A stretch of 64,000 bases of DNA from Thermococcus thioreducens (GTDB lineage Archaea > Methanobacteriota_B > Thermococci > Thermococcales > Thermococcaceae), in assembly GCF_002214545.1 (NCBI RefSeq), contig NZ_CP015105.1, positions 1,550,001 to 1,614,000 on the forward strand, read 5' to 3'. Positions 1 through 64,000 of the stretch are shown piece by piece; the stretch's first letter is position 1, and each line of letters begins with the position of its first letter. A program made the position numbers and the translations under genes. A model generated the notes under the pieces. It had not been told where the DNA came from, ran no database searches, and saw only the letters and a program-made list of their open reading frames with translations.

Positions 1-2166
1 CTCCCTCTGGACGACCTGAAGGTCCTTGCTCAGGTCGCTCTTTCTCATGCGGAGCTCAAAGAGCTCGTTCTGGAGGCCCTTAACCTCGATCTTGAGCGCG
101 TTAATTGAGGATTCCAAAGCTTCTTTCTCACGTTCGAGCCTCTCGGCCCTCTTCCTTATCTCGTCGACGTTTACCCCGAGCTTGCCCCTCGGCCTGTAGT
201 GGCCGCCGGTTATCGCCCCGCTCCTCTCAAGGAGCTCGCCGCCCAGGGTCACCATACGAACCTTTCCGATTCCTACTGCTCTTGCCTCACCCATGTCGCT
301 CACGATGAGCGTGTCCCCAAGGGCATACGCTACCGCGTTTTTGAAGCGCGGGTCGTACTGAACGACGTCCATCGCAGGGATGCCGAGCGAAGGCCTCTCG
401 CGCATAGAACGGGGCTTTATCTTGTTGAGCGGGAGGAAGGTCAGCCTTCCGAGCTTTTTCTCCTTGAGGAGCTTGATGGCCTTCTCGGCGACCTTATCGT
501 CCTCGACCACAACGTTGTCGTAGTTCCCACCGAGGGCGACCTCCACAGCCAGAGCATAGTCCTTGTCCTCAACGCTTATCAGCTCTCCAAGCGAGCCGTA
601 GAGGCCGGGAATGTTCTGGTTCTTGAGGAACTCTATGGCCCGGTTGCCCCTCACCTCACGCTGGGCCTCGGCTTTGATGAGCTCTTCCCTCGCTTTAGAA
701 AGCTCCCCTTCGACCTTTCTGAGGGCTTTGGTCTTTTCCTCAAGCTCCTTTTCCGCCTTCCTAAGCCTCGCCTCCGCCTTCGACATCTTTCCGTCTATCT
801 CCCCGAGCTCGGAACGCTTGGCCTCAAGGGATTTCTTTGCCTCCTCGATTTTGGACTTGAGTGCCGTTCTCTTAGCGCTGTCCTGTGCAATCTTGGTCTT
901 AAGGCGCTCTATCTCTTCCTCGAACTTCCTGATGTCGCTCTCCTTCATGTAGAGCTCCCTCTTGGCCTCCTCAAGTTCGTCAACGACCTTGTCGAAGTCC
1001 TGTTTGGCTATCGCAAAGTCCCTGTCTATCTCTCCGAGCTTGATGACCAGCTCGTTTTTGACGACCTCTTTCTCCTTTATCTCCGCCTTGAGCTTCTCGC
1101 GCCTCTTCGTCCAGCGCTGAATGGCATTCCTGCTCTTCTCTATTTCCTCGGATACCTTCTTCAGCTCCTCCTTTGTCTTGGCGAGCCTGTGCTGACTGTC
1201 CTCTATCTCCTTCTGGGCCAGCTCGATGTTCTTCCTCGCCATCTCGATCTTCGACTGAACCTCGCTGATCTTCCGGGTAACCTCAAGGATGCCGTCCTCG
1301 CTCTTATCTTCAAGCTCCTTCTCGATGGCGTTCAGCTCCTTCTCTTTGGCGACTATCTCCTTGGCTATGTCCTTGAGGCGCTCCTCTATGGCAGCTATCT
1401 CTGCCTCTATCTCCTTGTCGCGGAGATTGTTCTCTTCAATCAGGGACTTCAGCTTCCGTATCTCACCAAGGAGAAGCGTAACCTTCGCCTTCTCGACACG
1501 GTCTTTGAGGTCGAGGTAGCGGAGGGCATCGTTGCGCTCCTTTTCAAGCTTGTCGAGCTGGGATTTGACTTCCCTGATGAGCAGGTCAACGCGAGCGAGG
1601 TTTTCTTCGGCCTGCTTCAGCTCCTTCAGGGCCTTCTCCTTCTTTGCATCGTACTCCGCTATTCCTGATATCTCGTCTATGAGCATCCTCCTCTCGGTCG
1701 GGCTCATCTTGATGAACTTGGTTATATCCCCCTGGAGAACGAGGTTGTATCCTTCGGGCGAAATCATCGCGGCGCTGAGGACGTCGAGTATGTCGCTCCT
1801 GCTTGTTCTCTTGCCGTTGAGCCAGTAGGTGCTCCTCCCGTCGGGATAAACGCGGCGCTTTATCACGACCTCATCCTCATCGATTGGAAAGCCCCTGTCC
1901 TCGTTGTTGAAGTACATCGCCACCTCGGCGTACTTTGCCGGCGCCTCTGTTTTTGTGCCCGCGAATATAAGGTCGCTTATCCTGGTGGCACGCATGGCCT
2001 TGGCAGACAGTCCACCGAGAACGAAGAGAACGGCGTCACCGATGTTGCTCTTTCCAGAACCGTTGGCACCAACGATCGCTGTAAACCCCTTAGAAAGAGG
2101 GACGACTACCTTCCGGTTACCGTAGGATTTGAAGCCTTTCATTTCAATCTTCTCGATGTACGGCAT
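1..2166 (-). CDS. smc: Chromosome segregation ATPase SMC (N-terminal 722 residues, cut by window edge)
   Basis: SMC proteins dimerise through a hinge and use paired ABC-type heads to organise and segregate chromosomes. Translating leftward from the ATG at 2166 gives MPYIEKIEMKGFKSYGN and a Walker A GANGSGKS at residues 33-40, which is the canonical SMC N-terminus. After the head comes a long charged coiled coil (about residues 170-500). A hinge follows, decoded from roughly 300-650, with glycine-rich GGELLERSGAITGGHY, and then the returning coil begins. The reading frame is open to base 1, so the signature and Walker B half lies outside the window. A TATA box (TTATATAAC, about 2200-2208) and the site TAGGTG precede the start. 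Long open frames on the opposite strand are mirror images of the coiled coil. Identity is certain. Confidence 0.97.
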   Translation of the reverse strand, partial: MPYIEKIEMKGFKSYGNRKVVVPLSKGFTAIVGANGSGKSNIGDAVLFVLGGLSAKAMRATRISDLIFAGTKTEAPAKYAEVAMYFNNEDRGFPIDEDEVVIKRRVYPDGRSTYWLNGKRTSRSDILDVLSAAMISPEGYNLVLQGDITKFIKMSPTERRMLIDEISGIAEYDAKKEKALKELKQAEENLARVDLLIREVKSQLDKLEKERNDALRYLDLKDRVEKAKVTLLLGEIRKLKSLIEENNLRDKEIEAEIAAIEERLKDIAKEIVAKEKELNAIEKELEDKSEDGILEVTRKISEVQSKIEMARKNIELAQKEIEDSQHRLAKTKEELKKVSEEIEKSRNAIQRWTKRREKLKAEIKEKEVVKNELVIKLGEIDRDFAIAKQDFDKVVDELEEAKRELYMKESDIRKFEEEIERLKTKIAQDSAKRTALKSKIEEAKKSLEAKRSELGEIDGKMSKAEARLRKAEKELEEKTKALRKVEGELSKAREELIKAEAQREVRGNRAIEFLKNQNIPGLYGSLGELISVEDKDYALAVEVALGGNYDNVVVEDDKVAEKAIKLLKEKKLGRLTFLPLNKIKPRSMRERPSLGIPAMDVVQYDPRFKNAVAYALGDTLIVSDMGEARAVGIGKVRMVTLGGELLERSGAITGGHYRPRGKLGVNVDEIRKRAERLEREKEALESSINALKIEVKGLQNELFELRMRKSDLSKDLQVVQRE

Positions 2167-2224
2167 GCCCTACACCTAAATTGGAGAATGATGGGATAGG
2201 TTATATAACTTTACCTGCGGTGGC

Positions 2225-2650
2225 TTACTCGACTATTCTACGCAGGATGTTGAGCACCTTGGTGTCTATGCCGTCACTCACGGTAACGTAGAAGTTAGAG
2301 TTCTTCATGACAGCCATGTCCCGTATCTTGCTAACGAAGCGGAGCGTGGGTTCAACACCGTTCTCTATCATCAGGTATTCAACCGCATCCAGAACAACGT
2401 CAGATCTGTTGTTCCCCAGGCGATCCCACACAATCTGCTCAATCACGTGAAGCCTGGACGGATGGACTGCCTTTGGATGGGAGACTTTAGTGACCCACAC
2501 CTGGTAGACGTTGGGGGCTTTGACCTCAAAGGGTGGTCTTCGGGTTATCAGAATCTTTCCCCGCTGAGGATTTTTGGCGAGGACATCGTCGAGACGGCGG
2601 TAATCAATAACCCGTGAGCCTCTCCTCCGGGGCCGCCCCCTAAACATCAT
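2225..2650 (-). CDS. DUF835 domain protein
   Basis: This is a 141-residue protein with an arginine-rich N-terminus (RGRPRRRGSR) followed by one domain. The pattern is GKILITRRPPF, VWVTKV, a central VVLDAVEYLMIENG and NFYVTVSDGIDTKVL. That order (ITR, then the LD..EYL..NG core, then a strand and a closing helix) fits DUF835, an archaeal domain of unknown biochemistry often found in Thermococcales. No membrane segment is visible. It stands alone between SMC and the methylmalonyl-CoA genes. A TATA-like TTTATAAG lies about 85 bases upstream, so the message would have a fairly long leader. The family assignment rests on motif pattern; no specific function can be given. Confidence 0.75.
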   Translation of the reverse strand: MMFRGRPRRRGSRVIDYRRLDDVLAKNPQRGKILITRRPPFEVKAPNVYQVWVTKVSHPKAVHPSRLHVIEQIVWDRLGNNRSDVVLDAVEYLMIENGVEPTLRFVSKIRDMAVMKNSNFYVTVSDGIDTKVLNILRRIVE

Positions 2651-2822
2651 ACGTCATCACTTCTCACACATTACTTGATCGACAGGGTCATGACATTACA
2701 GCCGCAGTAAGTTTGTTAATGTTCTTATAAACGTTACTGTGTGCGACTAAATTCACTAATACCCGGACCATCGAGTTAAAGAGAAAATGGGACTATGCAC
2801 CTAAAATGGAGATTTTCAGACA

Positions 2823-3224
2823 CTACCCTTCCCTTTCGCAGAGTTCGAGAAGCACACCCGTTACCGCCTTCGGGTGGACGAAGGCTATCCTCGCACCCCC
2901 GGCACCGGTGCGGGGCTTCTCATCGATGAGCCTGTAACCTTTCTCCTTGAGCTTCTCAAGGTGCTCTTCGATGTTGTCCACGCCGAGGGCTATGTGGTGT
3001 ATGCCCTCCCCGCGCTTGGCTATGAACTTGGCTATCGGCGAGTCCTCGGAGGTTCCTTCAAGGAGCTCTATCCTGCTCTCGCCGACGTGGATTATCGCGG
3101 TCCTAACCTTCTGGTCGGGCACCTCTTCGATCTCCTCGACCTTTAGGCCGAGACCCTCCCAGACCTTGATGGCCTCGTCGAGGTTCCTAACGGCTATACC
3201 AACGTGGTCTATCTTCTTTATCAT
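2823..3224 (-). CDS. mce: Methylmalonyl-CoA epimerase
   Basis: The enzyme interconverts the S and R forms of methylmalonyl-CoA, supplying the R isomer to the B12-dependent mutase. The 133-residue sequence is a vicinal-oxygen-chelate (glyoxalase-like) protein. It has [15 protein letters not shown] at the start, a mid-protein [15 protein letters not shown], and a terminal [10 protein letters not shown] that supplies a metal-ligand glutamate. Length matches the family. Its first four bases overlap the end of meaB, so the two are co-transcribed. That context makes the epimerase call much stronger than fold recognition alone. Confidence 0.93.
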
Positions 3225-4180
3225 ACCTTCACCCCCAGGGCTTTTTCAAGTACAAGATCCGCGGCAGAGTAAGGGTCAACCTCCCTCCTCACGACCTTTT
3301 CTATCAGGGCCGCCACCTCCCCCTCATCAAGCCTCTCGCTTATGGCCTTGGCTATTCTGCCCGAAACTATCGTCTTGACCTCCTCCTCGGCACGGAACTT
3401 CCTCTTCCTCTCTATCTCGCCGCTCTGAACAAGGAACCCATGGTGTTCTTTTATAGCTGACCAGAGCTCCCGGATTCCCTTCATCGTTGTCGCCACCGTC
3501 TCAACTATAGGCGGCCTCCAGCCTCTCTTTTCCCAACGCTCCTTCTCAAGGTCGAGCATGAGGTTGAGCTCGAAGTAGGTCGCATCCGCTCCTTCCTTGT
3601 CGGCCTTGTTGATGACAAACACGTCCGCTATCTCCATAAGGCCGGCCTTTATCGCCTGCACATCATCCCCCAGGCCGGGCACGGTTACGAGAACCACGGT
3701 ATCGGCAGTCTTGACGATGTCAATCTCGATCTGGCCAACACCGACCGTTTCGACGAAGATCACGTCACAGCCGTAGGCATCGAGAACCTTTATGGCATCG
3801 TTGGTGGCCTTGGCGAGTCCACCGAGGGAACCCCTGGTTGCCATGCTCCTAATGAAAACTCCTGGGTCGGTGGAGTGCCTCTGCATCCTTATCCTGTCGC
3901 CGAGGAGGGCACCGCCGGTGAAGGGGGAGGTGGGGTCTATGGCTATGACGCCTACGACCTTCCCCTCCTCCCTGGCAACCCTGATGAGCTTGTCAAGAAG
4001 GGTCGATTTTCCGGCCCCCGGCGGCCCGGTTATGCCGACGATGTATGCGTTCCCCGTGTGGGGATGTATTTTCCGTATTATCTCCCTTGCCTTGTCCTCA
4101 TCGTTCTCGACGAGGGTTATGAGCCTCGCCGTCGCGCGCCTGTCCCCCTGGAGCATGCGTTCTATAAGGTCGTCTATCAT
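3221..4180 (-). CDS. meaB: Methylmalonyl-CoA mutase-associated GTPase MeaB (ArgK family)
   Basis: MeaB is a G3E-type GTPase that loads and protects the cobalamin cofactor of methylmalonyl-CoA mutase. Visible motifs are the P-loop GPPGAGKST at about residues 52-60, switch regions with [15 protein letters not shown] and ETVGVGQ, and the base-specificity motif NKAD. I chose the ATG at 4180 (319 aa) rather than a GTG three codons earlier because GTGGTGG sits directly before it. The promoter has TATAATT-like sequence at about 4211-4220. A 15-bp inverted repeat (4191-4205) covers the expected transcription start. The gene leads into mce with a 4-base overlap. Confidence 0.95.
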
Positions 4181-4190
4181 CGCCACCACT

Positions 4191-4205
4191 CGGACAAATT
4201 ATCCA
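4191..4205 (-). promoter_or_regulatory. 15-bp inverted repeat over the meaB transcription start
   Basis: On the minus strand the site reads TGGATAATTTGTCCG: two near-complementary 7-base arms around one central base. It lies between the meaB TATA box (about 4211-4220) and the start codon at 4180, where a bound protein would block initiation. Closely matching sites occur at 4730-4744 and 39761-39775, both upstream of the other mutase genes. The sites are seen directly; regulation is inferred. Confidence 0.55.
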
Positions 4206-4227
4206 GAAAGAAATTATAAAGGTTGGG

Positions 4228-4659
4228 CTATCCCGACCTGAACTTCTTGAGCTTCGTGACGTTCTCATCGATGAAGCTTATTATGTCGCCGATCGGACTT
4301 CCCGGGCCGAAGACCTTGGCAACGCCGGTCTTCTCAAGCTGTTCGGCGTCGTCGGGCGGTATTATTCCACCGGCAATAACGAGAACGTCTTCGTTGGGCT
4401 TTATACCGCGCTCCTCAAGAAGCCTCAGAATCTTGGGAATCAGAACCATGTGCGCACCGGAGAGGATGCTTATCCCAAGGACGTCAACGTCCTCCTGGAT
4501 GACGCTCTCCACTATCTGCTCCGGAGTCTGTCTTATGCCCGTGTATATGACCTCAAAACCAGCGTCACGCAAAGCCCTCGCAACGACCTTGGCTCCCCTG
4601 TCGTGACCGTCAAGTCCGGGTTTTGCAACGAGAACCCTAACCTTGGAGCGCTCGACCAT
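4228..4659 (-). CDS. mcmA2: Methylmalonyl-CoA mutase, cobalamin-binding small subunit
   Basis: This is the B12-binding half of the mutase that converts R-methylmalonyl-CoA to succinyl-CoA. The signature DGHDRG (DxHxxG, residues 17-22) carries the lower-axial histidine. It is followed by the SILSGAH and [10 protein letters not shown] loops of the B12 fold. The start at 4659 (143 aa) is preferred over an in-frame ATG at 4707. The earlier start would include the TATA box TTTAAATAC (about 4690-4698), whereas GGTGGTGG sits just before 4659. In archaea this domain is a separate protein; its catalytic partner is encoded at 38000-39688. Confidence 0.95.
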
Positions 4660-4729
4660 TTCCACCACCGGCTGAGTTTCTCTTTTGACGTATTTAAAGG
4701 TTGTCAAAACTCAAGGTTGGGCTTTACGT

Positions 4730-4744
4730 TGGATATTTTGTCCA
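4730..4744 (+). promoter_or_regulatory. 15-bp inverted repeat between mcmA2 and the PHP gene
   Basis: The sequence TGGATATTTTGTCCA has imperfect 7-base inverted arms. It lies about 31 bases upstream of the mcmA2 TATA box and just before the TATA-like TTTTTAATG of the divergent PHP gene. The flanking AAGGTTGGGCTT, 17 bases to the left, is also found at the same distance from the site at 39761-39775. It could serve either gene. Confidence 0.5.
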
Positions 4745-4779
4745 GAAGGCTTTTTAATGCCCTTTCCCGAATCCACAGC

Positions 4780-5436
4780 ATGCTCGAATTCCCACACGAC
4801 ATACACACCCACACCGTCTACTCGGACGGTATCGGGGGGATAGCCGAGAACATAGCAGCTGCCGAAGAGAAGGGACTTAGACTGCTTGGCATAACCGACC
4901 ACAGCCACTACCTCTCGGAGAGAACCCTCGGCAGGTACGTTAGGGAGATAAAGCGGTGGGGAGGGGAGACGGATATAACGGTGCTGGCAGGGGTTGAGGG
5001 CAACATAACATCCGGAGGAGTCGATGTTCCGGACGTCATGGCGAAAAAGCTCGACTACGTGATAGCCAGCGTCCACGAGTGGCTGGAGAGCCCGAGCCAG
5101 TACATCGGGCTTGTGAAGCTGGCCCTTCTCGATGAGAACGTGACGGTCATAGGGCACTTCGGTGCAAACTTTCCCCACATAGGGTATCCATCAATGGAGG
5201 AGCTGGAGGAGGTTCTCGATCTGGCAGAGGCCAACGGAAAGGCCTTCGAGATAAGCTCCCGCTACCGTGTTCCCGACACTGACTTCATAAGGGAGTGCAT
5301 AAAGCGCGGCGTAAAGCTGGCCTTCGCGAGCGATGCCCACAGGCCAAGGGGCGTTGGGAGCGTCTCCTGGAGCGAGAGGGTTTTCAAGAAGGCGGGAGGA
5401 AAAAAGGAAGACCTGCTGTTCGGGGAGTTATTGTAA
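4780..5436 (+). CDS. PHP-domain phosphoesterase
   Basis: The 218-residue protein shows the polymerase-and-histidinol-phosphatase fold motifs in order: HDIHTHTVYSDG near the N-terminus, LGITDHSHY, LAGVEGNI, ASVHEW, IGHFGANF, and FASDAHRP near the end. These supply the usual histidine and aspartate ligands of a metal centre. The substrate is unknown; PHP enzymes include histidinol phosphatase, DNA polymerase accessory domains and nucleases. The ATG at 4780 lies about 25 bases after TTTTTAATG, so the message is probably leaderless. The CRISPR array begins six bases after the stop codon. A complementary open frame on the minus strand (4711-5178) is only its shadow. Confidence 0.88.
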   Translation: MLEFPHDIHTHTVYSDGIGGIAENIAAAEEKGLRLLGITDHSHYLSERTLGRYVREIKRWGGETDITVLAGVEGNITSGGVDVPDVMAKKLDYVIASVHEWLESPSQYIGLVKLALLDENVTVIGHFGANFPHIGYPSMEELEEVLDLAEANGKAFEISSRYRVPDTDFIRECIKRGVKLAFASDAHRPRGVGSVSWSERVFKKAGGKKEDLLFGELL

Positions 5437-5441
5437 GTTTG

Positions 5442-7222
5442 CTTTCAATTCTCCTAGAGTCTTATTGCGGGGGGACGTTCCGTCCCCCACCCCCTCGAAC
5501 TTAAACGCATGAAACACCTAGGAATTCCCCTAGAGTCTTATTGCAACTCACCTAGGTTTTCGCCCCAGCCCATGCTACTAAGGCACTTTCAATTCTCCTA
5601 GAGTCTTATTGCAACAACTATCCTGCTGAGGACTATACAGACCACCCAAAGCCTTTCAATTCTCCTAGAGTCTTATTGCAACGCGACGATTAGACGGCTC
5701 ATGATTTCAACATTCGCCGCTTTCAATTCTCCTAGAGTCTTATTGCAACATGGAAAAGAATACACAAAGCTTGTGTTTGGTGAAGGCTTTCAATTCTCCT
5801 AGAGTCTTATTGCAACATGGCTGGCGGAGAAAGTGTCGAGCTTGTTAGTGTTTCTTTCAATTCTCCTAGAGTCTTATTGCAACCACTTTTACAGCGAAGA
5901 GCTTTCGCCAGCCGATCTAACTTTCAATTCTCCTAGAGTCTTATTGCAACCCGAAGGGCAGGGATGCTCTTCTTATCGCCAAGGTCTCTTTCAATTCTCC
6001 TAGAGTCTTATTGCAACAAGCTTGAGAAAATCGAAGAAGCGATAGAAGAGCTACACTTTCAATTCTCCTAGAGTCTTATTGCAACCCTTTCTCCTAACCT
6101 TAGTCTTTCTCCTCCTGACCATCTTTCAATTCTCCTAGAGTCTTATTGCAACTTTTCTCTGCCATTATCTGGAGTTGTTTTTTAACCTCTTTCAATTCTC
6201 CTAGAGTCTTATTGCAACCTGTCGAGGAAGTAGGCGATTTTAACCTCGTTCGGAACTTTCAATTCTCCTAGAGTCTTATTGCAACTCGAGCAACACGTCA
6301 TACCTGCCGTTAAGTATCTCCTTATCTTTCAATTCTCCTAGAGTCTTATTGCAACCAGCCGCTGTTCCTCGTTCATTCTCTCCCAGCCGACTTTCAATTC
6401 TCCTAGAGTCTTATTGCAACAGTTCAGTCACTGAACAGGGGCTAAATCCAGTAGAACTTTCAATTCTCCTAGAGTCTTATTGCAACCAGAGACACGGAGA
6501 AGGACTTTAATGGCGCTCATCACTTTCAATTCTCCTAGAGTCTTATTGCAACAAATTTGCTATGGGTGTTTTATTGAAGCTGAAAGTTAACTTTCAATTC
6601 TCCTAGAGTCTTATTGCAACGTAAACTACCTTATATAGCCTTCCCAGAACCGCCACCAGCTTTCAATTCTCCTAGAGTCTTATTGCAACTCGAGGAGCTG
6701 AACGGCAAAATAGACGTGACGCTGTCTTTCAATTCTCCTAGAGTCTTATTGCAACCCACATCAAGGAGGGAACCGCACCGGGGACACCTAAACTTTCAAT
6801 TCTCCTAGAGTCTTATTGCAACTGTGGAGGGCTTCTATAACGTCGCCCTTGATTTTGTCTTTCAATTCTCCTAGAGTCTTATTGCAACACTGAAAAAGGT
6901 AGATGGAAAAGGCTTTTTGTAATTACCTTTCAATTCTCCTAGAGTCTTATTGCAACCCTCCGTTAGCGCACTTCTCCTTAAAAAGTTTTCGGCTTTCAAT
7001 TCTCCTAGAGTCTTATTGCAACAGTGTTAGCATCAGCACCGAGGACGTGGGGAGGTTCCTTTCAATTCTCCTAGAGTCTTATTGCAACGAGCGAGGTTTG
7101 CGCTCTGGTTTCCAGTGTTTGTCTTCTTTCAATTCTCCTAGAGTCTTATTGCAACCTCAACACCGCTACAGCTCCAGTGACGTGGGACATAACTTTCAAT
7201 TCTCCTAGAGTCTTATTGCAAC
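5442..7222 (-). CRISPR. CRISPR array: 27 repeats of 30 bp, 26 spacers
   Basis: The 30-bp repeat begins CTTTCAATTCTCC and ends TCTTATTGCAAC on the plus strand. On the minus strand it starts GTTGCAATAAGAC and ends ATTGAAAG, the Thermococcales crRNA 5-prime tag, so transcription runs leftward. Repeats start at 5442, 5518, 5586, 5653, 5720, 5787, 5854, 5921, 5988, 6056, 6123, 6189, 6256, 6326, 6391, 6457, 6523, 6591, 6660, 6726, 6793, 6859, 6927, 6993, 7059, 7126 and 7193. The last 25 are identical. The two leftmost are degenerate: repeat 1 loses its terminal AAC, and repeat 2 has four substitutions. Spacers are 35-40 nt, except for the 46-nt first gap, which holds a GC hairpin. No cas genes lie in the window. 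Confidence 0.99.
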
Positions 7223-7677
7223 AGGCTGGAATTTCCTCCCATTTGCCCAATAAGCCTCTAAAACACCCCCAATATTTAAGCCTTTCTGGAAACCGATAGA
7301 AAAGGGACTCTCATAATGCCTGAAACGGTGAGGCCAGAGAGCTCGGAAGGGTTAAATGGGAGTCCAAGAGACTGCAAACGTTCAGTGAACAGAAAAGTCC
7401 ATGTGATTTCCCGAGCACCGTGATACGTCCAAACGCCGAAAACGGCGATATTAATATTTTAAAATCCAAAATATCCAGTTTTGACAAGTTGCCGGCGTTT
7501 TCGAGCCCTGCTCCTCCCCTGTCATGATTCTCGAAGAAATTTCGTTACAATCAATGCTTAAAATAGCGACAATAAGTTATACCCTCGGAACCATAAAAAG
7601 TGATTTCCCGAGAGGCTCACCTGCGGAGTTTTAGAAATTGCTCCCTCTGAGGAGAGATATCCGAAAAATAAATTCTC
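7223..7677 (-). promoter_or_regulatory. CRISPR leader region
   Basis: These 455 bases contain no convincing gene. They adjoin the perfect, presumably youngest, repeats and are richer in A+T than neighbouring genes. Read leftward, GAAAGG followed by CTTAAATATT (minus strand of 7271-7280) forms a BRE/TATA pair that would start transcription about 25 bases later, just before the first repeat. A 13-base word GTGATTTCCCGAG occurs twice (7403-7415 and 7600-7612), and a short palindrome GTTCAGTGAAC lies at 7380-7390. Leader identity follows from position and repeat polarity; its boundaries are not defined. Confidence 0.75.
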
Positions 7678-8238
7678 TCAGCGTGATAGAACGTCAAATC
7701 CAAGCTCCCTCAGCCTCCAGACTATCTCCAGCGGGAAGCCGACGACGTTGTAGTAGTCACCCCTGATCCACTCGACGAACAGGCCGGCCTTCCCCTGTAT
7801 GCCGTAAGCTCCGGCCTTGTCCATCGGCTCACCGGTTCTGACGTATGCCCATATCAACTCATCGTCCAGCTCGCGAAACTTGACTTCAGTGACTACCGCC
7901 CCAGATATTTCTTTACCCTCGTGGACTATGCAGTAGCCAGTTATAACCATGTGAACCCCTCCGCTCAGTGTTTTCAGCATCTCGTAAGCTTCTTCTTCGC
8001 TTCTCGGCTTCCCAAGGATTCTACCGTCTATGCTGACCACCGTATCGGCGCCGATGACGGTTCCGCCCACACGTTCGTAAACTTCCCATGCCTTCCTCCT
8101 GGCGAGTTCCAGGGCGTATTCTGTGGGATCCTCCAGGTTACACTCCTCACTCGCCCTGCTCGGAATAACCTCGAACCGGTCTATGAACCGGGCGAGTATC
8201 TCCCGCCTCCTCGGTGAGGCAGAGGCCAGAACCAGCAT
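7678..8238 (-). CDS. maf: Maf-like nucleotide pyrophosphatase
   Basis: Maf proteins hydrolyse non-canonical or modified nucleoside triphosphates and act as house-cleaning enzymes. The 186-residue sequence opens LVLASASPRRREIL, the Maf signature. It then has the S-R-A-S-E-E loop, an IGADTVVSIDGRILGKP motif, and a final GDYYNVVGFPL. Length is typical. The ribosome site GGAGGAGAG precedes the start, and a TTTTTTAA element lies about 25-33 bases upstream. Its promoter overlaps the guide-RNA gene at 8284-8345 on the opposite strand. Confidence 0.95.
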   Translation of the reverse strand: MLVLASASPRRREILARFIDRFEVIPSRASEECNLEDPTEYALELARRKAWEVYERVGGTVIGADTVVSIDGRILGKPRSEEEAYEMLKTLSGGVHMVITGYCIVHEGKEISGAVVTEVKFRELDDELIWAYVRTGEPMDKAGAYGIQGKAGLFVEWIRGDYYNVVGFPLEIVWRLRELGFDVLSR

Positions 8239-8283
8239 GGTCTCTCCTCCGGAAAAGGGTTAAAAAATCTTGCGAGAACCTAA

Positions 8284-8345
8284 TCCGGCGATGAAGACAA
8301 TTTCGCTAGCTGATGCGTGATGAGTACCCTCGCAGCTGAGCCGTT
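8284..8345 (+). ncRNA. Box C/D guide RNA
   Basis: All four boxes occur in order with correct spacing: C-like GCGATGA (8288-8294), D-prime CTGA (8310-8313), C-prime GTGATGA (8317-8323) and D CTGA (8336-8339). GGC and GCC can close a terminal stem. The guide before D-prime (8295-8309) ends AATTTCGCTAG. Ten of its bases complement the universally conserved 23S rRNA segment UAGCGAAAUU. The fifth-base rule would place a ribose methyl at the C of that segment (E. coli C1934, numbered from memory). The second guide is GTACCCTCGCAG (8324-8335); I do not know its target. The gene fills the gap between maf and the small membrane operon. Confidence 0.82.
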
Positions 8346-8529
8346 ATGTGGGCCTTTTGAATCCAGTCCACTTTTCGATGCTTGAAACGAGTAGGTAAAC
8401 GAAGGCCAGTACCCAGAGGGAACTTCCCACCAGTAGGGCGTCTGAGCCAACAAAAAACACCGACAGATATGCAAATAGCCCTCCAATTGCCAGAGTCCAG
8501 AAAACCCTATTTTTCCATATCCTCACCAT
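8344..8529 (-). CDS. Small two-helix membrane protein (fifth of five)
   Basis: A 61-residue protein starting MVRIWKNRVFW. It has two hydrophobic segments (about residues 8-27 and 32-50) separated by a short VGSD turn, and a short basic tail. It overlaps the end of the preceding gene by 23 bases. The start at 8529 follows GGGGGAGAG. Unlike its four upstream neighbours it lacks an obvious coiled coil after the second helix. It closes a five-gene run of mini-membrane proteins. No known family was recognised. The longer open frame extending upstream is judged artefactual. Confidence 0.6.
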   Translation of the reverse strand: MVRIWKNRVFWTLAIGGLFAYLSVFFVGSDALLVGSSLWVLAFVYLLVSSIEKWTGFKRPT

Positions 8530-8755
8530 CGTTCTCTCCCCCATCGGACTCACCCAGGATGAACTCCAGTTCAAGGATTCTGTCTTCCAGACGCTCCAGC
8601 TCCCTCCAGATGGCGAGAAGCAGAAAGGCCAGAACAACGAAGGAGATACCAAGGTAGAAACCCACATCCCTCCTATGTTCTGGCTGTGCGTACATAAGCA
8701 GGGAGAGGGATACGAGAAGTGCAAAAAGCGCCGAAAGGTCCCTAACGAGCTTCAT
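8507..8755 (-). CDS. Small membrane protein with coiled-coil tail (fourth of five)
   Basis: An 82-residue protein beginning MKLVRDLSALFALLVSLSLL. It has two hydrophobic segments split by a charged turn (QPEHRRD), then a heptad-like helix (ELERLEDRILELEFILGE) and an acidic end. The start at 8755 is one base after the preceding stop codon. Topology matches the three genes before it: hairpin in the membrane with the coiled coil presumably cytoplasmic. Function is unknown. Confidence 0.72.
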   Translation of the reverse strand: MKLVRDLSALFALLVSLSLLMYAQPEHRRDVGFYLGISFVVLAFLLLAIWRELERLEDRILELEFILGESDGGENDGEDMEK

Positions 8756-8756
8756 C

Positions 8757-8981
8757 TCACCCCGCCTCCTCAAGCTCCTTCTTGAGCCTCTTTATTTCGC
8801 GGTTCAAAGTCGATATCTCTGATCTTAAGGTGCCTATCTCGTTCGCCACCCCGATTAAGGCCCAGCCGACCAGGGCAAAGAGCAGAGCCACCATGATGGC
8901 AAAGAACCAGCCTCCCGGAGATATTAGGAGGAATATCGAGAGAACGACTACCACAAAGCCCCTGGTGGAGACGTCAACCAT
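8757..8981 (-). CDS. Small membrane protein with coiled-coil tail (third of five)
   Basis: A 74-residue protein with two membrane segments (about residues 8-22 and 25-46) joined by SPGGW, then a strong amphipathic helix (IGTLRSEISTLNREIKRLKK) with leucine/isoleucine spacing of a coiled coil. It overlaps the preceding gene by eight bases, a translationally coupled arrangement. No family was recognised. Confidence 0.75.
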   Translation of the reverse strand: MVDVSTRGFVVVVLSIFLLISPGGWFFAIMVALLFALVGWALIGVANEIGTLRSEISTLNREIKRLKKELEEAG

Positions 8982-9207
8982 CGGCGGTGCCCCCAGAGGC
9001 TTTGAGAGACTCTATCTCCCGCCTCAGGAAATCGAGCTTCTCGTTGAACTCCCTCCGCATCTCGCCCATCTTCCAGACTACGAGTCCCATCACAAGGAGC
9101 ACCGGCCCAAGAATCAATCCAGCTCCCCCTGCGGTGAGCAGTATCACCAGGGCGACGCCCGTCAGTATGGCCCCTATAGCCTCAAGGATGTCGTACTCAC
9201 CCCCCAT
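8974..9207 (-). CDS. Small membrane protein with coiled-coil tail (second of five)
   Basis: A 77-residue protein. Two hydrophobic segments (about residues 10-26 and 29-45) are linked by a glycine-rich turn (TAGGAG). They are followed by KMGEMRREFNEKLDFLRREI, an amphipathic helix with heptad spacing. It overlaps the first gene of the operon by 11 bases. GGGGGGAC is the likely ribosome site. The architecture is the same as its neighbours, while the sequences have drifted apart. Confidence 0.75.
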   Translation of the reverse strand: MGGEYDILEAIGAILTGVALVILLTAGGAGLILGPVLLVMGLVVWKMGEMRREFNEKLDFLRREIESLKASGGTADG

Positions 9208-9433
9208 CTTTCGTGTCCCCCCGTTCGTCCCGGAGCGCCTTTAGCTCCTCCCTAATGCTTCTGACCTCACTGCTGAGCTCCCACATCTTGACGATGAGAA
9301 CGACAAGCAGAGCCAGGGGCAATAGCCCAAGGAAGAGCACCATCAGGCTTGGGCCCCCTGGGATAAAGGGCATGAATATCAGGAGTATAAAGAATATCGC
9401 CCCGAGGATTGCCAGTACGTCGGCGGCTCCCAC
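9197..9433 (-). CDS. Small membrane protein with coiled-coil tail (first of five)
   Basis: A 78-residue protein that opens the five-gene run. Hydrophobic segments at about residues 5-24 and 29-48 are joined by PGGPS. The tail WELSSEVRSIREELKALRDE is a predicted coiled coil. The stop codon lies inside the next gene. The intergenic stretch to the PIN-domain ATPase at 9480 is about 45 bases and that gene is also on the minus strand, so the run may be transcribed with it or from its own promoter. Function is unknown. Confidence 0.75.
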   Translation of the reverse strand: MGAADVLAILGAIFFILLIFMPFIPGGPSLMVLFLGLLPLALLVVLIVKMWELSSEVRSIREELKALRDERGDTKDGG

Positions 9434-9479
9434 TAGTTACCACCATAGAAAAGAAGAAGGCAAACTATAAAAAGTTTTC

Positions 9480-11288
9480 TCAGGCGGTCGCCCAGATTGG
9501 AATGCCAGCATCGAGGAGCCTTTTCAGCTCCTTCCCTATCGGCGTGCTCTTGCTGACCTTCACGAGCCCTTTCTTGCTCGGCGTTGCCGTAAAGACGTAC
9601 TGCTCGCCACCGTAGAACTTGAGGGGCCTCTTTGCATAGTCCGGGGAAACGCGGAGGACAATCGTTTTCTTCTTCTCCTCGACCTCAACCGGTATCTTCT
9701 CCTTGGGCCTCTCGGCTTCCCTCTCGGTGAAGCTCTTGACGTCGATGCTTATACCTATCCTCTTCTCCAGCTCCGTAATCCTCTTCCCCTTCTTGCCGAT
9801 TATCGCCGGGATGTCGAACTCGTCGGCGTATATTATCGCCTTGTGCGGGCTGACTATCTCGACTTCGGTGTAAACGTCAGGAAGGAACTTCTTTATCTCC
9901 TGCTTGAGCCTCTTCTCGGCGAGCTTCAAAGCGGGAGCCTTCTCCTCCTTCTTCACCGGGACGACACTTATCTCCTCGCCGTAGGTGTAAATCTCGTACT
10001 CCAGCTCGCCCGTCTCGAAATCGCGAACCTCTATCACCGGCCTCGCTAAATCTTCCTCCCTCATGCCGCTCGGCACCTTGACGAGGTACTCCAGCGTCAG
10101 GACCTTGGCGACCCTTCCGGCCTTGATGAAGATGACGGTATCGACTATCTGTGGTATCATTCCGAGCTCCACCCTTCCGATGAAGCGCTGGACTGCATCT
10201 ATCGGCTTCGTTGCGTGCACAACTCCTACCATACCCACTCCCGCCAGGCGGAGGTCAGCGTATATCTTAAAGTCGCTCGTCTTCCTCATCTCGTCGAATA
10301 TCGTGTAGTCCGGCCTCACCAGGAGGAGTATATCGCCGGTCTTCTCCATCCTGCCGTTTAGGGCTGTGTATTGCGTTATTTCCTCCCCAACCTGGAGGTC
10401 GCGCGGCTTTTCCATCGTCTTGACTATCCTTCCCATGCCCGCGTACCACTCGGCGAGGGCCTGGGCGAAGGTCGTCTTTCCTTCACCCGGCGCTCCGGCG
10501 ATGAGTATCCCCTCCGCCTTCTCCTTGAGGCGCTCCATGAGCTTCTCGCTCAGTTCGTAGTCCTCAATGCTGAGCTTCTTGACAGGCCTGACGGCGGTTA
10601 TCTCTATCCTGTCCGCGAAGGGCGGTTTGGCTATGACTATACGGTAGTTCCTGAGCTGAACGACAGTCGCCCCGGGCTCGTCGAGCTCTATGAAGCTCTC
10701 TGGATCGCGCTTTGCCCTCTCAACTATGTCGTCCGCTATCTCCTCCAGCTCCTCATCCGTGAGGATTTCGTCCCTGACCGGGACGAGCCTCCACTCTCCA
10801 GGTCTTCCCTTCTTTGCGAGGGGCCTCAGTCCGGCCTTCAGATGGACGCTCATCGTGGTCTCGTCGAAAAAGTCCTCCAGGCGGTGCCTGACATCCTTTC
10901 TGGCAGTTAAATATATCACGTCTATGCCCTTTGCTATCGCTATATCGCGCTGCACCTGGTCGCCGGTTATCAGAGTAGCCCCAAGTTCTTTGGCTATCTC
11001 CCGGACCATGCTGTCTATCTCCCCGGACTTGGCCCTTTTTATCTGCCAGAGCTCGGGCCTCTCCCCGTGGAACTCCAGGAGGATCCTGCCCTCGTTGGCC
11101 ATTTCTCTAAGCTTCTTGAGTTCCTCAAGTCCAACATGGCCTATCGCCTTTCCCTCGTTGGCCTGGTGCTCTATCTCGGCTATGACCGCCTCAGGTATGA
11201 TGACCTTAACATCACCATCGATACCCGCGAGGAACTGTGTAAGCCTACCGTCAACGATTACGCTCGTATCGGCAACAAACGTCCTCAT
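9480..11288 (-). CDS. PIN-domain / VirB11-like ATPase / KH-domain protein
   Basis: A three-part archaeal protein. The N-terminal PIN nuclease fold begins RTFVADTSVIVDG and contains TLITGDQVQRDIA. A type II/IV secretion-like ATPase follows with Walker A GAPGEGKTT near residue 265 and the DEMRKTSDF region near 320-330. A KH-like RNA-binding segment (AIIGKKGKRITELEKRIGI) lies near 480-500. A short C-terminal beta-rich segment closes it. I chose the ATG at 11288 (602 aa) because GAGGTGAGAGA sits directly before it; a GTG 13 codons upstream lacks this. The domain mix suggests an RNA-related NTPase rather than a pilus motor. Biological role is unknown. Confidence 0.9.
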   Translation of the reverse strand: MRTFVADTSVIVDGRLTQFLAGIDGDVKVIIPEAVIAEIEHQANEGKAIGHVGLEELKKLREMANEGRILLEFHGERPELWQIKRAKSGEIDSMVREIAKELGATLITGDQVQRDIAIAKGIDVIYLTARKDVRHRLEDFFDETTMSVHLKAGLRPLAKKGRPGEWRLVPVRDEILTDEELEEIADDIVERAKRDPESFIELDEPGATVVQLRNYRIVIAKPPFADRIEITAVRPVKKLSIEDYELSEKLMERLKEKAEGILIAGAPGEGKTTFAQALAEWYAGMGRIVKTMEKPRDLQVGEEITQYTALNGRMEKTGDILLLVRPDYTIFDEMRKTSDFKIYADLRLAGVGMVGVVHATKPIDAVQRFIGRVELGMIPQIVDTVIFIKAGRVAKVLTLEYLVKVPSGMREEDLARPVIEVRDFETGELEYEIYTYGEEISVVPVKKEEKAPALKLAEKRLKQEIKKFLPDVYTEVEIVSPHKAIIYADEFDIPAIIGKKGKRITELEKRIGISIDVKSFTEREAERPKEKIPVEVEEKKKTIVLRVSPDYAKRPLKFYGGEQYVFTATPSKKGLVKVSKSTPIGKELKRLLDAGIPIWATA

Positions 11289-11395
11289 TTCTCTCACCTC
11301 AGAAGATTCAAACTCTCCGTCCTCCACAATACTTCAAAGAGGTGCTATAACTAAAGGTTCATAAAGGTTTAGCCGAAAAGTAGATGGGTGGGACA

Positions 11396-12133
11396 ATGGG
11401 CAGGCTGATCTCCATTGCAAGCGGCAAGGGGGGCACGGGAAAGACAACGACGACTGCCAACCTTTCAATCGCGCTGGGCAAAATGGGCTACCGGGTCTGT
11501 GCAGTGGACGCAGACCTCACAATGGCAAACCTCAGCCTCGTCATGGGGATAGACGACGCATACACGACCCTCCACGATGTTCTCGCCGGGAGGGCTACAA
11601 TAAGCGATGCGATATACGCCACCGCCTATGAGAACGTTCACCTCGTTCCGGCATCGATAGACTGGGAGCACGTGATAAGGGCAGACCCCAGAAAGCTTCC
11701 CGAGACAATAAAGAAGCTGAAGGATAAGTTCGATTTTGTTGTGATAGACTCCCCCGCGGGGCTTCAGATGGACGCAATGAACGCAATGCTGAGCGGGGAA
11801 GAGGTTCTCCTCGTTACAAACCCTGAAATCTCGTGCGTCACTGACACTATGAAGGTTGGAATGGTTCTGAGAAGGGCGGGTCTGGCAATTCTGGGTTTCG
11901 TTCTCAACCGTTCGGGAAGGAGCGAGGCGGAAATCCCACCGGAGGTGGCTGAAGAGGTCATGGAAATACCTCTCCTCGCCGTTATCCCCGAAGACCCTGC
12001 CGTCAGGGAGGCCACCCTCGAAGGTGTCCCCGTAGTGGAGTATAAACCTGAATCGGAAGGTGCGAAGGCATTCATGGAGCTGGCGGAAAGGATCTCCAGA
12101 ATATCCGGCCTCAAGGCCAGGGTGATGAGATGA
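11396..12133 (+). CDS. MinD/ParA-family ATPase
   Basis: A 245-residue deviant-Walker P-loop ATPase. It has KGGTGKTTTTAN at residues 11-22, VDADLTMANLS for switch I, and VVIDSPAGLQ for Walker B. Such proteins position cell or chromosome components by cycling between soluble and membrane-bound states. The C-terminus (SEGAKAFMELAERISRISG) is helical, as in archaeal MinD. The start at 11396 follows GGTGGGA; an ATG four codons earlier overlaps that site. The stop overlaps the next start (ATGA), so it is co-translated with the GPN GTPase. Archaea carry several MinD homologues with differing roles. Confidence 0.9.
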   Translation: MGRLISIASGKGGTGKTTTTANLSIALGKMGYRVCAVDADLTMANLSLVMGIDDAYTTLHDVLAGRATISDAIYATAYENVHLVPASIDWEHVIRADPRKLPETIKKLKDKFDFVVIDSPAGLQMDAMNAMLSGEEVLLVTNPEISCVTDTMKVGMVLRRAGLAILGFVLNRSGRSEAEIPPEVAEEVMEIPLLAVIPEDPAVREATLEGVPVVEYKPESEGAKAFMELAERISRISGLKARVMR

Positions 12134-12873
12134 TAGTAACCTTCGTAGGAACTGCAGGGAGCGGAAAGACCACCCTAACAGCCTCGTTCGGAAGATACCT
12201 TGAGGAAAACGGCTACTCAGTTTCGTATGTCAACCTCGATACGGGAGTGAAGAGACTTCCCTACGAGCCCGATGTCGACGTCAGGCAGGATGTAACCGCC
12301 TGGGACATAATGGAGGAAGGCTACGGCCCCAACGGAGCAATAGTGGAAAGCTACGACCGGCTTCTCCCGAGGGTCTCCAACTACGTCTCCACGATTCTGG
12401 AGGCAGAGAGGGGAAGCGATTACGTTCTCCTCGATACCCCCGGCCAGATGGAGACTTTTCTCTTCCACGAGTTCGGTGTCAGGCTGATGGAAAACCTTCC
12501 GGAACCGTTAACGGTCTACCTCTTCAGCCCGGATATACTGAGGAAACCCGCTGATTTCTGCTTCGTTCGCTTCTTTGGCCTGATGATAGAACTGCGCCTT
12601 GGAACAACAACCGTTCCGGCCATGAGCAAGATCGACACCGTGGAGAGGCTTGAGGACTATCGGAGATACCTCGACGACATGGAGTATCTGAACGCCAGGC
12701 TCAAGCTGGAGCCCTCGATGCAGGGACTCCTGGCGTACAGGATGTGCTCGGCCCTTCCGGAGCTGGCACCTCCTACAAGGGTTCTCTATATCTCCGCCAA
12801 GACTGGAGAGGGTTTTGACGACCTTGAGACCCTTGCCTACGAGCACCACTGCACCTGCGGCGACCTGACATAG
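12130..12873 (+). CDS. GPN-loop GTPase
   Basis: The 247-residue sequence has the G1 motif GTAGSGKTT near residues 7-15, and the diagnostic Gly-Pro-Asn insertion EGYGPNGA (residues 63-70). It also has a DTPGQMETF Walker B region and SKID for guanine specificity. GPN GTPases form homodimers; eukaryotic homologues assist RNA polymerase assembly, and the archaeal role is less clear. A cysteine pair near the C-terminus (CTCGD) is unusual but short. It overlaps the MinD gene by four bases. Confidence 0.93.
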   Translation: MIVTFVGTAGSGKTTLTASFGRYLEENGYSVSYVNLDTGVKRLPYEPDVDVRQDVTAWDIMEEGYGPNGAIVESYDRLLPRVSNYVSTILEAERGSDYVLLDTPGQMETFLFHEFGVRLMENLPEPLTVYLFSPDILRKPADFCFVRFFGLMIELRLGTTTVPAMSKIDTVERLEDYRRYLDDMEYLNARLKLEPSMQGLLAYRMCSALPELAPPTRVLYISAKTGEGFDDLETLAYEHHCTCGDLT

Positions 12874-12995
12874 TTCAATCTCCCCCCGCAGTTTCTGGGC
12901 AGGCTTTCAGTTTAGGGGGAGCGTTATGAAAACGCTTTCAAGGGATAATGAAGAAGCCTTTTGGTGTCGTACCCCCAAGTCCCCACGGTGGGAGC

Positions 12996-14435
12996 ATGTG
13001 TCTGATAGCTGGAGGAATCGGTGAGAGTTTGAAGGACAGGTTCATGAGGATGATAATATCCGGAAAGCACCGGGGAGAGGACTCCCTCGGCGTCTGGACC
13101 GATGAGGGCGTTTTCAAATCCGGTGACTTTTCACACCTTTCCGAGATTCCCGGGGGAAAAATAGGCCTTCTCCAGTGCAGGCTGGCGATGACGGGTTCTT
13201 CCAGCTACACCCAGCCATTCTACAACGACCTGGCCCTCGTCCACAACGGGGAGATATACAACCATGGACACCTGAGGGCCTACCTCGAAGGAAAGGGCGT
13301 CTCCTTTGAGACCGACGTTGACAGCGAGGTAATCCTAAGGCTCATTGAGCACCTCCTTGAGGGCGGGCTGGACGTATGGGGGGCCGTCAGGAAAGCTATG
13401 ACGATGCTTGAGGGTGACTACGCGGTGGCCTTCAGCGATGGGGAGAGGATATATCTCTTCCGGGATCCAATCGGTGTTAGGCCTCTCTACTACTCGCCGA
13501 GCGGCTTCTTTGCCTCGGAAAAGAAAGTCCTGTGGGCAATAGGCGAAGAGGCAATACCAGTAAGGCCGGGCGAACTTGTGGTAATATCCCATAGAGGTGC
13601 CGAGGGAAGGAGGCTCTTCACGATCACAGAACTCAGGAGAGACCTGACACCGGAGAGGGCAAAGCGCGCGCTTATGAACGTCCTGGAGCACGCGGTCAGG
13701 GTCAGGACCGGGAAAAGGACAGGTATTCTGTTCTCTGGCGGACTGGACAGTTCGCTTATAGCCCTGCTGGCGTCCCACCACTCCGACGTTATTCTGTATA
13801 CCTCGGGCGCAGAGAGCAGTCCCGACCTTGAATGGGCGCGAAAGGCCAGCGAACTCCTCGGGCTCCCCCTTAAGGAGTACGTCTTTGACATAGACGACGT
13901 TCGCGATGCCGTTCCAAGGGTCGTCTTCGCCATCGAGGAACCGAATCCAATGAACCTCGCGATAGGAGTTCCCCTTTATTTCTCAACTAGGCTGGCGAGC
14001 AAAGACGGATGCAGGCTTCTTCTAAGCGGACAGGGGGCCGATGAGCTCTTCGGGGGCTATGCCAAGTACCTCCGAAACCCCACGCTGATGGAGAACGACC
14101 TCCTTGAGCTGGGGGAGAAAAACCTCGCAAGGGACGACAAGATAGCCATGATCAACTCGGTCGAGGGGCGCGTGCCGTTCCTTGACCTGGCCGTTGTGTC
14201 CGTTGCGCTGGGAACACCAGTGGGGTTGAAAATCGAAAACGGCACCAGAAAGGCCATTCTGCGGAAGGTGGCGCTTGAACTAGGCCTGCCAAAGGAGATA
14301 GCGGAACGTGAAAAGAAAGCTGCCCAGTACGGGAGCCACGCCCAGAAGCTCCTCGAAAAGCTGGCGAAAGGTGAAGGGCTCACCCTGAGCGAGTACGCCC
14401 AAAGAGCCTTTAACGAGGTCTTTAAACGTGGGTAA
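12996..14435 (+). CDS. asnB: Asparagine synthetase (glutamine-hydrolysing)
   Basis: AsnB transfers ammonia from glutamine to an aspartyl-AMP intermediate. The start at 12996 gives MCLIAGGIG, exposing the Cys2 nucleophile of the class II glutamine amidotransferase domain. An upstream in-frame ATG at 12948 would bury it, and GGTGGGA precedes 12996. LVHNGEIYNH and DSEV follow. The synthetase half has the PP-loop SGGLDSSL near residue 250 and SGQGADELFGGY near 350. At 479 residues it is shorter than bacterial AsnB but normal for archaea. Confidence 0.93.
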   Translation: MCLIAGGIGESLKDRFMRMIISGKHRGEDSLGVWTDEGVFKSGDFSHLSEIPGGKIGLLQCRLAMTGSSSYTQPFYNDLALVHNGEIYNHGHLRAYLEGKGVSFETDVDSEVILRLIEHLLEGGLDVWGAVRKAMTMLEGDYAVAFSDGERIYLFRDPIGVRPLYYSPSGFFASEKKVLWAIGEEAIPVRPGELVVISHRGAEGRRLFTITELRRDLTPERAKRALMNVLEHAVRVRTGKRTGILFSGGLDSSLIALLASHHSDVILYTSGAESSPDLEWARKASELLGLPLKEYVFDIDDVRDAVPRVVFAIEEPNPMNLAIGVPLYFSTRLASKDGCRLLLSGQGADELFGGYAKYLRNPTLMENDLLELGEKNLARDDKIAMINSVEGRVPFLDLAVVSVALGTPVGLKIENGTRKAILRKVALELGLPKEIAEREKKAAQYGSHAQKLLEKLAKGEGLTLSEYAQRAFNEVFKRG

Positions 14436-14578
14436 ACGATTTTGAACGTCCGTTAATCCTCCCGGCAGGAGGAGGACTTTTCTGCCCTTCCCCTTCCCCC
14501 CAAACCAAACGGGGGCAAACGATTGCGTGAAAAATGCTTAAATAAGGCTTTTCCCAAGGTAGAAGCAGGTGAAAAGGC

Positions 14579-15793
14579 GTGAGATGGAGAAGAGGGCTCG
14601 TAATCCTCATCGGTTTCATGTTCATGCTCGGCGGGGTTCCCCTCGGACACGCGGGTGCAGGGGACCTGAGGCTGGTCATCCTCGTGAGCGACAATGAAGC
14701 CGATGCCGCCATAGCCCAGAACATTGCAAACCTCCTCGGTGCCCAGCTGATAGTGAGCCCATGGGGCACGTACGATCCCGCGGCGAGCGCCGAGATACTC
14801 AGCATTGACCCGGACAGGGTCATAATAATCGGCGGCCCGGTTGCCGTTCCCGAGGAGTACACTAAGGACCTGGAGGAATTTGGAATCCCCTATGAACGCT
14901 GGTACGGTGAGACCAGATACGAGACGAACCTCGTGGTGATAGGGTCGCTCAAAGACGAGTTCCCTGACGTTTTTGATGGGATAAAAACCGTGGTCATAGC
15001 CAACGGCCGCGATGCCCTGGCGATAGAGGGCTACCTTGAGACCATGAAGCTGAGGCCTTACGAGTTCAAGGGGAAGCCGATACTGATTCTCACGGATGAA
15101 GGGAGGGAGAACATAACGATAGCGGCACTGGGACAGTTCAGCGGTATAACCGAGGTCAAGTACTCCATTACATATTCCGGAAGGGGGAAGCCGATGTTTC
15201 CCCTGAACAGGGAAAAACTTGATGAATGGATGAAATCCCACTTCGCAGGCTACGAGGAAGGGAGCCTTGCCCAGTCCCCCACGAGGGACGAGGTTTATTC
15301 ACTTCTCATCAACGTCCAGAACAAAACCGGCCGCGCTGAAGGGCTCCTTGATGGGCTCCAGATACCGGCCGCAAGGAAGAAGCTCGAAGGGGCAAAGAGT
15401 GCCCTGAACGCTGCATGGGATGCCTACAACTCGGGTGAATACTCCAGAGCGTACCAGCTCGCCATGATAGCCAGCTTCAATGCGGACTTTGTCATATCCC
15501 GCGCATACAGCGAGATGAGGACCGTATACCAGGGATCTGTGAGGATGCAGTTAGAGCTTGAGATACACCAGCTGGAGGTCATGGTTAGGATACTCAAACG
15601 GAAGGGCTATGATGTGGGCGAGCTGGAGTCCCTCATAGCCCAGGCCAAGGAGGCGCTCAGCAGGGGAGACTACTCCGTCCTCCTCAACGACCTGATACCC
15701 AGGATCAGGAGCGAGATGGCGACGCTGGCGACCAAGAAGAGCATGCCGGGCCAACCCGGTATCCCCGGAGGAAGGGGCGGAGGGAGACCATAA
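14579..15793 (+). CDS. Secreted protein with cell-wall-binding-repeat-2-like domain
   Basis: A 404-residue protein starting at a GTG, with an arginine-rich n-region and a hydrophobic stretch ending in GHAGA, a typical signal peptide. Residues about 30-140 contain DRVIIIGGPVAVPEEY and YGETRYETNLVV, the pattern of the CWB2 repeat. In bacteria that repeat anchors proteins to the cell envelope. The second half is alpha-helical, with repeated charged segments, and ends in a Pro/Gly-rich tail. TTAAATAA lies about 40 bases upstream and GGTGA precedes the start. A surface or S-layer association is an inference. Confidence 0.78.
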   Translation: MRWRRGLVILIGFMFMLGGVPLGHAGAGDLRLVILVSDNEADAAIAQNIANLLGAQLIVSPWGTYDPAASAEILSIDPDRVIIIGGPVAVPEEYTKDLEEFGIPYERWYGETRYETNLVVIGSLKDEFPDVFDGIKTVVIANGRDALAIEGYLETMKLRPYEFKGKPILILTDEGRENITIAALGQFSGITEVKYSITYSGRGKPMFPLNREKLDEWMKSHFAGYEEGSLAQSPTRDEVYSLLINVQNKTGRAEGLLDGLQIPAARKKLEGAKSALNAAWDAYNSGEYSRAYQLAMIASFNADFVISRAYSEMRTVYQGSVRMQLELEIHQLEVMVRILKRKGYDVGELESLIAQAKEALSRGDYSVLLNDLIPRIRSEMATLATKKSMPGQPGIPGGRGGGRP

Positions 15794-15831
15794 TCCTTTT
15801 TAACGCCTCCTCTCCATTTTCTCCGGTCAAA

Positions 15832-16869
15832 ATGAGGATTCTGATGGTAGGACACTACCCACCGCACGGCGGAGGCGTTGCCAACCACCTGGACAGCCTT
15901 GTGCGGGAGCTGAGAAAGAGGCATGAGGTTCACGTCCTCACCTACGGGCCCATTGAGCCGAGGGGCTTTGAATCCAGATTTGTCCACTACGTCACGGTTC
16001 CACCGGTTTATGGAATCAGGGGGACGAGCTTCGCCCTGCTTGGGGCAAGGGAGATATCCAGACTCCACAGAAAATTCGGCTTTGACCTGATCCATGCTCA
16101 CTTCATTGGGACGACGAGTTTTGCAGGGGTTCTCGCAAAGGAAAAAACCGGGCTCCCTCTCATTGTGACGGCCCACGGAAGCGACCTGGAGCACACGGCA
16201 ACGTTAGCCCTCGGCAGGTTCTACGTGAAGAGAACACTGAACAGCGCTGACGCGATTATAGCCGTCAGCCACTGGCTCGCCAAGAAGGCGGCATCCCTCG
16301 GAGCGGATAGGGTGAGGGTCATACCCAACGGTGTCAAACCGCTAAGAGAAACCGGTGGAAGGAGGGATTACATCACGTACATAGGCGCTCTCAGGGACTA
16401 CAAGAGCCCTGAAACGTTCATAGAGCTGGCCCGCCTTCTACCGGAGGAGAGGTTCCTTATGGTCGGTGACGGCCCCCTGAGAGAAAAGCTTCAGGCAGTA
16501 GCCCCCAAGAATGTTGAGTTCACAGGCTACCGGCACGACGTGGACACCATACTGTCCCGGAGCAAGCTGCTGGTTCTTCCTTCCAAGCGGGAAGGCTTTG
16601 GGCTCGTTGTGCTTGAGGCCAACAGCCTCGGTGTCCCTGCGGTGGGAAGGCGTATTAGTGCAATCCCTGAGCTTATAAGGGAGGGCAAAAACGGCTTAAC
16701 GTTTGAGAGCCTCGATGAGCTGGTTGATGCCGTGAGACTGCTCCTAGAACCAAAGTTCAATGCCAAAGCGGGCCACAGGGGGAGGAGAATCGCCGGGGCG
16801 TACTCGTGGAGCAGAATAGCCCGCGAGGTTGAGGAGGTCTACGCTGACGTTCTTGGGCAACGTTTTTAA
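15832..16869 (+). CDS. Glycosyltransferase, GT4 family
   Basis: A 345-residue GT-B-fold glycosyltransferase. The N-terminal half has HYPPHGGGVANHLDSL (acceptor-side glycine loop) and ITAHGSDLEH-like sequence. The C-terminal half has the nucleotide-sugar signature KREGFGLVVLEANSLG, with the EX7E glutamates, and a final Rossmann segment. No membrane segment is present, so it acts at the cytosolic face. It may build glycolipids or the N-glycan of surface proteins, but donor and acceptor cannot be read from sequence. The gene starts 38 bases after the preceding one. Confidence 0.9.
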   Translation: MRILMVGHYPPHGGGVANHLDSLVRELRKRHEVHVLTYGPIEPRGFESRFVHYVTVPPVYGIRGTSFALLGAREISRLHRKFGFDLIHAHFIGTTSFAGVLAKEKTGLPLIVTAHGSDLEHTATLALGRFYVKRTLNSADAIIAVSHWLAKKAASLGADRVRVIPNGVKPLRETGGRRDYITYIGALRDYKSPETFIELARLLPEERFLMVGDGPLREKLQAVAPKNVEFTGYRHDVDTILSRSKLLVLPSKREGFGLVVLEANSLGVPAVGRRISAIPELIREGKNGLTFESLDELVDAVRLLLEPKFNAKAGHRGRRIAGAYSWSRIAREVEEVYADVLGQRF

Positions 16870-16901
16870 CGGCCTCCTACAGGTGAAGCCTTGGTGGGAG
16901 A

Positions 16902-17921
16902 ATGACGGTAGTAATCAACATGCGGGACGGAGTGGATGAGGGGAAGATAAGGGTAGCCGCGAGGTTCATACTGAGGGGAAAGCTCGTAGCTTTCCCGACA
17001 GAGACGGTCTACGGCCTCGGTGCCGATGCGCTCAACGAAAAGGCCGTTAAAAGGATATTCGAGGCCAAAGGCAGACCCCCGGACAACCCGCTCATAGTCC
17101 ACATCTCCGATTTCGACGACCTGAGGAAGCTTGCGGGAGACATCCCAAAGGAGGCGAAGCTTCTCGCCGAGAGGTTCTGGCCGGGGCCGCTGACGGTGGT
17201 CCTGCCCAAAAGGGAAGAAGTTCCCTACACCACCACCGGCGGTCTCGACACAGTCGCGGTAAGGATGCCCGCCCATCCGATAGCGCTCGCCCTTATAAAG
17301 GCCAGCACCCCTATAGCGGCACCTTCGGCAAACATAAGCGGAAAGCCCAGCCCAACGCTGGCGGAGCACGTGATAGACGACTTTTATGGAAGGATAGACT
17401 GTATAATCGACGGGGGCGAAACGAAGATCGGTGTCGAGTCAACGGTCATAGACCTGAGCTCCGAAAGGCCGACCCTGCTGAGGCCCGGCGGTCTGCCCCT
17501 TGAGGAGATAGAGAAGGTCATAGGCGAGGTCGAGATACACCCCGCCGTTAGGGGCAAGCTGGTCGATGTGGCCCGTTCACCGGGTATGAAGTACAGGCAC
17601 TACTCCCCCAACGCCCAGGTTATAGTCGTCGAAGGAAAGCGGGAGAACGTGCGGGCGAAAATAGCAGAACTGGTCGAGGAGTACCGCGCAAAGGGTCTCC
17701 GCGTGGGAGTCATGGCGACCGAGGAGTATGGGGCCGATGAGTTCTTCCATCTCGGAAAGACCGAGGAGGAAGTTGCAAGGAACCTGTTCAGGGCCCTCCG
17801 AGAGCTGGATAAGCGAGGGGTAGATGTGATAATCGCCGAAGGCATCGAGGAGAAGGGCCTCGGATTTGCAGTCATGAACAGACTTAGGAAGGCAGCGGGG
17901 TACAGAATAGTCTGGGCATAG
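16902..17921 (+). CDS. sua5: Threonylcarbamoyl-AMP synthase (Sua5/YwlC)
   Basis: The enzyme makes threonylcarbamoyl-AMP from threonine, bicarbonate and ATP, for the t6A modification of ANN-decoding tRNAs. The 339-residue protein has the YrdC fold first (FPTETVYGLGADAL, KGRPPDNPLIVH, APSANISGKPSPT, VESTVIDL). The Sua5-specific C-terminal domain follows the linker RSPGMKYRHYSPNAQV. The two-domain length distinguishes it from TsaC. The start follows GGTGGGAGA. Confidence 0.95.
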   Translation: MTVVINMRDGVDEGKIRVAARFILRGKLVAFPTETVYGLGADALNEKAVKRIFEAKGRPPDNPLIVHISDFDDLRKLAGDIPKEAKLLAERFWPGPLTVVLPKREEVPYTTTGGLDTVAVRMPAHPIALALIKASTPIAAPSANISGKPSPTLAEHVIDDFYGRIDCIIDGGETKIGVESTVIDLSSERPTLLRPGGLPLEEIEKVIGEVEIHPAVRGKLVDVARSPGMKYRHYSPNAQVIVVEGKRENVRAKIAELVEEYRAKGLRVGVMATEEYGADEFFHLGKTEEEVARNLFRALRELDKRGVDVIIAEGIEEKGLGFAVMNRLRKAAGYRIVWA

Positions 17922-17994
17922 ACAACGCTTAAATATCCCGAGTCATTAACTTTAGCCAACAAGCCCTGGACTTGAATCATGTGGGGTGAGAAAT

Positions 17995-19173
17995 TTGCCA
18001 GCGGACATCGGACTAGAGGGGCCAGAAGAGCTCGAACAGCTCGCCTTCAAGAGGCTCAATGAGGGGAGAATCAAAGATGGCCTCAAATTGGTTCTCCGCG
18101 CCGCGAAGGGTTATGAGGGAGAAGGAAAAACCGAAGACGCCGCGAGGCTGTATAAGTACCTCGGATACGTCCTTCTCAAAAAGACAAACGCCATTGATAA
18201 GGCCAGGCCATCCCTTCTCAAGAGCGCCTACCTGTATATAGACCTCATAGAGGCCGAGGTCTCCCGCGCGGAGGTTGATCTCGACATTCTCGATGAGTAC
18301 TGCTCGAACGTCCTTGATATTTTCATGACGCTTAACGATGAGAAGAACCTGATGAAGTATGCCGAAGAGTTCGCGGCCATCTATGAGGACCTCGGCAATT
18401 CATATCAGGACAACGATGACATTCTCATGGCAATAAGGGCGTACGAGTCAGCCTACCGATACTACAGGATGATAGACAATATTGAATCGTACAAGAGGCT
18501 CGCCGAGACCCTGATAACCCTTTACGGCCAGGTCGCGGAGGGCAGGCTGGAGAAAGGAGATGCCCTCGGAGCCGCGGAAGCTTTTTACCGGCTTGCGGGC
18601 TTCATCCGCGCAATATTTGGCTACGACATACACTTCATAGAGATGATGGACACAGCGGCCAAAAACTTCGAGAAGGCCAGCAAGATAGCCTATTCCCACG
18701 GAGACCTGGACGGAACTACCAGCTGTCTTGTAAAGGCCCAGTACGCATACCTACTTGCGAAGAACTTCAGCAGGGCCAAGCTCATCGGCCTCAACACGGC
18801 GAGGATGCTCTACCAAGTGATCAGCTCGTACCGCGCTCAGAGGGATTATGAGATGGCCGCGGAGAAACTTACGGAGCTCACCGAGGCCCTTATAGGGATG
18901 GGAAAGCTGAACGAGGCCATGGAAGCGTACAAAAACGTGCTGGAAACCAAGAGCGATCTGAGGTTCCGCGCCAGGGTACGTATAGCAGTTCTCAAACACT
19001 ACGCCGCCACCACAGGCTCGGAGGATGTCCTTGTCGATATAGACAATATCGAGTACTACTTCAACAAGAAGGCGTATATAAGGGCACTTGAGCTGGCTGA
19101 AAATGCCATGCTCCGCGAGGGACTTCAGGAGGCTGCCTCCAAGATACACGAAGCCGAGGGAATATATCATTGA
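17995..19173 (+). CDS. TPR-like helical repeat protein
   Basis: An all-helical 392-residue protein made of repeated helix pairs, for example LAFKRLNEGRIKDGLKLVLR, AIRAYESAYRYYRMIDNIES and EAMEAYKNVLETKSDLRFRA. This is the pattern of tetratricopeptide or SNAP-like repeats that mediate protein-protein contacts. No enzymatic motif is visible. I favour a TTG start at 17995 (giving MPADIGLEG) because GGGGTGAG lies just before it; a GTG at 17986 would overlap that site. TTAAATATC is the likely TATA box. It is transcribed alone. Confidence 0.78.
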   Translation: MPADIGLEGPEELEQLAFKRLNEGRIKDGLKLVLRAAKGYEGEGKTEDAARLYKYLGYVLLKKTNAIDKARPSLLKSAYLYIDLIEAEVSRAEVDLDILDEYCSNVLDIFMTLNDEKNLMKYAEEFAAIYEDLGNSYQDNDDILMAIRAYESAYRYYRMIDNIESYKRLAETLITLYGQVAEGRLEKGDALGAAEAFYRLAGFIRAIFGYDIHFIEMMDTAAKNFEKASKIAYSHGDLDGTTSCLVKAQYAYLLAKNFSRAKLIGLNTARMLYQVISSYRAQRDYEMAAEKLTELTEALIGMGKLNEAMEAYKNVLETKSDLRFRARVRIAVLKHYAATTGSEDVLVDIDNIEYYFNKKAYIRALELAENAMLREGLQEAASKIHEAEGIYH

Positions 19174-19202
19174 TTACCTAAAATTTAATGGAATAGAAAG
19201 GA

Positions 19203-19631
19203 TCACTGGGGCTGGGGCCTAACCTCGACCCTCGGAAGAGGCACATGGTACGGCAGGCGCATCTCTTTAGCCATGATCATGAGTATCGGCGATACCTCCT
19301 TGGTTATGAAGTTAACGACTTCAGCAAAGGTCAGTGAGTCTATTTTTTTCTCCTCCTCCCAGAGGTTGAGTATTTCGTCTATTTTGTCCTTCTGGGGAGG
19401 AACGTAGAGTATCACACCCTCAATCGCACCCTGGGCGATCTTGGGGTTGTAATCAATCTCATACCTGAAAAGTATCTCTATCCCGTTCATCTTCCCGGTA
19501 GGGGTGCGTATCTCCCCGAGGCGCATCTCTCTGACCTTTGGGGAGAGCCTGACCTCTATCTGGCCCTGGGGCACCGAGAGTGTGACCCTCTCAAGCTCTA
19601 TCTTGGTTACGTTGAATCCCAGCACTGGCAT
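19203..19631 (-). CDS. Conserved hypothetical protein with SecB-like features
   Basis: A 142-residue soluble protein. The first two-thirds alternates beta strands (FNVTKIELERVTL, IEILFRYEIDY, EGVILYVP). The end is helical (FAEVVNFITKEVSPILMIMA) followed by MRLPYHVPLPRVEVRPQP. The strand-rich core plus a helix and a proline-rich hydrophobic strand resembles SecB export chaperones, and archaeal SecB-like proteins are known. This is pattern resemblance only. The start at 19631 follows GGTGGTGA. Confidence 0.6.
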   Translation of the reverse strand: MPVLGFNVTKIELERVTLSVPQGQIEVRLSPKVREMRLGEIRTPTGKMNGIEILFRYEIDYNPKIAQGAIEGVILYVPPQKDKIDEILNLWEEEKKIDSLTFAEVVNFITKEVSPILMIMAKEMRLPYHVPLPRVEVRPQPQ

Positions 19632-19712
19632 TTTTTTCACCACCCAAAACTGGTTCCCGCTATATAAAACGCTATCGGTAGGGCTTTAAACGTTCCGGTC
19701 GAGCTTAGCTCG

Positions 19713-20417
19713 ATGCCGAGGGAGAAGGTAGTCCGTGTCTGGGATGAGAGGGAGGTCGTCTACTCCCCAAAGCGCTGGCGCTATCTGTGGGAGAAGCGGG
19801 AGAAGGCCCTGGCAATAATGGAGAGACTGGAGCAGTTCGACCCCGGGCTCTACGGCAGCGTTGCCAGGGGAGATGTAAGAAGGGACAGCGACATAGATAT
19901 CTTCATCCCCTACCGGGTGCCGAGCTATCTGATCGAGCTCGCCCTTGAGGGGCTTGTGAGCAGGAGAAAAATAGTCATGGCAACCCCCTGGCACCTCATC
20001 AAGGGCGTCATCGAGATAGATGAGGAAACGACGGTCACCTTCCCGTTGATCGACCCCACCGACAGGGAGCTTGAGTTCTACAGGTGGGGCGGGATGATAG
20101 ACATTTGGGGAGTGAAGACCAGGCAGCGCGTCCCTGGCGTTAACAAGAAGCTAATCCTGATAATCCCCACCGAGAGGGGGCACATCGAGAGGGAAGTCGT
20201 GGGAAGGGAGAGCGAGGTGGCGAGAGTTTTAGGAGTGAGCATAGACATCGTCACCGAGCGCGTCCATGTCCTAACGAGGAGAGATAACATCGGGAGAACA
20301 GGAATCTACATCAACGAGGAAGTTCCCGACTGGATGAGCTTTGAGGAGGCCCTGAAAATCATCGCCGACCGCGACCCAAACGTTAGGAGGAAGGTGAGGG
20401 AGCGGGGAGGGATTTAG
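19713..20417 (+). CDS. Nucleotidyltransferase-domain protein
   Basis: A 234-residue member of the DNA polymerase beta-like superfamily. The signature LYGSVARGDVRRDSDIDIFI (about residues 46-66) supplies the GS motif and two metal-binding aspartates. The rest of the domain handles a substrate not identifiable here, and the second half is mixed alpha/beta. Its stop overlaps that of the convergent DUF4143 ATPase by four bases. It is larger than the MNT-type antitoxin enzymes, so a housekeeping RNA or nucleotide role seems more likely; that is inference. Confidence 0.82.
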   Translation: MPREKVVRVWDEREVVYSPKRWRYLWEKREKALAIMERLEQFDPGLYGSVARGDVRRDSDIDIFIPYRVPSYLIELALEGLVSRRKIVMATPWHLIKGVIEIDEETTVTFPLIDPTDRELEFYRWGGMIDIWGVKTRQRVPGVNKKLILIIPTERGHIEREVVGRESEVARVLGVSIDIVTERVHVLTRRDNIGRTGIYINEEVPDWMSFEEALKIIADRDPNVRRKVRERGGI

Positions 20418-21670
20418 CGAAGGAGCCAATCCTGGAGAGGTACAACATCAATCCGTCTCCCGTTCAGTTCAACACTCTCCTTCCCCGCAAACGTGACAAC
20501 CGTAAGCCTCTCGGCATCGACCCTCTTTGTGGCGTTGAGAAGTGCCTTAAGCTCGCGCTCCCTGTTAAGGGTATGAATCTCGTAGCTGACCTGAATCAGC
20601 TCGTCTCCAGCGAGGAAATCTACCTCCCAACCATCGCCAGGAACGTAGAACAAATCCTCCCCCGGCTCAAAGCCCCGCCTAAGAAGTTCAACCATGACGA
20701 GGTTTTCAAGCAATCTTCCTTTGTCCTTGACCCCGGTAATCCTCAGCAGGCCGTTATCAACGAGGTAGGGCTTGAAGCCGAGCAGTTCCGCCTTTTTGTA
20801 AGACCTCACGTAGGGGGGAAGACGGTGCAGAATGAACGCATCGCTCAGGTATTCTAGGTAATCGGCGAGGGTTCCCTTACCTATCGAAACTCCAAGGCTC
20901 TTCATCGTCGAATACGCCTTGGTAAGTGTGAGATGGCTTGAACGGGCCAGGATTTTCAAAAGAAGCCTCAAAGCTGAGAGGTTCCTGACCTCCCAGCGCT
21001 CCACGATGTCGCGGTAGATGGTTAAATCCAGGATTCCCTTCAGAATTTCAATCCTCAGATGGGGGTTGAGCACGACCTCAGGATAGCCTCCCCATTCGAG
21101 GTACTCAAGGAGGAGCCTTCTAAGCTCTGCCTTTTTGGCGCTTGATAAGTAGCGCTTTGGAGCGAATCCCCTCGCCCTCAAAAACTCCCCGAAGGAAAAG
21201 GGAAAGACGTGAACCGCTATGGAACGTCCCCTCAGCTGGGTCGCTATCTCCTTCGAGAGGAGCTTTGAGGAAGAGCCTGAAACAAAAACCCTGTTGCCAG
21301 TGTCGAGGAGGTAGCGGACGAAGCGCTCCCAGCCATCAACGACCTGGACCTCGTCGAGGAAGAGGTGGAGTTTCTCCCCACCCATCTCCCTCAGGACTTC
21401 AAGCAAAACCATCAAATCCTCAAGGGAAGTCCCCACAAGCCTCGGATCCTCAAGGTTCACGTAGGCGATGTTCTCCTCCGGAATGCCCTCCGACCTGAGT
21501 TTCTCGATGATTTGGCGCATGAGGTATGTCTTCCCGACTCTCCTAGGTCCGATTATCGCCAGTGCCATCTGGGTGGTGGGGATTCTCACGTCGATTTCTC
21601 GTTCCACTCCATCGAAGGGCAGTGAACGGTAATCGAGAATCACCTCGGCCCAAGTTTCCCTTTCAATCAT
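20414..21670 (-). CDS. AAA_14 / DUF4143 ATPase
   Basis: A 418-residue archaeal-type ATPase. The P-loop GPRRVGKT lies at residues 41-48 and Walker B LHLFLDEVQ near 115, followed by sensor SGSSSKLLSKE. The C-terminal half has the DUF4143 pattern: a winged-helix-like segment, then LENLVMVELLRRGFEPG and a PD-(D/E)xK-like VDFLAGDELIQVSYE. These proteins are widespread, often mobile or toxin-like, and of unknown function. The promoter carries three AGTACAA half-sites around its TATA box (21692-21732), implying tight or self-regulated expression. Confidence 0.88.
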   Translation of the reverse strand: MIERETWAEVILDYRSLPFDGVEREIDVRIPTTQMALAIIGPRRVGKTYLMRQIIEKLRSEGIPEENIAYVNLEDPRLVGTSLEDLMVLLEVLREMGGEKLHLFLDEVQVVDGWERFVRYLLDTGNRVFVSGSSSKLLSKEIATQLRGRSIAVHVFPFSFGEFLRARGFAPKRYLSSAKKAELRRLLLEYLEWGGYPEVVLNPHLRIEILKGILDLTIYRDIVERWEVRNLSALRLLLKILARSSHLTLTKAYSTMKSLGVSIGKGTLADYLEYLSDAFILHRLPPYVRSYKKAELLGFKPYLVDNGLLRITGVKDKGRLLENLVMVELLRRGFEPGEDLFYVPGDGWEVDFLAGDELIQVSYEIHTLNRERELKALLNATKRVDAERLTVVTFAGKESVELNGRRIDVVPLQDWLLR

Positions 21671-21691
21671 GGCCCATCATGGACTATATAC

Positions 21692-21732
21692 AGTACAATC
21701 CTTTATAAATCTTTGTACTCCATACAGTACAA
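21692..21732 (-). promoter_or_regulatory. Operator-like inverted repeats around the DUF4143 ATPase TATA box
   Basis: The half-site AGTACAA occurs at 21692-21698 and 21726-21732, and its complement TTGTACT at 21713-21719. The last two form TTGTACT-6 bp-AGTACAA. The first and second flank the TATA box (TTTATAAAG on the minus strand, about 21701-21709). A protein bound here would block TBP/TFB access. The binding factor is unknown; self-regulation is possible. Confidence 0.6.
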
Positions 21733-21754
21733 GATTGCAGAAAATGGAAAGGGC

Positions 21755-23122
21755 TTAATCCTTGCAACAGCGCTCCTTCATATGTGCCGGTAAAATCTCC
21801 TTGAAGCCCGTGTACTTCCGGAGGGCCTTCGGGAGCTTTACGACGCCCTCCTCAGTCTGGAAGTTCTCAAGTATCGCCACTATCGCCCTTGAGGTTGCTA
21901 TGGCCGTCGAGTTGAGCGTATGCACAAAGCGGGGCTTCTCGTGGGTCTTGTCGCGGTAGCGGATGTTCAAGCGCCTTGCCTGCCACTCGGTGCAGTTGCT
22001 CGCGCTTACAACCTCCCTGAACTTGCCCTGGCCGGCCATCCAGGCCTCGATGTCGTACTTTTTAGCTGCAACATAGCCCAGGTCGCCGGTGCAGATGTTC
22101 ACAACGCGGTAGGGAATCTCAAGCTCCTGGAATATCTCCTCGGCGTTGGCTATGAGCTTCTCGTGCCACTCCCAGCTCTCATCAGGCTTTGAATAGACGA
22201 ACTGCTCGACTTTGTGGAACTGGTGAACGCGGAAGATCCCCTTCGTGTCCTTTCCTGCCGTTCCGGCCTCCTTCCTGAAGCACGGGCTTATTCCAACGTA
22301 GAGCAGCGGTAAGTCTTTCCCCTCGATTATCTCGTTGGCGTGCATTCCAGCGAGCGGGTGCTCGGCGGTCGGGATCAGGTAGAGGTCCTCACCCTCGACC
22401 TTGTATATAACGTCCTCGAAGTCGCCGAAGCTCGTGACACCTTCCTCTACAAACCTGCGCACCATGTACGGCGGTATGACTGGAGTGAACCCTTTCTCGA
22501 TGAGCTTATCGAGGGCGAAGCGGAGCAGTGCCAAATCGAGGATGACAAGCTCGTTCATGAGGTAGTAGAACCTCGAACCGCTGACCTTCGCGGCCCTCTC
22601 AAGGTCGGCACCGCGGAGGAGTTCAAGCATGTCAACGTGGAGCCTCGGCCTCCAGTCAAGAACCTCGTAGTCCATCTTTCCGAGGCTCTGCTCCTTAAAG
22701 CTCTCAAGGAAGCCCTCCCAGACTCTCGCCTTGCCCCAGAACCTTATTGGGACGTTCTCGCTGTCGTCTTTGCCTATCGGAACGCTTTCGTGGGTGATGT
22801 TCGGGAGACGCCAGAGGTAGTAGTCTATCTTAGCCCTCAGCTCCTCGACTTCCTTCTCAAGGACCTCAATCTGCTTCACTATCTCGTTGCTCCTCGCGAG
22901 GAGGTCGTCTATCGGTTCGCCGGCCTTCTTGCGCTTGCCTATCTGAACCGCCAGCTGGTTGCGCTCCTTCCTGAGGGCATTGATCTTCCTCAAGTTCTCG
23001 CGCCACTTGGCATCGAGTTCGAGGATCTCGTCTATCCACTTGAGCTTCTCAAGCTCTCCGCGCTTTATGAGGTCGCCCTTAACGAGGTCGGGATTTTCAC
23101 GGATGAGCTTTATGTCCAGCAT
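21755..23122 (-). CDS. serS: Seryl-tRNA synthetase
   Basis: A class II aminoacyl-tRNA synthetase of 455 residues. The N-terminal long antiparallel coiled coil (residues about 30-100, for example LRKINALRKERNQLAVQIGK) binds the tRNA(Ser) variable arm. The catalytic core has motif 2 YVGISPCFRKEAG and motif 3 LNSTAIATSRAIVAILEN. It is the common form, not the rare methanogen type. It is convergent to nothing nearby and reads away from moeA, with about 75 bases between. Confidence 0.97.
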   Translation of the reverse strand: MLDIKLIRENPDLVKGDLIKRGELEKLKWIDEILELDAKWRENLRKINALRKERNQLAVQIGKRKKAGEPIDDLLARSNEIVKQIEVLEKEVEELRAKIDYYLWRLPNITHESVPIGKDDSENVPIRFWGKARVWEGFLESFKEQSLGKMDYEVLDWRPRLHVDMLELLRGADLERAAKVSGSRFYYLMNELVILDLALLRFALDKLIEKGFTPVIPPYMVRRFVEEGVTSFGDFEDVIYKVEGEDLYLIPTAEHPLAGMHANEIIEGKDLPLLYVGISPCFRKEAGTAGKDTKGIFRVHQFHKVEQFVYSKPDESWEWHEKLIANAEEIFQELEIPYRVVNICTGDLGYVAAKKYDIEAWMAGQGKFREVVSASNCTEWQARRLNIRYRDKTHEKPRFVHTLNSTAIATSRAIVAILENFQTEEGVVKLPKALRKYTGFKEILPAHMKERCCKD

Positions 23123-23196
23123 AGTCTTCCACCTGGGAGAAGAAGGTGAAGGAGTTTAAAAAAGGTTTTGATGGGGGATTTGGAGGTACGACAAAC

Positions 23197-24399
23197 TCAG
23201 CCGAAGAGAGTAACCTCGACTTCCTCCCCGGCTTCCAGTATCTCCACGTTCTCCGGCACCTCGATGAAGCCGTCGGCCTCTATGAAGCTCGTAACGGCCC
23301 CGCTCCCCTTGAGTATCGGCACCGCTTTTTCACCCTCTATTCTGACCGGCAGGAACTGGCGCCTGCCCTTAACGGAGAAGACCTTGTGGGCGAGCCTCTT
23401 CCTGATCTTCCTGACCACACTCTCCCTTCCGAGAAGCCTCCTGAGGAGGGGTGCAACGAGCAGGGTGAAGTTGGTCAGGCAGCTGGTCGGGTAGCCGGGC
23501 AGGCCAAAGACTGGCTTTCCACTGATCAGACCTATTATCGTTGGCTTTCCGGGCTGAATCGCAATGCCGTGGATTTTCACCTCACCGAGCTCCTCGATTA
23601 TTGAACTGGTCAGGTCCCTGATCCCACCGCTCGCGCCCCCGCTGAGGAGAACGATGTCACAGCACTCGACCCCCTTCTCGATGAGGGCCTTAAGGCTCCC
23701 GCGGTCGTCCCTGGCTATGCCGAGGAAGATGGCATCCCCACCGAGCTCCCTGACCGCGTCCGCTATGGCGCGGCCATTTATGTCGTATATCTGCCCGTAC
23801 CTAAGCTCAGTCCCCGGGAGGACTACTTCGTTCCCGGTGCTTATAACTGCCACGCGGGGCTTTCTGAAGACGGGAACCTCGGCAATCCCCACAGCAGACA
23901 GGAGGGCGGTGTCCTTGAAGGCCAACCTAGTCCCGCGTTTGAGAAGAACCTCCCCCTTCGGGATGTCGGTTCCGGCCTTCATGAGGCCGAGGCCGGGATA
24001 GGCAGGCTTGTAGATGACGACCTCGTCCCCTTCCCTGTCCACGTCCTCGAACTGTATCACCGCATCGGCATTCTTGGGTAGGGGTGCGCCGGTGGATATG
24101 TAAACGCTCTCACCGGGCTTGAGCTCCACTGCCGGAGTATCCCCTGCGTTTATCTCCCCGATAACCTTCAGCCTCACCGGCTCGCTCTCGCTCGCCATGA
24201 AGGTGTCTTCAGCCCTTATGGCGTAACCGTCGACGGTGGCCCTGTCAAAGGGGGGAACGTCCACCGGGGAGGCTATATCCTCCGCCAGGACTCTGCCGAG
24301 GGCCTCGCTCAGAGGGACGCTTTCGACTTGGGGCTCCAGGGGGAATGAGTCTATGACCTCAAGAGCCTTCTCCAGAGGGACGACCTTCAGGAACGCCAT
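23197..24399 (-). CDS. moeA: Molybdopterin molybdotransferase MoeA
   Basis: MoeA inserts molybdate or tungstate into adenylylated molybdopterin; in Thermococcales tungsten is the main metal. The 400-residue protein has the N-terminal PPFDRATVDGYAIRAED, the YISTGAPLP loop, the MoaB/Mog-like domain VISTGNEV with LLSGGASGGIRDLT, and domain IV at the C-terminus. It pairs functionally with MobB (46926-47660). The gene is monocistronic and lies between serS and the 51-residue acidic protein. Confidence 0.95.
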   Translation of the reverse strand: MAFLKVVPLEKALEVIDSFPLEPQVESVPLSEALGRVLAEDIASPVDVPPFDRATVDGYAIRAEDTFMASESEPVRLKVIGEINAGDTPAVELKPGESVYISTGAPLPKNADAVIQFEDVDREGDEVVIYKPAYPGLGLMKAGTDIPKGEVLLKRGTRLAFKDTALLSAVGIAEVPVFRKPRVAVISTGNEVVLPGTELRYGQIYDINGRAIADAVRELGGDAIFLGIARDDRGSLKALIEKGVECCDIVLLSGGASGGIRDLTSSIIEELGEVKIHGIAIQPGKPTIIGLISGKPVFGLPGYPTSCLTNFTLLVAPLLRRLLGRESVVRKIRKRLAHKVFSVKGRRQFLPVRIEGEKAVPILKGSGAVTSFIEADGFIEVPENVEILEAGEEVEVTLFG

Positions 24400-24478
24400 T
24401 CTATCACCGGGAGAAAAGATAACGCCCCTCTATAAATGGGTTTGCGTAAGTGGAAGTGTTTAACTGGAAAAGAAAAGC

Positions 24479-24634
24479 TCACCACTCTTCCTCTTCTTCC
24501 CAGTCTTCTTCCTCCCACTCTTCTTCCCACTCATCTTCCTCGAACTCATCCTCCTCGAGTTCCCACTCCTCCTCTTCCTCGAAGAGCTCCTCCTCAAACT
24601 CCTCGACCTTCTTCTTTTTCTTGGGAGGCTGCAT
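24479..24634 (-). CDS. 51-residue extremely acidic protein
   Basis: The reading frame from ATG 24634 to the stop at 24479 encodes MQPPKKKKKVEEF followed by an almost pure Glu/Asp/Trp tail. Of 51 residues, 28 are glutamate, 3 aspartate, 5 tryptophan and 5 lysine. A TATA box (TTTATAAG, about 24668-24675) and GGGGGAT before the start support expression. The frame avoids stops on both strands, so the Ser-rich frames opposite are shadows. Lys5 followed by a polyanionic tail suggests a DNA-mimic or a partner of a basic protein, but that is speculation. Confidence 0.7.
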   Translation of the reverse strand: MQPPKKKKKVEEFEEELFEEEEEWELEEDEFEEDEWEEEWEEEDWEEEEEW

Positions 24635-24764
24635 CCCGATCCCCCTTTCTACTTGCCAATAATGACTTATAAACTTTTTTCCACAGAATTAAAGCCTTTC
24701 TTGGCCAAAATTTTTGATTAGGACGGTTGGAAAGGTTTTTAATTGTGGAGACGTATCAGAAACC

Positions 24765-25526
24765 ATGAGGGTAGCGATAGTAACGAGCGACGCCAGGGTT
24801 TACTACATGGCGACGAAGGTGCTGAAGGAGTACGGCATACCCTTCCACAGCCTCCGTGTCGGAGACAGAATACCCCTCGATGTTGAGGTCGTCCTGACGG
24901 GCGAGGCCGACTATGACAGGGTTGCATTTCCCGTTAAGATCATCGTGAGGAACGAGAACTTTATAGACGACCTCCTTGCCAAGCTTGAGGGAAGGGAGAG
25001 GTTTAAAAGGGTGTACATAGCCATCGACCCCGGGGAGAGGCCCGGCCTGAGCGTCGTCGCCGATAACCGCGTGATAGAGGTTCACCACCTTAAGAATCCC
25101 CGGGACGTTAGCGTAATCCTCGACCTGCTGGAGAAGTATCCCGGCGCTAAAATCAAGATAGGACACGGGGCCAAACGGCAGAGGATTCTTATGCTCAAAG
25201 CCCTCGCCGACCTGCTGGGATACGATTACCCCATAACCGTCGTCAACGAATCGAGAACGACCCCAAAGGTAGGTGGGATAGAGGTTTCCCAAGTTCAGGA
25301 CATCGTGGCGGCGATAAACATAGGCCTGCGGGAGGGAAGGGAGGTTCCCATTGGAGAGCTCATAGAGGCGAAGGAACCCACTAAGCGCGAGATTGAGGAC
25401 ATAAAGAGACGCAGCCGCGAGCTGAGCGGCAACATCACGATATCCTCAAAGCTCGCCCGCGAGGTGGCCCTGGGCAATCTGACGCTTGAGGAGGCTATCG
25501 AAAAGCAGAGGAGGAGGTCAAGATGA
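24765..25526 (+). CDS. RNase H-fold-like conserved archaeal protein
   Basis: A 253-residue protein. After an N-terminal Rossmann-like segment ([22 protein letters not shown]) it has [37 protein letters not shown] and [12 protein letters not shown]. That order of acidic strands resembles RuvC/RNase H nucleases. The C-terminus is basic and helical. The start at 24765 is near the predicted transcription start after TTTTTAAT, so it is probably leaderless. The stop overlaps the CDC48-1 start by four bases, tying the two together. Nuclease activity is unproven. Confidence 0.65.
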
Positions 25527-28033
25527 TTTTTGGTAAGGATGAGGAGAGGTACGAGAAAATAAAGCTCCGCGTTGCTGAGGCTTTGAAGAGAGACGTTGGA
25601 AGGGGAATAGTACGCTTCGACAGAAAGTACCAGAAGCAACTCGGCGTTGAGCCGGGAGACATAGTCGAGCTGATCGGGGAGAGGACCACCGCCGCGATAG
25701 TGGCCAACCCCCACCCCGACGACCGCGGGCTGGACATCATCAGGATGGATGGTTACATCAGGAGGAACGCAGGGGTGAGCATAGGGGACTACATCACCGT
25801 CTCCAAGGCGGAGGTGCAGGAGGCGAAGAAGGTTGTTCTGGCGCCGGCCCAGAAAGGTGTCTTCATTCAGATACCTGGGGAGATGGTCAAGGGGAACCTC
25901 CTGGGCAGGCCCGTTCTGAAGGGGGACCTCATCGTCGCAAGCAGCAGGAGCGAAACCTACTACGGCGGCTCACCCTTCGACGAACTGCTCAGGGGCCTCT
26001 TTGAGACCATGCCGATAGGCTTTGGAGAGCTCAAGTTCGTCGTCGTGAACACCGTTCCAAGGGGTATAGTCCAGATAACATACAACACTGAGGTTGAGGT
26101 TCTTCCCCAGGCGGTTGAGATACGCGAGGAAGCCATCCCCGAGGTTACCTACGAGGACATCGGTGGCTTAAGCGACGCGATTCAGAAGATACGCGAGATG
26201 GTCGAGCTCCCGCTCAAGCACCCGGAGCTCTTTGAGCGCCTTGGAATTGAACCGCCGAAGGGTGTGCTCCTCTACGGCCCGCCGGGAACCGGTAAGACCC
26301 TCCTGGCTAAGGCGGTGGCAAACGAGGCAAACGCGCACTTCATAGCCATCAACGGGCCGGAGATCATGAGCAAGTTCTACGGCGAGAGTGAGGAGCGCCT
26401 TAGGGAGATATTCAAAGAAGCTGAGGAGAACGCCCCGAGCATAATCTTCATCGATGAAATTGACGCGATAGCTCCAAAGAGGGAGGAAGTCGTCGGAGAA
26501 GTCGAGAAACGCGTTGTAAGCCAGCTGCTTACCCTGATGGACGGCCTCAAGAGCCGGGGTAAGGTAATAGTTATTGCCGCCACAAACAGGCCGGATGCCC
26601 TTGATCCGGCACTGAGGAGGCCCGGAAGGTTCGACAGGGAGATCGAGGTTGGCGTTCCGGACAAGAAGGGCAGGAAGGAGATACTCCAGATACACACCAG
26701 GGGAATGCCCCTTGAACCAGACTACGACAAGGCAACCGTCCTCAAGGTCCTTAGGGAGCTAATGAAGAGGGAGACCTTTGAGAGGGCAAAGCTGGAGAGG
26801 CTCATCGAGAGGGTCGAGGTTGCGAAGAGCGACGAGGAAGTTAAGGAGGCCCTAAAGAGCGAAGGGGAGATTTATCCAGAGGTCAGGAGCAGGCTGGTAG
26901 ACAGGATGCTTGAAGAGATAGCCGAGAAGACTCACGGCTTTGTCGGTGCTGATTTAGCCGCTTTGGCGAGAGAAGCTGCGATGGTCGTCCTGAGGAGGCT
27001 CATCAACGAGGGCAAGATAAGCCCCGAACAGGAGCGTATTCCTCCGGAGGTTCTCCAGGAGCTTCGCGTTAGAAAGGCCGACTTCTATGAGGCCCTCAAG
27101 ATGGTCGAACCCTCCGCTCTGAGGGAAGTCCTCATAGAGATGCCAAACGTTCACTGGGAGGACATCGGCGGTCTCGACGAGGTAAAGCAGGAGCTCAGGG
27201 AGGCCGTTGAGTGGCCCCTCAAGTACCCGAAGGCCTTCCAGAGGCTCGGAATAGAGCCTCCGAGGGGAGTGCTCCTCTACGGTCCGCCGGGGACGGGTAA
27301 GACTCTCCTGGCCAAGGCTGTAGCAACGGAGAGCGAGGCCAACTTCATAGGCATTCGCGGCCCCGAGGTCCTCTCAAAGTGGGTCGGAGAGAGCGAGAAG
27401 CGCGTGAGGGAGATATTCAGGAAGGCCCGCCAGGCGGCTCCGACGGTGATATTCATCGACGAGATCGACGCCATAGCTCCAGCTAGAGGGAGCGATATGA
27501 GCCGCGTCACAGACAGGCTCATCAACCAGCTTTTAACAGAAATGGACGGCATAGAGCGCAACAGCGGTGTGGTCGTCATTGCCGCCACCAACAGGCCGGA
27601 CATCCTTGACCCAGCACTTCTCAGGCCTGGACGCTTTGACAGGCTCATACTAGTCCCAGCTCCGGACGAGAAGGCCAGACTGGAGATACTGAAGGTCCAT
27701 ACCAGGCGTGTCCCCCTCGCAAAGGACGTCAACCTCCGGGAGCTGGCGAAGAAGACGGAAGGCTACTCCGGAGCTGATATAGAGGCCCTCGTGAGGGAGG
27801 CGGCACTGCTGGCAATGCGCAGGATAATGGCCGAACTTCCAGCTGAGATTGTCGAGGAGGAGAGCGAGGAGTTCCTTGAGAGGCTCAGGGTCTCGCGGAG
27901 GGACTTTGAGGAGGCCCTCAAGAAGGTCAGGCCGAGCATAACCCCGTACATGCTCGACTACTACAGGAACTTCGAGGAGAGCAGGAAGTCACGTGTCGAG
28001 AAGAAGGGAGGGCCGGACTACTACACCTTCTGA
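25523..28033 (+). CDS. CDC48/VCP AAA+ ATPase, copy 1
   Basis: An 836-residue protein unfoldase. The double-psi barrel N domain (residues 1-195) includes [19 protein letters not shown]1 has Walker A GPPGTGKT near 251 and [15 protein letters not shown] near 308. A charged insert of about 60 residues (405-465) precedes the end of D1. D2 has Walker A near 586, Walker [17 protein letters not shown] near 643, and the second region of homology with [19 protein letters not shown]. It ends in a short [14 protein letters not shown] tail. CDC48 extracts and unfolds proteins for the proteasome. Bases 27407-27688 are identical to the second copy. Confidence 0.97.
27407..27688 (+). repeat. 282-bp tract identical to CDC48-2 (43775-44056)
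   Basis: Reading both genes base by base, 27407-27688 and 43775-44056 match at every position, including third codon bases, then diverge sharply on both sides (GCGTG/ACATC on the left; C/T at 27689/44057). The tract encodes D2 from just before Walker B to after the arginine fingers. Elsewhere the two genes differ freely at silent sites. This is the mark of recent gene conversion. Confidence 0.95.
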
Positions 28034-28108
28034 TTTCCTTTCCTTTTGGAAAAAGTTTTATACGTTGGTGCCCAAGAACTTACACGATTAAACCGAGGGG
28101 TGGCGAAA

Positions 28109-28435
28109 ATGGTCAAGATAATAGCCTCCAAGCTTAGGGACGTGGAGCTGATAACCGACACCGGCATAAGGCTCGGCTGGGTCTATGACCTCAGCTTCGA
28201 TGAGGAAACCGGCGATATTCTTGTGATAGTTGCCGAGCCCGATGAGGATCTCGATACGAGCGAATTTGTCACCGATCACGAGGGTCTTCTCCTCATACCG
28301 GTGAGCGCGGTTAAGAGCATCGGCGAGGTAATCATAATAGACTCGGGCAAGCTCGCGGTCAAGTCCAAGCTCAGGAGGGTCGGGGCGATAAAGAGAAGGC
28401 TCTCTGAGGAGGAGTCCCAGACTCCGGGGGAGTGA
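28109..28435 (+). CDS. PRC-barrel domain protein
   Basis: A 108-residue protein. The core SKLRDVELITDTGIRLGWVYDLSFDEETGDILVIV is the PRC-barrel beta fold, and the second half (LLLIPVSAVKSIGEVIIID) repeats its typical closing strands. PRC barrels occur in photosynthetic reaction centres, RimM and archaeal CdvA. Stand-alone archaeal forms have unknown function. The start at 28109 follows GGGGTGGCG. It is convergent with the metallophosphoesterase, eight bases apart. Confidence 0.85.
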   Translation: MVKIIASKLRDVELITDTGIRLGWVYDLSFDEETGDILVIVAEPDEDLDTSEFVTDHEGLLLIPVSAVKSIGEVIIIDSGKLAVKSKLRRVGAIKRRLSEEESQTPGE

Positions 28436-28443
28436 CCCCCCTC

Positions 28444-29151
28444 TCAATATCCCTCGTAGAGCCTCATTGCCAAGAACCTTGGAAGTCCCGCTTCTATTAT
28501 CTTCTCCGCTGCAGAATCAACATCGTATTCTACCCGGTGGAACTCAACGTTGTCAGGCGGCTCCCTTTCGGTGTCGATCAGCGCATAGGCCGCCCTCCAG
28601 TCGCCGTCCCTTGGCTGGCCGACGCCGCCGGGGTTTATAACCCTCCTGCCGTCTATCACCCTCAGCATTGGGACATGGGTGTGGCCGACGAGCAGGTCGT
28701 CCTGCCTGACGTAGCTGAGAACGGAGCGCAACTCCAAATCCGAGAACCAGGGAAACAGATACTCATCCAAGGGAGCACGCGGCGAGCCGTGGATGAGGAG
28801 GTAGCTCCTACCGGTATCATCTGTGAAGAGCTGCCTTATCGGTAGCCCCCTGAGGAACTCAAGGTTCTCCGTTGTCATCACCCGCTGGTGCCACCTCACA
28901 GCCTGCCTCGCGTAGGGGTTGAAGCCCCAGTCGAGGCCAAACGCCACCGCGTTGTCGTGGTTGCCGCGTACGCAGAGGAAGGTTCTCTTCTCCATTTGCC
29001 TTCGGGCGAACTCTACGACCTCGTTTGGGCTCGCCCCGTAGCCGACCAGGTCACCCATGCAGAGAATGACATCGGCATTCCTTACCTCCCGCCACACGGC
29101 CTTCAGCGCCTCCAGGTTGGAGTGGATGTCCGAGATCAGGGCGACGAGCAT
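28444..29151 (-). CDS. Calcineurin-like metallophosphoesterase
   Basis: A 235-residue metallophosphoesterase. Motifs appear in order: ALISDIHSNLEAL, ILCMGDLVGYGASP, VRGNHDNAV, LIHGSPRAP and LLVGHTHVPMLRV. These provide the two-metal site. The SDIHSN and GNHD forms fit the YfcE/MJ0936 branch that cleaves phosphodiesters. The natural substrate is not evident. Confidence 0.92.
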   Translation of the reverse strand: MLVALISDIHSNLEALKAVWREVRNADVILCMGDLVGYGASPNEVVEFARRQMEKRTFLCVRGNHDNAVAFGLDWGFNPYARQAVRWHQRVMTTENLEFLRGLPIRQLFTDDTGRSYLLIHGSPRAPLDEYLFPWFSDLELRSVLSYVRQDDLLVGHTHVPMLRVIDGRRVINPGGVGQPRDGDWRAAYALIDTEREPPDNVEFHRVEYDVDSAAEKIIEAGLPRFLAMRLYEGY

Positions 29152-29245
29152 AGGGGCTCCCCATAGTTATCTGAGAAGTGCACGTTAAAAACACTTGCCG
29201 GGAGAACCGGACAACAAACCGAAGAATTAGAATGGGAGAGGGGAA

Positions 29246-30640
29246 TCACTCCCTCCTCTGCCTGGCCTTCCACCTGCTCCAGCGGTAGAGCGCGGCTAAG
29301 GCCTTTATGGCCCTCTCCGGCTCTGGATATGCAGGGATTCCTTCCTCGTTGAGCATGTCGATGGCTTCCTTGGCCTCTATGCCGCCGACGATTGCAACGA
29401 CGAGGGGCTTCTTCCTGCCGCTCTCGTTGTACTCGCGGATGACTATCTTGGCCAAGTCACGCGGGTCGAGCACGGCCGTCTGGCAGTAGAGGACGGCTAT
29501 GCTGTGCATGTTCGGGTTGGCGAGGGCGTCTCTGACGGCACCCTCGTAGCTCTCCGCGCCGGCCATTCCTGTGAGATCGACGGGGTTCTTGTAGGAACCG
29601 AAGGGCGGCATGTGGTTGGCGAAGACCCTCAGCTCATCGAGGTCGTCATAGAGGTGCAGCCCCTCCTCCTCGGCCGCATCGGTGGCCATAACTCCTATTC
29701 CGCCGCCGTTGGTGAGAATGACGAGGTTCTCTCCCTCCGGCTCCGGCAGGTTGCTGAGTGTTCTCGCCCAGTCGAAGGCCTCACCGATGGTTAGAGCCCT
29801 GAGAACGCCGCTCTGCTTGAAGGCAGCTGTGTAGATGCTGTCGGCACCGGCAAGCGAACCGGTGTGTGAAGCGGCGGCCTTGGCGCCGCGCTCGCTCCTT
29901 CCGGCCTTGATGATGATTATCGGCTTCTCCTTGCTGACCTCCTTGGCGACCTCCATGAAGCGCCTTCCATCCTTGACGCCCTCCATGTATATGAGAATCG
30001 CCTTGGTGTTGTCGTCGGTCTTGAAGAACTCAAGCAGATCGGCATCATCGATGTCGCTCTTGTTTCCGACGCTGACGACCGCTGAAAGGCCAACCTTCTC
30101 AAGGATCGTCCAGCCCATGAGGGCTATTCCGAGCGCTCCGCTCTGACTGATGAGGGCGAGGCTACCCGGCATGACGTCGGTCGGGCCGAAGGTAGCGTTC
30201 ATCTTGGCGGGTGTGTAGACTACACCGAAGATGTTCGGGCCGAGTATTCTCATGCCGTACTTGTGCGCTATCTCAACTATCTGCCTCTCGACCTTCTTGC
30301 CCTCTTCGCCGAGCTCACCGAAGCCAGAGCTTATTATTGGGAGAACCTTGACACCCTTCTTTCCGGCCTCCTCGACGCCCTGCGGAACGAACTTGGCCGG
30401 AACGACGATGACCGCCATGTCAATCTCGTCCGGGACGTCAAGGATGCTCCTGTAGGACTTGAACTTTCTCCCGTTTATCTCAATCTCAACACCCTTGATG
30501 TTGATCGGGTATATCTTCCCATCGTAGCCGTACTCAACGAGGTTTTTCATAACAGCGTATCCTATCTTGCCCGGTTTTTCAGAAGCGCCGATGACGGCGA
30601 TGCTCTTGGGTCTAAAGAGAGCTTCCAGGTTCCCATCCAT
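29246..30640 (-). CDS. acdA: Acetyl-CoA synthetase (ADP-forming), alpha subunit
   Basis: This enzyme makes ATP from acyl-CoA and ADP at the end of sugar and peptide fermentation, a hallmark of Thermococcales. The 464-residue alpha subunit has the CoA-binding fold (KSIAVIGASEKPGKIGYAVM), ILGPNIFGVV, ISQSGALG, and the phospho-histidine region AASHTGSLAGAD. The beta subunit is not nearby. The start at 30640 follows GAGGTGG; a GTG three codons upstream overlaps that site. A GTTATAACT element lies about 50 bases upstream. Confidence 0.95.
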   Translation of the reverse strand: MDGNLEALFRPKSIAVIGASEKPGKIGYAVMKNLVEYGYDGKIYPINIKGVEIEINGRKFKSYRSILDVPDEIDMAVIVVPAKFVPQGVEEAGKKGVKVLPIISSGFGELGEEGKKVERQIVEIAHKYGMRILGPNIFGVVYTPAKMNATFGPTDVMPGSLALISQSGALGIALMGWTILEKVGLSAVVSVGNKSDIDDADLLEFFKTDDNTKAILIYMEGVKDGRRFMEVAKEVSKEKPIIIIKAGRSERGAKAAASHTGSLAGADSIYTAAFKQSGVLRALTIGEAFDWARTLSNLPEPEGENLVILTNGGGIGVMATDAAEEEGLHLYDDLDELRVFANHMPPFGSYKNPVDLTGMAGAESYEGAVRDALANPNMHSIAVLYCQTAVLDPRDLAKIVIREYNESGRKKPLVVAIVGGIEAKEAIDMLNEEGIPAYPEPERAIKALAALYRWSRWKARQRRE

Positions 30641-30880
30641 CTCAACCACCTCACCTGAATGAAAGTCACAGTTTCACGTCCGTAAAACGAGTTATAACTT
30701 TTCCCTTCTCTTTTTGACGATAAAAAGCTCGACGGACGTTAAAAGAACCGAAGGTTGGGCACCTAATATTTAGAACACCCGGATGGCCTTGAGCTCTGAA
30801 CGTTGGCATGTCCCCGAACCAGCCCAGATATCCCGAAAACCTTTTCTTTTTCGGGACGTGCTATCACAGGGTGGGCTCAG

Positions 30881-31318
30881 ATGAGACAACCGACAGAAAT
30901 CGGGAGGTCTGTAATGACGTGGCTAAACGTTCTCTTTGATGTAGTGGTTATCGCACTCGCAACGCTCACGATGGCGTATATAGTCTACATAATGTGGAGA
31001 CTGGTCATAAACTCCTTTAATAACTTTGACGTCGAGACCGTTCTCCACCAGATAGTCCTCGTGATAATATTCCTTGAAATATTTGAGCTATTGGCGATGT
31101 ACATTAAAGACCACCATGTTAGTATGCGCAACGTTGTCGAGCTGGGTGTTCTGGCAATAGTGAGAAAAATAGTGGTGACCCTCGATTACAGCAGGATTGA
31201 GTGGACAACCCTCGTGGGGATGTCCCTCCTGATGTTTGTAATGGGCTGGATATACGTCCAGGAAAGAAAGCGCATTACACAGCACGAGGAATTCCTTATG
31301 GAGCACAGGGGCCGATGA
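30881..31318 (+). CDS. PsiE-like membrane protein
   Basis: A 145-residue protein with four hydrophobic segments. The middle ILEIFELLAMYIKDHHVSMRN-like stretch and ELGVLAIVRKIVV match the phosphate-starvation-inducible PsiE family. The start at 30881 follows GGTGGGC; earlier in-frame methionines lack a site. PsiE function is unknown. A hairpin-like CCCTC-TCTG-GAGGG element follows its stop (about 31328-31341). Confidence 0.8.
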   Translation: MRQPTEIGRSVMTWLNVLFDVVVIALATLTMAYIVYIMWRLVINSFNNFDVETVLHQIVLVIIFLEIFELLAMYIKDHHVSMRNVVELGVLAIVRKIVVTLDYSRIEWTTLVGMSLLMFVMGWIYVQERKRITQHEEFLMEHRGR

Positions 31319-31411
31319 CAAGCCTTCCCCTCTCTGAGGGGTGGTGAGCAATCCAGTAGGCCGAGGCAAAGGCTAAAATATTGCTCCCCCAATTTTTCTT
31401 AGGTGGGTGTT

Positions 31412-32437
31412 ATGGGCGTACAGATAGGTGAGTTAATCCCTAAGAAAGAGATAGAACTCGAGAACCTCTATGGCAGGAAGGTGGCGGTAGATGCCTTCAA
31501 CGCCGTTTACCAGTTCCTCTCAACAATAAGACAGCGCGATGGAACGCCGCTCATGGACTCCCGCGGGAGGATAACCTCCCACCTGAGCGGGCTCTTCTAC
31601 AGGAACATCAACCTTATGGAGGCAGGAATAAAGCCAGCGTATGTTTTTGACGGGAAGTCCCCGGAATTCAAAAAGAAGGAGATAGAGAAGCGCCGTGAGG
31701 CCAGGAAAGAGGCCGAGGAGAAGTGGTACGAGGCTCTGGAGCGCGGGGACCTTGAGGAGGCCAAGAAGTACGCGATGCGTGCAACCAGAGTCAACGATCA
31801 ACTGATAAACGACGCCAAAAGGCTCCTTGAGCTGATGGGAATTCCCGTAATTCAGGCGCCGAGCGAGGGTGAGGCCCAGGCCGCCTACATGGCCGCCAAA
31901 AAGAAGGTCTACGCTTCCGCGAGTCAGGACTACGACTCGCTCCTCTTCGGTGCGCCCCGGCTCGTGAGGAACGTGACAATAACCGGCAGGAGAAAGCTCC
32001 CCGGAAAGAACGTCTACGTTGATGTCCGGCCCGAGTTGATAGTCCTTGAGGAGGTTCTCAGGGAGCTCGGCGTGGACAGGGAGAAGCTCATCGAGATGGC
32101 CATACTGGTCGGCACGGACTACAATCCCGGGGGGATAAAGGGCATCGGGCCCAAGAAGGCCCTCACCATCGTTAAGCGGAGCAAAGACCCGCTGAAGAAG
32201 TACAACAAAGAGAGCGAAGTCGACCTCTACGCGATAAAGGAGTTCTTCCTCAATCCACCTGTCACAGACGAGTACGAGCTCAAGTGGCGTGAACCCGACG
32301 AGGGGGGAATCCTCAAGTTCCTCTGCGACGAGCACGACTTCAGTGAGGAGAGGGTAAAAAACGGCCTTGAGAGGCTGAAAAAAGCTGTAAAGGCAGGAAA
32401 GCAGTCAACCCTTGAGAGCTGGTTCGGGAAGCGCTGA
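31412..32437 (+). CDS. fen: Flap endonuclease FEN-1
   Basis: FEN-1 removes 5-prime flaps during Okazaki fragment maturation and base excision repair. The 341-residue protein has the N region [12 protein letters not shown], the I region [27 protein letters not shown], and the helix-hairpin-helix [18 protein letters not shown]. Its C-terminus QSTLESWFG is a clear PCNA-interacting peptide. The start at 31412 follows GGTGGG. It converges with tfb across a T-rich gap. Confidence 0.97.
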
Positions 32438-32459
32438 ACTTCGCCTTTTTATTTCAAAC

Positions 32460-33359
32460 TTAAACCGGAATCTTAAGGTTGAGCTTGTCCACAAGCTCCT
32501 TGTAGCGGTTTCTGACGGTGACCTCGGTGACGCGGGCGACTTCCGCAACTTCCCGCTGGGTCCTCTTCTCGTCCTCAAGCAAACCGGCAATGTATAGCGC
32601 CGCCGCAACCAGACCCGCGGGGCTCTTTCCGCTCGTCAGTCCTTTATCGTAGGCCTCGTCAAGTATGGCTATGGCCCTCCTCCGCACCCTCTCGCTGAGC
32701 CCCAGCTCATCGGCGAACTTGTTGACGTAGTCAGTGGGCTTAACGAAGAGCTTCTTTGGCGTGAGGTTGAGGTTTCTGGCAATAAAGCGGAAGCTCCTGC
32801 CTATCTCCTTCTTGTCAACACGGGATATGTCGGCTATCTCGTCGAGGGTTCTCGGAACCTTGAGGAGTCTGCAGGCGGCGTAGACACATGCCGCTATGAC
32901 GCTCTCTATGGAGCGTCCCCTTATGAGGCCCTTCCTGACGGCCTCACGGTAGAGCCTCGCGGCCTCTTCCTCAACGTGCCTCGGGAGCTTGAGCTGTGAG
33001 GCTATTCTATCCAGCTCGCTCAAAGCGAAGGCAAGGTTACGCTCGGCCGCATCGCTTACCCTCAAGCGGGACTGCCACTTTCTAAGTCTGTACATCTTCT
33101 CGCGCATAAGTCCGGAGAGGTTCCTGTCTATGCCGATGTCGGTCGAAAGACCCTTGTCGTGCAGAAGAATGCTCTCCGGGGCACCAACGCGCGCCCTTTT
33201 CTCCCTCTGGCTCGCGTCAAAAGCGCGCCATTCGGGGCCCATATCTATGACGTTCTCCTCAATAACGTAACCGCAAACCTTACAGACGACCTCTCCCCTA
33301 CCCGGGTCGTAGATGAACTCCGTCGAGCCGCAGACCGGGCAGACCCTACGCTTGCTCAC
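32460..33359 (-). CDS. tfb: Transcription initiation factor TFB
   Basis: TFB recruits archaeal RNA polymerase to the TBP-bound promoter. The 299-residue protein has an N-terminal zinc ribbon with Cys7, Cys10, Cys26 and Cys29, then the B-finger region GPEWRAFDASQREKRAR. Two cyclin-like repeats follow, ending EKRTQREVAEVARVTEVTVRNR with the BRE-reading helix-turn-helix. Thermococcales usually carry two TFBs; which one this is cannot be settled here. Confidence 0.96.
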   Translation of the reverse strand: MSKRRVCPVCGSTEFIYDPGRGEVVCKVCGYVIEENVIDMGPEWRAFDASQREKRARVGAPESILLHDKGLSTDIGIDRNLSGLMREKMYRLRKWQSRLRVSDAAERNLAFALSELDRIASQLKLPRHVEEEAARLYREAVRKGLIRGRSIESVIAACVYAACRLLKVPRTLDEIADISRVDKKEIGRSFRFIARNLNLTPKKLFVKPTDYVNKFADELGLSERVRRRAIAILDEAYDKGLTSGKSPAGLVAAALYIAGLLEDEKRTQREVAEVARVTEVTVRNRYKELVDKLNLKIPV

Positions 33360-33397
33360 TCAAACACCCCCAACCGGCCGGCTATTTTATAAAGCCC

Positions 33398-33676
33398 TTA
33401 TAAACCTTCTCCTTTTTTCACAACGTAGCGGAGTAACCAGGCGAGGTCCTCGCGCTTGAAGGTTATCCGCTCCAGAACCCGGACGTCCCAGTCGTCCTCA
33501 ACTATGTTGGCGTAAATCCAGAGGAATACAGGGTCATCGTCAGTCCCAACGTGCAGGTTCCTGTAGAGAACATCAACGGTTCCGTCCTTGTTCTTCTTAA
33601 CCGAGACGGCCTTCCAGGTTTCAAGACTAACCTCTCCCTTCTCGTCCAGTATTTTGACTATCTCCCTGGCGTCCAT
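33398..33676 (-). CDS. Conserved hypothetical protein, 92 aa
   Basis: A small soluble protein. A possible short helix-turn segment (REIVKILDEKGEVSLETWK) is followed by beta strands (AVSVKKNKDGTVDVLYRN, DDPVFLWIYANIVED) and a final helix. The product is acidic in the middle with a basic tail. It lies 15 bases downstream of the PDCD5-like gene on the same strand, so they are likely co-transcribed with the S19e cluster. No family was recognised. Confidence 0.7.
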   Translation of the reverse strand: MDAREIVKILDEKGEVSLETWKAVSVKKNKDGTVDVLYRNLHVGTDDDPVFLWIYANIVEDDWDVRVLERITFKREDLAWLLRYVVKKGEGL

Positions 33677-33691
33677 GAAGGCACCTTCTGG

Positions 33692-34030
33692 CTACCATTT
33701 AATCTTGAAGTCCCGTCTCGTCCTTGCGTCAATCTGGGCGAGTATTTTCTTCAGCTTGGCGTCGTCTATGGGCTCCCTTATCTGTCCGGCCTGGTAGAGC
33801 TGGACGAGGACGAGCTGAACCTGTCTCGCGAGCTCTGGCTTAACGAGCTTCACCCTTCCGAGCCTTTCCCTGGCCTCCGGCGTGAGGATCCTTCTCATTA
33901 TCGCATCTAGCTGAGCCTCAAGCTCCATCTCCTGCCTTATGGCCTCTTCCTGAGCCTTCTGCTGCTCAAGATACTTCTTCTGAAGCTCCATGAGCTTGCG
34001 CTTCCTGATCTCCTCTATGTCCTCGGCCAT
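33692..34030 (-). CDS. PDCD5-like DNA-binding protein
   Basis: A 112-residue helical protein. A charged Lys/Glu/Gln helix (KRKLMELQKKYLEQQKAQEE) leads into the conserved triple-helix core ILTPEARERLGRVKLVKPEL and QIREPIDDAKLKKILAQI, the PDCD5/TFAR19 signature. Archaeal members bind DNA; their exact role is not established. It sits next to ribosomal genes, as is common in archaea. Confidence 0.93.
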   Translation of the reverse strand: MAEDIEEIRKRKLMELQKKYLEQQKAQEEAIRQEMELEAQLDAIMRRILTPEARERLGRVKLVKPELARQVQLVLVQLYQAGQIREPIDDAKLKKILAQIDARTRRDFKIKW

Positions 34031-34135
34031 CCTCTCACCCCCATGCTAAGGTTAGGCCTCCGGTTAAAAAGGTATTGGGTTCTGAGAACCGGAGAAAGGT
34101 CAGACAGAAGCTAACAAGGGAAAAGGGCAGAGCCC

Positions 34136-34588
34136 TCAGTACTTCTTGAGCTCCGGAATCTGCTCCTCAAGCTCCTTCTTGAGCTCGGTGGCAATCTTGT
34201 CGAGGAAGCTCTGTCCCTGCGGGGTGACAATCCTGCCCTCGCCCGGAACCTTCTGGACGAAGCCGGCAGCCTCAAGCTGCTGGAGGGCCTTCCTTATGAT
34301 GCCCCCGCCGGCCTTGTAGAAGTGCTCCGGGGCGTGCCCGCGGTTCTTCCTGCCGCCGTACCAGGTGCGGAGCCTCTCGATTCCGACCGGGCCGTCGATG
34401 TAGATCTTCCTGAAGATGCTTGCAACCCTGTAGTACCACCAGTCCTCCTGCTCCGGAAGGCGCTCCTTGTGCCTGCCGGTCTTGACGAACGGGGCCCACT
34501 CGGGCGGCTTTATGGCCTCGATCTCCTTGAGAGCCTTTGCAACCCTCTCCACGAGCAAATCACCGGGAACGTCGTAAACGGTCGCCAT
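34136..34588 (-). CDS. rps19e: Ribosomal protein eS19
   Basis: A 150-residue small-subunit protein shared by archaea and eukaryotes. Key segments are [20 protein letters not shown], the [20 protein letters not shown] core, and the [20 protein letters not shown] loop that binds rRNA. The length is standard. It is three bases downstream of the CRM-domain gene, in the same operon. Confidence 0.97.
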
Positions 34589-34591
34589 CTT

Positions 34592-35008
34592 TCAATCCCT
34601 CCCCTTCTTGAATTTCCTCCTGAATTGAGCGATATCGAGCCTGACTTTCTTAACGGGCTTCTCCTCCCGCTTTTCCTTCGAAAGCTCCTTTCTCTGGAGC
34701 TTCCTTAAATACTTTTCCCAACCTTCCCTCGGTTTGAACAATATAAACCTTTTGCCGCGAACTTCTATGAGCTCGCTGTCGGTGAGCTCGGCCACCTTCT
34801 CGGCCAGCTCCTTCCTGTCGAGGCCGGTTGAGATGAGCGCACCTTTTCTGATCTCCACTTTAAGGATGCCGTCCTTCTCAAGCTGGGTGTTTATCTCCTC
34901 AATCACACCCTCATCCAGTCCCCTCTTACCTATCCAGGCTCGCGGGGGGATGTCGTAGTATCTCGCCCTTATCGCCCTTCTCACCTTTCCGGGTAAGCGT
35001 TTCTCCAT
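34592..35008 (-). CDS. YhbY/CRM-domain RNA-binding protein
   Basis: A 138-residue protein. The segment IGKRGLDEGVIEEINTQLEK, followed by ILKVEIRKGA and LIEVRGKRFILFKP, is the CRM (YhbY-like) fold with its GxxG-type loop, associated with ribosome assembly. A basic tail (ELSKEKREEKPVKKVR, FRRKFKKGR) likely adds RNA affinity. The start at 35008 follows GAGGTGAGAG. Position ahead of S19e supports a ribosomal link. Confidence 0.87.
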   Translation of the reverse strand: MEKRLPGKVRRAIRARYYDIPPRAWIGKRGLDEGVIEEINTQLEKDGILKVEIRKGALISTGLDRKELAEKVAELTDSELIEVRGKRFILFKPREGWEKYLRKLQRKELSKEKREEKPVKKVRLDIAQFRRKFKKGRD

Positions 35009-35065
35009 CTCTCTCACCTCTTAGCTCTCGCGGTAGAGGGCTTTAAAAAGGTTGGCCTTTTAAAG

Positions 35066-35461
35066 CTATTTACTGAAGTGCTCCATAGCTTCTTCTGGTG
35101 TGAAGACCTCAGGAAGCCATCCGAAGTGCTTCTTGTTGTAAGTGATCAGCGGGGCGTTGAGTTTCAGCGCCAAGGCACCTATCATGTAATCCCTGGCGTT
35201 TTTGGAGAAGTCCCAGTGACCGATAGCGGAATTCACGGCAAGTTCAGCGCAGGTTTCATCAAATCCCATAACTTTAATTCCCAGAGAATCAAAGATTGCC
35301 ATTAACTTGCTCTTCGCTTCGGGCAGGCCTTTTCGTCGGGCGTATCTGTAGAGCAGTTCCATGTAGACGACGGAGCTCGTAACGGGTTCAAGACTCGATT
35401 CCATCAACCATTCTAAAAAAGTACTGTTGTTGAAGGCGTTTGTGTCCAGGACTATTTTCAT
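35066..35461 (-). CDS. vapC: VapC-type PIN-domain toxin
   Basis: A 131-residue PIN ribonuclease. Asp6 in IVLDTNAFN, a glutamate in VVYMELLYRYA and the aspartate of ARDYMIGALALKLN provide the usual acidic cluster; LITYNKKHFGWL follows. Its start overlaps the antitoxin stop by four bases. VapC toxins cleave specific RNAs; the target is unknown. Confidence 0.88.
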   Translation of the reverse strand: MKIVLDTNAFNNSTFLEWLMESSLEPVTSSVVYMELLYRYARRKGLPEAKSKLMAIFDSLGIKVMGFDETCAELAVNSAIGHWDFSKNARDYMIGALALKLNAPLITYNKKHFGWLPEVFTPEEAMEHFSK

Positions 35462-35706
35462 TCCCCTCCCTCCAGCTCGCGAAGAGACCGCTCTATACCC
35501 CTCGCAAGTCCCTGCCTGACCTCCTCAACGGTCTCGTCTATGTCCTTTGTTATCTCGCTAAGCTCCTTGAGGAGGTCGGTTAGTTTCATCAGAACGTACC
35601 TGTCACCTTCACGGACGAAGACCACCTCGTCCCCGGCCCTTATCCCCAGTGCCTCCCGCACCTCCTTGGGGATCGTGACCTGGTATTTCTTTGTCACAAC
35701 TGGCAT
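35458..35706 (-). CDS. vapB: AbrB-type antitoxin (VapB)
   Basis: An 82-residue protein. The N-terminal swapped-hairpin DNA-binding domain MPVVTKKYQVTIPKEVREALGIRAGDEVVFV is typical of AbrB/MazE-like antitoxins. The C-terminus is helical and would mask the toxin. The start at 35706 follows GGTGAAG. An imperfect inverted repeat (35720-35749) lies just upstream, a likely autoregulatory site. Confidence 0.87.
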   Translation of the reverse strand: MPVVTKKYQVTIPKEVREALGIRAGDEVVFVREGDRYVLMKLTDLLKELSEITKDIDETVEEVRQGLARGIERSLRELEGGE

Positions 35707-35719
35707 TACCTTCACCAAC

Positions 35720-35749
35720 ATGGTATTACATTCTTGGCCTAATAACCAT
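35720..35749 (-). promoter_or_regulatory. Imperfect inverted repeat upstream of vapB
   Basis: ATGGTATTA (35720-35728) and TAATAACCAT (35740-35749) form inverted arms differing by one base, 14-43 bases upstream of the vapB start. AbrB-type antitoxins bind such sites with their toxins. Seen directly; function inferred. Confidence 0.4.
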
Positions 35750-35800
35750 TTCGGGGTGAGGTTAATAAGGAGCTCCGGACACTCAAAATGGGGGACTGCC

Positions 35801-36406
35801 ATGATCGTCCATCATCTCTACTCCGGCGGCAAGGACTCAAGCCTGAGTGCGTGGATTCTAACTAGGCTCGGCTACGAGGTGAGATTGGTTACCGTCAGCT
35901 TTGGCACTCTCGACAACTGGCGATTCGCGAGGGAGACTGCCGAACGGCTCGGCTTCGAGCACCAGGTTCTCTACCTGCCGCGCGAGGTTCTGGAGAGGGC
36001 GGCGGATATGGCAGTAAGCGACGGCCACCCGAACAACGCAATACAGTTCATCCATGAGCAGGCTTTAGAGGCGCTGGCATCGCTTCCGGAGGTCGAGAGG
36101 GTCAGCGACGGGACGAGGAGGGACGACAGGGTTCCTTTCCTCGACCTGCCGAGGGCCCGCTCCCTGGAGGACCGCTTTAACGTCGCCTACATAAGGCCCC
36201 TGCTCGGCCTCGGTTACAAGACGATACGCGAGCTGACAGAGAGGCTCTTCGTCGTTGAAATCCGCGAGAGCGAGGAGCTAGAAAAGGCGGACTACGAGGT
36301 CGAGCTCAGGCACGTCCTCCGCGAGAGGGGAATCGACCCGCTGGAGATATTCCCAAAGAGGCACTACCAGTCGAGGGTTCTCGGCTGGAGGGGAGAGGAG
36401 ACCTGA
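35801..36406 (+). CDS. PP-loop ATP pyrophosphatase superfamily protein
   Basis: A 201-residue adenine-nucleotide alpha-hydrolase. HHLYSGGKDSSLSAWIL contains the PP-loop SGGKDS at the very N-terminus, and LVTVSFGTLDN and SDGTRRDDRVPFLDLP follow. Such enzymes adenylate a substrate, as in tRNA thiolation or diphthamide synthesis. The exact activity here is unknown. The start at 35801 follows GGGGGAC, close behind a TTAATAAG element. The promoter region is shared with the divergent vapBC pair. Confidence 0.85.
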   Translation: MIVHHLYSGGKDSSLSAWILTRLGYEVRLVTVSFGTLDNWRFARETAERLGFEHQVLYLPREVLERAADMAVSDGHPNNAIQFIHEQALEALASLPEVERVSDGTRRDDRVPFLDLPRARSLEDRFNVAYIRPLLGLGYKTIRELTERLFVVEIRESEELEKADYEVELRHVLRERGIDPLEIFPKRHYQSRVLGWRGEET

Positions 36407-36484
36407 TCCTATACATCTCTTCCAAACTTCCCCGTGAAGAATCGCTTAGAGTGAGTTCGAGTTGCTGGAGAAGAGAAAAGGGAA

Positions 36485-36715
36485 TCAGAGGCCGCTCAGC
36501 TTTCTGACTATCGGGTTCTCGGCCTCTTCGGGCTTTATCTCCTCGACGCTCTCGATCCATATCTTGTTCCTCGGGACACGGTGCTTGCTGCCGACCTCGG
36601 AGTAGAGTATCTCGATGACGTCCTCTTTCTTAAGGCCACGGTACTCCCTGGTGAACCTCTCCCTCTTTCCGTTCCTCTCGAACACGCCCTTAACGCGGAA
36701 GACCTTAACCTCCAT
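36485..36715 (-). CDS. rplX: Ribosomal protein LX (eL20/L18a)
   Basis: A 76-residue large-subunit protein. [20 protein letters not shown] and a C-terminal [17 protein letters not shown] match archaeal LX, the half-size form of eukaryotic L18a. It is the last gene of the L39e-L31e-eIF6-LX operon. Confidence 0.95.
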
Positions 36716-36732
36716 TCCTCACACCTCCACCA

Positions 36733-37419
36733 TCAGTCAAGGAATCCCAAAGCCTCCTCAATCTTCACGATCTCGGGTCCAGTTGTTAGGTGTCCAACGA
36801 CGACACCGTGAGAGTTGGCAAGCATGCAGGAGCCAACGAAGGGAACGCCCATGTTGGCGGTTCCGACGTAAATATCGACCTTGAAGAGGTCGCGGAGCCA
36901 CTCAAGCTCCTCATCGGTCGCCTCGGGGTGAACCAAACCGCCCCTGTTGGTGACCACCCCAACGCTTCCAACGGCGTGGAAGTCGCCTATCATCCCCCTC
37001 TCGACCTCGACGCCGAGTATGTCCTCAAGCTTCTTGGCCTCCTCGCGGGTGAACTTGGCGCTTATCAGGGCCGCCCTGTCGTTCGCCAAAATCAGGTTGC
37101 CGAAGGCCGTGAGGGTGCTCTGGAAGGGAACCACCTCTGTATCTATCCCGTGCTCCCTAAGCTGGCCGTTTATCTTCTCCAGCTCCGCGTCCCAGACGTA
37201 CCACGGGACGACTATCGCGTTGGAGTTCCCGGCCGCGAATATGCCTACTATGCGCGACTTCATAATGCTCGTCTCGACGAGCGGAACCTTGAGAACCTCC
37301 CTGAGAACCTCAAGCTTCCTCTCACCGAGGCCCTCCCTGATAAGGACTACCCTCTCGGTGGCAGTTCCGTAAACGCCCAGATACGGGGAGTTCTCAAAAT
37401 CGAGCCTTTCTATGTGCAT
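36733..37419 (-). CDS. eif6: Translation initiation factor 6
   Basis: aIF6 binds the large subunit and blocks premature joining with the small subunit. The 228-residue protein has the five-fold pentein repeat pattern; examples are IVVPWYVWDAELEKI, LILANDRAALIS, and GSCMLANSHGVVVGHLTTG. It lies in the same order with L31e and L39e as in other archaea. Confidence 0.97.
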   Translation of the reverse strand: MHIERLDFENSPYLGVYGTATERVVLIREGLGERKLEVLREVLKVPLVETSIMKSRIVGIFAAGNSNAIVVPWYVWDAELEKINGQLREHGIDTEVVPFQSTLTAFGNLILANDRAALISAKFTREEAKKLEDILGVEVERGMIGDFHAVGSVGVVTNRGGLVHPEATDEELEWLRDLFKVDIYVGTANMGVPFVGSCMLANSHGVVVGHLTTGPEIVKIEEALGFLD

Positions 37420-37446
37420 CTCGTCACCTCTTTAAATTAAAAGGGA

Positions 37447-37716
37447 TCAGGCTAGGGAGACCTTGGCAATCCTCTTGCCCTCTTCCTCTTCGACAACAAC
37501 CTTAACGCGGAGCTTGCTGGGCGGCTTTTCGGCGCCGCGCTCCCAGAGCTTCTCGTTGACGTCGGTGCCTATGATGACCTCGTCGGCCTTGGCGTGCCTG
37601 GCTATCCACTCGCGGACGAAGCGAGCAGCCCTCGGGGCCCTCTTCCAGCGCGGAACGCGCTTCTTTATCTTCTTGATGGGAACGACGAATATGACTTCCT
37701 CTCCGGGCTTGATCAT
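37447..37716 (-). CDS. rpl31e: Ribosomal protein eL31
   Basis: An 89-residue ribosomal protein with [20 protein letters not shown] and [20 protein letters not shown], both hallmarks of L31e near the tunnel exit. It follows L39e directly in the operon. Confidence 0.97.
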
Positions 37717-37726
37717 CTAAATCACC

Positions 37727-37882
37727 TCACTCCTTAAGCTTGGTCCTTCTCCACATTCTCCTCTTGGGGTGGGTCATGACCTTCCTGTTGGTCTTGACGA
37801 TGACCCAGACCGGAATGCGCCTGTTCTGCTTCGCGGCCTTGGCAAGTCTGAGCTTCTTCGCAAGCGGCTTGTTTCTCGCCAT
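37727..37882 (-). CDS. rpl39e: Ribosomal protein eL39
   Basis: Translating from the ATG at 37882 gives 51 residues: [20 protein letters not shown], then [15 protein letters not shown] and [16 protein letters not shown]. This is the full-length L39e of the exit tunnel. It is too short for many gene callers. It starts the operon and ends 10 bases before L31e. Confidence 0.97.
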
Positions 37883-37999
37883 AACTACACCTCCCGGGAT
37901 TATCATGATGCCTGTTGATGCTTTGGCTATCCTTTTTTAAGCTTTTTCGTGGGGTTTTAAGGTTTTCCGCGATGGAAATAAAAGGGAAGAAGAGCCACC

Positions 38000-39688
38000 T
38001 CAGAATATCAGCGGGGCCCTGTACTCGCCCCAGACCTCGCGGAGGACGTCGGTGACCTCTCCGAGTGTTGCCAAATGGCGGTGGGCCTCGATTATGTATG
38101 GCATGAGGTTCTCGTCCTCGGTTTCGGCAGCCTTCCTGAGCCTGTCCAAGGCCTCCTCGACCTTCTTGTTATCGCGCTCGGAGCGGAGCTTTTTAAGGCG
38201 TTCAATCTGCTTCTCCCTGATGCTCGGGTCGACCTTGAGTATCTCGACGTCGAGCGGTTCATCAACTATGAACTCGTTCACGCCGACGATGATGCGCTTC
38301 TTCTCCTCGACTTCCTTCTGGTACTTGTAAGCTGACTCCGCTATCTCCTTCTGGATGTAGCCGCGCTCGATAGCCCTCATCATGCCGCCCATCTTCTGAA
38401 TCTTCTCAATGTACTTGAGGGCCTCCTCGTATATGTGGTCGGTGAGCCACTCGATGTAGTACGAGCCTCCGAGCGGGTCTATGGTGTCCACAACGCCGCT
38501 CTCGTAGGCGATGATCTGCTGCGTCCTGAGGGCTATCCTGACGCTCTTCTCGGTTGGCAAACTTAACGCCTCGTCGTAGGAGTTGGTGTGTAAGCTCTGG
38601 GTTCCGCCGAGGACGGCAGCCAAAGCCTGAATAGCAACCCTCACGATGTTGTTCTCCGGCTGCTGGGCGGTGAGGGTTGAGCCTGCCGTCTGGGTGTGGA
38701 AGCGCAGGAGCATTGAGCGCGGGTTCTTGGCGTTGAACCACTCCTTCATGATGTAGGCCCAGAGCCTTCTGGCAGCTCTAAACTTGGCAATCTCCTCAAG
38801 GAAGTTGTTGTGGGCGTTGAAGAAGAAGCTCAGCCTTCCGGCGAACTTATCGACGTCCATCCCCCTGTCTATGACGGCCTTGACATACTCTATACCGTCC
38901 GCCAAAGTGAACGCGACCTCCTGGACGGCGTTGGCACCGGCCTCACGGATGTGGTAGCCGCTTATCGAAATCGGGTTCCACTTGGGGACGTTCTCGGCGC
39001 AGTACATGATGATGTCAGTGGTGAGCCTCATGCTCGGCTGGGGCGGGAAGATGTAGGTGCCCCTGGCTATGTACTCCTTGAGGATGTCGTTCTGAACCGT
39101 TCCGCGGAGCTGGTTCTGGGCGACGCCCTGCTCCTCGGCAACGAGGATGTACATCGCGAGGAGGTTTGCCGCGGTCGAGTTGATGGTCATGCTCGTTGAA
39201 ACCTTGTCGAGCGGGATTCCGTCGAAGAGGACGCGCATGTCCCAGAGGGAGTCGATCGCAACTCCGACCTTTCCGACCTCACCCTCGCTCATCGGGTGGT
39301 CGGAGTCATAGCCTATCTGCGTCGGCAGGTCGAAGGCGACGCTGAGACCGGTCTGCCCCTGCTCCAGGAGGTACTTGTAGCGCCTGTTGGATTCTTCAGC
39401 GGTTCCAAAACCGGCGTACTGCCTCATCGTCCAGAACCTGCCGCGGTACATGGTGGCGTAGACGCCGCGGGTGAACGGGTACTCACCGGGGAAGCCGAGC
39501 TTTTCGAGGTAATCCCAGTCCTCACCGAGGTCAGCGGGAGTGTAAACGCGTTTTATCTCAAAACCGTCGTCGGTCATGAACTTCTCCTTTCTCTCGGGCC
39601 TCTTCTCGATAAACTTTTTAACCGTCGTTTCGTCCCAGCGCTTTTCCTCTTCCCTAATCTTCGCGAGCTTCTCCTTATCGAAAGTCAT
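38000..39688 (-). CDS. mcmA1: Methylmalonyl-CoA mutase, catalytic large subunit
   Basis: The 562-residue TIM-barrel subunit that binds the CoA ester. Typical segments are RMYTPADL-like [58 protein letters not shown], and the [20 protein letters not shown] region. The B12 domain is absent, as expected for the split archaeal enzyme; it is encoded at 4228-4659. The start at 39688 follows GGTGGT. A 15-bp inverted repeat upstream (39761-39775) matches sites at mcmA2 and meaB. Confidence 0.96.
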
Positions 39689-39760
39689 GCCTACCACCTG
39701 CCCCTATTTGGGCGCCGGCATATAAAAAGCTTTTACATAACTAAAGGTTGGGCTTGACGT

Positions 39761-39775
39761 TGGATAAATTATCCA
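39761..39775 (-). promoter_or_regulatory. 15-bp perfect inverted repeat upstream of mcmA1
   Basis: TGGATAAATTATCCA is a perfect 7-1-7 palindrome. It lies 32 bases upstream of the mcmA1 TATA element (TATAAAAAG, 39721-39729). The same distance separates the mcmA2 site from its TATA box, and both share AAGGTTGGGCTT at the same offset. It may also serve the divergent MBL gene at 39820. Regulation is inferred. Confidence 0.6.
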
Positions 39776-39819
39776 TCATCCAGAAGTCCTAAAAGGGTTA
39801 TGGGTTCATTCTAGACACG

Positions 39820-40698
39820 ATGATAATAGGGAAAGTTGGCCTCGACAGCTCCGCAAAGCTCGCCTTCCAGAGCCACGCCCACACTGACCACTTCGTCAGC
39901 GGTGAGGTCATCTACTCCACCAGGGCGACCAAGTTCCTAAGCCACCTCCGGAAGGGCGGCTTCTACAGGGAAATCGAGTTCGGGAAGAAGTTCTACATCG
40001 GCGACTTCAAGGCGAAGCTCTATCCAGCCGGACACATGCTCGGCTCGGCCGGGATAAAGCTCTGGCTCGAAAACGGGACGCTGTTTTACACCGGCGACAC
40101 CAAGTGGTTCAAGCTCAGGACGGCCGAGAAGAGCCGCTTTCCGAGGGCGGACTTCCTAATAGTCGAGGCCACCTTCGGCGTCCCAAGCTTCACGTTTCCA
40201 ACGCCGAGAGAAGCAGAGAAGAAGCTGATAGCCTTCGTCGAGGAGGCCCTTGAGAGGGGTAGAAGACCGGTTCTCTACGTCAACCAAATGGGGAAAGCCC
40301 AGGAGGTCATGAAGATACTCGACCTTCACGGCTACACCGTCAAAGCATCGAGGGAGATGCTCAAGGTGGTGCGCGTTTATTCGAAGTTCGGGGTTAGGTT
40401 CGGCAACATCTCGGCCGACGGCGAGGTCGTCCTTCGCTCCTACCGCTCGCCCCGGGTTGAGAACTCCCTATCCCCCTGGGAGCTTACGGTTTCCGGTTTT
40501 GGAAGGCTGAAACTCAGCAACCACGCCGATTTCTGGGAGCTGATAAGGATCGTGGAGAGAATAAACCCGGAGATGGTTTTCACCGTTTACGGCTTCGCCG
40601 AGGAGTTCGCGAGGATCCTCCGGGGACTCGGCTACGATGCCCGGCCCGTGTCCCAGGATTCCGTCATAGAGCCGGTGGACATGATGACAAAAACCTAG
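39820..40698 (+). CDS. MBL-fold metallohydrolase (CPSF/exonuclease-like)
   Basis: A 292-residue metallo-beta-lactamase-fold enzyme. The HxHxDH motif (FQSHAHTDHF, residues 17-25), AGHMLGSAG and FYTGDTKWF give the two-zinc site. The second part (PVLYVNQMGKAQEV, SNHADFWELIRI) resembles the beta-CASP exonucleases and mRNA-cleavage factors that act on RNA or DNA ends. Substrate is unknown. A leaderless start is likely, as no ribosome site precedes the ATG. Confidence 0.87.
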   Translation: MIIGKVGLDSSAKLAFQSHAHTDHFVSGEVIYSTRATKFLSHLRKGGFYREIEFGKKFYIGDFKAKLYPAGHMLGSAGIKLWLENGTLFYTGDTKWFKLRTAEKSRFPRADFLIVEATFGVPSFTFPTPREAEKKLIAFVEEALERGRRPVLYVNQMGKAQEVMKILDLHGYTVKASREMLKVVRVYSKFGVRFGNISADGEVVLRSYRSPRVENSLSPWELTVSGFGRLKLSNHADFWELIRIVERINPEMVFTVYGFAEEFARILRGLGYDARPVSQDSVIEPVDMMTKT

Positions 40699-40951
40699 CT
40701 CTGACCGGAACAAAAACTCAAACTTTTCCATTTGGATGTACATAAACAGACAAATCTTCCAAAAAGTTGGCCGAAAAGCTAATATTTTTCAAAGTCGTAG
40801 GGTTTTAACGAAACCTGCGGTTGGTGATAGCAGCACGCGGCAGTGCCTTGAATCCGCCCTGAAAAATAGGTCGGTCGTGCCAATAAGCTAAAAGGGGGTG
40901 GTAGCCAAGCGCCCCTTCCCTTCTTCTCCCATTACCCCAGGGGGTGAACCC

Positions 40952-41236
40952 ATGGAGGCCCTAACCAGACGAAGGTTTCGCCCGAAGTGGGTTACCGGGC
41001 TAAGGCCCAGGCTTGAGGAGGTGTTGAATAAAGGCATCGGCAGGGGTTCTCTTCTCGGGAGGGGTCGGATAGTCAGCGACATGCTCGAAGTTACGGAGCT
41101 CACCCTGGTAAACGAGCTCAGAGAGATGGAGGTCAGGGTGGACGGAAAGGAGGTCATGTTCATCTATCCCCTCCGAGGAAACGAGAGCTTCGATGACATC
41201 TACTACCCGCTCGTCCGCATGCTGAGCAACCTTTGA
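40952..41236 (+). CDS. Conserved hypothetical protein, 94 aa
   Basis: A small soluble protein. A basic N-terminus (MEALTRRRFRPKWVTGLRPR) and a glycine/arginine stretch (GIGRGSLLGRGRIVSD) precede mixed alpha/beta sequence (VTELTLVNELREMEVRVDGK). The start at 40952 follows GGGGGTGA. The 253-base gap before it contains no other gene. It includes a possible weak hairpin (AAGGGG and CCCCTT around 40893-40917) close to the start. No family was recognised. Confidence 0.65.
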   Translation: MEALTRRRFRPKWVTGLRPRLEEVLNKGIGRGSLLGRGRIVSDMLEVTELTLVNELREMEVRVDGKEVMFIYPLRGNESFDDIYYPLVRMLSNL

Positions 41237-41309
41237 TCTTTCCCCGTTCTTTTCAGATTTTAGTCACCGATGCACATTAAAAGACGAAAAACTTTATAAA
41301 CCCTGAGCT

Positions 41310-41333
41310 TTTAGTTACTACTGGTAACCAAAA
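41310..41333 (+). promoter_or_regulatory. Phr-type heat-shock operator of hsp20
   Basis: TTTA-GTTAC-TACTG-GTAAC-C-AAAA: perfect GTTAC/GTAAC arms with the flanking TTTA and AAAA expected for the Pyrococcus Phr repressor. It lies just after the TATA box (TTTATAAA, 41293-41300), over the expected start of transcription. Confidence 0.75.
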
Positions 41334-41351
41334 GGTTGAGGGGGTGAGAGC

Positions 41352-41834
41352 ATGGTCTGGAGGAGGGACCGCTACTGGGACCCCTTCGACCTGATGAGGG
41401 AGATACAGGAGGAGATCGACGCCATATTCAGGGACATCATGCGCGGGCCGAGACTCTGGAAGGCCGAACCAGAGCGCTACGAGTTCGTCAGCGAGACCTG
41501 GCGCGAGCCCTTCGTGGACATCTTCGACCGCGGGGACAGGTTTGTTATAACCGTCGAGCTACCAGGTGTCAGAAAGGAGGACATCAAACTCCGCGTTACC
41601 GAGGACACCGTCTACCTCGAAGCCCAGGTGAGGCGCGAGAAGGAGCTTGAGACCGAGGGGGCAATAAGGATCGAGCGCTACTACAGCGGCTACAGAAGGG
41701 TCATTCGCCTTCCAGAGGAGGTCATCCCAGAGAAGACCAAAGCGCGCTACAACAACGGCGTCCTTGAGATAGAGGTGCCCAAGAAGAAGCCGAGCAAGAG
41801 TGAAGGCGAGGGCTTCGAGGTCAAGATTGAGTGA
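41352..41834 (+). CDS. hsp20: Small heat-shock protein Hsp20
   Basis: A 160-residue alpha-crystallin-type chaperone that holds unfolding proteins. The N-terminal region is variable. The core has EPFVDIFDRGDRFVITVELP, GVRKEDIKLRV and RYNNGVLEIEVPKK. GGGGGTGAGAG precedes the start. The promoter carries a Phr-type operator, consistent with heat induction. CDC48-2 follows, an arrangement known for Phr-controlled genes in Pyrococcus. Confidence 0.95.
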   Translation: MVWRRDRYWDPFDLMREIQEEIDAIFRDIMRGPRLWKAEPERYEFVSETWREPFVDIFDRGDRFVITVELPGVRKEDIKLRVTEDTVYLEAQVRREKELETEGAIRIERYYSGYRRVIRLPEEVIPEKTKARYNNGVLEIEVPKKKPSKSEGEGFEVKIE

Positions 41835-41891
41835 CCTTTCGTTGTTTTCCATCTTGGCTTCGCCCCACGCCCCGCTTTAATTTAACACCGG

Positions 41892-41908
41892 AGGGGGCTC
41901 CGCCCCCT
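41892..41908. other. GC-rich hairpin between hsp20 and CDC48-2
   Basis: AGGGGGC-TCC-GCCCCCT forms a perfect 7-bp stem with a three-base loop, followed by GCAACCCC. It lies 60 bases after the hsp20 stop and could mark a terminator or RNA processing site. A similar hairpin, also trailed by ACCCC, sits at 5470-5488 in the CRISPR trailer. Confidence 0.5.
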
Positions 41909-41980
41909 GCAACCCCTTGATAAAATAAAAACATTAAATCTCACGATCATCGGTCATGAAAAGTGTGGAGGTGGTGAAAA

Positions 41981-44368
41981 ATGGCCGAAAAGAGGGAGGT
42001 CAAGCTCAAGGTTGCCTCTGCCTATCAGCGTGACGTTGGCAGGGGAATAGTTAGAATAGACCGCAAAGCCATGCGCGAGATCGGTGTCCAGAGCGGCGAC
42101 ATCATCGAGATAATCGGAACCAAAAACACCGCTGCCGTTGTATGGCCGGCTTACCCTGAGGATGAAGGACTGAGCATCATCAGAATGGACGGAACCATAA
42201 GGAAGAACGCCGGCGTCGGCCTCGGCGATGAGGTTACCGTGAGGAAGGCCGAGGTCAAGGAGGCGAAGAAGGTCATCGTTGCACCAACCGAGCCGATTCG
42301 CTTCGGCCACGACTTCGTTGAGTGGTTCCACAGCAGGCTCGTCGGAAGGCCGGTCGTCAGGGGTGACTACATCAAGGTCGGAATCCTCGGCCAGGAGCTG
42401 ACCTTCGTAGTCACCGCGACAACTCCAGCCGGGATAGTCCAGATAACCGAGTTCACGGAGTTCCAGGTCAGCGAGAAACCTGTTAAGGAGGTCTCCAAGA
42501 CCGCCGCCCTCGGAGTCACCTACGAGGACATAGGCGGCCTCAAGGACGTCATTCAGAAGGTCAGGGAGATGATAGAGCTCCCGCTCAAGCACCCGGAGAT
42601 ATTCGAGAAGCTCGGCATCGAGCCGCCCAAAGGTGTCTTACTCTACGGCCCGCCCGGAACCGGTAAGACCCTCCTAGCAAAGGCCGTCGCCAACGAGGCA
42701 AACGCCCACTTCATAGCCATCAACGGGCCAGAAATAATGAGCAAGTACTACGGCGAGAGTGAGGAGAGACTCAGGGAGGTCTTCAAGGAGGCTGAAGAGA
42801 ACGCTCCAGCGATAATCTTCATAGACGAGATCGACGCGATAGCTCCAAAGAGGGAAGAGACCCACGGCGAGGTCGAGAAGAGAGTCGTCAGCCAGCTGCT
42901 CACGCTGATGGACGGCCTCAAGAGCAGGGGTAAGGTAATAGTTATTGCCGCCACCAACAGGCCGGACGCTATAGACCCGGCACTGAGGAGGCCAGGAAGG
43001 TTTGACCGCGAGCTTGAGGTCGGCGTCCCCGACAAGGCCGGCAGGAAAGAGATACTCCAGATACACACCAGGGGAATGCCCATCGAGCCGGAGTTCAGGA
43101 AGGGCAAGGTAATAGGGATACTGGAGGAGCTGGAGAGGAACGACGCCTACCGCGAGAGCGCCGAGAGGGCCCTGATGAAGGTCAAGAACGCGAGGGACGA
43201 GGAGATCCCGGAGATACTCAGGGGCGTAGACGAGAGGCTCTACGACGAGGTCAAGGCCAGGCTCATCGATGGACTTCTCGAAGAGCTGGCTGAAGTCACC
43301 CACGGCTTCGTCGGTGCCGACCTCGCAGCACTGGCGAGGGAGGCAGCGATGGCCGCTCTGAGAAGGCTCATCAAGGAGGGCAAGATCGACTTCGAGGCCG
43401 AGCACATACCCAAGGAGGTCCTTGAGGAGCTCAGGGTCACCAGGAAGGACTTCTACGAGGCCCTCAAGATGGTCGAGCCTTCCGCTCTGAGAGAGGTGCT
43501 CCTTGAGGTTCCGAACGTCCGCTGGGACGACATAGGCGGACTGGAGGAGGTCAAGGAGGAGCTGAAAGAGGCAGTGGAGTGGCCGCTCAAGTACCCGGAG
43601 GCCTTCCTCGGGCTCGGCATAACCCCACCGAAGGGCATACTCCTCTACGGCCCGCCGGGGACGGGTAAGACTCTCCTGGCCAAGGCCGTCGCCAACGAGA
43701 GCGAGGCCAACTTCATAGCCATCAAGGGCCCAGAGGTGCTCAGCAAGTGGGTGGGCGAGAGCGAAAAGAACATCAGGGAGATATTCAGGAAGGCCCGCCA
43801 GGCGGCTCCGACGGTGATATTCATCGACGAGATCGACGCCATAGCTCCAGCTAGAGGGAGCGATATGAGCCGCGTCACAGACAGGCTCATCAACCAGCTT
43901 TTAACAGAAATGGACGGCATAGAGCGCAACAGCGGTGTGGTCGTCATTGCCGCCACCAACAGGCCGGACATCCTTGACCCAGCACTTCTCAGGCCTGGAC
44001 GCTTTGACAGGCTCATACTAGTCCCAGCTCCGGACGAGAAGGCCAGACTGGAGATATTCAAGGTGCACACGAGGAGGGTTCCGCTGGCAGAAGACGTCAG
44101 CCCCGAAGAGCTTGCCAAGAGAACAGAGGGCTACACCGGTGCGGACATCGAGGCGGTGGTGAGAGAGGCAGCGATGCTCGCCATGAGGAGAGCGCTCCAG
44201 GAGGGCATCATAAGGCCCGGCATGAAGGCCGACGAGATAAGGGGGAAGGTCAAGGTGACGATGAAGGACTTCGAGGAGGCCATGAAGAAGATAGGCCCCA
44301 GCGTGAGCGAGGAGACCATGGATTACTACAGGAAGATTCAGGAGCAGTTCAAGCAGTCACGCGGCTGA
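41981..44368 (+). CDS. CDC48/VCP AAA+ ATPase, copy 2
   Basis: A 795-residue double-ring unfoldase. The N domain begins [21 protein letters not shown]1 Walker A GPPGTGKT is near residue 223 and D2 Walker A near 556, each with [11 protein letters not shown] Walker B motifs. It differs from copy 1 in the N domain, in the D1 insert ([19 protein letters not shown]) and in the C-terminal tail. A short terminal QEQFKQSRG replaces the YYTF end of copy 1, suggesting different partners. GGAGGTGGTG precedes the start. It is probably heat-regulated given its position behind hsp20. Confidence 0.97.
43775..44056 (+). repeat. 282-bp tract identical to CDC48-1 (27407-27688)
   Basis: Second copy of the conversion tract. 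All 282 bases match; the flanks diverge at once. Direction of transfer cannot be told from this window alone. Confidence 0.95.
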
Positions 44369-44483
44369 CCACAAGATCAGCGTTCGCGCAGGGCGGGCTG
44401 TTTCCTGGATAGTAGCAAGTGGAACTTTTGGGTTTTCTTTGTTTTTCGTAATTTTTAAATACTTTTGGATGCTTATTTTTGTT

Positions 44484-44651
44484 GGCGTAGCAGTCTCCGG
44501 TATGTGGGGTTGTTAAGCCCGAATGGAGGCTGTTAATGCTCCTGAAGATGTGGGGAGTTCCCGTTCCCCCCGAAAGCCCCACAATGAAGACGGGAGTGGG
44601 GAAGGTTGGCCGTAACAACGTTTACAAACTTTACAAAAGTTACGGCTAACC
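44484..44651 (+). ncRNA. Candidate structured RNA
   Basis: A 340-base gap between CDC48-2 and the next gene holds no credible coding frame. A strong TATA element TTTAAATAC (44454-44462) would start RNA near 44484. Downstream lie AGTCTCC/GGAGGCT (44492-44498 with 44525-44531), TGTGGGG/CCCCACA (44549-44555 with 44577-44583), and CCCGT/ACGGG (44560-44564 with 44590-44594), which could form a pseudoknot. A 13-bp arm pair (44604-44616 with 44639-44651) follows, differing only by one G-U pair. The region is GC-rich amid AT-rich flanks. No known RNA family was recognised; ends are estimates. Confidence 0.5.
44604..44651. repeat. 13-bp inverted repeat with paired TTTACAAA words in the loop
   Basis: GGTTGGCCGTAAC (44604-44616) and GTTACGGCTAACC (44639-44651) are complementary at 12 of 13 positions, and the odd pair is a G-U. 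The loop has TTTACAAA twice (44621 and 44630). It may end the candidate RNA or act as an operator for the gene at 44711. Confidence 0.65.
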
Positions 44652-44710
44652 AGAACGGCTGAACCCCTCAACCTTTTAACTTTTGAGACCGACTCTTCTA
44701 CGGTGATCCC

Positions 44711-45193
44711 ATGAACGTTAGAAGGCTTGAGCTTCTTTTTGCACTGACGTTGATTCTGATGATGTACGTCTACCCGCTGGCCCTCGTGGGCCTCTGGCTC
44801 CTCATGGGAGAGCTCCCGAAGTACAGGGAGGAACTCAAAAGGTCGCTCATCGTTTTCATCGCCTCACTCCCCCTCTACGGGGCAAAGATAGCCCTCGGGA
44901 TCTCCGGATGGAGCAGGACACTCGGAATAACTCCCGTGGAGACCAGCCCCGCGGTGATAAACGCCGTCCACACAGTCTTCCTGACCCTGCAGTTCCTCAG
45001 CCTCTACTTCCTCTACCGCGCCCTCTCCCGGATGTCCGACGACACCGGCGCGGAGATGCTGAAGACCGGCGGGCTCATGCTCCTGGTTGCCATACCGCTC
45101 CACTTCGCCACGATAACGGCCTACTTTATTGCGACGTGGATGGGGCTAATTCTGATAATCTACGGACTTGAGCAGACAGTAGGGCACGGGTGA
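44711..45193 (+). CDS. Multi-pass membrane protein, unknown
   Basis: A 160-residue hydrophobic protein with about four or five membrane helices (around residues 7-34, 43-60, 83-106, 117-135 and 138-155). Short charged loops include SRMSDDTGAEMLKTGG. No transporter or enzyme motif was seen. It stands alone behind the candidate RNA, and its start is 60 bases after the 13-bp inverted repeat. Confidence 0.7.
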   Translation: MNVRRLELLFALTLILMMYVYPLALVGLWLLMGELPKYREELKRSLIVFIASLPLYGAKIALGISGWSRTLGITPVETSPAVINAVHTVFLTLQFLSLYFLYRALSRMSDDTGAEMLKTGGLMLLVAIPLHFATITAYFIATWMGLILIIYGLEQTVGHG

Positions 45194-45196
45194 TGT

Positions 45197-45346
45197 TCAG
45201 GCCACCCACTCAACCTCGTACTCCCTGGCCCCTAGCTTTTTCATCTCCTCTCTGGCTATCTCTTCGGCCTTTCTCACATCATTGGTCACCACGATGCGCT
45301 CCTCCGGGAGCGTGTGGTCGAAGTAGTAAACGATCCTAACCAGCAC
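45197..45346 (-). CDS. 49-residue mini-protein A
   Basis: A GTG-initiated frame decoded from 45346 gives MLVRIVYYFDHTLPEERIVV followed by TNDVRKAEEIAREEMKKLGA and REYEVEWVA. The predicted order is strand-strand-helix-strand. GGGGGTGG precedes the start by four bases. A TATA box (TTATAAAG, about 45393-45400) and a TGM-like motif (45362-45378) lie upstream. Its size and layout match the neighbour at 45541-45690. No family was recognised; it is too short for most gene callers. Confidence 0.72.
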   Translation of the reverse strand: MLVRIVYYFDHTLPEERIVVTNDVRKAEEIAREEMKKLGAREYEVEWVA

Positions 45347-45361
45347 ATTACCACCCCCACA

Positions 45362-45378
45362 TATCACCAGCAGTGATG
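45362..45378 (-). promoter_or_regulatory. TGM-like motif upstream of mini-protein A
   Basis: TATCAC-CAGCA-GTGATG matches the Thermococcales glycolytic motif (TATCAC-N5-GTGATA) at 11 of 12 fixed bases. It falls over the predicted transcription start, downstream of the TATA box, the position at which the Tgr regulator represses glycolytic genes. Confidence 0.5.
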
Positions 45379-45540
45379 GAACATTGGGGGAGCTTTATAA
45401 GTATTATTGTATTTTAATGTCCACGAATAGACAAAAATTCACAACCCAAAAAGTACATCCATGCACACCAACGGCATATCGTCCATAGAAGGACACTGAA
45501 ATACGCCCTTGGGAGAAGGTGGGAAGAAGGACAGAGAGAA

Positions 45541-45690
45541 TCAGTCAATCTTTTCGAGCTCGAAGACCCTCGCCTCCTTCCGTCTCAGCTCCTGGAGCGC
45601 AAGTCTTCTTGCCTCGTCGGCCGTTTCGGCCTCAAAGACTATTGTTTTACCGTGGCTTTCCCCGCCGTGGAGGGTAAGGGCCCATTTCAT
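45541..45690 (-). CDS. 49-residue mini-protein B
   Basis: The frame from ATG 45690 gives MKWALTLHGGESHGKTIVFE, AETADEARRLALQELRRKEA and RVFELEKID. It has the same length and strand-strand-helix-strand plan as mini-protein A. GGTGAT precedes the start by a few bases. It is divergent from the JAMM protease gene, sharing a 64-base promoter region. Function is unknown. Confidence 0.72.
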   Translation of the reverse strand: MKWALTLHGGESHGKTIVFEAETADEARRLALQELRRKEARVFELEKID

Positions 45691-45754
45691 CGTATCACCG
45701 GCAGAGCGTTGTCACATCTCCAAGCTTTATAAGTCTAACGGGGGAGTTTTAATC

Positions 45755-46156
45755 ATGGGACTGATAATCCGACAAGATGATTTAAAGACAGTTATCAAAA
45801 TGGCAGAAAGGAGCACCGTCGAGGTATGCGGCTTCCTCTTCGGAAGGAGGGAGGGTGGAAACTTCATCGTCGAAGAGGTTCGCTTCGTTCCCAACAGGCT
45901 GAACTCCCCAACAGCATTTGAGATGGAGCCGGTCGAGATGGTAAGGGCAATCGACGAGGCCGGGGAGAGGGGACTTGAGGTTATCGGCATCTTCCATTCC
46001 CACCTGAAGTGCCCGCCGAGACCGAGTGGCAGGGACTTGAAAGGCATGAGACTCTGGCCGGTCGTCTGGCTGATAGTTGACGAGAAAGGAAACTACGGGG
46101 CGTATGTGCTGGAAGGGAACAAAATCCGAGAGGTAAGGATTGTAGAAAAAGAATAA
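45755..46156 (+). CDS. JAMM/MPN+ metalloprotease
   Basis: A 133-residue zinc isopeptidase of the JAB1/MPN family. Glu23 and the motif HSHLKCPPRPSGRD (His81, His83, Ser91, Asp94) form the JAMM active site. Archaeal members remove ubiquitin-like SAMP proteins from targets or process their C-termini. The start at 45755 follows GGGGGAG, and TTTATAAG lies about 25 bases before that. It belongs to protein turnover, like the CDC48 genes. Confidence 0.93.
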   Translation: MGLIIRQDDLKTVIKMAERSTVEVCGFLFGRREGGNFIVEEVRFVPNRLNSPTAFEMEPVEMVRAIDEAGERGLEVIGIFHSHLKCPPRPSGRDLKGMRLWPVVWLIVDEKGNYGAYVLEGNKIREVRIVEKE

Positions 46157-46272
46157 ACATTGTTATTTTTCAGGCACAGCTTCTTCGGATTGAGATATTT
46201 AAGGTGCTGATGGGTTAAAGTCATTAAATGTTTTAAGCATTACAACCAATTACTGACTAGGTGAATGAGAGT

Positions 46273-46460
46273 ATGGAAGACCTCACGATAAAAAACTCAT
46301 TGGAGAACTCGATGTTAGGACTGTTCGGGAATTGCTTGAGGCTGAGGAGGTAAAGCGGGAGATAAAAGAACTTACTAAAACCGTAAGGCGGGGAATGTTT
46401 GGAGAGGGTGGAACAAGCGAAGAGTTCAGAATACTCAGGGCAGAGGTGAATGAGCAGTGA
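46273..46460 (+). pseudogene. Antitoxin of a VapBC pair, frameshifted in an A-run
   Basis: From ATG 46273 the frame gives MEDLTIKN and then stops. Adding one A to the six-A run at 46290-46295 restores MEDLTIKKLIGELDVRTVRE, LLEAEEVKREIKELTKTVRR and a terminal VNEQ. Its TGA (46458-46460) overlaps the GTG of the toxin. AGGTGA lies upstream. The restored 62-residue product is helical and charged, as expected for a toxin-masking antitoxin. The break may be a real loss, slippage in translation, or a sequencing error. Confidence 0.65.
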
Positions 46461-46939
46461 TATACATTGACACGAGCGTTTTCTACCACTACACCACCAA
46501 CGGAGAGTTTGCTGATTTCGCCGAAGAGATACTAACCTCAACCGAGCCGAAGATAACTTCGGACACTGTAGTTGATGAGTTTCTCTTTATTGCTATTAGG
46601 CGTGAGGTCAAAAGGAACTTTGGTATAAGCTCCATTCTCAGCCCCAAAAAGAGGCTCGTAAAAAATGAGGAGCTCCTCGAATTTGTTTACGAAACAGGGA
46701 AGCGAGCGCTTGCGGTTCTAGATAGGTTCGACGTCATGGTCATTCCAGATTCCCGTGACTGGGCAAAAATCCTGGTTCTAATGAGGTTCTACAAACTCTT
46801 GCCCCACGACGCAAGAATAATAGCCACTGCCCTCGAATATGGAGCAAAGAAGGTTGCAACTTTCGACAGGGACTTTGAAGTAGCGGGGGAAATAGTGGAG
46901 CTAGTCCCAAGCTCATTCTGGAAGTCTACTCTTCCCTAA
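46457..46939 (+). CDS. VapC-like PIN-domain toxin
   Basis: A 160-residue PIN nuclease. IYIDTSVFYHY places the first aspartate at residue 5; VVDEFLFIAI supplies a glutamate, LLPHDARIIATAL an aspartate, and VATFDRDFEVAGE the last acids. It begins at a GTG that overlaps the antitoxin stop and runs 14 bases into the 3-prime end of mobB. If the antitoxin is truly broken, the toxin could be unrestrained or itself inactive. Confidence 0.85.
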   Translation: MIYIDTSVFYHYTTNGEFADFAEEILTSTEPKITSDTVVDEFLFIAIRREVKRNFGISSILSPKKRLVKNEELLEFVYETGKRALAVLDRFDVMVIPDSRDWAKILVLMRFYKLLPHDARIIATALEYGAKKVATFDRDFEVAGEIVELVPSSFWKSTLP

Positions 46940-47660
46940 TTACTATCTCTATCCTCTTCCCCTCGCGGTAGCCCTTCATGCTCGACAGCATGCCCCTTAT
47001 CGTCTTCTCGACCAGCTCCTGCACCCAGTCCTTCATCGGCAGTATCTGCCCGTCTATCTTGACGGTTACTTTCGGTTTCTGGCTGAGGACGACGCAGTCC
47101 TTCAGGGTTTTCTCGCCATTGACTATCATCCTCGCCATCTCGGCACACTTGAATCCACACATGCCGCAGTCTATGTTGGGGAGCATGAAGGCCCTCCTCT
47201 CCACGATATCGGCGAGCTTTTCTGGCTCTTTGGTGGCATCTATCACGGGAAGGCCTTCCACCTCCCCAACACCGGTTGAGGCTATAACCCCGCTCACCGC
47301 TATAGCTAGGCCGTCGTTGAGCTCTCTGACTTCATCTGCGTCCCTCGCGCATATCACCTTGGGGACGTGCCGGAGGGACTTGAAGCCCTCAAGCAGGAGG
47401 AAGTCGGCGTTGACCATGGAGAAGAGAGCGTTTACGTCCCCGGCCCTGAAGAGCACCGCGTCGGTGTCATGGGCTCGAACCACGACGGTATCAGCGATCC
47501 GCGAAAACTTCCAGGTGTCGCTTCCTTCCCTGTCAAAATCGGCGTGCATGCTCTTCGCTACGGCAACACGGTAACCTTTCTCCTTCAGCACTTTAGCGAC
47601 GGCTTCAACGGCCGTCGTCTTTCCGCTCTTTTTGAAACCCACAAAGGCAACCGCCCTCAT
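46926..47660 (-). CDS. mobB: Molybdopterin-guanine dinucleotide biosynthesis protein MobB-like
   Basis: A P-loop GTPase of 244 residues. GFKKSGKTTAVEAV at the start, FLLLEGFKS and an added C-terminal CGMCGFKC (a likely Fe-S ligand set, about residues 175-182) characterise the archaeal form. MobB assists attachment of nucleotide to the molybdenum or tungsten cofactor. It is followed on the same strand by no other cofactor gene, but moeA lies in the same window. Confidence 0.9.
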   Translation of the reverse strand: MRAVAFVGFKKSGKTTAVEAVAKVLKEKGYRVAVAKSMHADFDREGSDTWKFSRIADTVVVRAHDTDAVLFRAGDVNALFSMVNADFLLLEGFKSLRHVPKVICARDADEVRELNDGLAIAVSGVIASTGVGEVEGLPVIDATKEPEKLADIVERRAFMLPNIDCGMCGFKCAEMARMIVNGEKTLKDCVVLSQKPKVTVKIDGQILPMKDWVQELVEKTIRGMLSSMKGYREGKRIEIVIREE

Positions 47661-47669
47661 CTCAATCCC

Positions 47670-47885
47670 TCACAGGAGCATTATCCAGTTCATGTCCTCT
47701 ATCTTGACCACCAGCGCCTTTGCCTTGTTTCCAGCTATGTCGGAGACGTCACGGATCAGTACGACCTCCTCGTCGAAGTCTTCGAGGATTCCGGTAAAGG
47801 AGTGCTCGTTGCTAACCGCCAAAGCCACCCTTTTGCCCTTCCACGCCTCAAGGGTCCTGTCCAGCAGGTACTGCTTCTCGCCCAT
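47670..47885 (-). CDS. LSm/Sm-like RNA-binding protein
   Basis: A 71-residue protein. LEAWKGKRVALAVSNEHSFTG, LEDFDEEVVLIRDV and the closing AKALVVKIEDMNWIML reproduce the two Sm motifs of the beta barrel that forms RNA-binding rings. The start at 47885 follows GGGGGTGAGAG. It ends ten bases before mobB on the same strand. Confidence 0.8.
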   Translation of the reverse strand: MGEKQYLLDRTLEAWKGKRVALAVSNEHSFTGILEDFDEEVVLIRDVSDIAGNKAKALVVKIEDMNWIMLL

Positions 47886-47948
47886 CCTCTCACCCCCAGA
47901 AACCAAAAACCTATAAGGCTTTTAACCGTTTCCGGTTCCGGTGATAGA

Positions 47949-48776
47949 ATGAGGTTCGTCACAAAGAACGAAGCGGTAAGAAAGTCGTTTCTCGAAGACC
48001 TGAGAAAGGAGGGTATCAAGTTCGAGCTTCATGAGAGACTCGGCTACGAGGCCTTTGTTGGATATCTGCTTGAGGGAACGCTTGAGGAGATAAGCGCGCA
48101 GATCGATGTTATCGAGGGCGCCGACAGAGAGGCACTAAGGGAGGGGTTCCTCTCTTTTAGAGAGAGCCTCAACCACATCCTGGAGCACATCAAGGTCGGC
48201 GAGAGGTTCGAGACCCTGATTCAGGAGGGCCCGTGGGTTGCAGAGCTCCTCGACCAGCTAACGAGGAACGGGGCAATAGAGTACAGCGACGGGGTCATCA
48301 AGCTGAGGGAGGGGGTTGACGTTACAAAGCTCCATTTTGAGTTCAAGTTCCCATTTAACCTCGTCCACAGTCCCGAGAGCGCCGAGAAGATAGCCAAGCA
48401 GTTCGCATTCACAGACCTCGCCATGGAGTACGAGTTCGAGATACTGGAGCTGGACATAGCCAAGATAAACACCCTCGGGAAGATAGCATCGCGCTACTTT
48501 CCGGAGGACTACCTGCTGAGGGTTTACTTTGCACTGATAGGCCGCTCGATACTGGCGGGGGAAATACTCAAGTCTCTCGGCAACGAGAAGGTTCCGGAGG
48601 AAGAGCTGGTCAAGGCGTTCGTGAGGGCCTCACCCATCTCGATACCCACAGAGAAAGGAACCCTCGTCATCAACTACTCCCCAAAGGCCGTTGAAGAGGT
48701 CCTCCGCTTCCTCAAGAGAACCGGCTACGTCGAGATAAAGGCGGGAAAGGTCAAGAAGCTCAAAGATTTGGTCTAA
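47949..48776 (+). CDS. Conserved hypothetical protein, 275 aa
   Basis: A soluble, highly charged, mostly helical protein starting MRFVTKNEAVRKSFLEDLRK. Central parts include VIEGADREALREGFLSFRES and ELLDQLTRNGAIEYSDGVIK, the second resembling a winged-helix segment. The C-terminal AVEEVLRFLKRTGYVEIKAG resembles another winged helix. GGTGATAG precedes the ATG. A longer open frame to the left is mobB/LSm in mirror image. No function could be assigned. Confidence 0.7.
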   Translation: MRFVTKNEAVRKSFLEDLRKEGIKFELHERLGYEAFVGYLLEGTLEEISAQIDVIEGADREALREGFLSFRESLNHILEHIKVGERFETLIQEGPWVAELLDQLTRNGAIEYSDGVIKLREGVDVTKLHFEFKFPFNLVHSPESAEKIAKQFAFTDLAMEYEFEILELDIAKINTLGKIASRYFPEDYLLRVYFALIGRSILAGEILKSLGNEKVPEEELVKAFVRASPISIPTEKGTLVINYSPKAVEEVLRFLKRTGYVEIKAGKVKKLKDLV

Positions 48777-48867
48777 TCAACCTTTCTTGTCCTCTTTTGA
48801 TTCTTGGTCTGGCCTCTTCTGCGCCATAAAGGACGAGAAGGTCTTTGTGGCTGGGTTCTGAGACAGC

Positions 48868-49575
48868 CTACTCATCGGGAGTCAGATACTTTAGCCTCGC
48901 CCTTCCATTCTTCTCCAGCCACTCCAGCAGTTCCCTAGCAAACTCAAACTTCTTCCTCTTGCTCTCCCAGACCGGCGAGTGCGCTCGAAGGCCCGGTTTG
49001 CTCCACCTCCCCACGATCTCGCCGAAGTCGAAGCCGACCAGAACTATCTCCCTCGCACCCAGCTCTTCGGCCAGAAAAGCGGCCCTGTCGCCGTCGGTAA
49101 AGCCTCCGAAGTTGTAAACTATGTCCAGAGGCTCCGTCTGGCAGGTTCCGAGTATCCTCGAAAACATCGGTACGTAAACGGCCATCTTCTCCACGTTGTC
49201 CCCGTGGGCGTGGATTACCATAAAGGCCCCCCTGTCGTTGGCCAGCTTTAAGTCAGGAATCCTGCCGTCGAGGTCCGTAACCACTATATCTGGAAGAAGG
49301 CCGGCATCAAGGAGTGCGGAGGTTGCCCCATCGGCCGCTATCAGCGTCCCATCGGAGAAGTCGTGCTCCGCCAGTGCCTTCTCCAGACTTGGACCACAGC
49401 CAAAGACGTAGGCCTTTCTCCCGACGACGGCCGCCAGCTCGTCCCTCAGGATATAGTCGTCCCCCTCAAGCAGCAGTGCCCTCAACAGCTCCGCTGCCCC
49501 CCGATCTTCCTCAGCGGAGTAGCCCATCTCGCGGACGATCCTCATATAGAACGGCTCCCACTCTTTCCACTCCAT
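48868..49575 (-). CDS. mptE: 6-hydroxymethyl-7,8-dihydropterin pyrophosphokinase (MptE-like, DUF115)
   Basis: A 235-residue DUF115 protein. VFGCGPSLEKAL, LIAADGATSALLDAG, IVVTDLDG and the later IVLVGFDFGEIVG match archaeal MptE, which pyrophosphorylates the pterin precursor in tetrahydrofolate-like cofactor synthesis. Length and motif order agree with the family. Confidence 0.9.
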   Translation of the reverse strand: MEWKEWEPFYMRIVREMGYSAEEDRGAAELLRALLLEGDDYILRDELAAVVGRKAYVFGCGPSLEKALAEHDFSDGTLIAADGATSALLDAGLLPDIVVTDLDGRIPDLKLANDRGAFMVIHAHGDNVEKMAVYVPMFSRILGTCQTEPLDIVYNFGGFTDGDRAAFLAEELGAREIVLVGFDFGEIVGRWSKPGLRAHSPVWESKRKKFEFARELLEWLEKNGRARLKYLTPDE

Positions 49576-49607
49576 CCCAACACCACCAAACGGTGGATGT
49601 GTACCTT

Positions 49608-50069
49608 TTAAACCCTCCTCAGCTTTTCGTCTATCCTAAGCATTTCCCTCCACTGCCTCCCCGGCCAGTAAATCTGACCGCAGTTTTGGCAGACGTAGAA
49701 CTCGTCGTATTTTTGATAGACGCTCTCGGGAACCTTGCCTCTAACTTCATCCCTGGAAATCGGCCGGATGAGACCGTTGCACTTCGGACAGCGCGCGTTG
49801 GGAGGAAACAGCTCCCTGAACTCAATGCCGTGCTCCTTAAGCTCCCTTATCTGCTCCTCCAGGGAGTTTGAGTTCAGGGGAATTACCTTCAGGCCAAGCC
49901 TCTTCGCCCTCCCGGCTAAGCCAGAATCCCTGGTAAGGACAACGCGCTCCTCCTCAAGGGCCACCCTGATTATCTCATCGTCGTCCTCAACGCCGTAGAG
50001 CGTGTCGTAGCCGTACAGCCGGAGCCACCTCGCGAGCCGGCCGAGCATCATGTCCGCTATGAACCTCAT
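49608..50069 (-). CDS. Mut7-C RNase-domain protein with zinc ribbon
   Basis: A 153-residue protein. The PIN-like Mut7-C fold runs FIADMMLGRLARWLRLYGYD, VVLTRDSGLA and KVIPLNSN. A zinc ribbon follows, with CPKC near residue 93 and CQNC near 126. It is predicted to act on RNA. It lies 32 bases downstream of mptE on the opposite side of that gene. Confidence 0.9.
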   Translation of the reverse strand: MRFIADMMLGRLARWLRLYGYDTLYGVEDDDEIIRVALEEERVVLTRDSGLAGRAKRLGLKVIPLNSNSLEEQIRELKEHGIEFRELFPPNARCPKCNGLIRPISRDEVRGKVPESVYQKYDEFYVCQNCGQIYWPGRQWREMLRIDEKLRRV

Positions 50070-50133
50070 GTTCAGGAGTTGGAGGCAATCCTTATAAGGG
50101 GACTATTTCACAGCCATGAAATAGGTGGTGGAT

Positions 50134-50883
50134 TTGATAGTCTACTTCATCGGCACCGGCGGAAGCGAGGGGATTCCTGCTCATCTATGCACCTGTCCGA
50201 CATGCAACGAGGCAAGAAAGCTCGGCTTCGCCCAGAGGCTGCCCTCAACGGTGGCAATAATCACCGAAAACCGAAAGGCGGTGCTGTTCGACGTTGGAAC
50301 CGACATAAGGGACTTCCTGAACGTTCCGCTGGAGGCGATTTTCCTCACCCACTGGCACCACGACCACATCTATGGCCTCTACAAGCTCAGATGGATGGCG
50401 ATGGAAACGCCGCTTTACGCCCCTGCGGGCCACGCCGATGCGCTAATCCTCCGCGAGCCCAAGAACCTCCAGCCGAGAACGATAAAACCTTTCGAGGGGA
50501 TTGAACTCGACACCCTTAGAATCACCGCCCTAAAGCTCAACCATCAGGTTGAGACCCTCGGATACCTCATAGAGGAGAACGGTAAGAGGGTGGCCCTTAT
50601 CTACGACACCAAGGGCCTCCCAGAGGAGACGTGGGAGTTTTTAAAAGCTAAGGCCCCGCTCAGACTGGCGATAGTTGACGCAACCTATCCCCCAGGGACC
50701 GACGACCCCTACCACAACAACGTTGACGAGGCGGCTGAGATAGGGCTTGAGCCCGCCGAGAGGACCGTCCTCAGCCACATCTCCCACAAAAACCTGCCCT
50801 TCCTCCAGCTGACCGAGTACGTGAGGAAGAGGTGGGGGAACAGGGTTCTCGTCGCCTACGACGGCATGGTGTTCTACGTCTAA
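50134..50883 (+). CDS. MBL-fold metallohydrolase, PhnP-like
   Basis: A 249-residue metallo-beta-lactamase-fold phosphodiesterase. A zinc-type CTCPTC triad (Cys19, Cys21, Cys24) is followed by LTHWHHDH (residues 71-78) and ILDATYPPG-like VDATYPPGTDD with LSHISHKN. These match PhnP and related phosphodiesterases that use an extra structural zinc. A TTG start at 50134 is favoured because GGTGGTGG lies just before it, giving MIVYFIGTGGSEG. Confidence 0.87.
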   Translation: MIVYFIGTGGSEGIPAHLCTCPTCNEARKLGFAQRLPSTVAIITENRKAVLFDVGTDIRDFLNVPLEAIFLTHWHHDHIYGLYKLRWMAMETPLYAPAGHADALILREPKNLQPRTIKPFEGIELDTLRITALKLNHQVETLGYLIEENGKRVALIYDTKGLPEETWEFLKAKAPLRLAIVDATYPPGTDDPYHNNVDEAAEIGLEPAERTVLSHISHKNLPFLQLTEYVRKRWGNRVLVAYDGMVFYV

Positions 50884-50924
50884 ACGTTTTTATCAGCTTT
50901 TGCTCAAGGAGAACCGGTGATGCC

Positions 50925-51488
50925 ATGCGCGTTCTTGAGCTGGCAAAGAGGAGGAAGACAGTGAGGCAGTTTCTTCCAGAGAGGCCCTCAAAGGATGATT
51001 TAATGAAAGCCATCAAGGCGGCAAAGGAAGCGCCGAGCGGTATGAACGCCCAGCCATGGAAGTTCGTAATCATCGATGACGACTGGCTCAAGGGGAAGAT
51101 AAGGGAGCTCTGCGAGGAGGAAGAGAAAAAGTCCTACTCCAGAACCAAGGGCGACCTGATGGCCTGGCTAAACGCGAAGGGGTTCAAGCCGGAGAAGCCC
51201 TTCCTGAGCGAGGCCCCCTACCTAATCCTCGTCTTCGGACACACCAGAGCCCCCTACTGGCTCCAGTCAACGTGGATAGCCGTCGGATACCTTCTCCTTG
51301 CGCTCGAAGAGCTCGGCCTCGGAACGGTGACCTACACACCACCGAATCCTAAGCCAATCGAAGAGCTCCTGAAGGCCCCTCCGGAATACAAGCTCCAGAC
51401 AATACTTCCAGTCGGCTATCCAGCCGACCCAAAGCCCAAATACGAGAGAAAGAAGCTGGAGGACGTTGTGTCCTTCAACGGCTTCTGA
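50925..51488 (+). CDS. Nitroreductase-family flavoprotein
   Basis: A 187-residue FMN-dependent reductase. ELAKRRKTVRQFLPERPS, AAKEAPSGMNAQPWKFVII and the late VSFNGF are family features. AVGYLLLALEELGLGTVTYT includes the flavin-side helix. NAD(P)H is the likely donor; the substrate is unknown. The start at 50925 follows GGTGATG. The end overlaps the phosphatase gene by 14 bases. Confidence 0.9.
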   Translation: MRVLELAKRRKTVRQFLPERPSKDDLMKAIKAAKEAPSGMNAQPWKFVIIDDDWLKGKIRELCEEEEKKSYSRTKGDLMAWLNAKGFKPEKPFLSEAPYLILVFGHTRAPYWLQSTWIAVGYLLLALEELGLGTVTYTPPNPKPIEELLKAPPEYKLQTILPVGYPADPKPKYERKKLEDVVSFNGF

Positions 51489-51927
51489 GGAGCCTTTCAA
51501 GTTCTTTTAAAACTCCCATCTGCTCCTCCACCTCAACCACACCGGGCCTCAGGGAGCGAACCCTTCTCAGGGCCTCGCGCAGGGGGAGGCCCTTCGAGTA
51601 CATGAGCCATGCAACGGCAACCGTCCCACTCCTCCCGAGACCTCCCATGCAGTGGATCAGGACCTTTTTGCCCCCCGCAACCCTCGCCTCAATCCAGCGG
51701 AGGATTTCGAGGAGTTGCCCCAGGTCAGGGGCCGAGAAATCCCGAACGGGACTGTGGAGAACCTCAACGCCCCTCTTCCTCCATTCGTCTAGGCTGTAGG
51801 GGAGCTCAAACTCCTCAACGAGAACCACCACCGCATCGAAGGTTTCGGCAACTTCGCCTATCTCACTCCTCGCCGGCATCCGCGAGAATGCAACGTTATC
51901 GTCGACGAATCTGGCCGGGCGCCACAT
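51475..51927 (-). CDS. Dual-specificity protein phosphatase
   Basis: A 150-residue cysteine phosphatase. The signature HCMGGLGRSGT has Cys93 and Arg99, with Asp63 in VRDF as the general acid. Archaeal relatives dephosphorylate Ser/Thr/Tyr. The start at 51927 follows GGTGGT, two bases behind the nitrilase gene, so it ends the TldD-TldE operon. Confidence 0.9.
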   Translation of the reverse strand: MWRPARFVDDNVAFSRMPARSEIGEVAETFDAVVVLVEEFELPYSLDEWRKRGVEVLHSPVRDFSAPDLGQLLEILRWIEARVAGGKKVLIHCMGGLGRSGTVAVAWLMYSKGLPLREALRRVRSLRPGVVEVEEQMGVLKELERLLRSR

Positions 51928-51928
51928 G

Positions 51929-52639
51929 CTACCACCGGTCTGAGCTTTGCGATGGGAACTTAATACCTTTGGCATGCACTTCCACAACCAGCGTTCCATC
52001 CCCATCTGACGATGCCACGAGCTTTCCATCGGAACTGAAAACCCAAGCCCCGCCCGGCGGTGAGCTGTTGACTATGAATGTCCTAACACCGAGGAGTTCA
52101 GCCCGCTCGGACATTGCCTTCACATCCTCCTCGTTTGGCTCGCCGTAGTCCGGCGAGTACTCCATCGGCACGAAAATGAAGTCCGGCTTCTTTCTCCGAA
52201 CCCACTTCGCTATCCTCTTGTTATAGAGGTCGCCGCAGATGATTATCGCGGCCTTTCCAAACTCAGTTCTTGCAGTCCTTACTGTGTTGCCGGTGCAGAA
52301 CTTCATCGGCTCCTGGAACTTGCGGTGCTTGAGAATAACTCTTCCGTCCTGGCCTATGAGAAGGGCAGAGTTGTAGACGCAGTTTTTGTGGGGTTCGAGA
52401 AGACCAAAGACTATGTAAACGCCTGCTTCTCTTGCGAGTGAGCTTACGCGCTCAACTATCTCGCCGTAAAGCTCCGCCCCGCTGAAGTCCCACTCCTCGA
52501 AGCCAGTTAAACAGTACTCTGGGAAGACAACGAAGTCAGGGGCGTGCTCTATGGACTCTTTAAAGCGCTTCTCAAACTCTCTCCAGTTGGCCTCAAAGTT
52601 CCCAACCTCAACCTTCATCGGGATTAGAGCTACCTTCAT
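51929..52639 (-). CDS. Carbon-nitrogen hydrolase (nitrilase superfamily)
   Basis: A 236-residue enzyme with the catalytic triad Glu41 (FPEYCLTG), Lys107 (HRKFQEP) and Cys135 (IIICGDLYN). It hydrolyses an amide or nitrile; the substrate is not evident. It overlaps the preceding membrane-protein gene by 32 bases. Confidence 0.92.
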   Translation of the reverse strand: MKVALIPMKVEVGNFEANWREFEKRFKESIEHAPDFVVFPEYCLTGFEEWDFSGAELYGEIVERVSSLAREAGVYIVFGLLEPHKNCVYNSALLIGQDGRVILKHRKFQEPMKFCTGNTVRTARTEFGKAAIIICGDLYNKRIAKWVRRKKPDFIFVPMEYSPDYGEPNEEDVKAMSERAELLGVRTFIVNSSPPGGAWVFSSDGKLVASSDGDGTLVVEVHAKGIKFPSQSSDRW

Positions 52640-52937
52640 TTTTCTCCCTCCTTGAGATGTGTCCCTTCAAGCCGTCCAGCGCAACCACAAGGATTCCAAC
52701 CGCCACGAAATTCCAGGGATCCCCTTCTTTCCTACCTATGAGGTACAGAACCACAAACAGGAAAGCCAAAGAAATTGCCCTCTCAACAGCTTTGCCAAGT
52801 TTGAGCTTATCGGAGATAGCCAACGCTATCATGTAGAGAGTCGCAAGGAGAAAGTAGAGCCTGCCGATGAAATAAGCCGGCAGGAAGAAGAGGGCGATGA
52901 GGAGGAGAACCGCGAGAACTGCCAGGGCGTCCTTCAT
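52608..52937 (-). CDS. Small membrane protein, unknown
   Basis: A 109-residue protein with about four hydrophobic segments (residues 5-23, 27-42, 50-66 and 72-86) and a charged C-terminal tail (RREKNEGSSNPDEG). The start at 52937 follows GAGGTGG and overlaps the tldE stop by four bases. Unknown role; its place between tldE and a nitrilase hints at a shared task. Confidence 0.72.
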   Translation of the reverse strand: MKDALAVLAVLLLIALFFLPAYFIGRLYFLLATLYMIALAISDKLKLGKAVERAISLAFLFVVLYLIGRKEGDPWNFVAVGILVVALDGLKGHISRREKNEGSSNPDEG

Positions 52938-54133
52938 ACCACCACCTCTGCCCGGAGAAATGGCAAAGACAACGAAAGACCCTCGTCGAGCCACACCCTT
53001 GTGAGCTCACTCCCCACTCCAGTGGTGGTTTTGAGCAGTCCCCAGACGTTTCCCCTGAGTTCAAAGCGAGAAAAACCCTTAACTTCACCCCCTTCGATTA
53101 TTAGGGCGGGAGTTACAACAACCGAAAAGTTGCCCGTCACCGGGTCGAGTGCATTCGCCCCCCTGAGGCCGAGGGCCAAAAAGCCCTTCCCCACCTCCTC
53201 TATCATCCGCTCAAGGGTTTCTCTTCCCGGTGCAAGCGTCAGGTTGTGGGGGCCATCGAAAACCCCCTCTTCTATTCTTATTCCGTTGCCCGTGCTCTTC
53301 CTCCCGGCCTTCCAGGCGGTGTAGCTGTCCCATAGGAGTCCTTTAGCAATGCCTTTCTCAATGAGGAAGTTTTTCCTCGCCCTAACTCCCTCATCGTCCG
53401 CCTTAACGTGGCGGAGCGAATCCCTGTCGAGCGGATCATCGAGAACCGTCACGAGAGGCGAGGCCAGGACTTCCCCTTCCTTCGCCTCCATTCCCGGTGA
53501 GCTCACTGCCGTTCTTCCCCGAAACTTCCAGAGGACCGGGGGGAGAAGGAGGGTGTAAAGCGGCGTCGGGGCAAAGATGGCTTCAACTTTTCCCTTCGGG
53601 GGCGCGATTTCATCGAGCCTATCGATAAGCCCGAGATAAGGCCTGATGAACTCAGTCAGTTCCGTTTTTGAAGCCGAGCCCGCGGAAACCTGAAAGGAAA
53701 GCCCGCCTCCGATTTCGAGCTCAGCCCTCAGGAAGGAGTATGAACCCTCAACGTCAGCTCCCGCGGTGCTCTCCACCGAGAAGCTCCTCGTTATGAGCTC
53801 CACCGTACTCGAGAGGGAAAGATTCCCCAGCTCGTCGGCCAGCGCGGAGAACTCTCTGGCAAGGTCGCCAACGTCAACTTCAAACGTCCTCTTCCAGCGG
53901 GATTTACAGCCGGTTGGGAGCCTGTAGTCCTCTTCACTGGAAAAGCGAAGTGTCTCGCGGGCAAGCCTCAAGGCCTCAGCCTCATCACTGCCCTCTGCAA
54001 GCGCCGAGCCCATTTTTCCGTTCTCGATGAGCCTGACCGCCGTGAACTCCCTAACCCGGGCGAAGGGCCTGAGGCTTCCCTCAAGGGAGACACCCTTCCG
54101 CTCCTCACGCAGTCTGTAAATCTCCCGCTCCAT
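52934..54133 (-). CDS. tldE: TldE/PmbA-family metalloprotease subunit
   Basis: A 399-residue partner of TldD in a heterodimeric metalloprotease known in bacteria to mature peptides such as microcins. It has LAPGRETLERMIEEVGKGFL and GLRGANALDPVTGNFSV and lacks the HExxxH motif, as expected for TldE. It starts one base after tldD ends, with GGTGGTG before the ATG. Confidence 0.92.
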   Translation of the reverse strand: MEREIYRLREERKGVSLEGSLRPFARVREFTAVRLIENGKMGSALAEGSDEAEALRLARETLRFSSEEDYRLPTGCKSRWKRTFEVDVGDLAREFSALADELGNLSLSSTVELITRSFSVESTAGADVEGSYSFLRAELEIGGGLSFQVSAGSASKTELTEFIRPYLGLIDRLDEIAPPKGKVEAIFAPTPLYTLLLPPVLWKFRGRTAVSSPGMEAKEGEVLASPLVTVLDDPLDRDSLRHVKADDEGVRARKNFLIEKGIAKGLLWDSYTAWKAGRKSTGNGIRIEEGVFDGPHNLTLAPGRETLERMIEEVGKGFLALGLRGANALDPVTGNFSVVVTPALIIEGGEVKGFSRFELRGNVWGLLKTTTGVGSELTRVWLDEGLSLSLPFLRAEVVV

Positions 54134-55468
54134 TCACACCACCCTTATTCCCCTCTCGAAAAGGACATGGGGCCCTCCCATGCTCACCCTAACCACCTGG
54201 CCCCTTCCGCAGTAGGTGTTCTCGAAGTCGAGCTCCTTACCGAGGCCCCGGATCCCCGGGAGCGCATCCAGAGCCCTTCCGCTGGCTGTGGCGTTGAATA
54301 TTGGCTCCCCAATTTCGCCGTTTTCAATAACGTAGCCCTCCATAACGCCAACGGTGAAAGACGAGTCCAATCCTGTCTGTCCCGGTCCGGGGCGGACGAG
54401 GTAGTAGCCACGTCTCACCTCAGCCAGGAGCTCCTCGAAAGTGTAATCCCCGGGCTCGAAGTAGGTGTTTCTCATCCTCACCATCGGCTCGAAGGCGTAG
54501 CTCTCGGCCCTTGCGTGGCCGTTCGGGGAAACCCCGAGCCCATAAGCCCTCTCCCTGTCCACGAGGGGCTCGTTGAAAATTCCATCCTTCAGGATTTCGA
54601 CCTTCCTCACCGGGACACCTTCTTCGTCGTAGATGTCGTTTCCGTGGCCGTTCTCGACGTTCCCGTCGCTTAAGCTAACGAACTCCGGCGCAATCTGCTC
54701 TCCAAGCTTTTTGGCTAAAGGCGTGCTCGGCAGTTGATCCGCCTCAGCCAAGTGGCCGAGGGCCTCGTGTGCTACCATGCCCGCGAAATAGGGTGCCATG
54801 AGAACGGGAGCCTTCCCCAGCTTCGGCCTCTTTCCGCGGAGGAAGCACTCCAGCTGGCCCCTGATGGACTGGTCTATTCTCTCAAGAATCTCGTCCACCG
54901 CTTCAAAGCCCCGCTCAATCGAACCCGACACGTCGAAGAGCCATGCGCTCCTCCCGCCGGAAGAGACCGCTAAATCGGCCACGAAGGAAACCCCTGTTAA
55001 CTCCCACTCGATTTCCGTTCCCTCGCTCGTTACGAGCCTCTTGAACCCGGAGAAGTCCGAGTACTTGACAACCTTGCGGGAGACCGCATCAGCCGGTAGG
55101 GACGAGTGAAGCCCCTTCACGAGCTCAATCTTCTCCTCAAGCGGAACCTCGGAAGGCTTTCTCTTCATCCTGCTCCTGACGACGTCGCGGACTGGTTTGA
55201 TCTCAGCCAGCTTAACTTTCCCCCGTTGGATTCCCGCAAGCTTCACGGCGTTCCTGATCGCCCATTCGAGGTCTTTTTCGGAGTTGACTGAGCTGAAGCC
55301 CCAGGAGCCGTCCACGAGAACCCTGACACCGAAGCCCCCGAGAATCCGCCGAGAAATCCTTAGCCCCTCGGAGACCACGATTTCCGTCTTTAGAACCCTC
55401 TCCTCCCTGACCTCGGCGTATTCAGCCCCCACCGAGAGGGCAAGCTCCAGGGCCCTTTTAGTGTCCAC
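54134..55468 (-). CDS. tldD: TldD-family metalloprotease, catalytic subunit
   Basis: A protein of about 444 residues that carries the zinc site HEALGHLAEAD (HExxxH) near residue 240. The later GRGQVVRVSMGGPHV is typical of TldD. Start choice: a GTG at 55468, spaced five bases from AGGTGA, is preferred over a GTG at 55477. With TldE it forms a closed proteolytic chamber. The peptide substrate is unknown in Thermococcales. Confidence 0.92.
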   Translation of the reverse strand: MDTKRALELALSVGAEYAEVREERVLKTEIVVSEGLRISRRILGGFGVRVLVDGSWGFSSVNSEKDLEWAIRNAVKLAGIQRGKVKLAEIKPVRDVVRSRMKRKPSEVPLEEKIELVKGLHSSLPADAVSRKVVKYSDFSGFKRLVTSEGTEIEWELTGVSFVADLAVSSGGRSAWLFDVSGSIERGFEAVDEILERIDQSIRGQLECFLRGKRPKLGKAPVLMAPYFAGMVAHEALGHLAEADQLPSTPLAKKLGEQIAPEFVSLSDGNVENGHGNDIYDEEGVPVRKVEILKDGIFNEPLVDRERAYGLGVSPNGHARAESYAFEPMVRMRNTYFEPGDYTFEELLAEVRRGYYLVRPGPGQTGLDSSFTVGVMEGYVIENGEIGEPIFNATASGRALDALPGIRGLGKELDFENTYCGRGQVVRVSMGGPHVLFERGIRVV

Positions 55469-55539
55469 CAAGATCACCTGAATTCCAAATCATGGCTAAA
55501 CCTTAAAAACCATTCGTCGTTGTAAGAACGGTGGAGCCG

Positions 55540-56265
55540 ATGTTCAGGGACCTCGGGGCCACGTTCGAGCCAACCTATAGGGAAAAGCTCTGGATGTACG
55601 ACCCGAGGACGGAAGTTGGGAGAAAGAGAAGGGAGAAGCAGAAAGCCCTACTTGAGAATTTTCTCCCCATAGAGGGCGGCAGGGCTCTGGATATTGGCTG
55701 CGGCATGGGATCTCGACCTTTGCCCTTGAAGAACTTGGCTTCGAAGTCGTTGGGATAGATGTTCAGAAGGAACTCATAGAGAAAGCAGAGAAAATCTCAG
55801 AAGAGCTTGGATATAAAGCGGAGTTTAGAGTTATGGACGCAAGAAAACTCGATTTCCCAAATGAGAACTTTGATTTAGTTGCGCTTTTAGGGAATCCCCT
55901 TCCTCATTTAAGCATCTATGACTTTGATAAAATTGTCCAAGAGGCTTTCAAGGTTCTCAAACCTAGTGGGGTTCTGTTCCTTGAATATGCAGACTGGGTT
56001 AGACTGCTCCATCAAGGCTATAGAGATGCGCTCGTTGAAGATCCATTCATTTCTTTCCATGTTTCCCTCGATACGACAAAGGGCCAAGTAGAGCGGCTTT
56101 TCATTAACCTTGAGAAGAGAAGGGCTATTTCTTTAGATAAAGATTAATGTCTGGGCGCCTTGGCTTGTGGAGTTCGTGCTTAGAAAAGCTGGGTTTGATG
56201 TGAAGACGCACTATCTGGGGACGTTTAGTGTTGTGACTGTTGGTAGAAAACCTTCGGGTGTTTAA
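55540..56265 (+). pseudogene. SAM-dependent methyltransferase, broken by two frameshifts
   Basis: The start MFRDLGATFEPTYREKLW leads to the SAM motif ALDIGCGMG. A one-base loss near 55708 (GGGATCTCG) then shifts the frame. The second frame carries EELGFEVVGIDVQKEL, VMDARKLDF and VLKPSGVLFLEYADW. A one-base gain near 56135 shifts again, and the third frame ends WAPWLVEFVLRKAGFDVKTH. Every part aligns with the intact copy at 56267-56971, so it is a broken paralog. The stop lies one base before the next start. Confidence 0.85.
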
Positions 56266-56266
56266 A

Positions 56267-56971
56267 ATGTTCAGATATCTCGGCGAAGGTGCCGACATTT
56301 ATTACAAAGCCTTTCCCACTACTTGGGATGCAACGAGTGAAATTGGGAAGAAGAGAATAATAAAGTTAAAAGAGACCTTAAGGAAGCATCTGCCCATAAA
56401 GGAAGGAAAAGCTTTGGATGTTGGCTGTGGCACTGGAATTTCAACTTTTGCCTTAGAAGAGCTCGGCTTCGAGGTTATTGGAATAGACATTAGAAAAGAA
56501 GCAATCCATCAAGCTAAGGAAATCGCAAAGGAAAGAGGCTCAAAAGCCAAGTTTTATTTTATGGATGCCAAAAGACTGGAGTTTGAAAATGAAAGCTTTG
56601 ATCTTGTAACTTTATTGGGCTCTCCCCTACCCCATTTTAGTGTTTACGACTTTGACGAGATAACTATGGAAGCTTACCGGGTCTTAAAGCCAAAGGGAGT
56701 GCTTGTAATTGAATACATAGATACGATAAAAGGACTTTATAGCTGGCACAGAGATGTTTTTGTAGAGGGCTTGTTGATTTCCATTTACAAAGGCTTTAAC
56801 TCCGTTGAAGGCTTAGAAGAAAGATTTTTCATAAATTTAAACAACGGAACAACTTTTAGCGTTAAGTTCTACCTTTGGGCACCATGGATTGCAGAATTCA
56901 TCCTAAGAAAAGCTGGTTTTGAAGTACAAAGCCATTACATAAGAGAGGATAGTTTTGACAGTGGGGGTTAA
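56267..56971 (+). CDS. SAM-dependent methyltransferase (class I), intact copy
   Basis: A 234-residue class I methyltransferase. ALDVGCGTGISTFALEELGF is motif I; VIGIDIRKEAI, FMDAKRLEFENESFDLV and YRVLKPKGVLVIEYID complete the fold. The substrate is unknown. The coding sequence is markedly richer in A/T and AGA/TTA-type codons than the surrounding genes, a sign of transfer. GGGTG lies before the start. Confidence 0.9.
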   Translation: MFRYLGEGADIYYKAFPTTWDATSEIGKKRIIKLKETLRKHLPIKEGKALDVGCGTGISTFALEELGFEVIGIDIRKEAIHQAKEIAKERGSKAKFYFMDAKRLEFENESFDLVTLLGSPLPHFSVYDFDEITMEAYRVLKPKGVLVIEYIDTIKGLYSWHRDVFVEGLLISIYKGFNSVEGLEERFFINLNNGTTFSVKFYLWAPWIAEFILRKAGFEVQSHYIREDSFDSGG

Positions 56972-56974
56972 ACA

Positions 56975-57885
56975 ATGAAAACTTACACATTTGGAAAAGA
57001 AACCGTTCCAGTTGCTATAGCCAAAGACATAATCGTTGGAAGCGTCTTGGAGAAGAACTACAAAATAATGCTGGCGAGGATCAACGGAGAGGAAATCGTC
57101 GAAACCCGCTTTCTGGCCGGCAAAAACGAGTGGGAAGGGCAGGGCGTAGCGGAATTAGATGACGGCTACATAATTGGAGGTGCTGTCGAAGGAAGGGCTA
57201 CCTCTGACGGAGGAAATGGCTGGAAGGCCTACGTCGCGAGACTTGATGGAAGTTTGGACGTCCTCTGGAAGCAGAAGATTGAGAGCAGGGACAACGGAGT
57301 AAACCGCTCCGTTGTTCCAATCGGCGGGGCGATCTTCATCGCGGGCGAGACTGGAAAGCCCGACAACAAGAGGTTTTTCATAGGGAGATTCTCGATGAAC
57401 GGCGAGCTTCTCTGGCTGAGGGAATTTGGGTGCTGGGAGGATGACTCTTTACCACTCTGCTCCAATCCGAGGATGGTCTAAAGCTCATCGGGAGCGTTAA
57501 AGAGAACGGCTGGAATGTCAAAGCCTTCGAGTTTACCAAAGACGGCGAGCCGCTCGGTGAAAAGGTTCTCACCGAGGGAATAGCACTGAACGCCTGCCGG
57601 TGGCAGGGAAAGCTCGTCCTGGCCGGCTACCGCGGGGAAAACTTCTGGGTTCAGGTTGGAGAGGGGGAAATCCAGCTCGGTGAGGGAAGCGCTACCACGC
57701 TGCTGCCAATCGGAAATAAGCTCCTCGTTGGGGGCGAGCTTGAAGGGGATGCCGTTGTGGTCGAGGTTTCCGGGGAAAGAGAGCCGAAGATAATAGAGCT
57801 CTGGGAGAACGGATGGGTGGAGGTTCTCTCCCAGACCCTCGCGCTCGGTGTTAAGGGCAGGGAGATGGTCATCTTTCCATTCTGA
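56975..57885 (+). pseudogene. Propeller-like protein with one frameshift
   Basis: About 302 residues when restored. The first 168 residues contain repeated strands such as KIMLARINGEEIVETRFLAG, ELDDGYIIGGAVEG and VPIGGAIFIAGETG, like a beta-propeller. A one-base loss near 57445 (TCTTTACC) breaks the frame. The second frame continues with KLIGSVKENGWNVKAFEFTK, LVLAGYRGENFWVQVG, LLVGGELEGDAVVVE and ends at TGA 57885. No signal peptide is seen, so it is likely cytosolic. Function is unknown. Confidence 0.75.
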
Positions 57886-57912
57886 GCATTCTTACGCCCG
57901 TATAACAGGGCA

Positions 57913-58611
57913 TTAACCCTCGGAAGCATCACCTTTTGTCTCTTCCATCCCCTTTTCAGCGAGGTAGACAATGATGGAAAGCAACGCTCCACCCCAGAAA
58001 GGCAGGAGTACTAGAAGGGCCGAGGAACCCTTAAACTCGGGTTTCAATGCTATGAACGTCGCGTCCCACAATCCGTGGACGATGATTAGTGGTTCTATCC
58101 TCCTGAAGGTAAGCCTGTATGAAGAGAGTATCAATGCCGCGATGAGCTGGCTTATATTAATTCCAGCGGCGAAGTGAAAGAGCCAATGTATTGTTGAATT
58201 TCCGAGGAGGGCAACCCAACTGCCGAAACGTTCCTCAAGGGACGCGAAGAGAAGGCCTCTGAAGAGAAGCTCCTCAACGAGGCCCACTGTGATGAGAAAG
58301 TTCAGGAAGTAGAGGATGAACTTCCAGAGTGGCATGGCATTGTGGGGGAGAAAGACCACAACTGCAAGGGGGAGTACGAAGAAAGCGAAGGGGAAGAGAA
58401 CGTGTTTGGCAAAGCTGAACTCCCCGCCGAGACCGAGCTCTTCCCGGCTGTAACCTGAAAGATTTAGGACGGCAAAGACAATGAAGGCTACCTCCCCAAT
58501 GCAGAGAAACCTCCGGGCCGGGCCCAAGTTGATGAACTTGTTTGAGACCACCATCGCGCTCAGTCCAATGGTCAGCAGGAAGCCTTTGAACCATCTCTCC
58601 ATTTTGAACAT
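57913..58611 (-). CDS. CPBP-family intramembrane metalloprotease
   Basis: A 232-residue protein with about seven or eight hydrophobic segments. EELLFRG (Glu113, Glu114, Arg118), HWLFHF and a final HGLWD are the three conserved CAAX-protease/bacteriocin-processing motifs. Family members cleave prenylated or signal-like peptides or confer bacteriocin immunity. A TTAAAAATA box about 25 bases upstream suggests a leaderless message. Confidence 0.9.
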   Translation of the reverse strand: MFKMERWFKGFLLTIGLSAMVVSNKFINLGPARRFLCIGEVAFIVFAVLNLSGYSREELGLGGEFSFAKHVLFPFAFFVLPLAVVVFLPHNAMPLWKFILYFLNFLITVGLVEELLFRGLLFASLEERFGSWVALLGNSTIHWLFHFAAGINISQLIAALILSSYRLTFRRIEPLIIVHGLWDATFIALKPEFKGSSALLVLLPFWGGALLSIIVYLAEKGMEETKGDASEG

Positions 58612-58839
58612 GAGTGAGTTTTCGCCAAATATTTTTAAGTTTTTTCATATTACACCTTTCAGTGAGGAGAGCGTTGAGATGTTTGCGCTTGTACTAAATG
58701 CGAGAAGGCTTTAGGAGGTAGGACGAGGAAGAAACCGATATCCTTTGCTCTCATTACCTATTACATCGCCTGAAAAAGGAGCACCCTGAAGTTCCAGACA
58801 TTCACCTGGTTTTTAAACTTCATACTGTAGGTGATGAAA

Positions 58840-59392
58840 ATGAGACCCGTAATCCTGAAAGGCAAAAAGGTCTCTCTTGGGATACTCCTCCATGATGACC
58901 TAAAGAAGAGCTGGGAGTGGTTTAACGAGAGGAGCACGGTTAGGAATCTCCTCAACTCGGCCCACTTCACGCTCCCCGAAGATGAAGAGGAGTTCTACGA
59001 GGAGCTAAAAAAGAACAAGGACAAGATGCCGACGTTCGCAGTGATAGAAAACGGGGGAGAAAAGCTCATCGGGATAGCGGGCTTCAACTGGATCAACTGG
59101 GGGGCAAGGTGGGGGGATACTCTACTACCTCTCGCCGGAGGAGAGGGGGAAGGGCTACGGGACGGAGGCGGTAAAGCTCCTCTGCGAATACGCCTTCGCT
59201 CACCTCAACCTCCGCAAGGTCTGGGCGAAAGTCCATGAGGACAATCTGCCATCAATCAGAGTTCTCGAAAAGAACGGCTTTGCTCTCGCCGGCAGGCTGA
59301 GGGAGCACGTCTGGAGCGACGGGAGATACCTCGACGAGCTGATATACGAGAGGTTTAGAGAGAACTATGAACGACCCGCCAAAACAACTTGA
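58840..59392 (+). pseudogene. GNAT acetyltransferase with one frameshift in a G-run
   Basis: The start MRPVILKGKKVSLGILLHDD and FAVIENGGEKLIGIAGFNW are GNAT features. A six-G run at 59111-59116 shifts the frame. Removing one G restores WGILYYLSPEERGKGYGTEA (acetyl-CoA loop), LNLRKVWAKVHEDNLPSIRV and EKNGFALAGRLREHVW. The restored length is about 183 residues, normal for RimJ-like enzymes. A sequencing or homopolymer error is quite possible. In the 228 bases before it, short open stretches look like gene remnants. Confidence 0.82.
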
Positions 59393-59422
59393 AAGGGAAA
59401 TTTTTAGATGAAAACAGAGTGG

Positions 59423-59635
59423 CTACCTCCTGGAAAACCTGAAAAGCGTCTCCCTAAGCGGCGTGGACGGGTTGAAGTAGTTAACCAACTCCTCAACAAT
59501 CTCATCAGGAAGGCCGCTCCCCACAAGTTCCCTCCTGAACCGCCGCTTCGCCCGATTTGATACCCTAACTATGCCAGCCATCCTAAACGCCAGCACTGGC
59601 AGTCGAAGAAAAAAGTGAAAGAGCCCCAAGCTCAC
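59423..59635 (-). CDS. Small basic protein, 70 aa
   Basis: MSLGLFHFFLRLPVLAFRMA forms a hydrophobic start, followed by the basic GIVRVSNRAKRRFRREL and an acidic helix DEIVEELVNYF. It overlaps the preceding gene by four bases (ATGA), so it is probably co-translated with it. No family was recognised; moderate confidence that it is real. Confidence 0.6.
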   Translation of the reverse strand: MSLGLFHFFLRLPVLAFRMAGIVRVSNRAKRRFRRELVGSGLPDEIVEELVNYFNPSTPLRETLFRFSRR

Positions 59636-60120
59636 TCCTCCTTTCGCTCATCCCCTCCGGGGCCCCGCGGGGGGCCGGGAATATTTATGTTTCCGAAGCC
59701 ACCCTTCCCAAAGCTGGCCAAAATCTCCATGAGCTTCTTGCCGGGGTTTATGCTGTCCATGTACTCCCTCGTCAGCTCAAGGGCCGCTCCCCTGTCCATC
59801 CCCGCCTCAGCCAGGTTCTTGTAGAACTCGGCCACGCTCCTGCCCATAGCCTGAACCCTCTCCGGGCTGTAGAGCTCATTGAGGAGCTCCTTGAGCGGCA
59901 CGAGGATGTCCTCTATCATGTCCCCTACCTTGTCCATGATGGCCGGGATTTTCTCAAGGTCTTTGTCGCCCTCGTAGGTCTGGATGAGGTCTTCCACGAT
60001 CTCGGCCTTCTTTTTGAGGAGCTCGACCTCCTCCTCGGTCTTTGCGTTCCTTATCCCCTCGACCAGCTCGTCGAGGAGCTCCTCCAGCTTCTTCGGGGTT
60101 CCCATCTTTTCGTCCACCAT
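59632..60120 (-). CDS. Coiled-coil protein, 162 aa
   Basis: A helical, charged protein. KKLEELLDELVEGIRNAKTE and EEVELLKKKAEIVEDLIQTY are coiled-coil segments, and the tail is glycine/proline rich (FGKGGFGNINIPGPPRGPGG). The start at 60120 follows GAGGTGG, ten bases after the regulator gene. It has no enzymatic motif and may act with that regulator. Confidence 0.72.
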   Translation of the reverse strand: MVDEKMGTPKKLEELLDELVEGIRNAKTEEEVELLKKKAEIVEDLIQTYEGDKDLEKIPAIMDKVGDMIEDILVPLKELLNELYSPERVQAMGRSVAEFYKNLAEAGMDRGAALELTREYMDSINPGKKLMEILASFGKGGFGNINIPGPPRGPGGDERKEE

Positions 60121-60130
60121 ATCAACCACC

Positions 60131-60571
60131 TCAATAATCGTTAGTCTGGTCAAACCTAATCGGCATTCCGATCATTTCGAGCCACTTTTTGACCACTTCG
60201 CGGGAGAGTGCATAGACCTTTCCCCTCTCACCGGGAACCTCGACAACGATGCCGAGCTCAACCAGCTCCCTCAGCTTTGTCCTGACCGTGTTCCGAGAGG
60301 CCTTTCCGCGCCTGCCCTTCAGCTCCCGCGCTATCTGGCTCATGTTCGCCCTCTTCAGGTCGAAGAGGATACGAACAATTTCACGCGATATGGGGTCATG
60401 CTTTATCTCAGGGACGGCAACTTCTATGCCAAGCCCGCCGTACTGGGCGTAGAGGTTGATGAGCCTCAGATAGGCCTGCGCCATCTGGGAGACCACTGCG
60501 AAGCTCTCCCTGAGCTCCTCAAGTGCCTTTCTGAGCTCCTGGACTTCCCTGGTGAGGTCATCGTCAGGCAT
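60131..60571 (-). CDS. Winged-helix transcriptional regulator
   Basis: A 146-residue protein with an N-terminal coiled coil (REVQELRKALEELRESF). A winged-helix domain follows: DPISREIVRILFDLKRANMS, QIARELKGRRGKASRNTVRT, KLRELVELGIVVEVPGERGK, then KVYALSREVVKKWLEM. Likely a DNA-binding regulator. No ribosome site precedes the ATG at 60571. It leads the operon with the two small proteins downstream. Confidence 0.82.
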   Translation of the reverse strand: MPDDDLTREVQELRKALEELRESFAVVSQMAQAYLRLINLYAQYGGLGIEVAVPEIKHDPISREIVRILFDLKRANMSQIARELKGRRGKASRNTVRTKLRELVELGIVVEVPGERGKVYALSREVVKKWLEMIGMPIRFDQTNDY

Positions 60572-60676
60572 GTTTAAGGATAGGGTGGTCAATCCTTTAG
60601 TCTTTCCGGTCAGGGGTGAGCAGAAGAGCAAAGGTTTATACACTCCAACCCAACAAAAACAGAGTAGTGGGTCTAT

Positions 60677-61216
60677 ATGAAAAAGTGGCACGGACAAATA
60701 ATTTTCGTCAGTTTAATGATTCTTTTAATCGCGGCGGTCATCCTATACATGAAAGAGGATACCCTGCTTAGCCATCCTCAGGCTGAGACATCTGAACTCG
60801 TCTTTTCCTGCGTTCCCCCTGGATACGGTGAGTTTAGCTCCAACCTGATTTTCTTGGACAAAACGGTTATCACACTTAAACCCGGGAAAACCGTCACGCT
60901 CATTGGTGTCCTCACAGGAAAGGCCTTCCACGTTGGGAACGAGACATGCTACTATGATGGCAACGTAACGCTTAGGGCTTATCTTGGCCCAAAAACTTCA
61001 AAGTCCGCATGGAGCTATATAGGGGAAAAGCTGACGAAGGTAGAGGGATTGGATGTCAAAATTGACCCACAGAAGTTGTGTTTAAAGCCCAACGAAAGAG
61101 CCGAGTTCAAAATTGAGATAACACCTCAAAAAGCGGGGACTTACTACCTCTACATAGTTGCCGTTGGAGAAAACGGCTGGAAGAGCTGGGATGTGATTGA
61201 AGTTGAGGTAAGTTAA
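60677..61216 (+). CDS. Membrane-anchored extracytoplasmic protein
   Basis: A 179-residue protein. The N-terminal segment KKWHGQIIFVSLMILLIAAV is a membrane anchor; the rest is beta-rich (TVITLKPGKTVTLIGVLTG, ERAEFKIEITPQKAGTYYLY), like an Ig-type surface domain. Two cysteines may pair. A TTTATAC box lies about 40 bases before the start. Unknown role. Confidence 0.72.
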   Translation: MKKWHGQIIFVSLMILLIAAVILYMKEDTLLSHPQAETSELVFSCVPPGYGEFSSNLIFLDKTVITLKPGKTVTLIGVLTGKAFHVGNETCYYDGNVTLRAYLGPKTSKSAWSYIGEKLTKVEGLDVKIDPQKLCLKPNERAEFKIEITPQKAGTYYLYIVAVGENGWKSWDVIEVEVS

Positions 61217-61225
61217 AAACTGGCT

Positions 61226-61729
61226 TCAGCTTAAGAGGGATTGGGTTAGGTTAAAGAGCTTTTCCGCTTGGGCATCATTCAGCCCTTTCACTCCCCCATT
61301 CTGGAGTATCGCGTTTATTTCCCGGGATATCTCGTTGATAATCTCAACATTGTCGGATACTTTCTCCCGAGGATTTGGACTGTTCATGGCCGTGTGGAAG
61401 TAAATTTCCAGATTACTGGCCGCCACGTGGAGCCTCCAGTAGCTCTCATCTCCATCCAACAGATAGAGGGAGAACGCTGCCTTTTCCAGCGTCACGGAGC
61501 AGTAAGCGTATCTGCCCAGCCTTTCCCTAAGGACATCATTGCTCACGTTGTTTTCGAGCATGATTGCGATGGCGTTCATGTCTTCAAGGCAGAAAAGGGC
61601 GGTGTTTGAAACCCCAAACAGCCCGTTCACAGCGGCCTTAACCTCTCTTTCCCCCTGATGGTATAAGTAACCGAGGGACGCGGCAACGACCAAGAGCACG
61701 GCGATGATGAGCGACGCAATGCGCCCCAT
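61226..61729 (-). CDS. Membrane-anchored helical protein
   Basis: A 167-residue protein with the N-terminal anchor MGRIASLIIAVLLVVAASLG, followed by a helical extracytoplasmic part (VSNTALFCLEDMNAIAIMLE, SDNVEIINEISREINAILQN). The start at 61729 follows GGTGGTATTG. It converges with the gene at 60677, ten bases apart. The 360 bases to its right hold no clear gene, only AT-rich sequence and possible fragments. Confidence 0.72.
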   Translation of the reverse strand: MGRIASLIIAVLLVVAASLGYLYHQGEREVKAAVNGLFGVSNTALFCLEDMNAIAIMLENNVSNDVLRERLGRYAYCSVTLEKAAFSLYLLDGDESYWRLHVAASNLEIYFHTAMNSPNPREKVSDNVEIINEISREINAILQNGGVKGLNDAQAEKLFNLTQSLLS

Positions 61730-61739
61730 CAATACCACC

Positions 61740-62100
61740 GGGCGTAATTGGGAAAGGCCTTAAAAGGTTTTTCTCTGATTCTTCCCGACATTTGTGTGGC
61801 TTCCTTGCGGTGGATTGGCATGCATTGGAACAGCTCTGTCGTATGTTTGTTTTGTTAAGTTCTCCACGGCCCAAAGGGAATAATCTAAGTAGGACTTCCT
61901 ACCATGGTGCCGTATGTTAGTTATTGTGTAATTCCCAGCCCTTAAATTACTCTTCAAAGTTATTTCACTTTAATCTCAGCCGTTCTCGGAAACGCCGGTA
62001 TTACAAATTACTTTTTTTTTCTGAGTGATTTTACGCATATAAGATAGAAACCTTTAAATAATCTGAACGCACACAATATTATGAAAAAACCTCTCTGGCG
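61740..62100. other. AT-rich intergenic region with promoter of the protease gene
   Basis: No complete gene was found. Minus-strand stretches (for example an open run over about 61760-61957) look like gene fragments but lack convincing starts. A run of T residues lies at about 62012-62020. TTTAAATAA (about 62053-62061) forms the TATA box of the protease gene at 62101, starting RNA some 25 bases later. Confidence 0.55.
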
Positions 62101-64000
62101 ATGTCAATGCGACGGAAATTATTAAGTGTTTTGTTGCTTGGTGTATTGGTTTTGGGCTCTTTTGGGAGTGCAAGTATTGTTAAGGACAGCAATGACAAAG
62201 CTTGCCAGCCCGTGAATTACTGGGTTTTTGAGAATGGACAGTGGGTTCAGAAGAGCGAGCCCAGAGTCTGGCGGTACTGCCAAGAGCCTGAGAAAGCCAG
62301 AGGTTTTGAAGGGTTTGCATTCAAAGAAATGCCCTATGGCTTGTTCAAGAAACGGACCCAATGGCTTTGCACCAAGCTGCAAGGGATTTAATGGAGTTGG
62401 TAGGAATTAATGAACTCAAGGGGAAATTCTCAACAAGTTTGCCTTCTTACGGTGGGATGTTTATTAACGAGGAGAAAGGATTAATCTTCGTGTATGTGAA
62501 GGATGAGAAAGATAAGGAGGAACTCAAACAGGCATTAGGAAAATACAGAGGAAAAGTGAACGTAGTATTCCTAAGAGGAAAATATAGCTTTGAACAGTTA
62601 GTAAAGTGGAAGAACTTGGCTTTAAATCTTGACATTGAAAAACTCGGTATTTCAGGCATTGACGCTGATGAGGCCCACAATATGCTAACAATAGAACTTA
62701 CAAAGGTAACACAAGAAAAGCTAAAGACTCTTGAACATGAATTGGACAGACTGAGGATACCCAAAACAGCCATACGAATAGAAGAAGTTGGAAGAATGTC
62801 ACTTGATAGTTCCCCTACTGAAGTGTTTGATCCCCTCATTGGGGGAATTGGCATTCGGATAAGCCCAGGGGATTCTTCAACATGTACTCTTGGATTCACC
62901 GCGAAAATCAGTGGTGAGGATTACTTTGTAACTGCGGGCCACTGTGCCGGATTTGGAAATACAGGAGATTCGGTATATCAACCCTGGGGTAATGGTTCAT
63001 GGCGCAAAGTTGGTATAGTATTCAAAAATCCTCCCCTCAGGTATGAAAACGGGAACCATGTTAGAGAGAGTGACAGTTTGTTAGTAAAAGTTTCTGGAAG
63101 AGGGATAGCTCCGCAAATTTATTCCGGATGGGAAGTTGAAGGAACCACAATAAGTGTAGTTGGGTTATATGTGTGCAAATTCGGAATAGGGACAAGAGAA
63201 ACAAATTGTGGTCATGTTATGAAAACAAATAAGGTCTCAGTGCTAAAAGGGAACATTTTAATTACAGATACTTCCGAAGTCGTAGGGATGGAGCATGCAG
63301 GAGGGGATAGTGGGGCACCGGTGTTCGTGAAGCCGTACTATACTCCGAGTACAAGGATAGTGGGAATTCACTTCGGCGGAGTGGAAGGGACAACAATCAC
63401 AGGTTTCAGTGAAATTGACGGAATATTCCGTGAGCTGGGAAATATGAGGTTGCATACAATGGGTAAGCGCTCGATAATAGCCGTTTCCATTCTTCTTTTG
63501 CTATTTTTCGGAGCTTTTGTATTTTCCCGAGCAATGAAAACGGCCGAGATTTATGTGACCGTCTATTATCCTGGAGAACTCGAGGCTGATGGCTACTACG
63601 TAAAAGATGATCAAATAACTCTGAAGTTCCACGTCCTCAAGGGTTCTGAGGGCCTCAAAGGGCACTTCGAAAAGTTCAAAATTCGGTGCTTTCTCTGCAA
63701 CCTCGACCTTGAGAACGCAACCGTTGTGGTTGATATTGATGGAACACCTTTGTATCCAACCTGCAGAGATTACATCATGAGTTTCGACAAAGGGGGTAAC
63801 ATCAAGGGAATGCACTATGTCGTTAGTCCTTACAACTTGACCGAGATTGCGAAGATTAGGATTTTGGAAGGATACGGATTCAGAGAGCTAAAATTTGAAA
63901 ATAATACTCTGATCGTTTTATTATCCCCTGGAAATGGTGAAGAAGTTGAGATTATTCGGTCAAATATCATAGCAGAACACCAGAAAGGGCTTGAGAGGGG
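62101..64000 (+). pseudogene. Trypsin-like (S1) serine protease with membrane domain; frameshifted and cut by window edge
   Basis: MSMRRKLLSVLLLGVLVLGS is a signal peptide. A one-base loss near 62354 (AAACGGACC) shifts the frame; the downstream frame runs without stop to base 64000. It holds a propeptide-like charged region, then the S1 triad: His in FVTAGHCAGF, Asp in VRESDSLLV and Ser in GGDSGAPVFV. Glycine-rich IVGIHFGGVEG closes the protease. In the same frame comes a membrane helix (KRSIIAVSILLLLFFGAFVF, about 63465-63524), then an extracytoplasmic domain. The frame break may be an error or true inactivation. Codon use is AT-rich. A separate gene could start at ATG 63459. Confidence 0.8.

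What the first reader, a model, noticed from the sequence alone, without database searches (positions are those of the whole stretch)
4191..39775. Shared 15-bp palindrome upstream of all three methylmalonyl-CoA mutase transcription units
Sites at 4191-4205 (meaB-mce), 4730-4744 (mcmA2) and 39761-39775 (mcmA1) read TGGATAA-T-TTGTCCG, TGGATAT-T-TTGTCCA and TGGATAA-A-TTATCCA. The last two lie 31 and 32 bases upstream of their TATA boxes and share AAGGTTGGGCTT at the same offset. The first covers the transcription start. These genes encode one pathway split across 35 kb. This suggests a dedicated regulator, possibly activating at two promoters and repressing at one.
Basis: partly seen in the sequence, partly recalled or inferred. 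Interest (0 to 1): 0.7.

Follow-up and report, generated by a model that had tools for sequence, protein, structure and literature searches.

The report
Archaeal vitamin B12 regulon operator
The three matching DNA palindromes are most likely binding sites of a still unidentified vitamin B12-responsive regulator which, in this family of archaea, seems to switch B12-using enzymes on and B12 uptake and B12-free enzymes off, depending on where the site lies in the promoter.

Summary
The palindromes are at the stated places, but they are not specific to methylmalonyl-CoA mutase. TGGAYAWWTTRTCCA occurs in 91 of 94 genomes of the family; the reversed control occurs in none. In 25 genomes whose exact sites were all fetched, 68 of 72 sites adjoin one B12-centred gene set: mcmA1, mcmA2, meaB, mmdA, an acyl-CoA synthetase alpha gene (ACS-alpha), nrdD, btuF/cobT and a radical-SAM gene. 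One-mismatch sites add nrdJ, btuC and cbiB. This fits the predicted archaeal cobalamin regulon ('CblR', regulator unknown; PMC10746257, passages).

The addition is geometry. The box lies upstream of TATA at mcmA1 (14/14), mcmA2 (13/13), mmdA (4/4) and ACS-alpha (28/29), and between TATA and the start codon at meaB (10/10), btuC (5/5) and btuF (5/7); nrdD and cobT are mixed. That fits a B12-bound regulator that activates from one position and represses from the other. In a second family, 7 of 11 examined palindromes lie at corrinoid or transporter-like genes. The regulator gene is unknown; the ArsR neighbour failed two tests. There are no expression or binding data here.

The parts
4191..4205 (-). 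B12-regulon box at the meaB-mce promoter, repressor-type position
4213..4220 (-). TATA box of meaB-mce (TTTATAAT)
   Evidence: prediction
3221..4189 (-). meaB (ATG at 4180)
   Evidence: TIGR00750
2823..3224 (-). mce, methylmalonyl-CoA epimerase
   Evidence: TIGR03081
4730..4744 (-). B12-regulon box of mcmA2, activator-type position
4705..4716 (-). mcm-specific element CCTTGAGTTTTG
4691..4698 (-). TATA box of mcmA2 (TTTAAATA)
   Evidence: prediction
4228..4707 (-). mcmA2 open frame, B12-binding subunit; likely ATG start at 4659
   Evidence: PF02310
39761..39775 (-). B12-regulon box of mcmA1, activator-type position
39736..39747 (-). mcm-specific element CCTTTAGTTATG
39719..39726 (-). TATA box of mcmA1 (TTTATATG)
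   Evidence: prediction
38000..39697 (-). mcmA1 open frame; likely ATG start at 39688
   Evidence: TIGR00641

Best explanation
The palindrome TGGAYA-N3-TRTCCA is the operator of a family-wide cobalamin regulator (the predicted 'CblR', gene unknown). When B12 is plentiful the regulator, most likely with a cobalamin ligand, binds. From sites upstream of BRE/TATA it activates genes that use B12 or feed and drain its reaction (mcmA1, mcmA2, mmdA, usually the acyl-CoA synthetase alpha gene). From sites between TATA and the start codon it blocks B12 uptake and salvage (btuC, btuF, cobT, cbiB), the B12-independent ribonucleotide reductase nrdD and the internal meaB-mce promoter. In the window this predicts a promoter switch: with B12, mcmA2 is transcribed through the 38-nt gap into meaB-mce while the internal promoter is shut; without B12 only the short meaB-mce unit is made. 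Shown by sequence: the sites, their conservation, the gene set and the two positions. Inferred: that one protein binds them, that cobalamin is the signal, the sign of each effect, and the read-through.
For: 91 of 94 genomes carry exact sites, reversed control 0 of 94. 68 of 72 exact sites in 25 genomes adjoin the set; 42 of 54 one-mismatch sites in the loci I held from 17 genomes do too (not a full set). Gene identities from NCBIfam and Pfam. nrdD and nrdJ are a B12-free and a B12-dependent enzyme for one reaction, and both can carry the box. Position classes: box upstream of TATA at mcmA1 14/14, mcmA2 13/13, mmdA 4/4, ACS-alpha 28/29; downstream at meaB 10/10, btuC 5/5, btuF 5/7. In family f4, 7 of 11 examined palindromes lie at genes with B12-binding domains or at a transporter-like pair.
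Against: No binding or expression data; transcription starts are not mapped. nrdD (12 down, 14 up, 4 overlapping) and cobT (3 down, 3 up) are mixed in the script's count, cbiB overlaps TATA in 2 of 2 and the radical-SAM gene splits 2 up, 1 overlapping; I explain this by second boxes and shared regions. For ACS-alpha the box of G077 (L115) reads by eye as downstream, opposite to the others. meaB is a mutase helper, so its repression is not obviously useful. nrdJ boxes lie far from the start (169-182 nt) with no clear TATA between, and 5 of 29 genomes lack them. Many rows come from closely related genomes and are not independent.
Confidence: 0.7

Rival explanations
1. A pathway-metabolite sensor (propionyl-, methylmalonyl- or succinyl-CoA): the regulator reads the pathway, and B12 genes are included because the pathway needs the cofactor.
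For: mcmA1, mcmA2, meaB-mce, mmdA and ACS-alpha make up 43 of the 68 assigned exact sites; one exact site in G087 lies at an anion transporter of the CitMHS kind.
Against: nrdD, nrdJ, btuC, btuF, cobT and cbiB have no link to propionate except B12; in family f4 the genes are corrinoid methyltransferases.
Confidence: 0.12
2. The regulator only represses. Upstream boxes act by looping, by blocking another activator, or serve a divergent gene.
For: Several boxes lie between divergent genes (PHP/mcmA2, MBL/mcmA1, ArsR/ACS-alpha), and repressors are the commoner kind.
Against: The distance to the mcm TATA is tightly kept over six genera while the divergent neighbour is not.
Confidence: 0.12
3. The ArsR-type protein encoded beside ACS-alpha (L001:4449-5033) is the regulator.
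For: A box lies upstream of it in g1 genomes and in G087; a close copy is in 88 of 94 genomes, one of them partial.
Against: In G077 its promoter region has no box with up to 4 mismatches, and no one-mismatch site lies near it in G002. Family f4 has only weak partial matches (best E 4e-7 over 71 aa; G109 none), while families f2 and f5, where I saw no B12-linked boxes, have better ones (E about 1e-21).
Confidence: 0.08
4. The box is a chance or promoter-borne repeat without a regulator.
For: Chance matches do occur: in families f3 and f5, 10 of 10 examined palindromes lie inside predicted ORFs, and 4 of 72 exact family sites are outside the set.
Against: Reversed control 0 in 94 genomes against 91 with hits; the sites stay while the flanks diverge over six genera.
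Confidence: 0.01

Closest known systems
Predicted cobalamin regulon 'CblR' of Pyrococcus/Thermococcus (RegPrecise, as cited in PMC10746257; passages read); 'CBL-box' of Rodionov et al. 2003, J Biol Chem (recalled, not held)
   Same: A shared operator for cobalamin genes in these archaea, with the regulator gene unknown.
   Different: I could not compare the published consensus or member list. The two-position rule, the meaB promoter-switch reading and the second family are additions that I did not find in the searches made (open-licence papers only).
Cobalamin riboswitch regulons of bacteria (recalled)
   Same: B12 lowers uptake genes and B12-independent isozymes.
   Different: Here a DNA palindrome; no Rfam cobalamin match in the window or in the nrdJ leader of this genome; B12 users also appear to be activated.
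SurR of Pyrococcus furiosus (title in the reference list of PMC10746257; details recalled)
   Same: One regulator that both activates and represses.
   Different: Other operator, other signal.

Membership tests
Predicted archaeal cobalamin (CblR / CBL-box) regulon | One palindromic operator at promoters of B12 uptake or salvage and B12-dependent enzyme genes | tested here: met
   68 of 72 exact and 42 of 54 one-mismatch sites adjoin the set; identities
Predicted archaeal cobalamin (CblR / CBL-box) regulon | Same consensus and member list as published | not testable with these tools
   2003 paper not held; RegPrecise pages not available; the RegPrecise 3.0 text does not mention it (find)
Predicted archaeal cobalamin (CblR / CBL-box) regulon | Response of the genes to B12 | not testable with these tools
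   needs an experiment
Cobalamin riboswitch | Rfam cobalamin match in the leader | tested here: not met
   none among 26 matches in the window; no match at E up to 1 in L002:4900-5400
Regulator with a B12-binding domain (PF02310) fused to HTH | Such a fusion in the own genome | tested here: not met
   two PF02310 matches: mcmA2 and a radical-SAM protein below cut-off; a divergent domain would be missed
ArsR neighbour as the regulator | Orthologue wherever B12-linked boxes occur | tested here: not met
   weak partial matches only in G110-G112 and none in G109
ArsR neighbour as the regulator | Box kept at its own promoter | tested here: not met
   present in g1 and G087, absent in G077

The most novel reading that the evidence does not exclude
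A cobalamin sensor of a so far unrecognised kind, without a recognisable B12-binding domain and shared by two families of archaea, acts as a position-dependent switch: B12 turns on B12-dependent metabolism from sites roughly whole helical turns upstream of TATA and turns off B12 supply and B12-free enzymes from sites at the initiator. At mcmA2-meaB-mce this makes a B12-driven promoter switch inside one operon.
Probability: 0.4. Interest if true: 0.72.

Novelty: new member of a known kind. Interest (0 to 1): 0.55.

Why it matters
These archaea seem to control B12 through a DNA-binding protein that was listed as unknown in 2023 (PMC10746257, passages). The mapped operators, their two positions and the tests against the obvious neighbour turn that into a direct experiment: use the box as bait. 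If the position rule holds, the sign of regulation can be read from sequence, and the system would be a vitamin-controlled on/off switch for genetics in hyperthermophiles.

Tried and rejected
Regulator search: conserved neighbours of boxed genes across genera and domain searches of chosen ones gave enzymes, transporters and the ArsR pair, no other transcription factor; not every neighbour was scanned. PF02310 and PF01923 searches of the own genome gave no HTH fusion. The ArsR candidate was tested and judged unlikely.

nrdJ leader as a riboswitch: no Rfam match in this genome's leader; the alignment shows promoter-like elements instead.

Relatives of mcmA2 from genome contigs (the best 80 of 589 kept) bear no Thermococcales title and were not used.

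Rows left out of counts. Families f2-f5: of 12 palindromes in G109-G112, 11 were examined (not G110:C15:147819); the one in G108 was not; of 14 in f2, f3 and f5, 10 were (L184-L186, L265-L271), those of G094, G101, G102:C1 and G113:C138 were not. One search dropped 5 of 34 ACS-alpha and 1 of 6 btuC rows for lack of an ATG. One search used 29 of 30 nrdJ loci (L256 is cut). One-mismatch sites of G074, G090, G057 and some of G012 and G093 (capped list) were not fetched.
Full report
OBSERVATION. The three palindromes are real and where stated. In the window, 7 strand-matches at 4 places with up to 2 mismatches compare with 0.62 expected; none of 100 shuffles reaches 7.

GENOME-WIDE. The window lies in a 2.07-Mb single-contig genome, G000. 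The pattern TGGAYAWWTTRTCCR has two more places: 43137, between an ArsR-type gene and an ADP-forming acyl-CoA synthetase alpha gene (ACS-alpha), and 223681, upstream of the B12-dependent ribonucleotide reductase nrdJ. One-mismatch sites lie at a BtuF-like protein (934831), a BtuC-like permease (1851271) and CobT (1115659). Four other one-mismatch places (411698, 991131, 1109839, 1259448) were given no B12 role. At two mismatches the own genome has 18 + 24 strand-matches against 6 + 7 for the reversed control, so such sites are not reliable one by one. Boxes at nrdD, mmdA, cbiB and the radical-SAM gene were seen in relatives, not in G000.

FAMILY-WIDE. Exact TGGAYAWWTTRTCCA occurs in 91 of 94 genomes of the family; the reversed control has 0 matches in all 94. 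The three without are G049, G054 and G057; G057 has one-mismatch sites. I fetched all exact sites of 25 genomes from six genera: 72 sites, of which 68 adjoin nrdD (23), mcmA1 (13), ACS-alpha (13), mcmA2 (12), mmdA (4), meaB (1), btuF/cobT (1) or a radical-SAM gene (1). The other four are a MatE neighbour (L114), an anion transporter divergent from the ArsR gene (L135), a protein without Pfam match (L201) and a site inside a sulfatase-like ORF (L212). Of 54 one-mismatch sites in loci that I held from 17 genomes, 42 adjoin the set, now with nrdJ, btuC and cbiB. The set was defined after seeing the sites, and many genomes are close relatives. mmdA is my reading of a carboxyltransferase (PF01039) as methylmalonyl-CoA decarboxylase alpha.

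GEOMETRY. Promoter rows and a TATA scan limited to 28-60 nt upstream of an ATG give two classes. Box upstream of TATA: mcmA1 14/14 (gap 25 or 34-35), mcmA2 13/13 (21 or 31-32), mmdA 4/4 (32-33), ACS-alpha 28/29 (11, 26 or 31-33, and one of 64 without a good TATA), radical-SAM 2/3 (8-10). The ACS-alpha exception (L115, G077) reads by eye as downstream. Box downstream of TATA: meaB 10/10, btuC 5/5, btuF 5/7. Mixed: nrdD 12 down, 14 up, 4 overlapping (many have a second box); cobT 3 down, 3 up (it shares a region with btuF); cbiB 2 of 2 overlapping. For nrdJ the scan found no convincing TATA in 4 of 5. By eye, proximal nrdD, cobT and cbiB boxes lie just before the start codon. In archaea, binding at the initiator is expected to block RNA polymerase and binding upstream of BRE/TATA can recruit TBP or TFB (recalled knowledge). 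Length changes between box and TATA are mostly about 9-10 or 21 bp, but a change of about 6 occurs too and there are few distinct events, so phasing is only suggestive.

EXTRA ELEMENT. mcmA1 and mcmA2 promoters share CCTTNAGTTNTG, usually 13 nt after the box: 11 of 14 mcmA1 and 9 of 13 mcmA2 promoters score 10 or more of 12, against about 0.2-0.3% of shuffles; 0 of 34 ACS-alpha and 0 of 4 mmdA promoters do. I chose the element after seeing these promoters.

nrdJ. In 29 usable loci of 30 genomes searched, a box with at most 1 mismatch lies 169-182 nt before the ATG in 22, with 2 mismatches in 2, and is missing in 5, all genus g3. A second conserved stretch, TTTGTCA-N5-GGCAA followed by GGGYAAGRTATATTTA, is partly kept even in boxless genomes. 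No Rfam match in this genome's leader.

SECOND FAMILY. With a free centre (TGGAYANNNTRTCCA), G109-G112 of family f4 have 12 sites, reversed control 0. Of 11 examined, 7 lie at promoters of URO-D + B12-binding methyltransferases (L188, L259, L264), a corrinoid protein (L187, L261) or a DUF4430 + ECF-S pair (L260, L263); 4 do not (L189, L257, L258, L262). By eye the box is about 8-11 nt upstream of a TATA-like stretch at the methyltransferase and corrinoid genes and touches the start codon at the transporter-like pair. That DUF4430 resembles the cobalamin-binding domain of transcobalamin is recalled; Pfam calls the S component riboflavin-type, so B12 transport is inference. In families f3 and f5, 10 of 10 examined sites are inside predicted ORFs. 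With the stricter pattern only 5 of 21 genomes outside the family have a match.

REGULATOR. Unknown. The ArsR neighbour has a close copy in 88 of 94 genomes, one partial; the six others are at most 80% complete. Its promoter lacks the box in G077, and f4 has only weak matches to it. The own genome's PF02310 matches are mcmA2 and a radical-SAM protein; its single PF01923 adenosyltransferase lies in an open frame of 182 codons for a 171-position model, with no room for an HTH domain.

LITERATURE. [quoted passage not shown] furiosus regulons, citing RegPrecise among its sources. The RegPrecise 3.0 paper has no mention of CblR or cobalamin (find). The 2003 paper that I recall as the source of the 'CBL-box' is not held. 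Passages of PMC2667541 and PMC3407056 hold nothing on this regulation. Searches (listings) found no later identification; the library lacks most subscription journals.

VERDICT. This is most likely the operator of a cobalamin regulon already predicted by others. The position rule, the promoter-switch reading at mcmA2-meaB-mce and the second family are the additions.

Noticed in passing
window 5586-7222: CRISPR array just after the PHP-type gene: 25 CRISPR-DR6 repeats found by Rfam.
   Followed up: no
window 8287-8341: C/D box small RNA sR39 (Rfam RF01122, 77 bits).
   Followed up: no
window 4705-4716 and 39736-39747: Second promoter element CCTTNAGTTNTG shared by mcmA1 and mcmA2 promoters, usually 13 nt after the box, not found at ACS-alpha or mmdA; possibly a partner factor's site.
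   Followed up: partly
L002:5011-5181 (nrdJ upstream region) and L227-L255: Conserved TTTGTCA-N5-GGCAA and GGGYAAGRTATATTTA stretches between box and nrdJ start, partly kept in genomes that lack the box; may be the real nrdJ promoter with another regulator's site.
   Followed up: partly
L124:3088-4152, L125:1887-2951, L139:2986-4110: A radical-SAM protein (L124 scanned: Radical_SAM, DUF512) carries the box in G077, G093 and G087: a candidate new B12-linked gene.
   Followed up: partly
L001:3560-5033: Two ArsR-type genes flank a DUF211 gene beside ACS-alpha; the first ArsR copy is kept in 88 of 94 genomes (one partial), function unknown.
   Followed up: partly
L135:3002 (G087): An anion transporter of the CitMHS / Na_sulph_symp kind has an exact box in G087, where g1 genomes have the acyl-CoA synthetase; possible succinate link.
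   Followed up: partly

Follow-up and report, generated by a model that had tools for sequence, protein, structure and literature searches.

Genes and features of the locus

The window, the whole stretch of 64,000 nucleotides that was analysed, covers positions 1550001-1614000 of an archaeal genome assembled as a single contig of 2.07 Mb. Five short reading frames, designated A to E, follow one another on its minus strand and lie exactly within positions 8344-9433 (Table 1). An initial annotation of this DNA described them as five consecutive genes with overlaps of 8, 11 and 23 bases, and the coordinates bear this out, with 11 bases shared by A and B, 8 by B and C, and 23 by D and E. A one-base gap separates C from D when the latter is read from its ATG start, so that three of the four junctions overlap. 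The overlapping starts suggest translational coupling within the array. That the frames are real genes is supported by their recurrence in relatives in one constant order and by median pairwise dN/dS values of 0.35 (A), 0.38 (B), 0.41 (C), 0.31 (D), and 0.47 (E), which indicate purifying selection on their amino-acid sequences.

Table 1. Genes and other features of the array locus (positions within the window).
Feature	Position	Strand	Description
ATPase, upstream flank	9480..11327	-	PIN, T2SSE/PilT-like, and KH matches
Putative TATA-type promoter element, GAAAACTTTTTATAGTTTG	9461..9479	-	Palindromic core AAACT-N6-AGTTT; directly behind the ATPase stop codon
Ribosome-binding-like element, GGTGGTAA	9437..9444	-	Conserved, before gene A
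Gene A	9197..9433	-	78 aa, GTG start; two predicted TM helices, coiled-coil tail
Gene B	8974..9207	-	77 aa; most widespread member; WK.GE motif
Gene C	8757..8981	-	74 aa; two predicted TM helices; strongest heptad pattern
Gene D	8507..8755	-	82 aa from ATG; an upstream TTG at 8773 would give 88 aa
Gene E	8344..8529	-	61 aa from ATG; two predicted TM helices, without a long tail here
C/D box guide RNA sR39	8287..8341	+	Rfam RF01122, 77 bits (gathering threshold 50)
Maf-like protein, downstream flank	7678..8238	-	Separated from E by sR39

The palindromic element upstream of A appears to act as a dedicated promoter of the array. Together with a pyrimidine-rich stretch and the ribosome-binding-like element, it is kept with some substitutions across carriers, whichever gene comes first, and its exact sequence occurs as a single copy in this genome. 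The idea of a wider regulon was rejected, as each of the eight further sites in this genome has three mismatches and resembles an ordinary TATA box. A covarying outer palindrome was likewise set aside, being seen in a few relatives only and not generally.

The ATPase gene is nearly universal. It is found in all well-assembled genomes of the genus, including those that carry no array genes. At the other end, sR39 lies between E and the Maf-like gene on the opposite strand, and forms the conserved right border of a variable slot. This guide RNA is better conserved than the Maf-like gene itself, beyond which lies a CRISPR array with CRISPR-DR6 type repeats (about 5480-7300 of the window). In several relatives (G003, G004, G027, G061, G069, G097, G100, G101, G105, and G109), the ATPase match falls into two parts, divided at residues 284/285, within open frames of approximately 1200 aa, an arrangement suggestive of an intein at the ATP-binding site.

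Predicted protein architecture

The two-helix hairpin design initially proposed for all five proteins agrees with hydropathy, which gives two hydrophobic segments in each, and with AlphaFold2 predictions made for single chains of B and D. The model of B has helices at residues 7-25 and 27-75 with a tight turn between them (pLDDT 84), while that of D has helices at residues 2-22 and 25-71 (pLDDT 73). In both, therefore, the second transmembrane helix (TM2) and the tail are predicted to form one continuous stalk helix. A coiled-coil tail had been ascribed to four of the five proteins, and this too is upheld. Hydrophobic residues occupy 6 of 7 a/d heptad positions in the tail of A, 6 of 7 in B, all 9 in C, and 5 of 6 in D, whereas the window copy of E has no real tail; the E orthologue of a sister genus carries a coiled-coil tail. 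In B, a nearly invariant WK.GE motif marks the point where TM2 meets the coil.

A profile of A-D matches designed coiled coils in the PDB over the tail, and searches of B and D against solved folds gave no significant match. Designed TMHC hairpins are two-TM hairpins in which a helix continues as a soluble coil, through which they oligomerise. One of these, TMHC4_R (6b85), is among the weak fold matches to D (E 7.2), and offers a geometric analogy only, not a homologue.

Relationships among the five proteins

In iterative profile searches, A-D came together as one family. As such a merger could reflect the composition of transmembrane segments and coils, permutation controls were run, in which each pair was compared with 60 segment-wise column-permuted profiles. 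Scores from hhalign of 44.5 for A-B, 39.2 for A-C, and 33.1 for B-C stood above control maxima of 23.3, 23.6, and 30.4, respectively. The C-D score was 27.0 against a control maximum of 23.6, and those of A-D and B-D lay at the edge of the background. No link between E and A-D was detected in profile-profile comparison with the same kind of control. The single family was thus rejected, and only A-B-C and, weakly, C-D were left. Judged by these profile comparisons, A, B, and C are diverged paralogues, homologous beyond the composition controls; D is probably a further paralogue, weakly linked through C; and E is a separate, unrelated protein. The earlier suggestion that all five are paralogues that diverged into distinct subunits consequently holds for A, B, and C, extends weakly to D, and fails for E.

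A further candidate member, a coiled-coil protein of 66-69 aa with one TM helix (L132:4593-4796 and homologues), was also considered. Its score against the A-D profile (E about 1e-4) reflects only composition background, and it was rejected. The gene for this protein occurs family-wide directly 3' of an ArsR-like regulator gene, and its product is a possible membrane partner of that regulator.

Distribution and decay in related genomes

The search covered 61 genomes of the genus and 33 others of the family, with one genome per species; contig ends may have influenced the gene-content calls of a few draft assemblies. Across the genus, the ATPase and Maf-like genes border the same slot, with a gap of ~70 to 1280 bases, and all strong matches to A-E are confined to this one locus. 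The slot may contain ABCDE, ABCD with a damaged E, ABC, AB, ABE, BC, B, CD, CDE, D, E or none of the genes. Most genomes of the genus lack most members, and many have none.

Profile matches to A-D occur in 27 of 115 genomes of the phylum, all from one genus. E is the only member to reach a sister genus, and is found in 19 of 94 family genomes. Within the genus, B is present in 22 genomes and intact orthologues of A in 12, with one additional remnant. B accompanies every intact A, so some partnership between the two is possible. Complete or near-complete sets occur in seven genomes. No homologues were found in the mobile elements searched, which were viral contigs (for B and E), phages (for B), and plasmids (for D). 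Of the co-occurrence in relatives that the initial annotation anticipated, the constant gene order is thus present, but relatives keep differing subsets, and the complete cluster is largely absent from near relatives.

Several loci carry damaged members. All that is left of the array in L047 is its promoter followed by the opening codons of A, a deletion scar. A is truncated in L037, C has lost its first helix by truncation in L008, D is frameshifted in L021, and E is broken in L058 and in two pieces in G110. These truncations, frameshifts, and the scar show ongoing, one-by-one gene loss. Parsimony on the ATPase tree gives 7-10 changes per gene and the Dollo model 11-19 losses, counts that are approximate because the branches of that tree are unevenly supported.

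In many relatives, among them another clade, the slot holds an unrelated gene whose product, a soluble protein of ~120 aa (MRYDVVIIPESFHKFDKHN...), has no match in Pfam. This gene is sometimes located 3' of C-D, D or E, and never occurs with A or B (loci L024-L026, L028, L030-L034, L036, L040, L042, L045, L046, L048, L050-L052, L059, and L060). In the slot of G078, a 57-aa frame with two TM helices (L033:357-530) is unmatched by the A-E profiles and is possibly a further diverged member.

Exchange of diverged versions between species

The most striking result of the analysis is the mosaicism of the array, which was studied in six genomes with similar arrays and by comparison with the immediate flanks only. 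Whichever two of these genomes are compared, the end of the ATPase gene, the promoter, and the guide-RNA spacer show identities of 84-96%. Against G084, the DNA identity of the window from A to E is 93, 87, 66, 77, and 46%; against G013, it is 59, 74, 87, 90, and 93%. The E gene of G084 is therefore only 46% identical to that of the window, although the flanks are 82-95% identical. In sliding windows, the nearest relative switches from G084 to G013 around the end of B and the start of C.

Tree tests give the same picture. By AU tests, a grouping of G000, G084, and G013 is rejected on the A data (p=1e-39) and one of G000 with G084 on the E data (p=5e-63), although G000 and G084 are united in the ATPase tree with a support of 0.996. 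Each gene exists as deeply diverged versions that have been reshuffled between species inside conserved flanks. Distances to nearest relatives are large, with dN of the array genes a few-fold to more than tenfold that of the adjacent ATPase. Synonymous sites also differ strongly between the diverged versions, which gives these the appearance of old sequences spread among genomes by recombination, and not of freshly accelerated ones.

Function and maintenance of the array

On balance, and with somewhat more confidence than doubt, A-E are best regarded as a position-fixed, recombining accessory array of individually dispensable, self-associating hairpins, and not as an obligate five-part complex. 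One promoter behind the ATPase gene would drive whichever subset of A-B-C-D-E a genome carries. Each product would comprise a first TM helix, a tight turn, and a long TM2 helix, which in A-D would be prolonged into a coiled-coil stalk that probably lies in the cytoplasm. Through its stalk, each protein would probably associate with copies of itself, and A, B, and C possibly also with one another. The proteins may work alone or in small subsets.

The initial annotation had read the overlaps as a sign of fixed stoichiometry, and the proteins as a hetero-oligomeric membrane scaffold. An obligate scaffold of this kind predicts both co-occurrence and a shared history, and both tests fail. Relatives carry subsets or none of the genes (B, E, D, BC, CD, AB, and ABE all persist), members are lost and exchanged singly, and neighbouring genes of one genome have incongruent histories, unlike tightly co-adapted subunits. 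Since E is also unrelated to the other members, the scaffold is very unlikely, despite the single operon with overlapping starts, the homology of A-C and weakly of D, the coiled-coil tails, and the seven genomes with complete or near-complete sets. A looser assembly, in which interchangeable A-D subunits combine as present and their composition tunes a membrane assembly, would accommodate the many, mostly contiguous subsets that are tolerated. It would also fit the common hairpin and stalk geometry, the heptad tails, and the homology of A, B, and C. Such a flexible mixed oligomer is nonetheless rather improbable, as E has no tail in the window and the swapping of highly diverged versions would need permissive interfaces. 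Least probable of all is that A-E are membrane partners that recruit the adjacent PIN/PilT-like ATPase to the membrane. The two are constantly adjacent and on the same strand, but the ATPase is conserved, and nearly universal, in genomes without any array gene, and the array apparently has its own promoter.

What maintains the variety of versions is a separate matter. One explanation is that these are neutral or weakly selected lineage-specific genes that decay by deletion, with divergence the product of relaxed constraint and incidental recombination. Frequent losses and pseudogenes, the fast dN relative to the ATPase, and the lack of most members in most genomes of the genus are all expected under such turnover, and the fast, lossy evolution of the array could be due to relaxed constraint instead of conflict. 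Values of dN/dS well below 1, the conserved promoter, and the re-distribution of divergent versions among species by exchange argue against it. Neutral decay is accordingly improbable, but a serious rival to the alternative that variety is maintained by membrane-level conflict, through virus exclusion or immunity to competitors' membrane toxins. Conflict is preferred here, tentatively and at well under an even chance, because variable, recombining membrane-protein loci of Thermococcales have been proposed to have such a role (PMC8416519, PMC4158269). More specifically, the array might be a recognition or exclusion system, in which ancient, divergent hairpin versions persist across species and are reshuffled by homologous recombination between the promoter and the guide-RNA border, each version with its own specificity for particular viruses, vesicles or competitors; this is a speculative proposal, and a doubtful one.

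If the reading of A-E as a recombining accessory array is correct, it would provide a compact, experimentally tractable case of archaea diversifying small membrane proteins in place, with one slot, one promoter, and a constant order in which the contents are exchanged. Several complete genomes of the genus are naturally without the array, which makes gain-of-function tests possible. The array also corrects a tempting inference, in which gene overlap is taken to imply a fixed complex.

Comparison with known systems

None of A-E matched Pfam, NCBIfam or PHROG above any curated cut-off; PHROG spanin matches to C cover TM2 and the coil only (E 2e-4). PADLOC-DB 2023 gave no defence-system match, with one weak score of ThsA to A (E=0.047), and no toxin, effector partner, mobile-element or defence gene was recognised at the array locus. 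The claim that no system like A-E has been described thus stands across the protein-family, defence, and fold libraries and the open-access literature.

Several known kinds of archaeal locus nevertheless share some of its features. The archaeal ‘dark matter islands’ (Makarova et al. 2014, PMC4158269) are narrowly distributed, fast-evolving clusters rich in small membrane proteins, for which roles in defence, conflict or secretion have been proposed. The array is similarly narrow, with A-D in one genus only, and similarly fast in its evolution. It differs in having a single position, a constant order, one promoter, and mosaic versions, and in that no mobile-element or defence gene accompanies it. 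VARTIG modules (PMC8416519) are hypervariable loci of Thermococcales in which a large immunoglobulin-domain protein at the operon start is followed by small membrane proteins, with shuffling and pseudogenes. Variable membrane-protein gene sets and shuffling are common to both, but the 5' neighbour of the array is the ATPase with its PIN, T2SSE-like, and KH matches, and there is no Ig-domain protein. Cassettes of the arCOG01996 type (PMC5898192), found in euryarchaea and among them in Thermococci, encode membrane proteins that are small, diverged, and specific to their lineages. Their members include COG1300/SpoIIM-like and Yip1-like proteins with 3-4 TM helices, and the array matched none of these. 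Fast-evolving archaeal membrane-protein loci are therefore a known kind of element, of which the fixed-slot, fixed-order, version-swapping form described here appears to be new.
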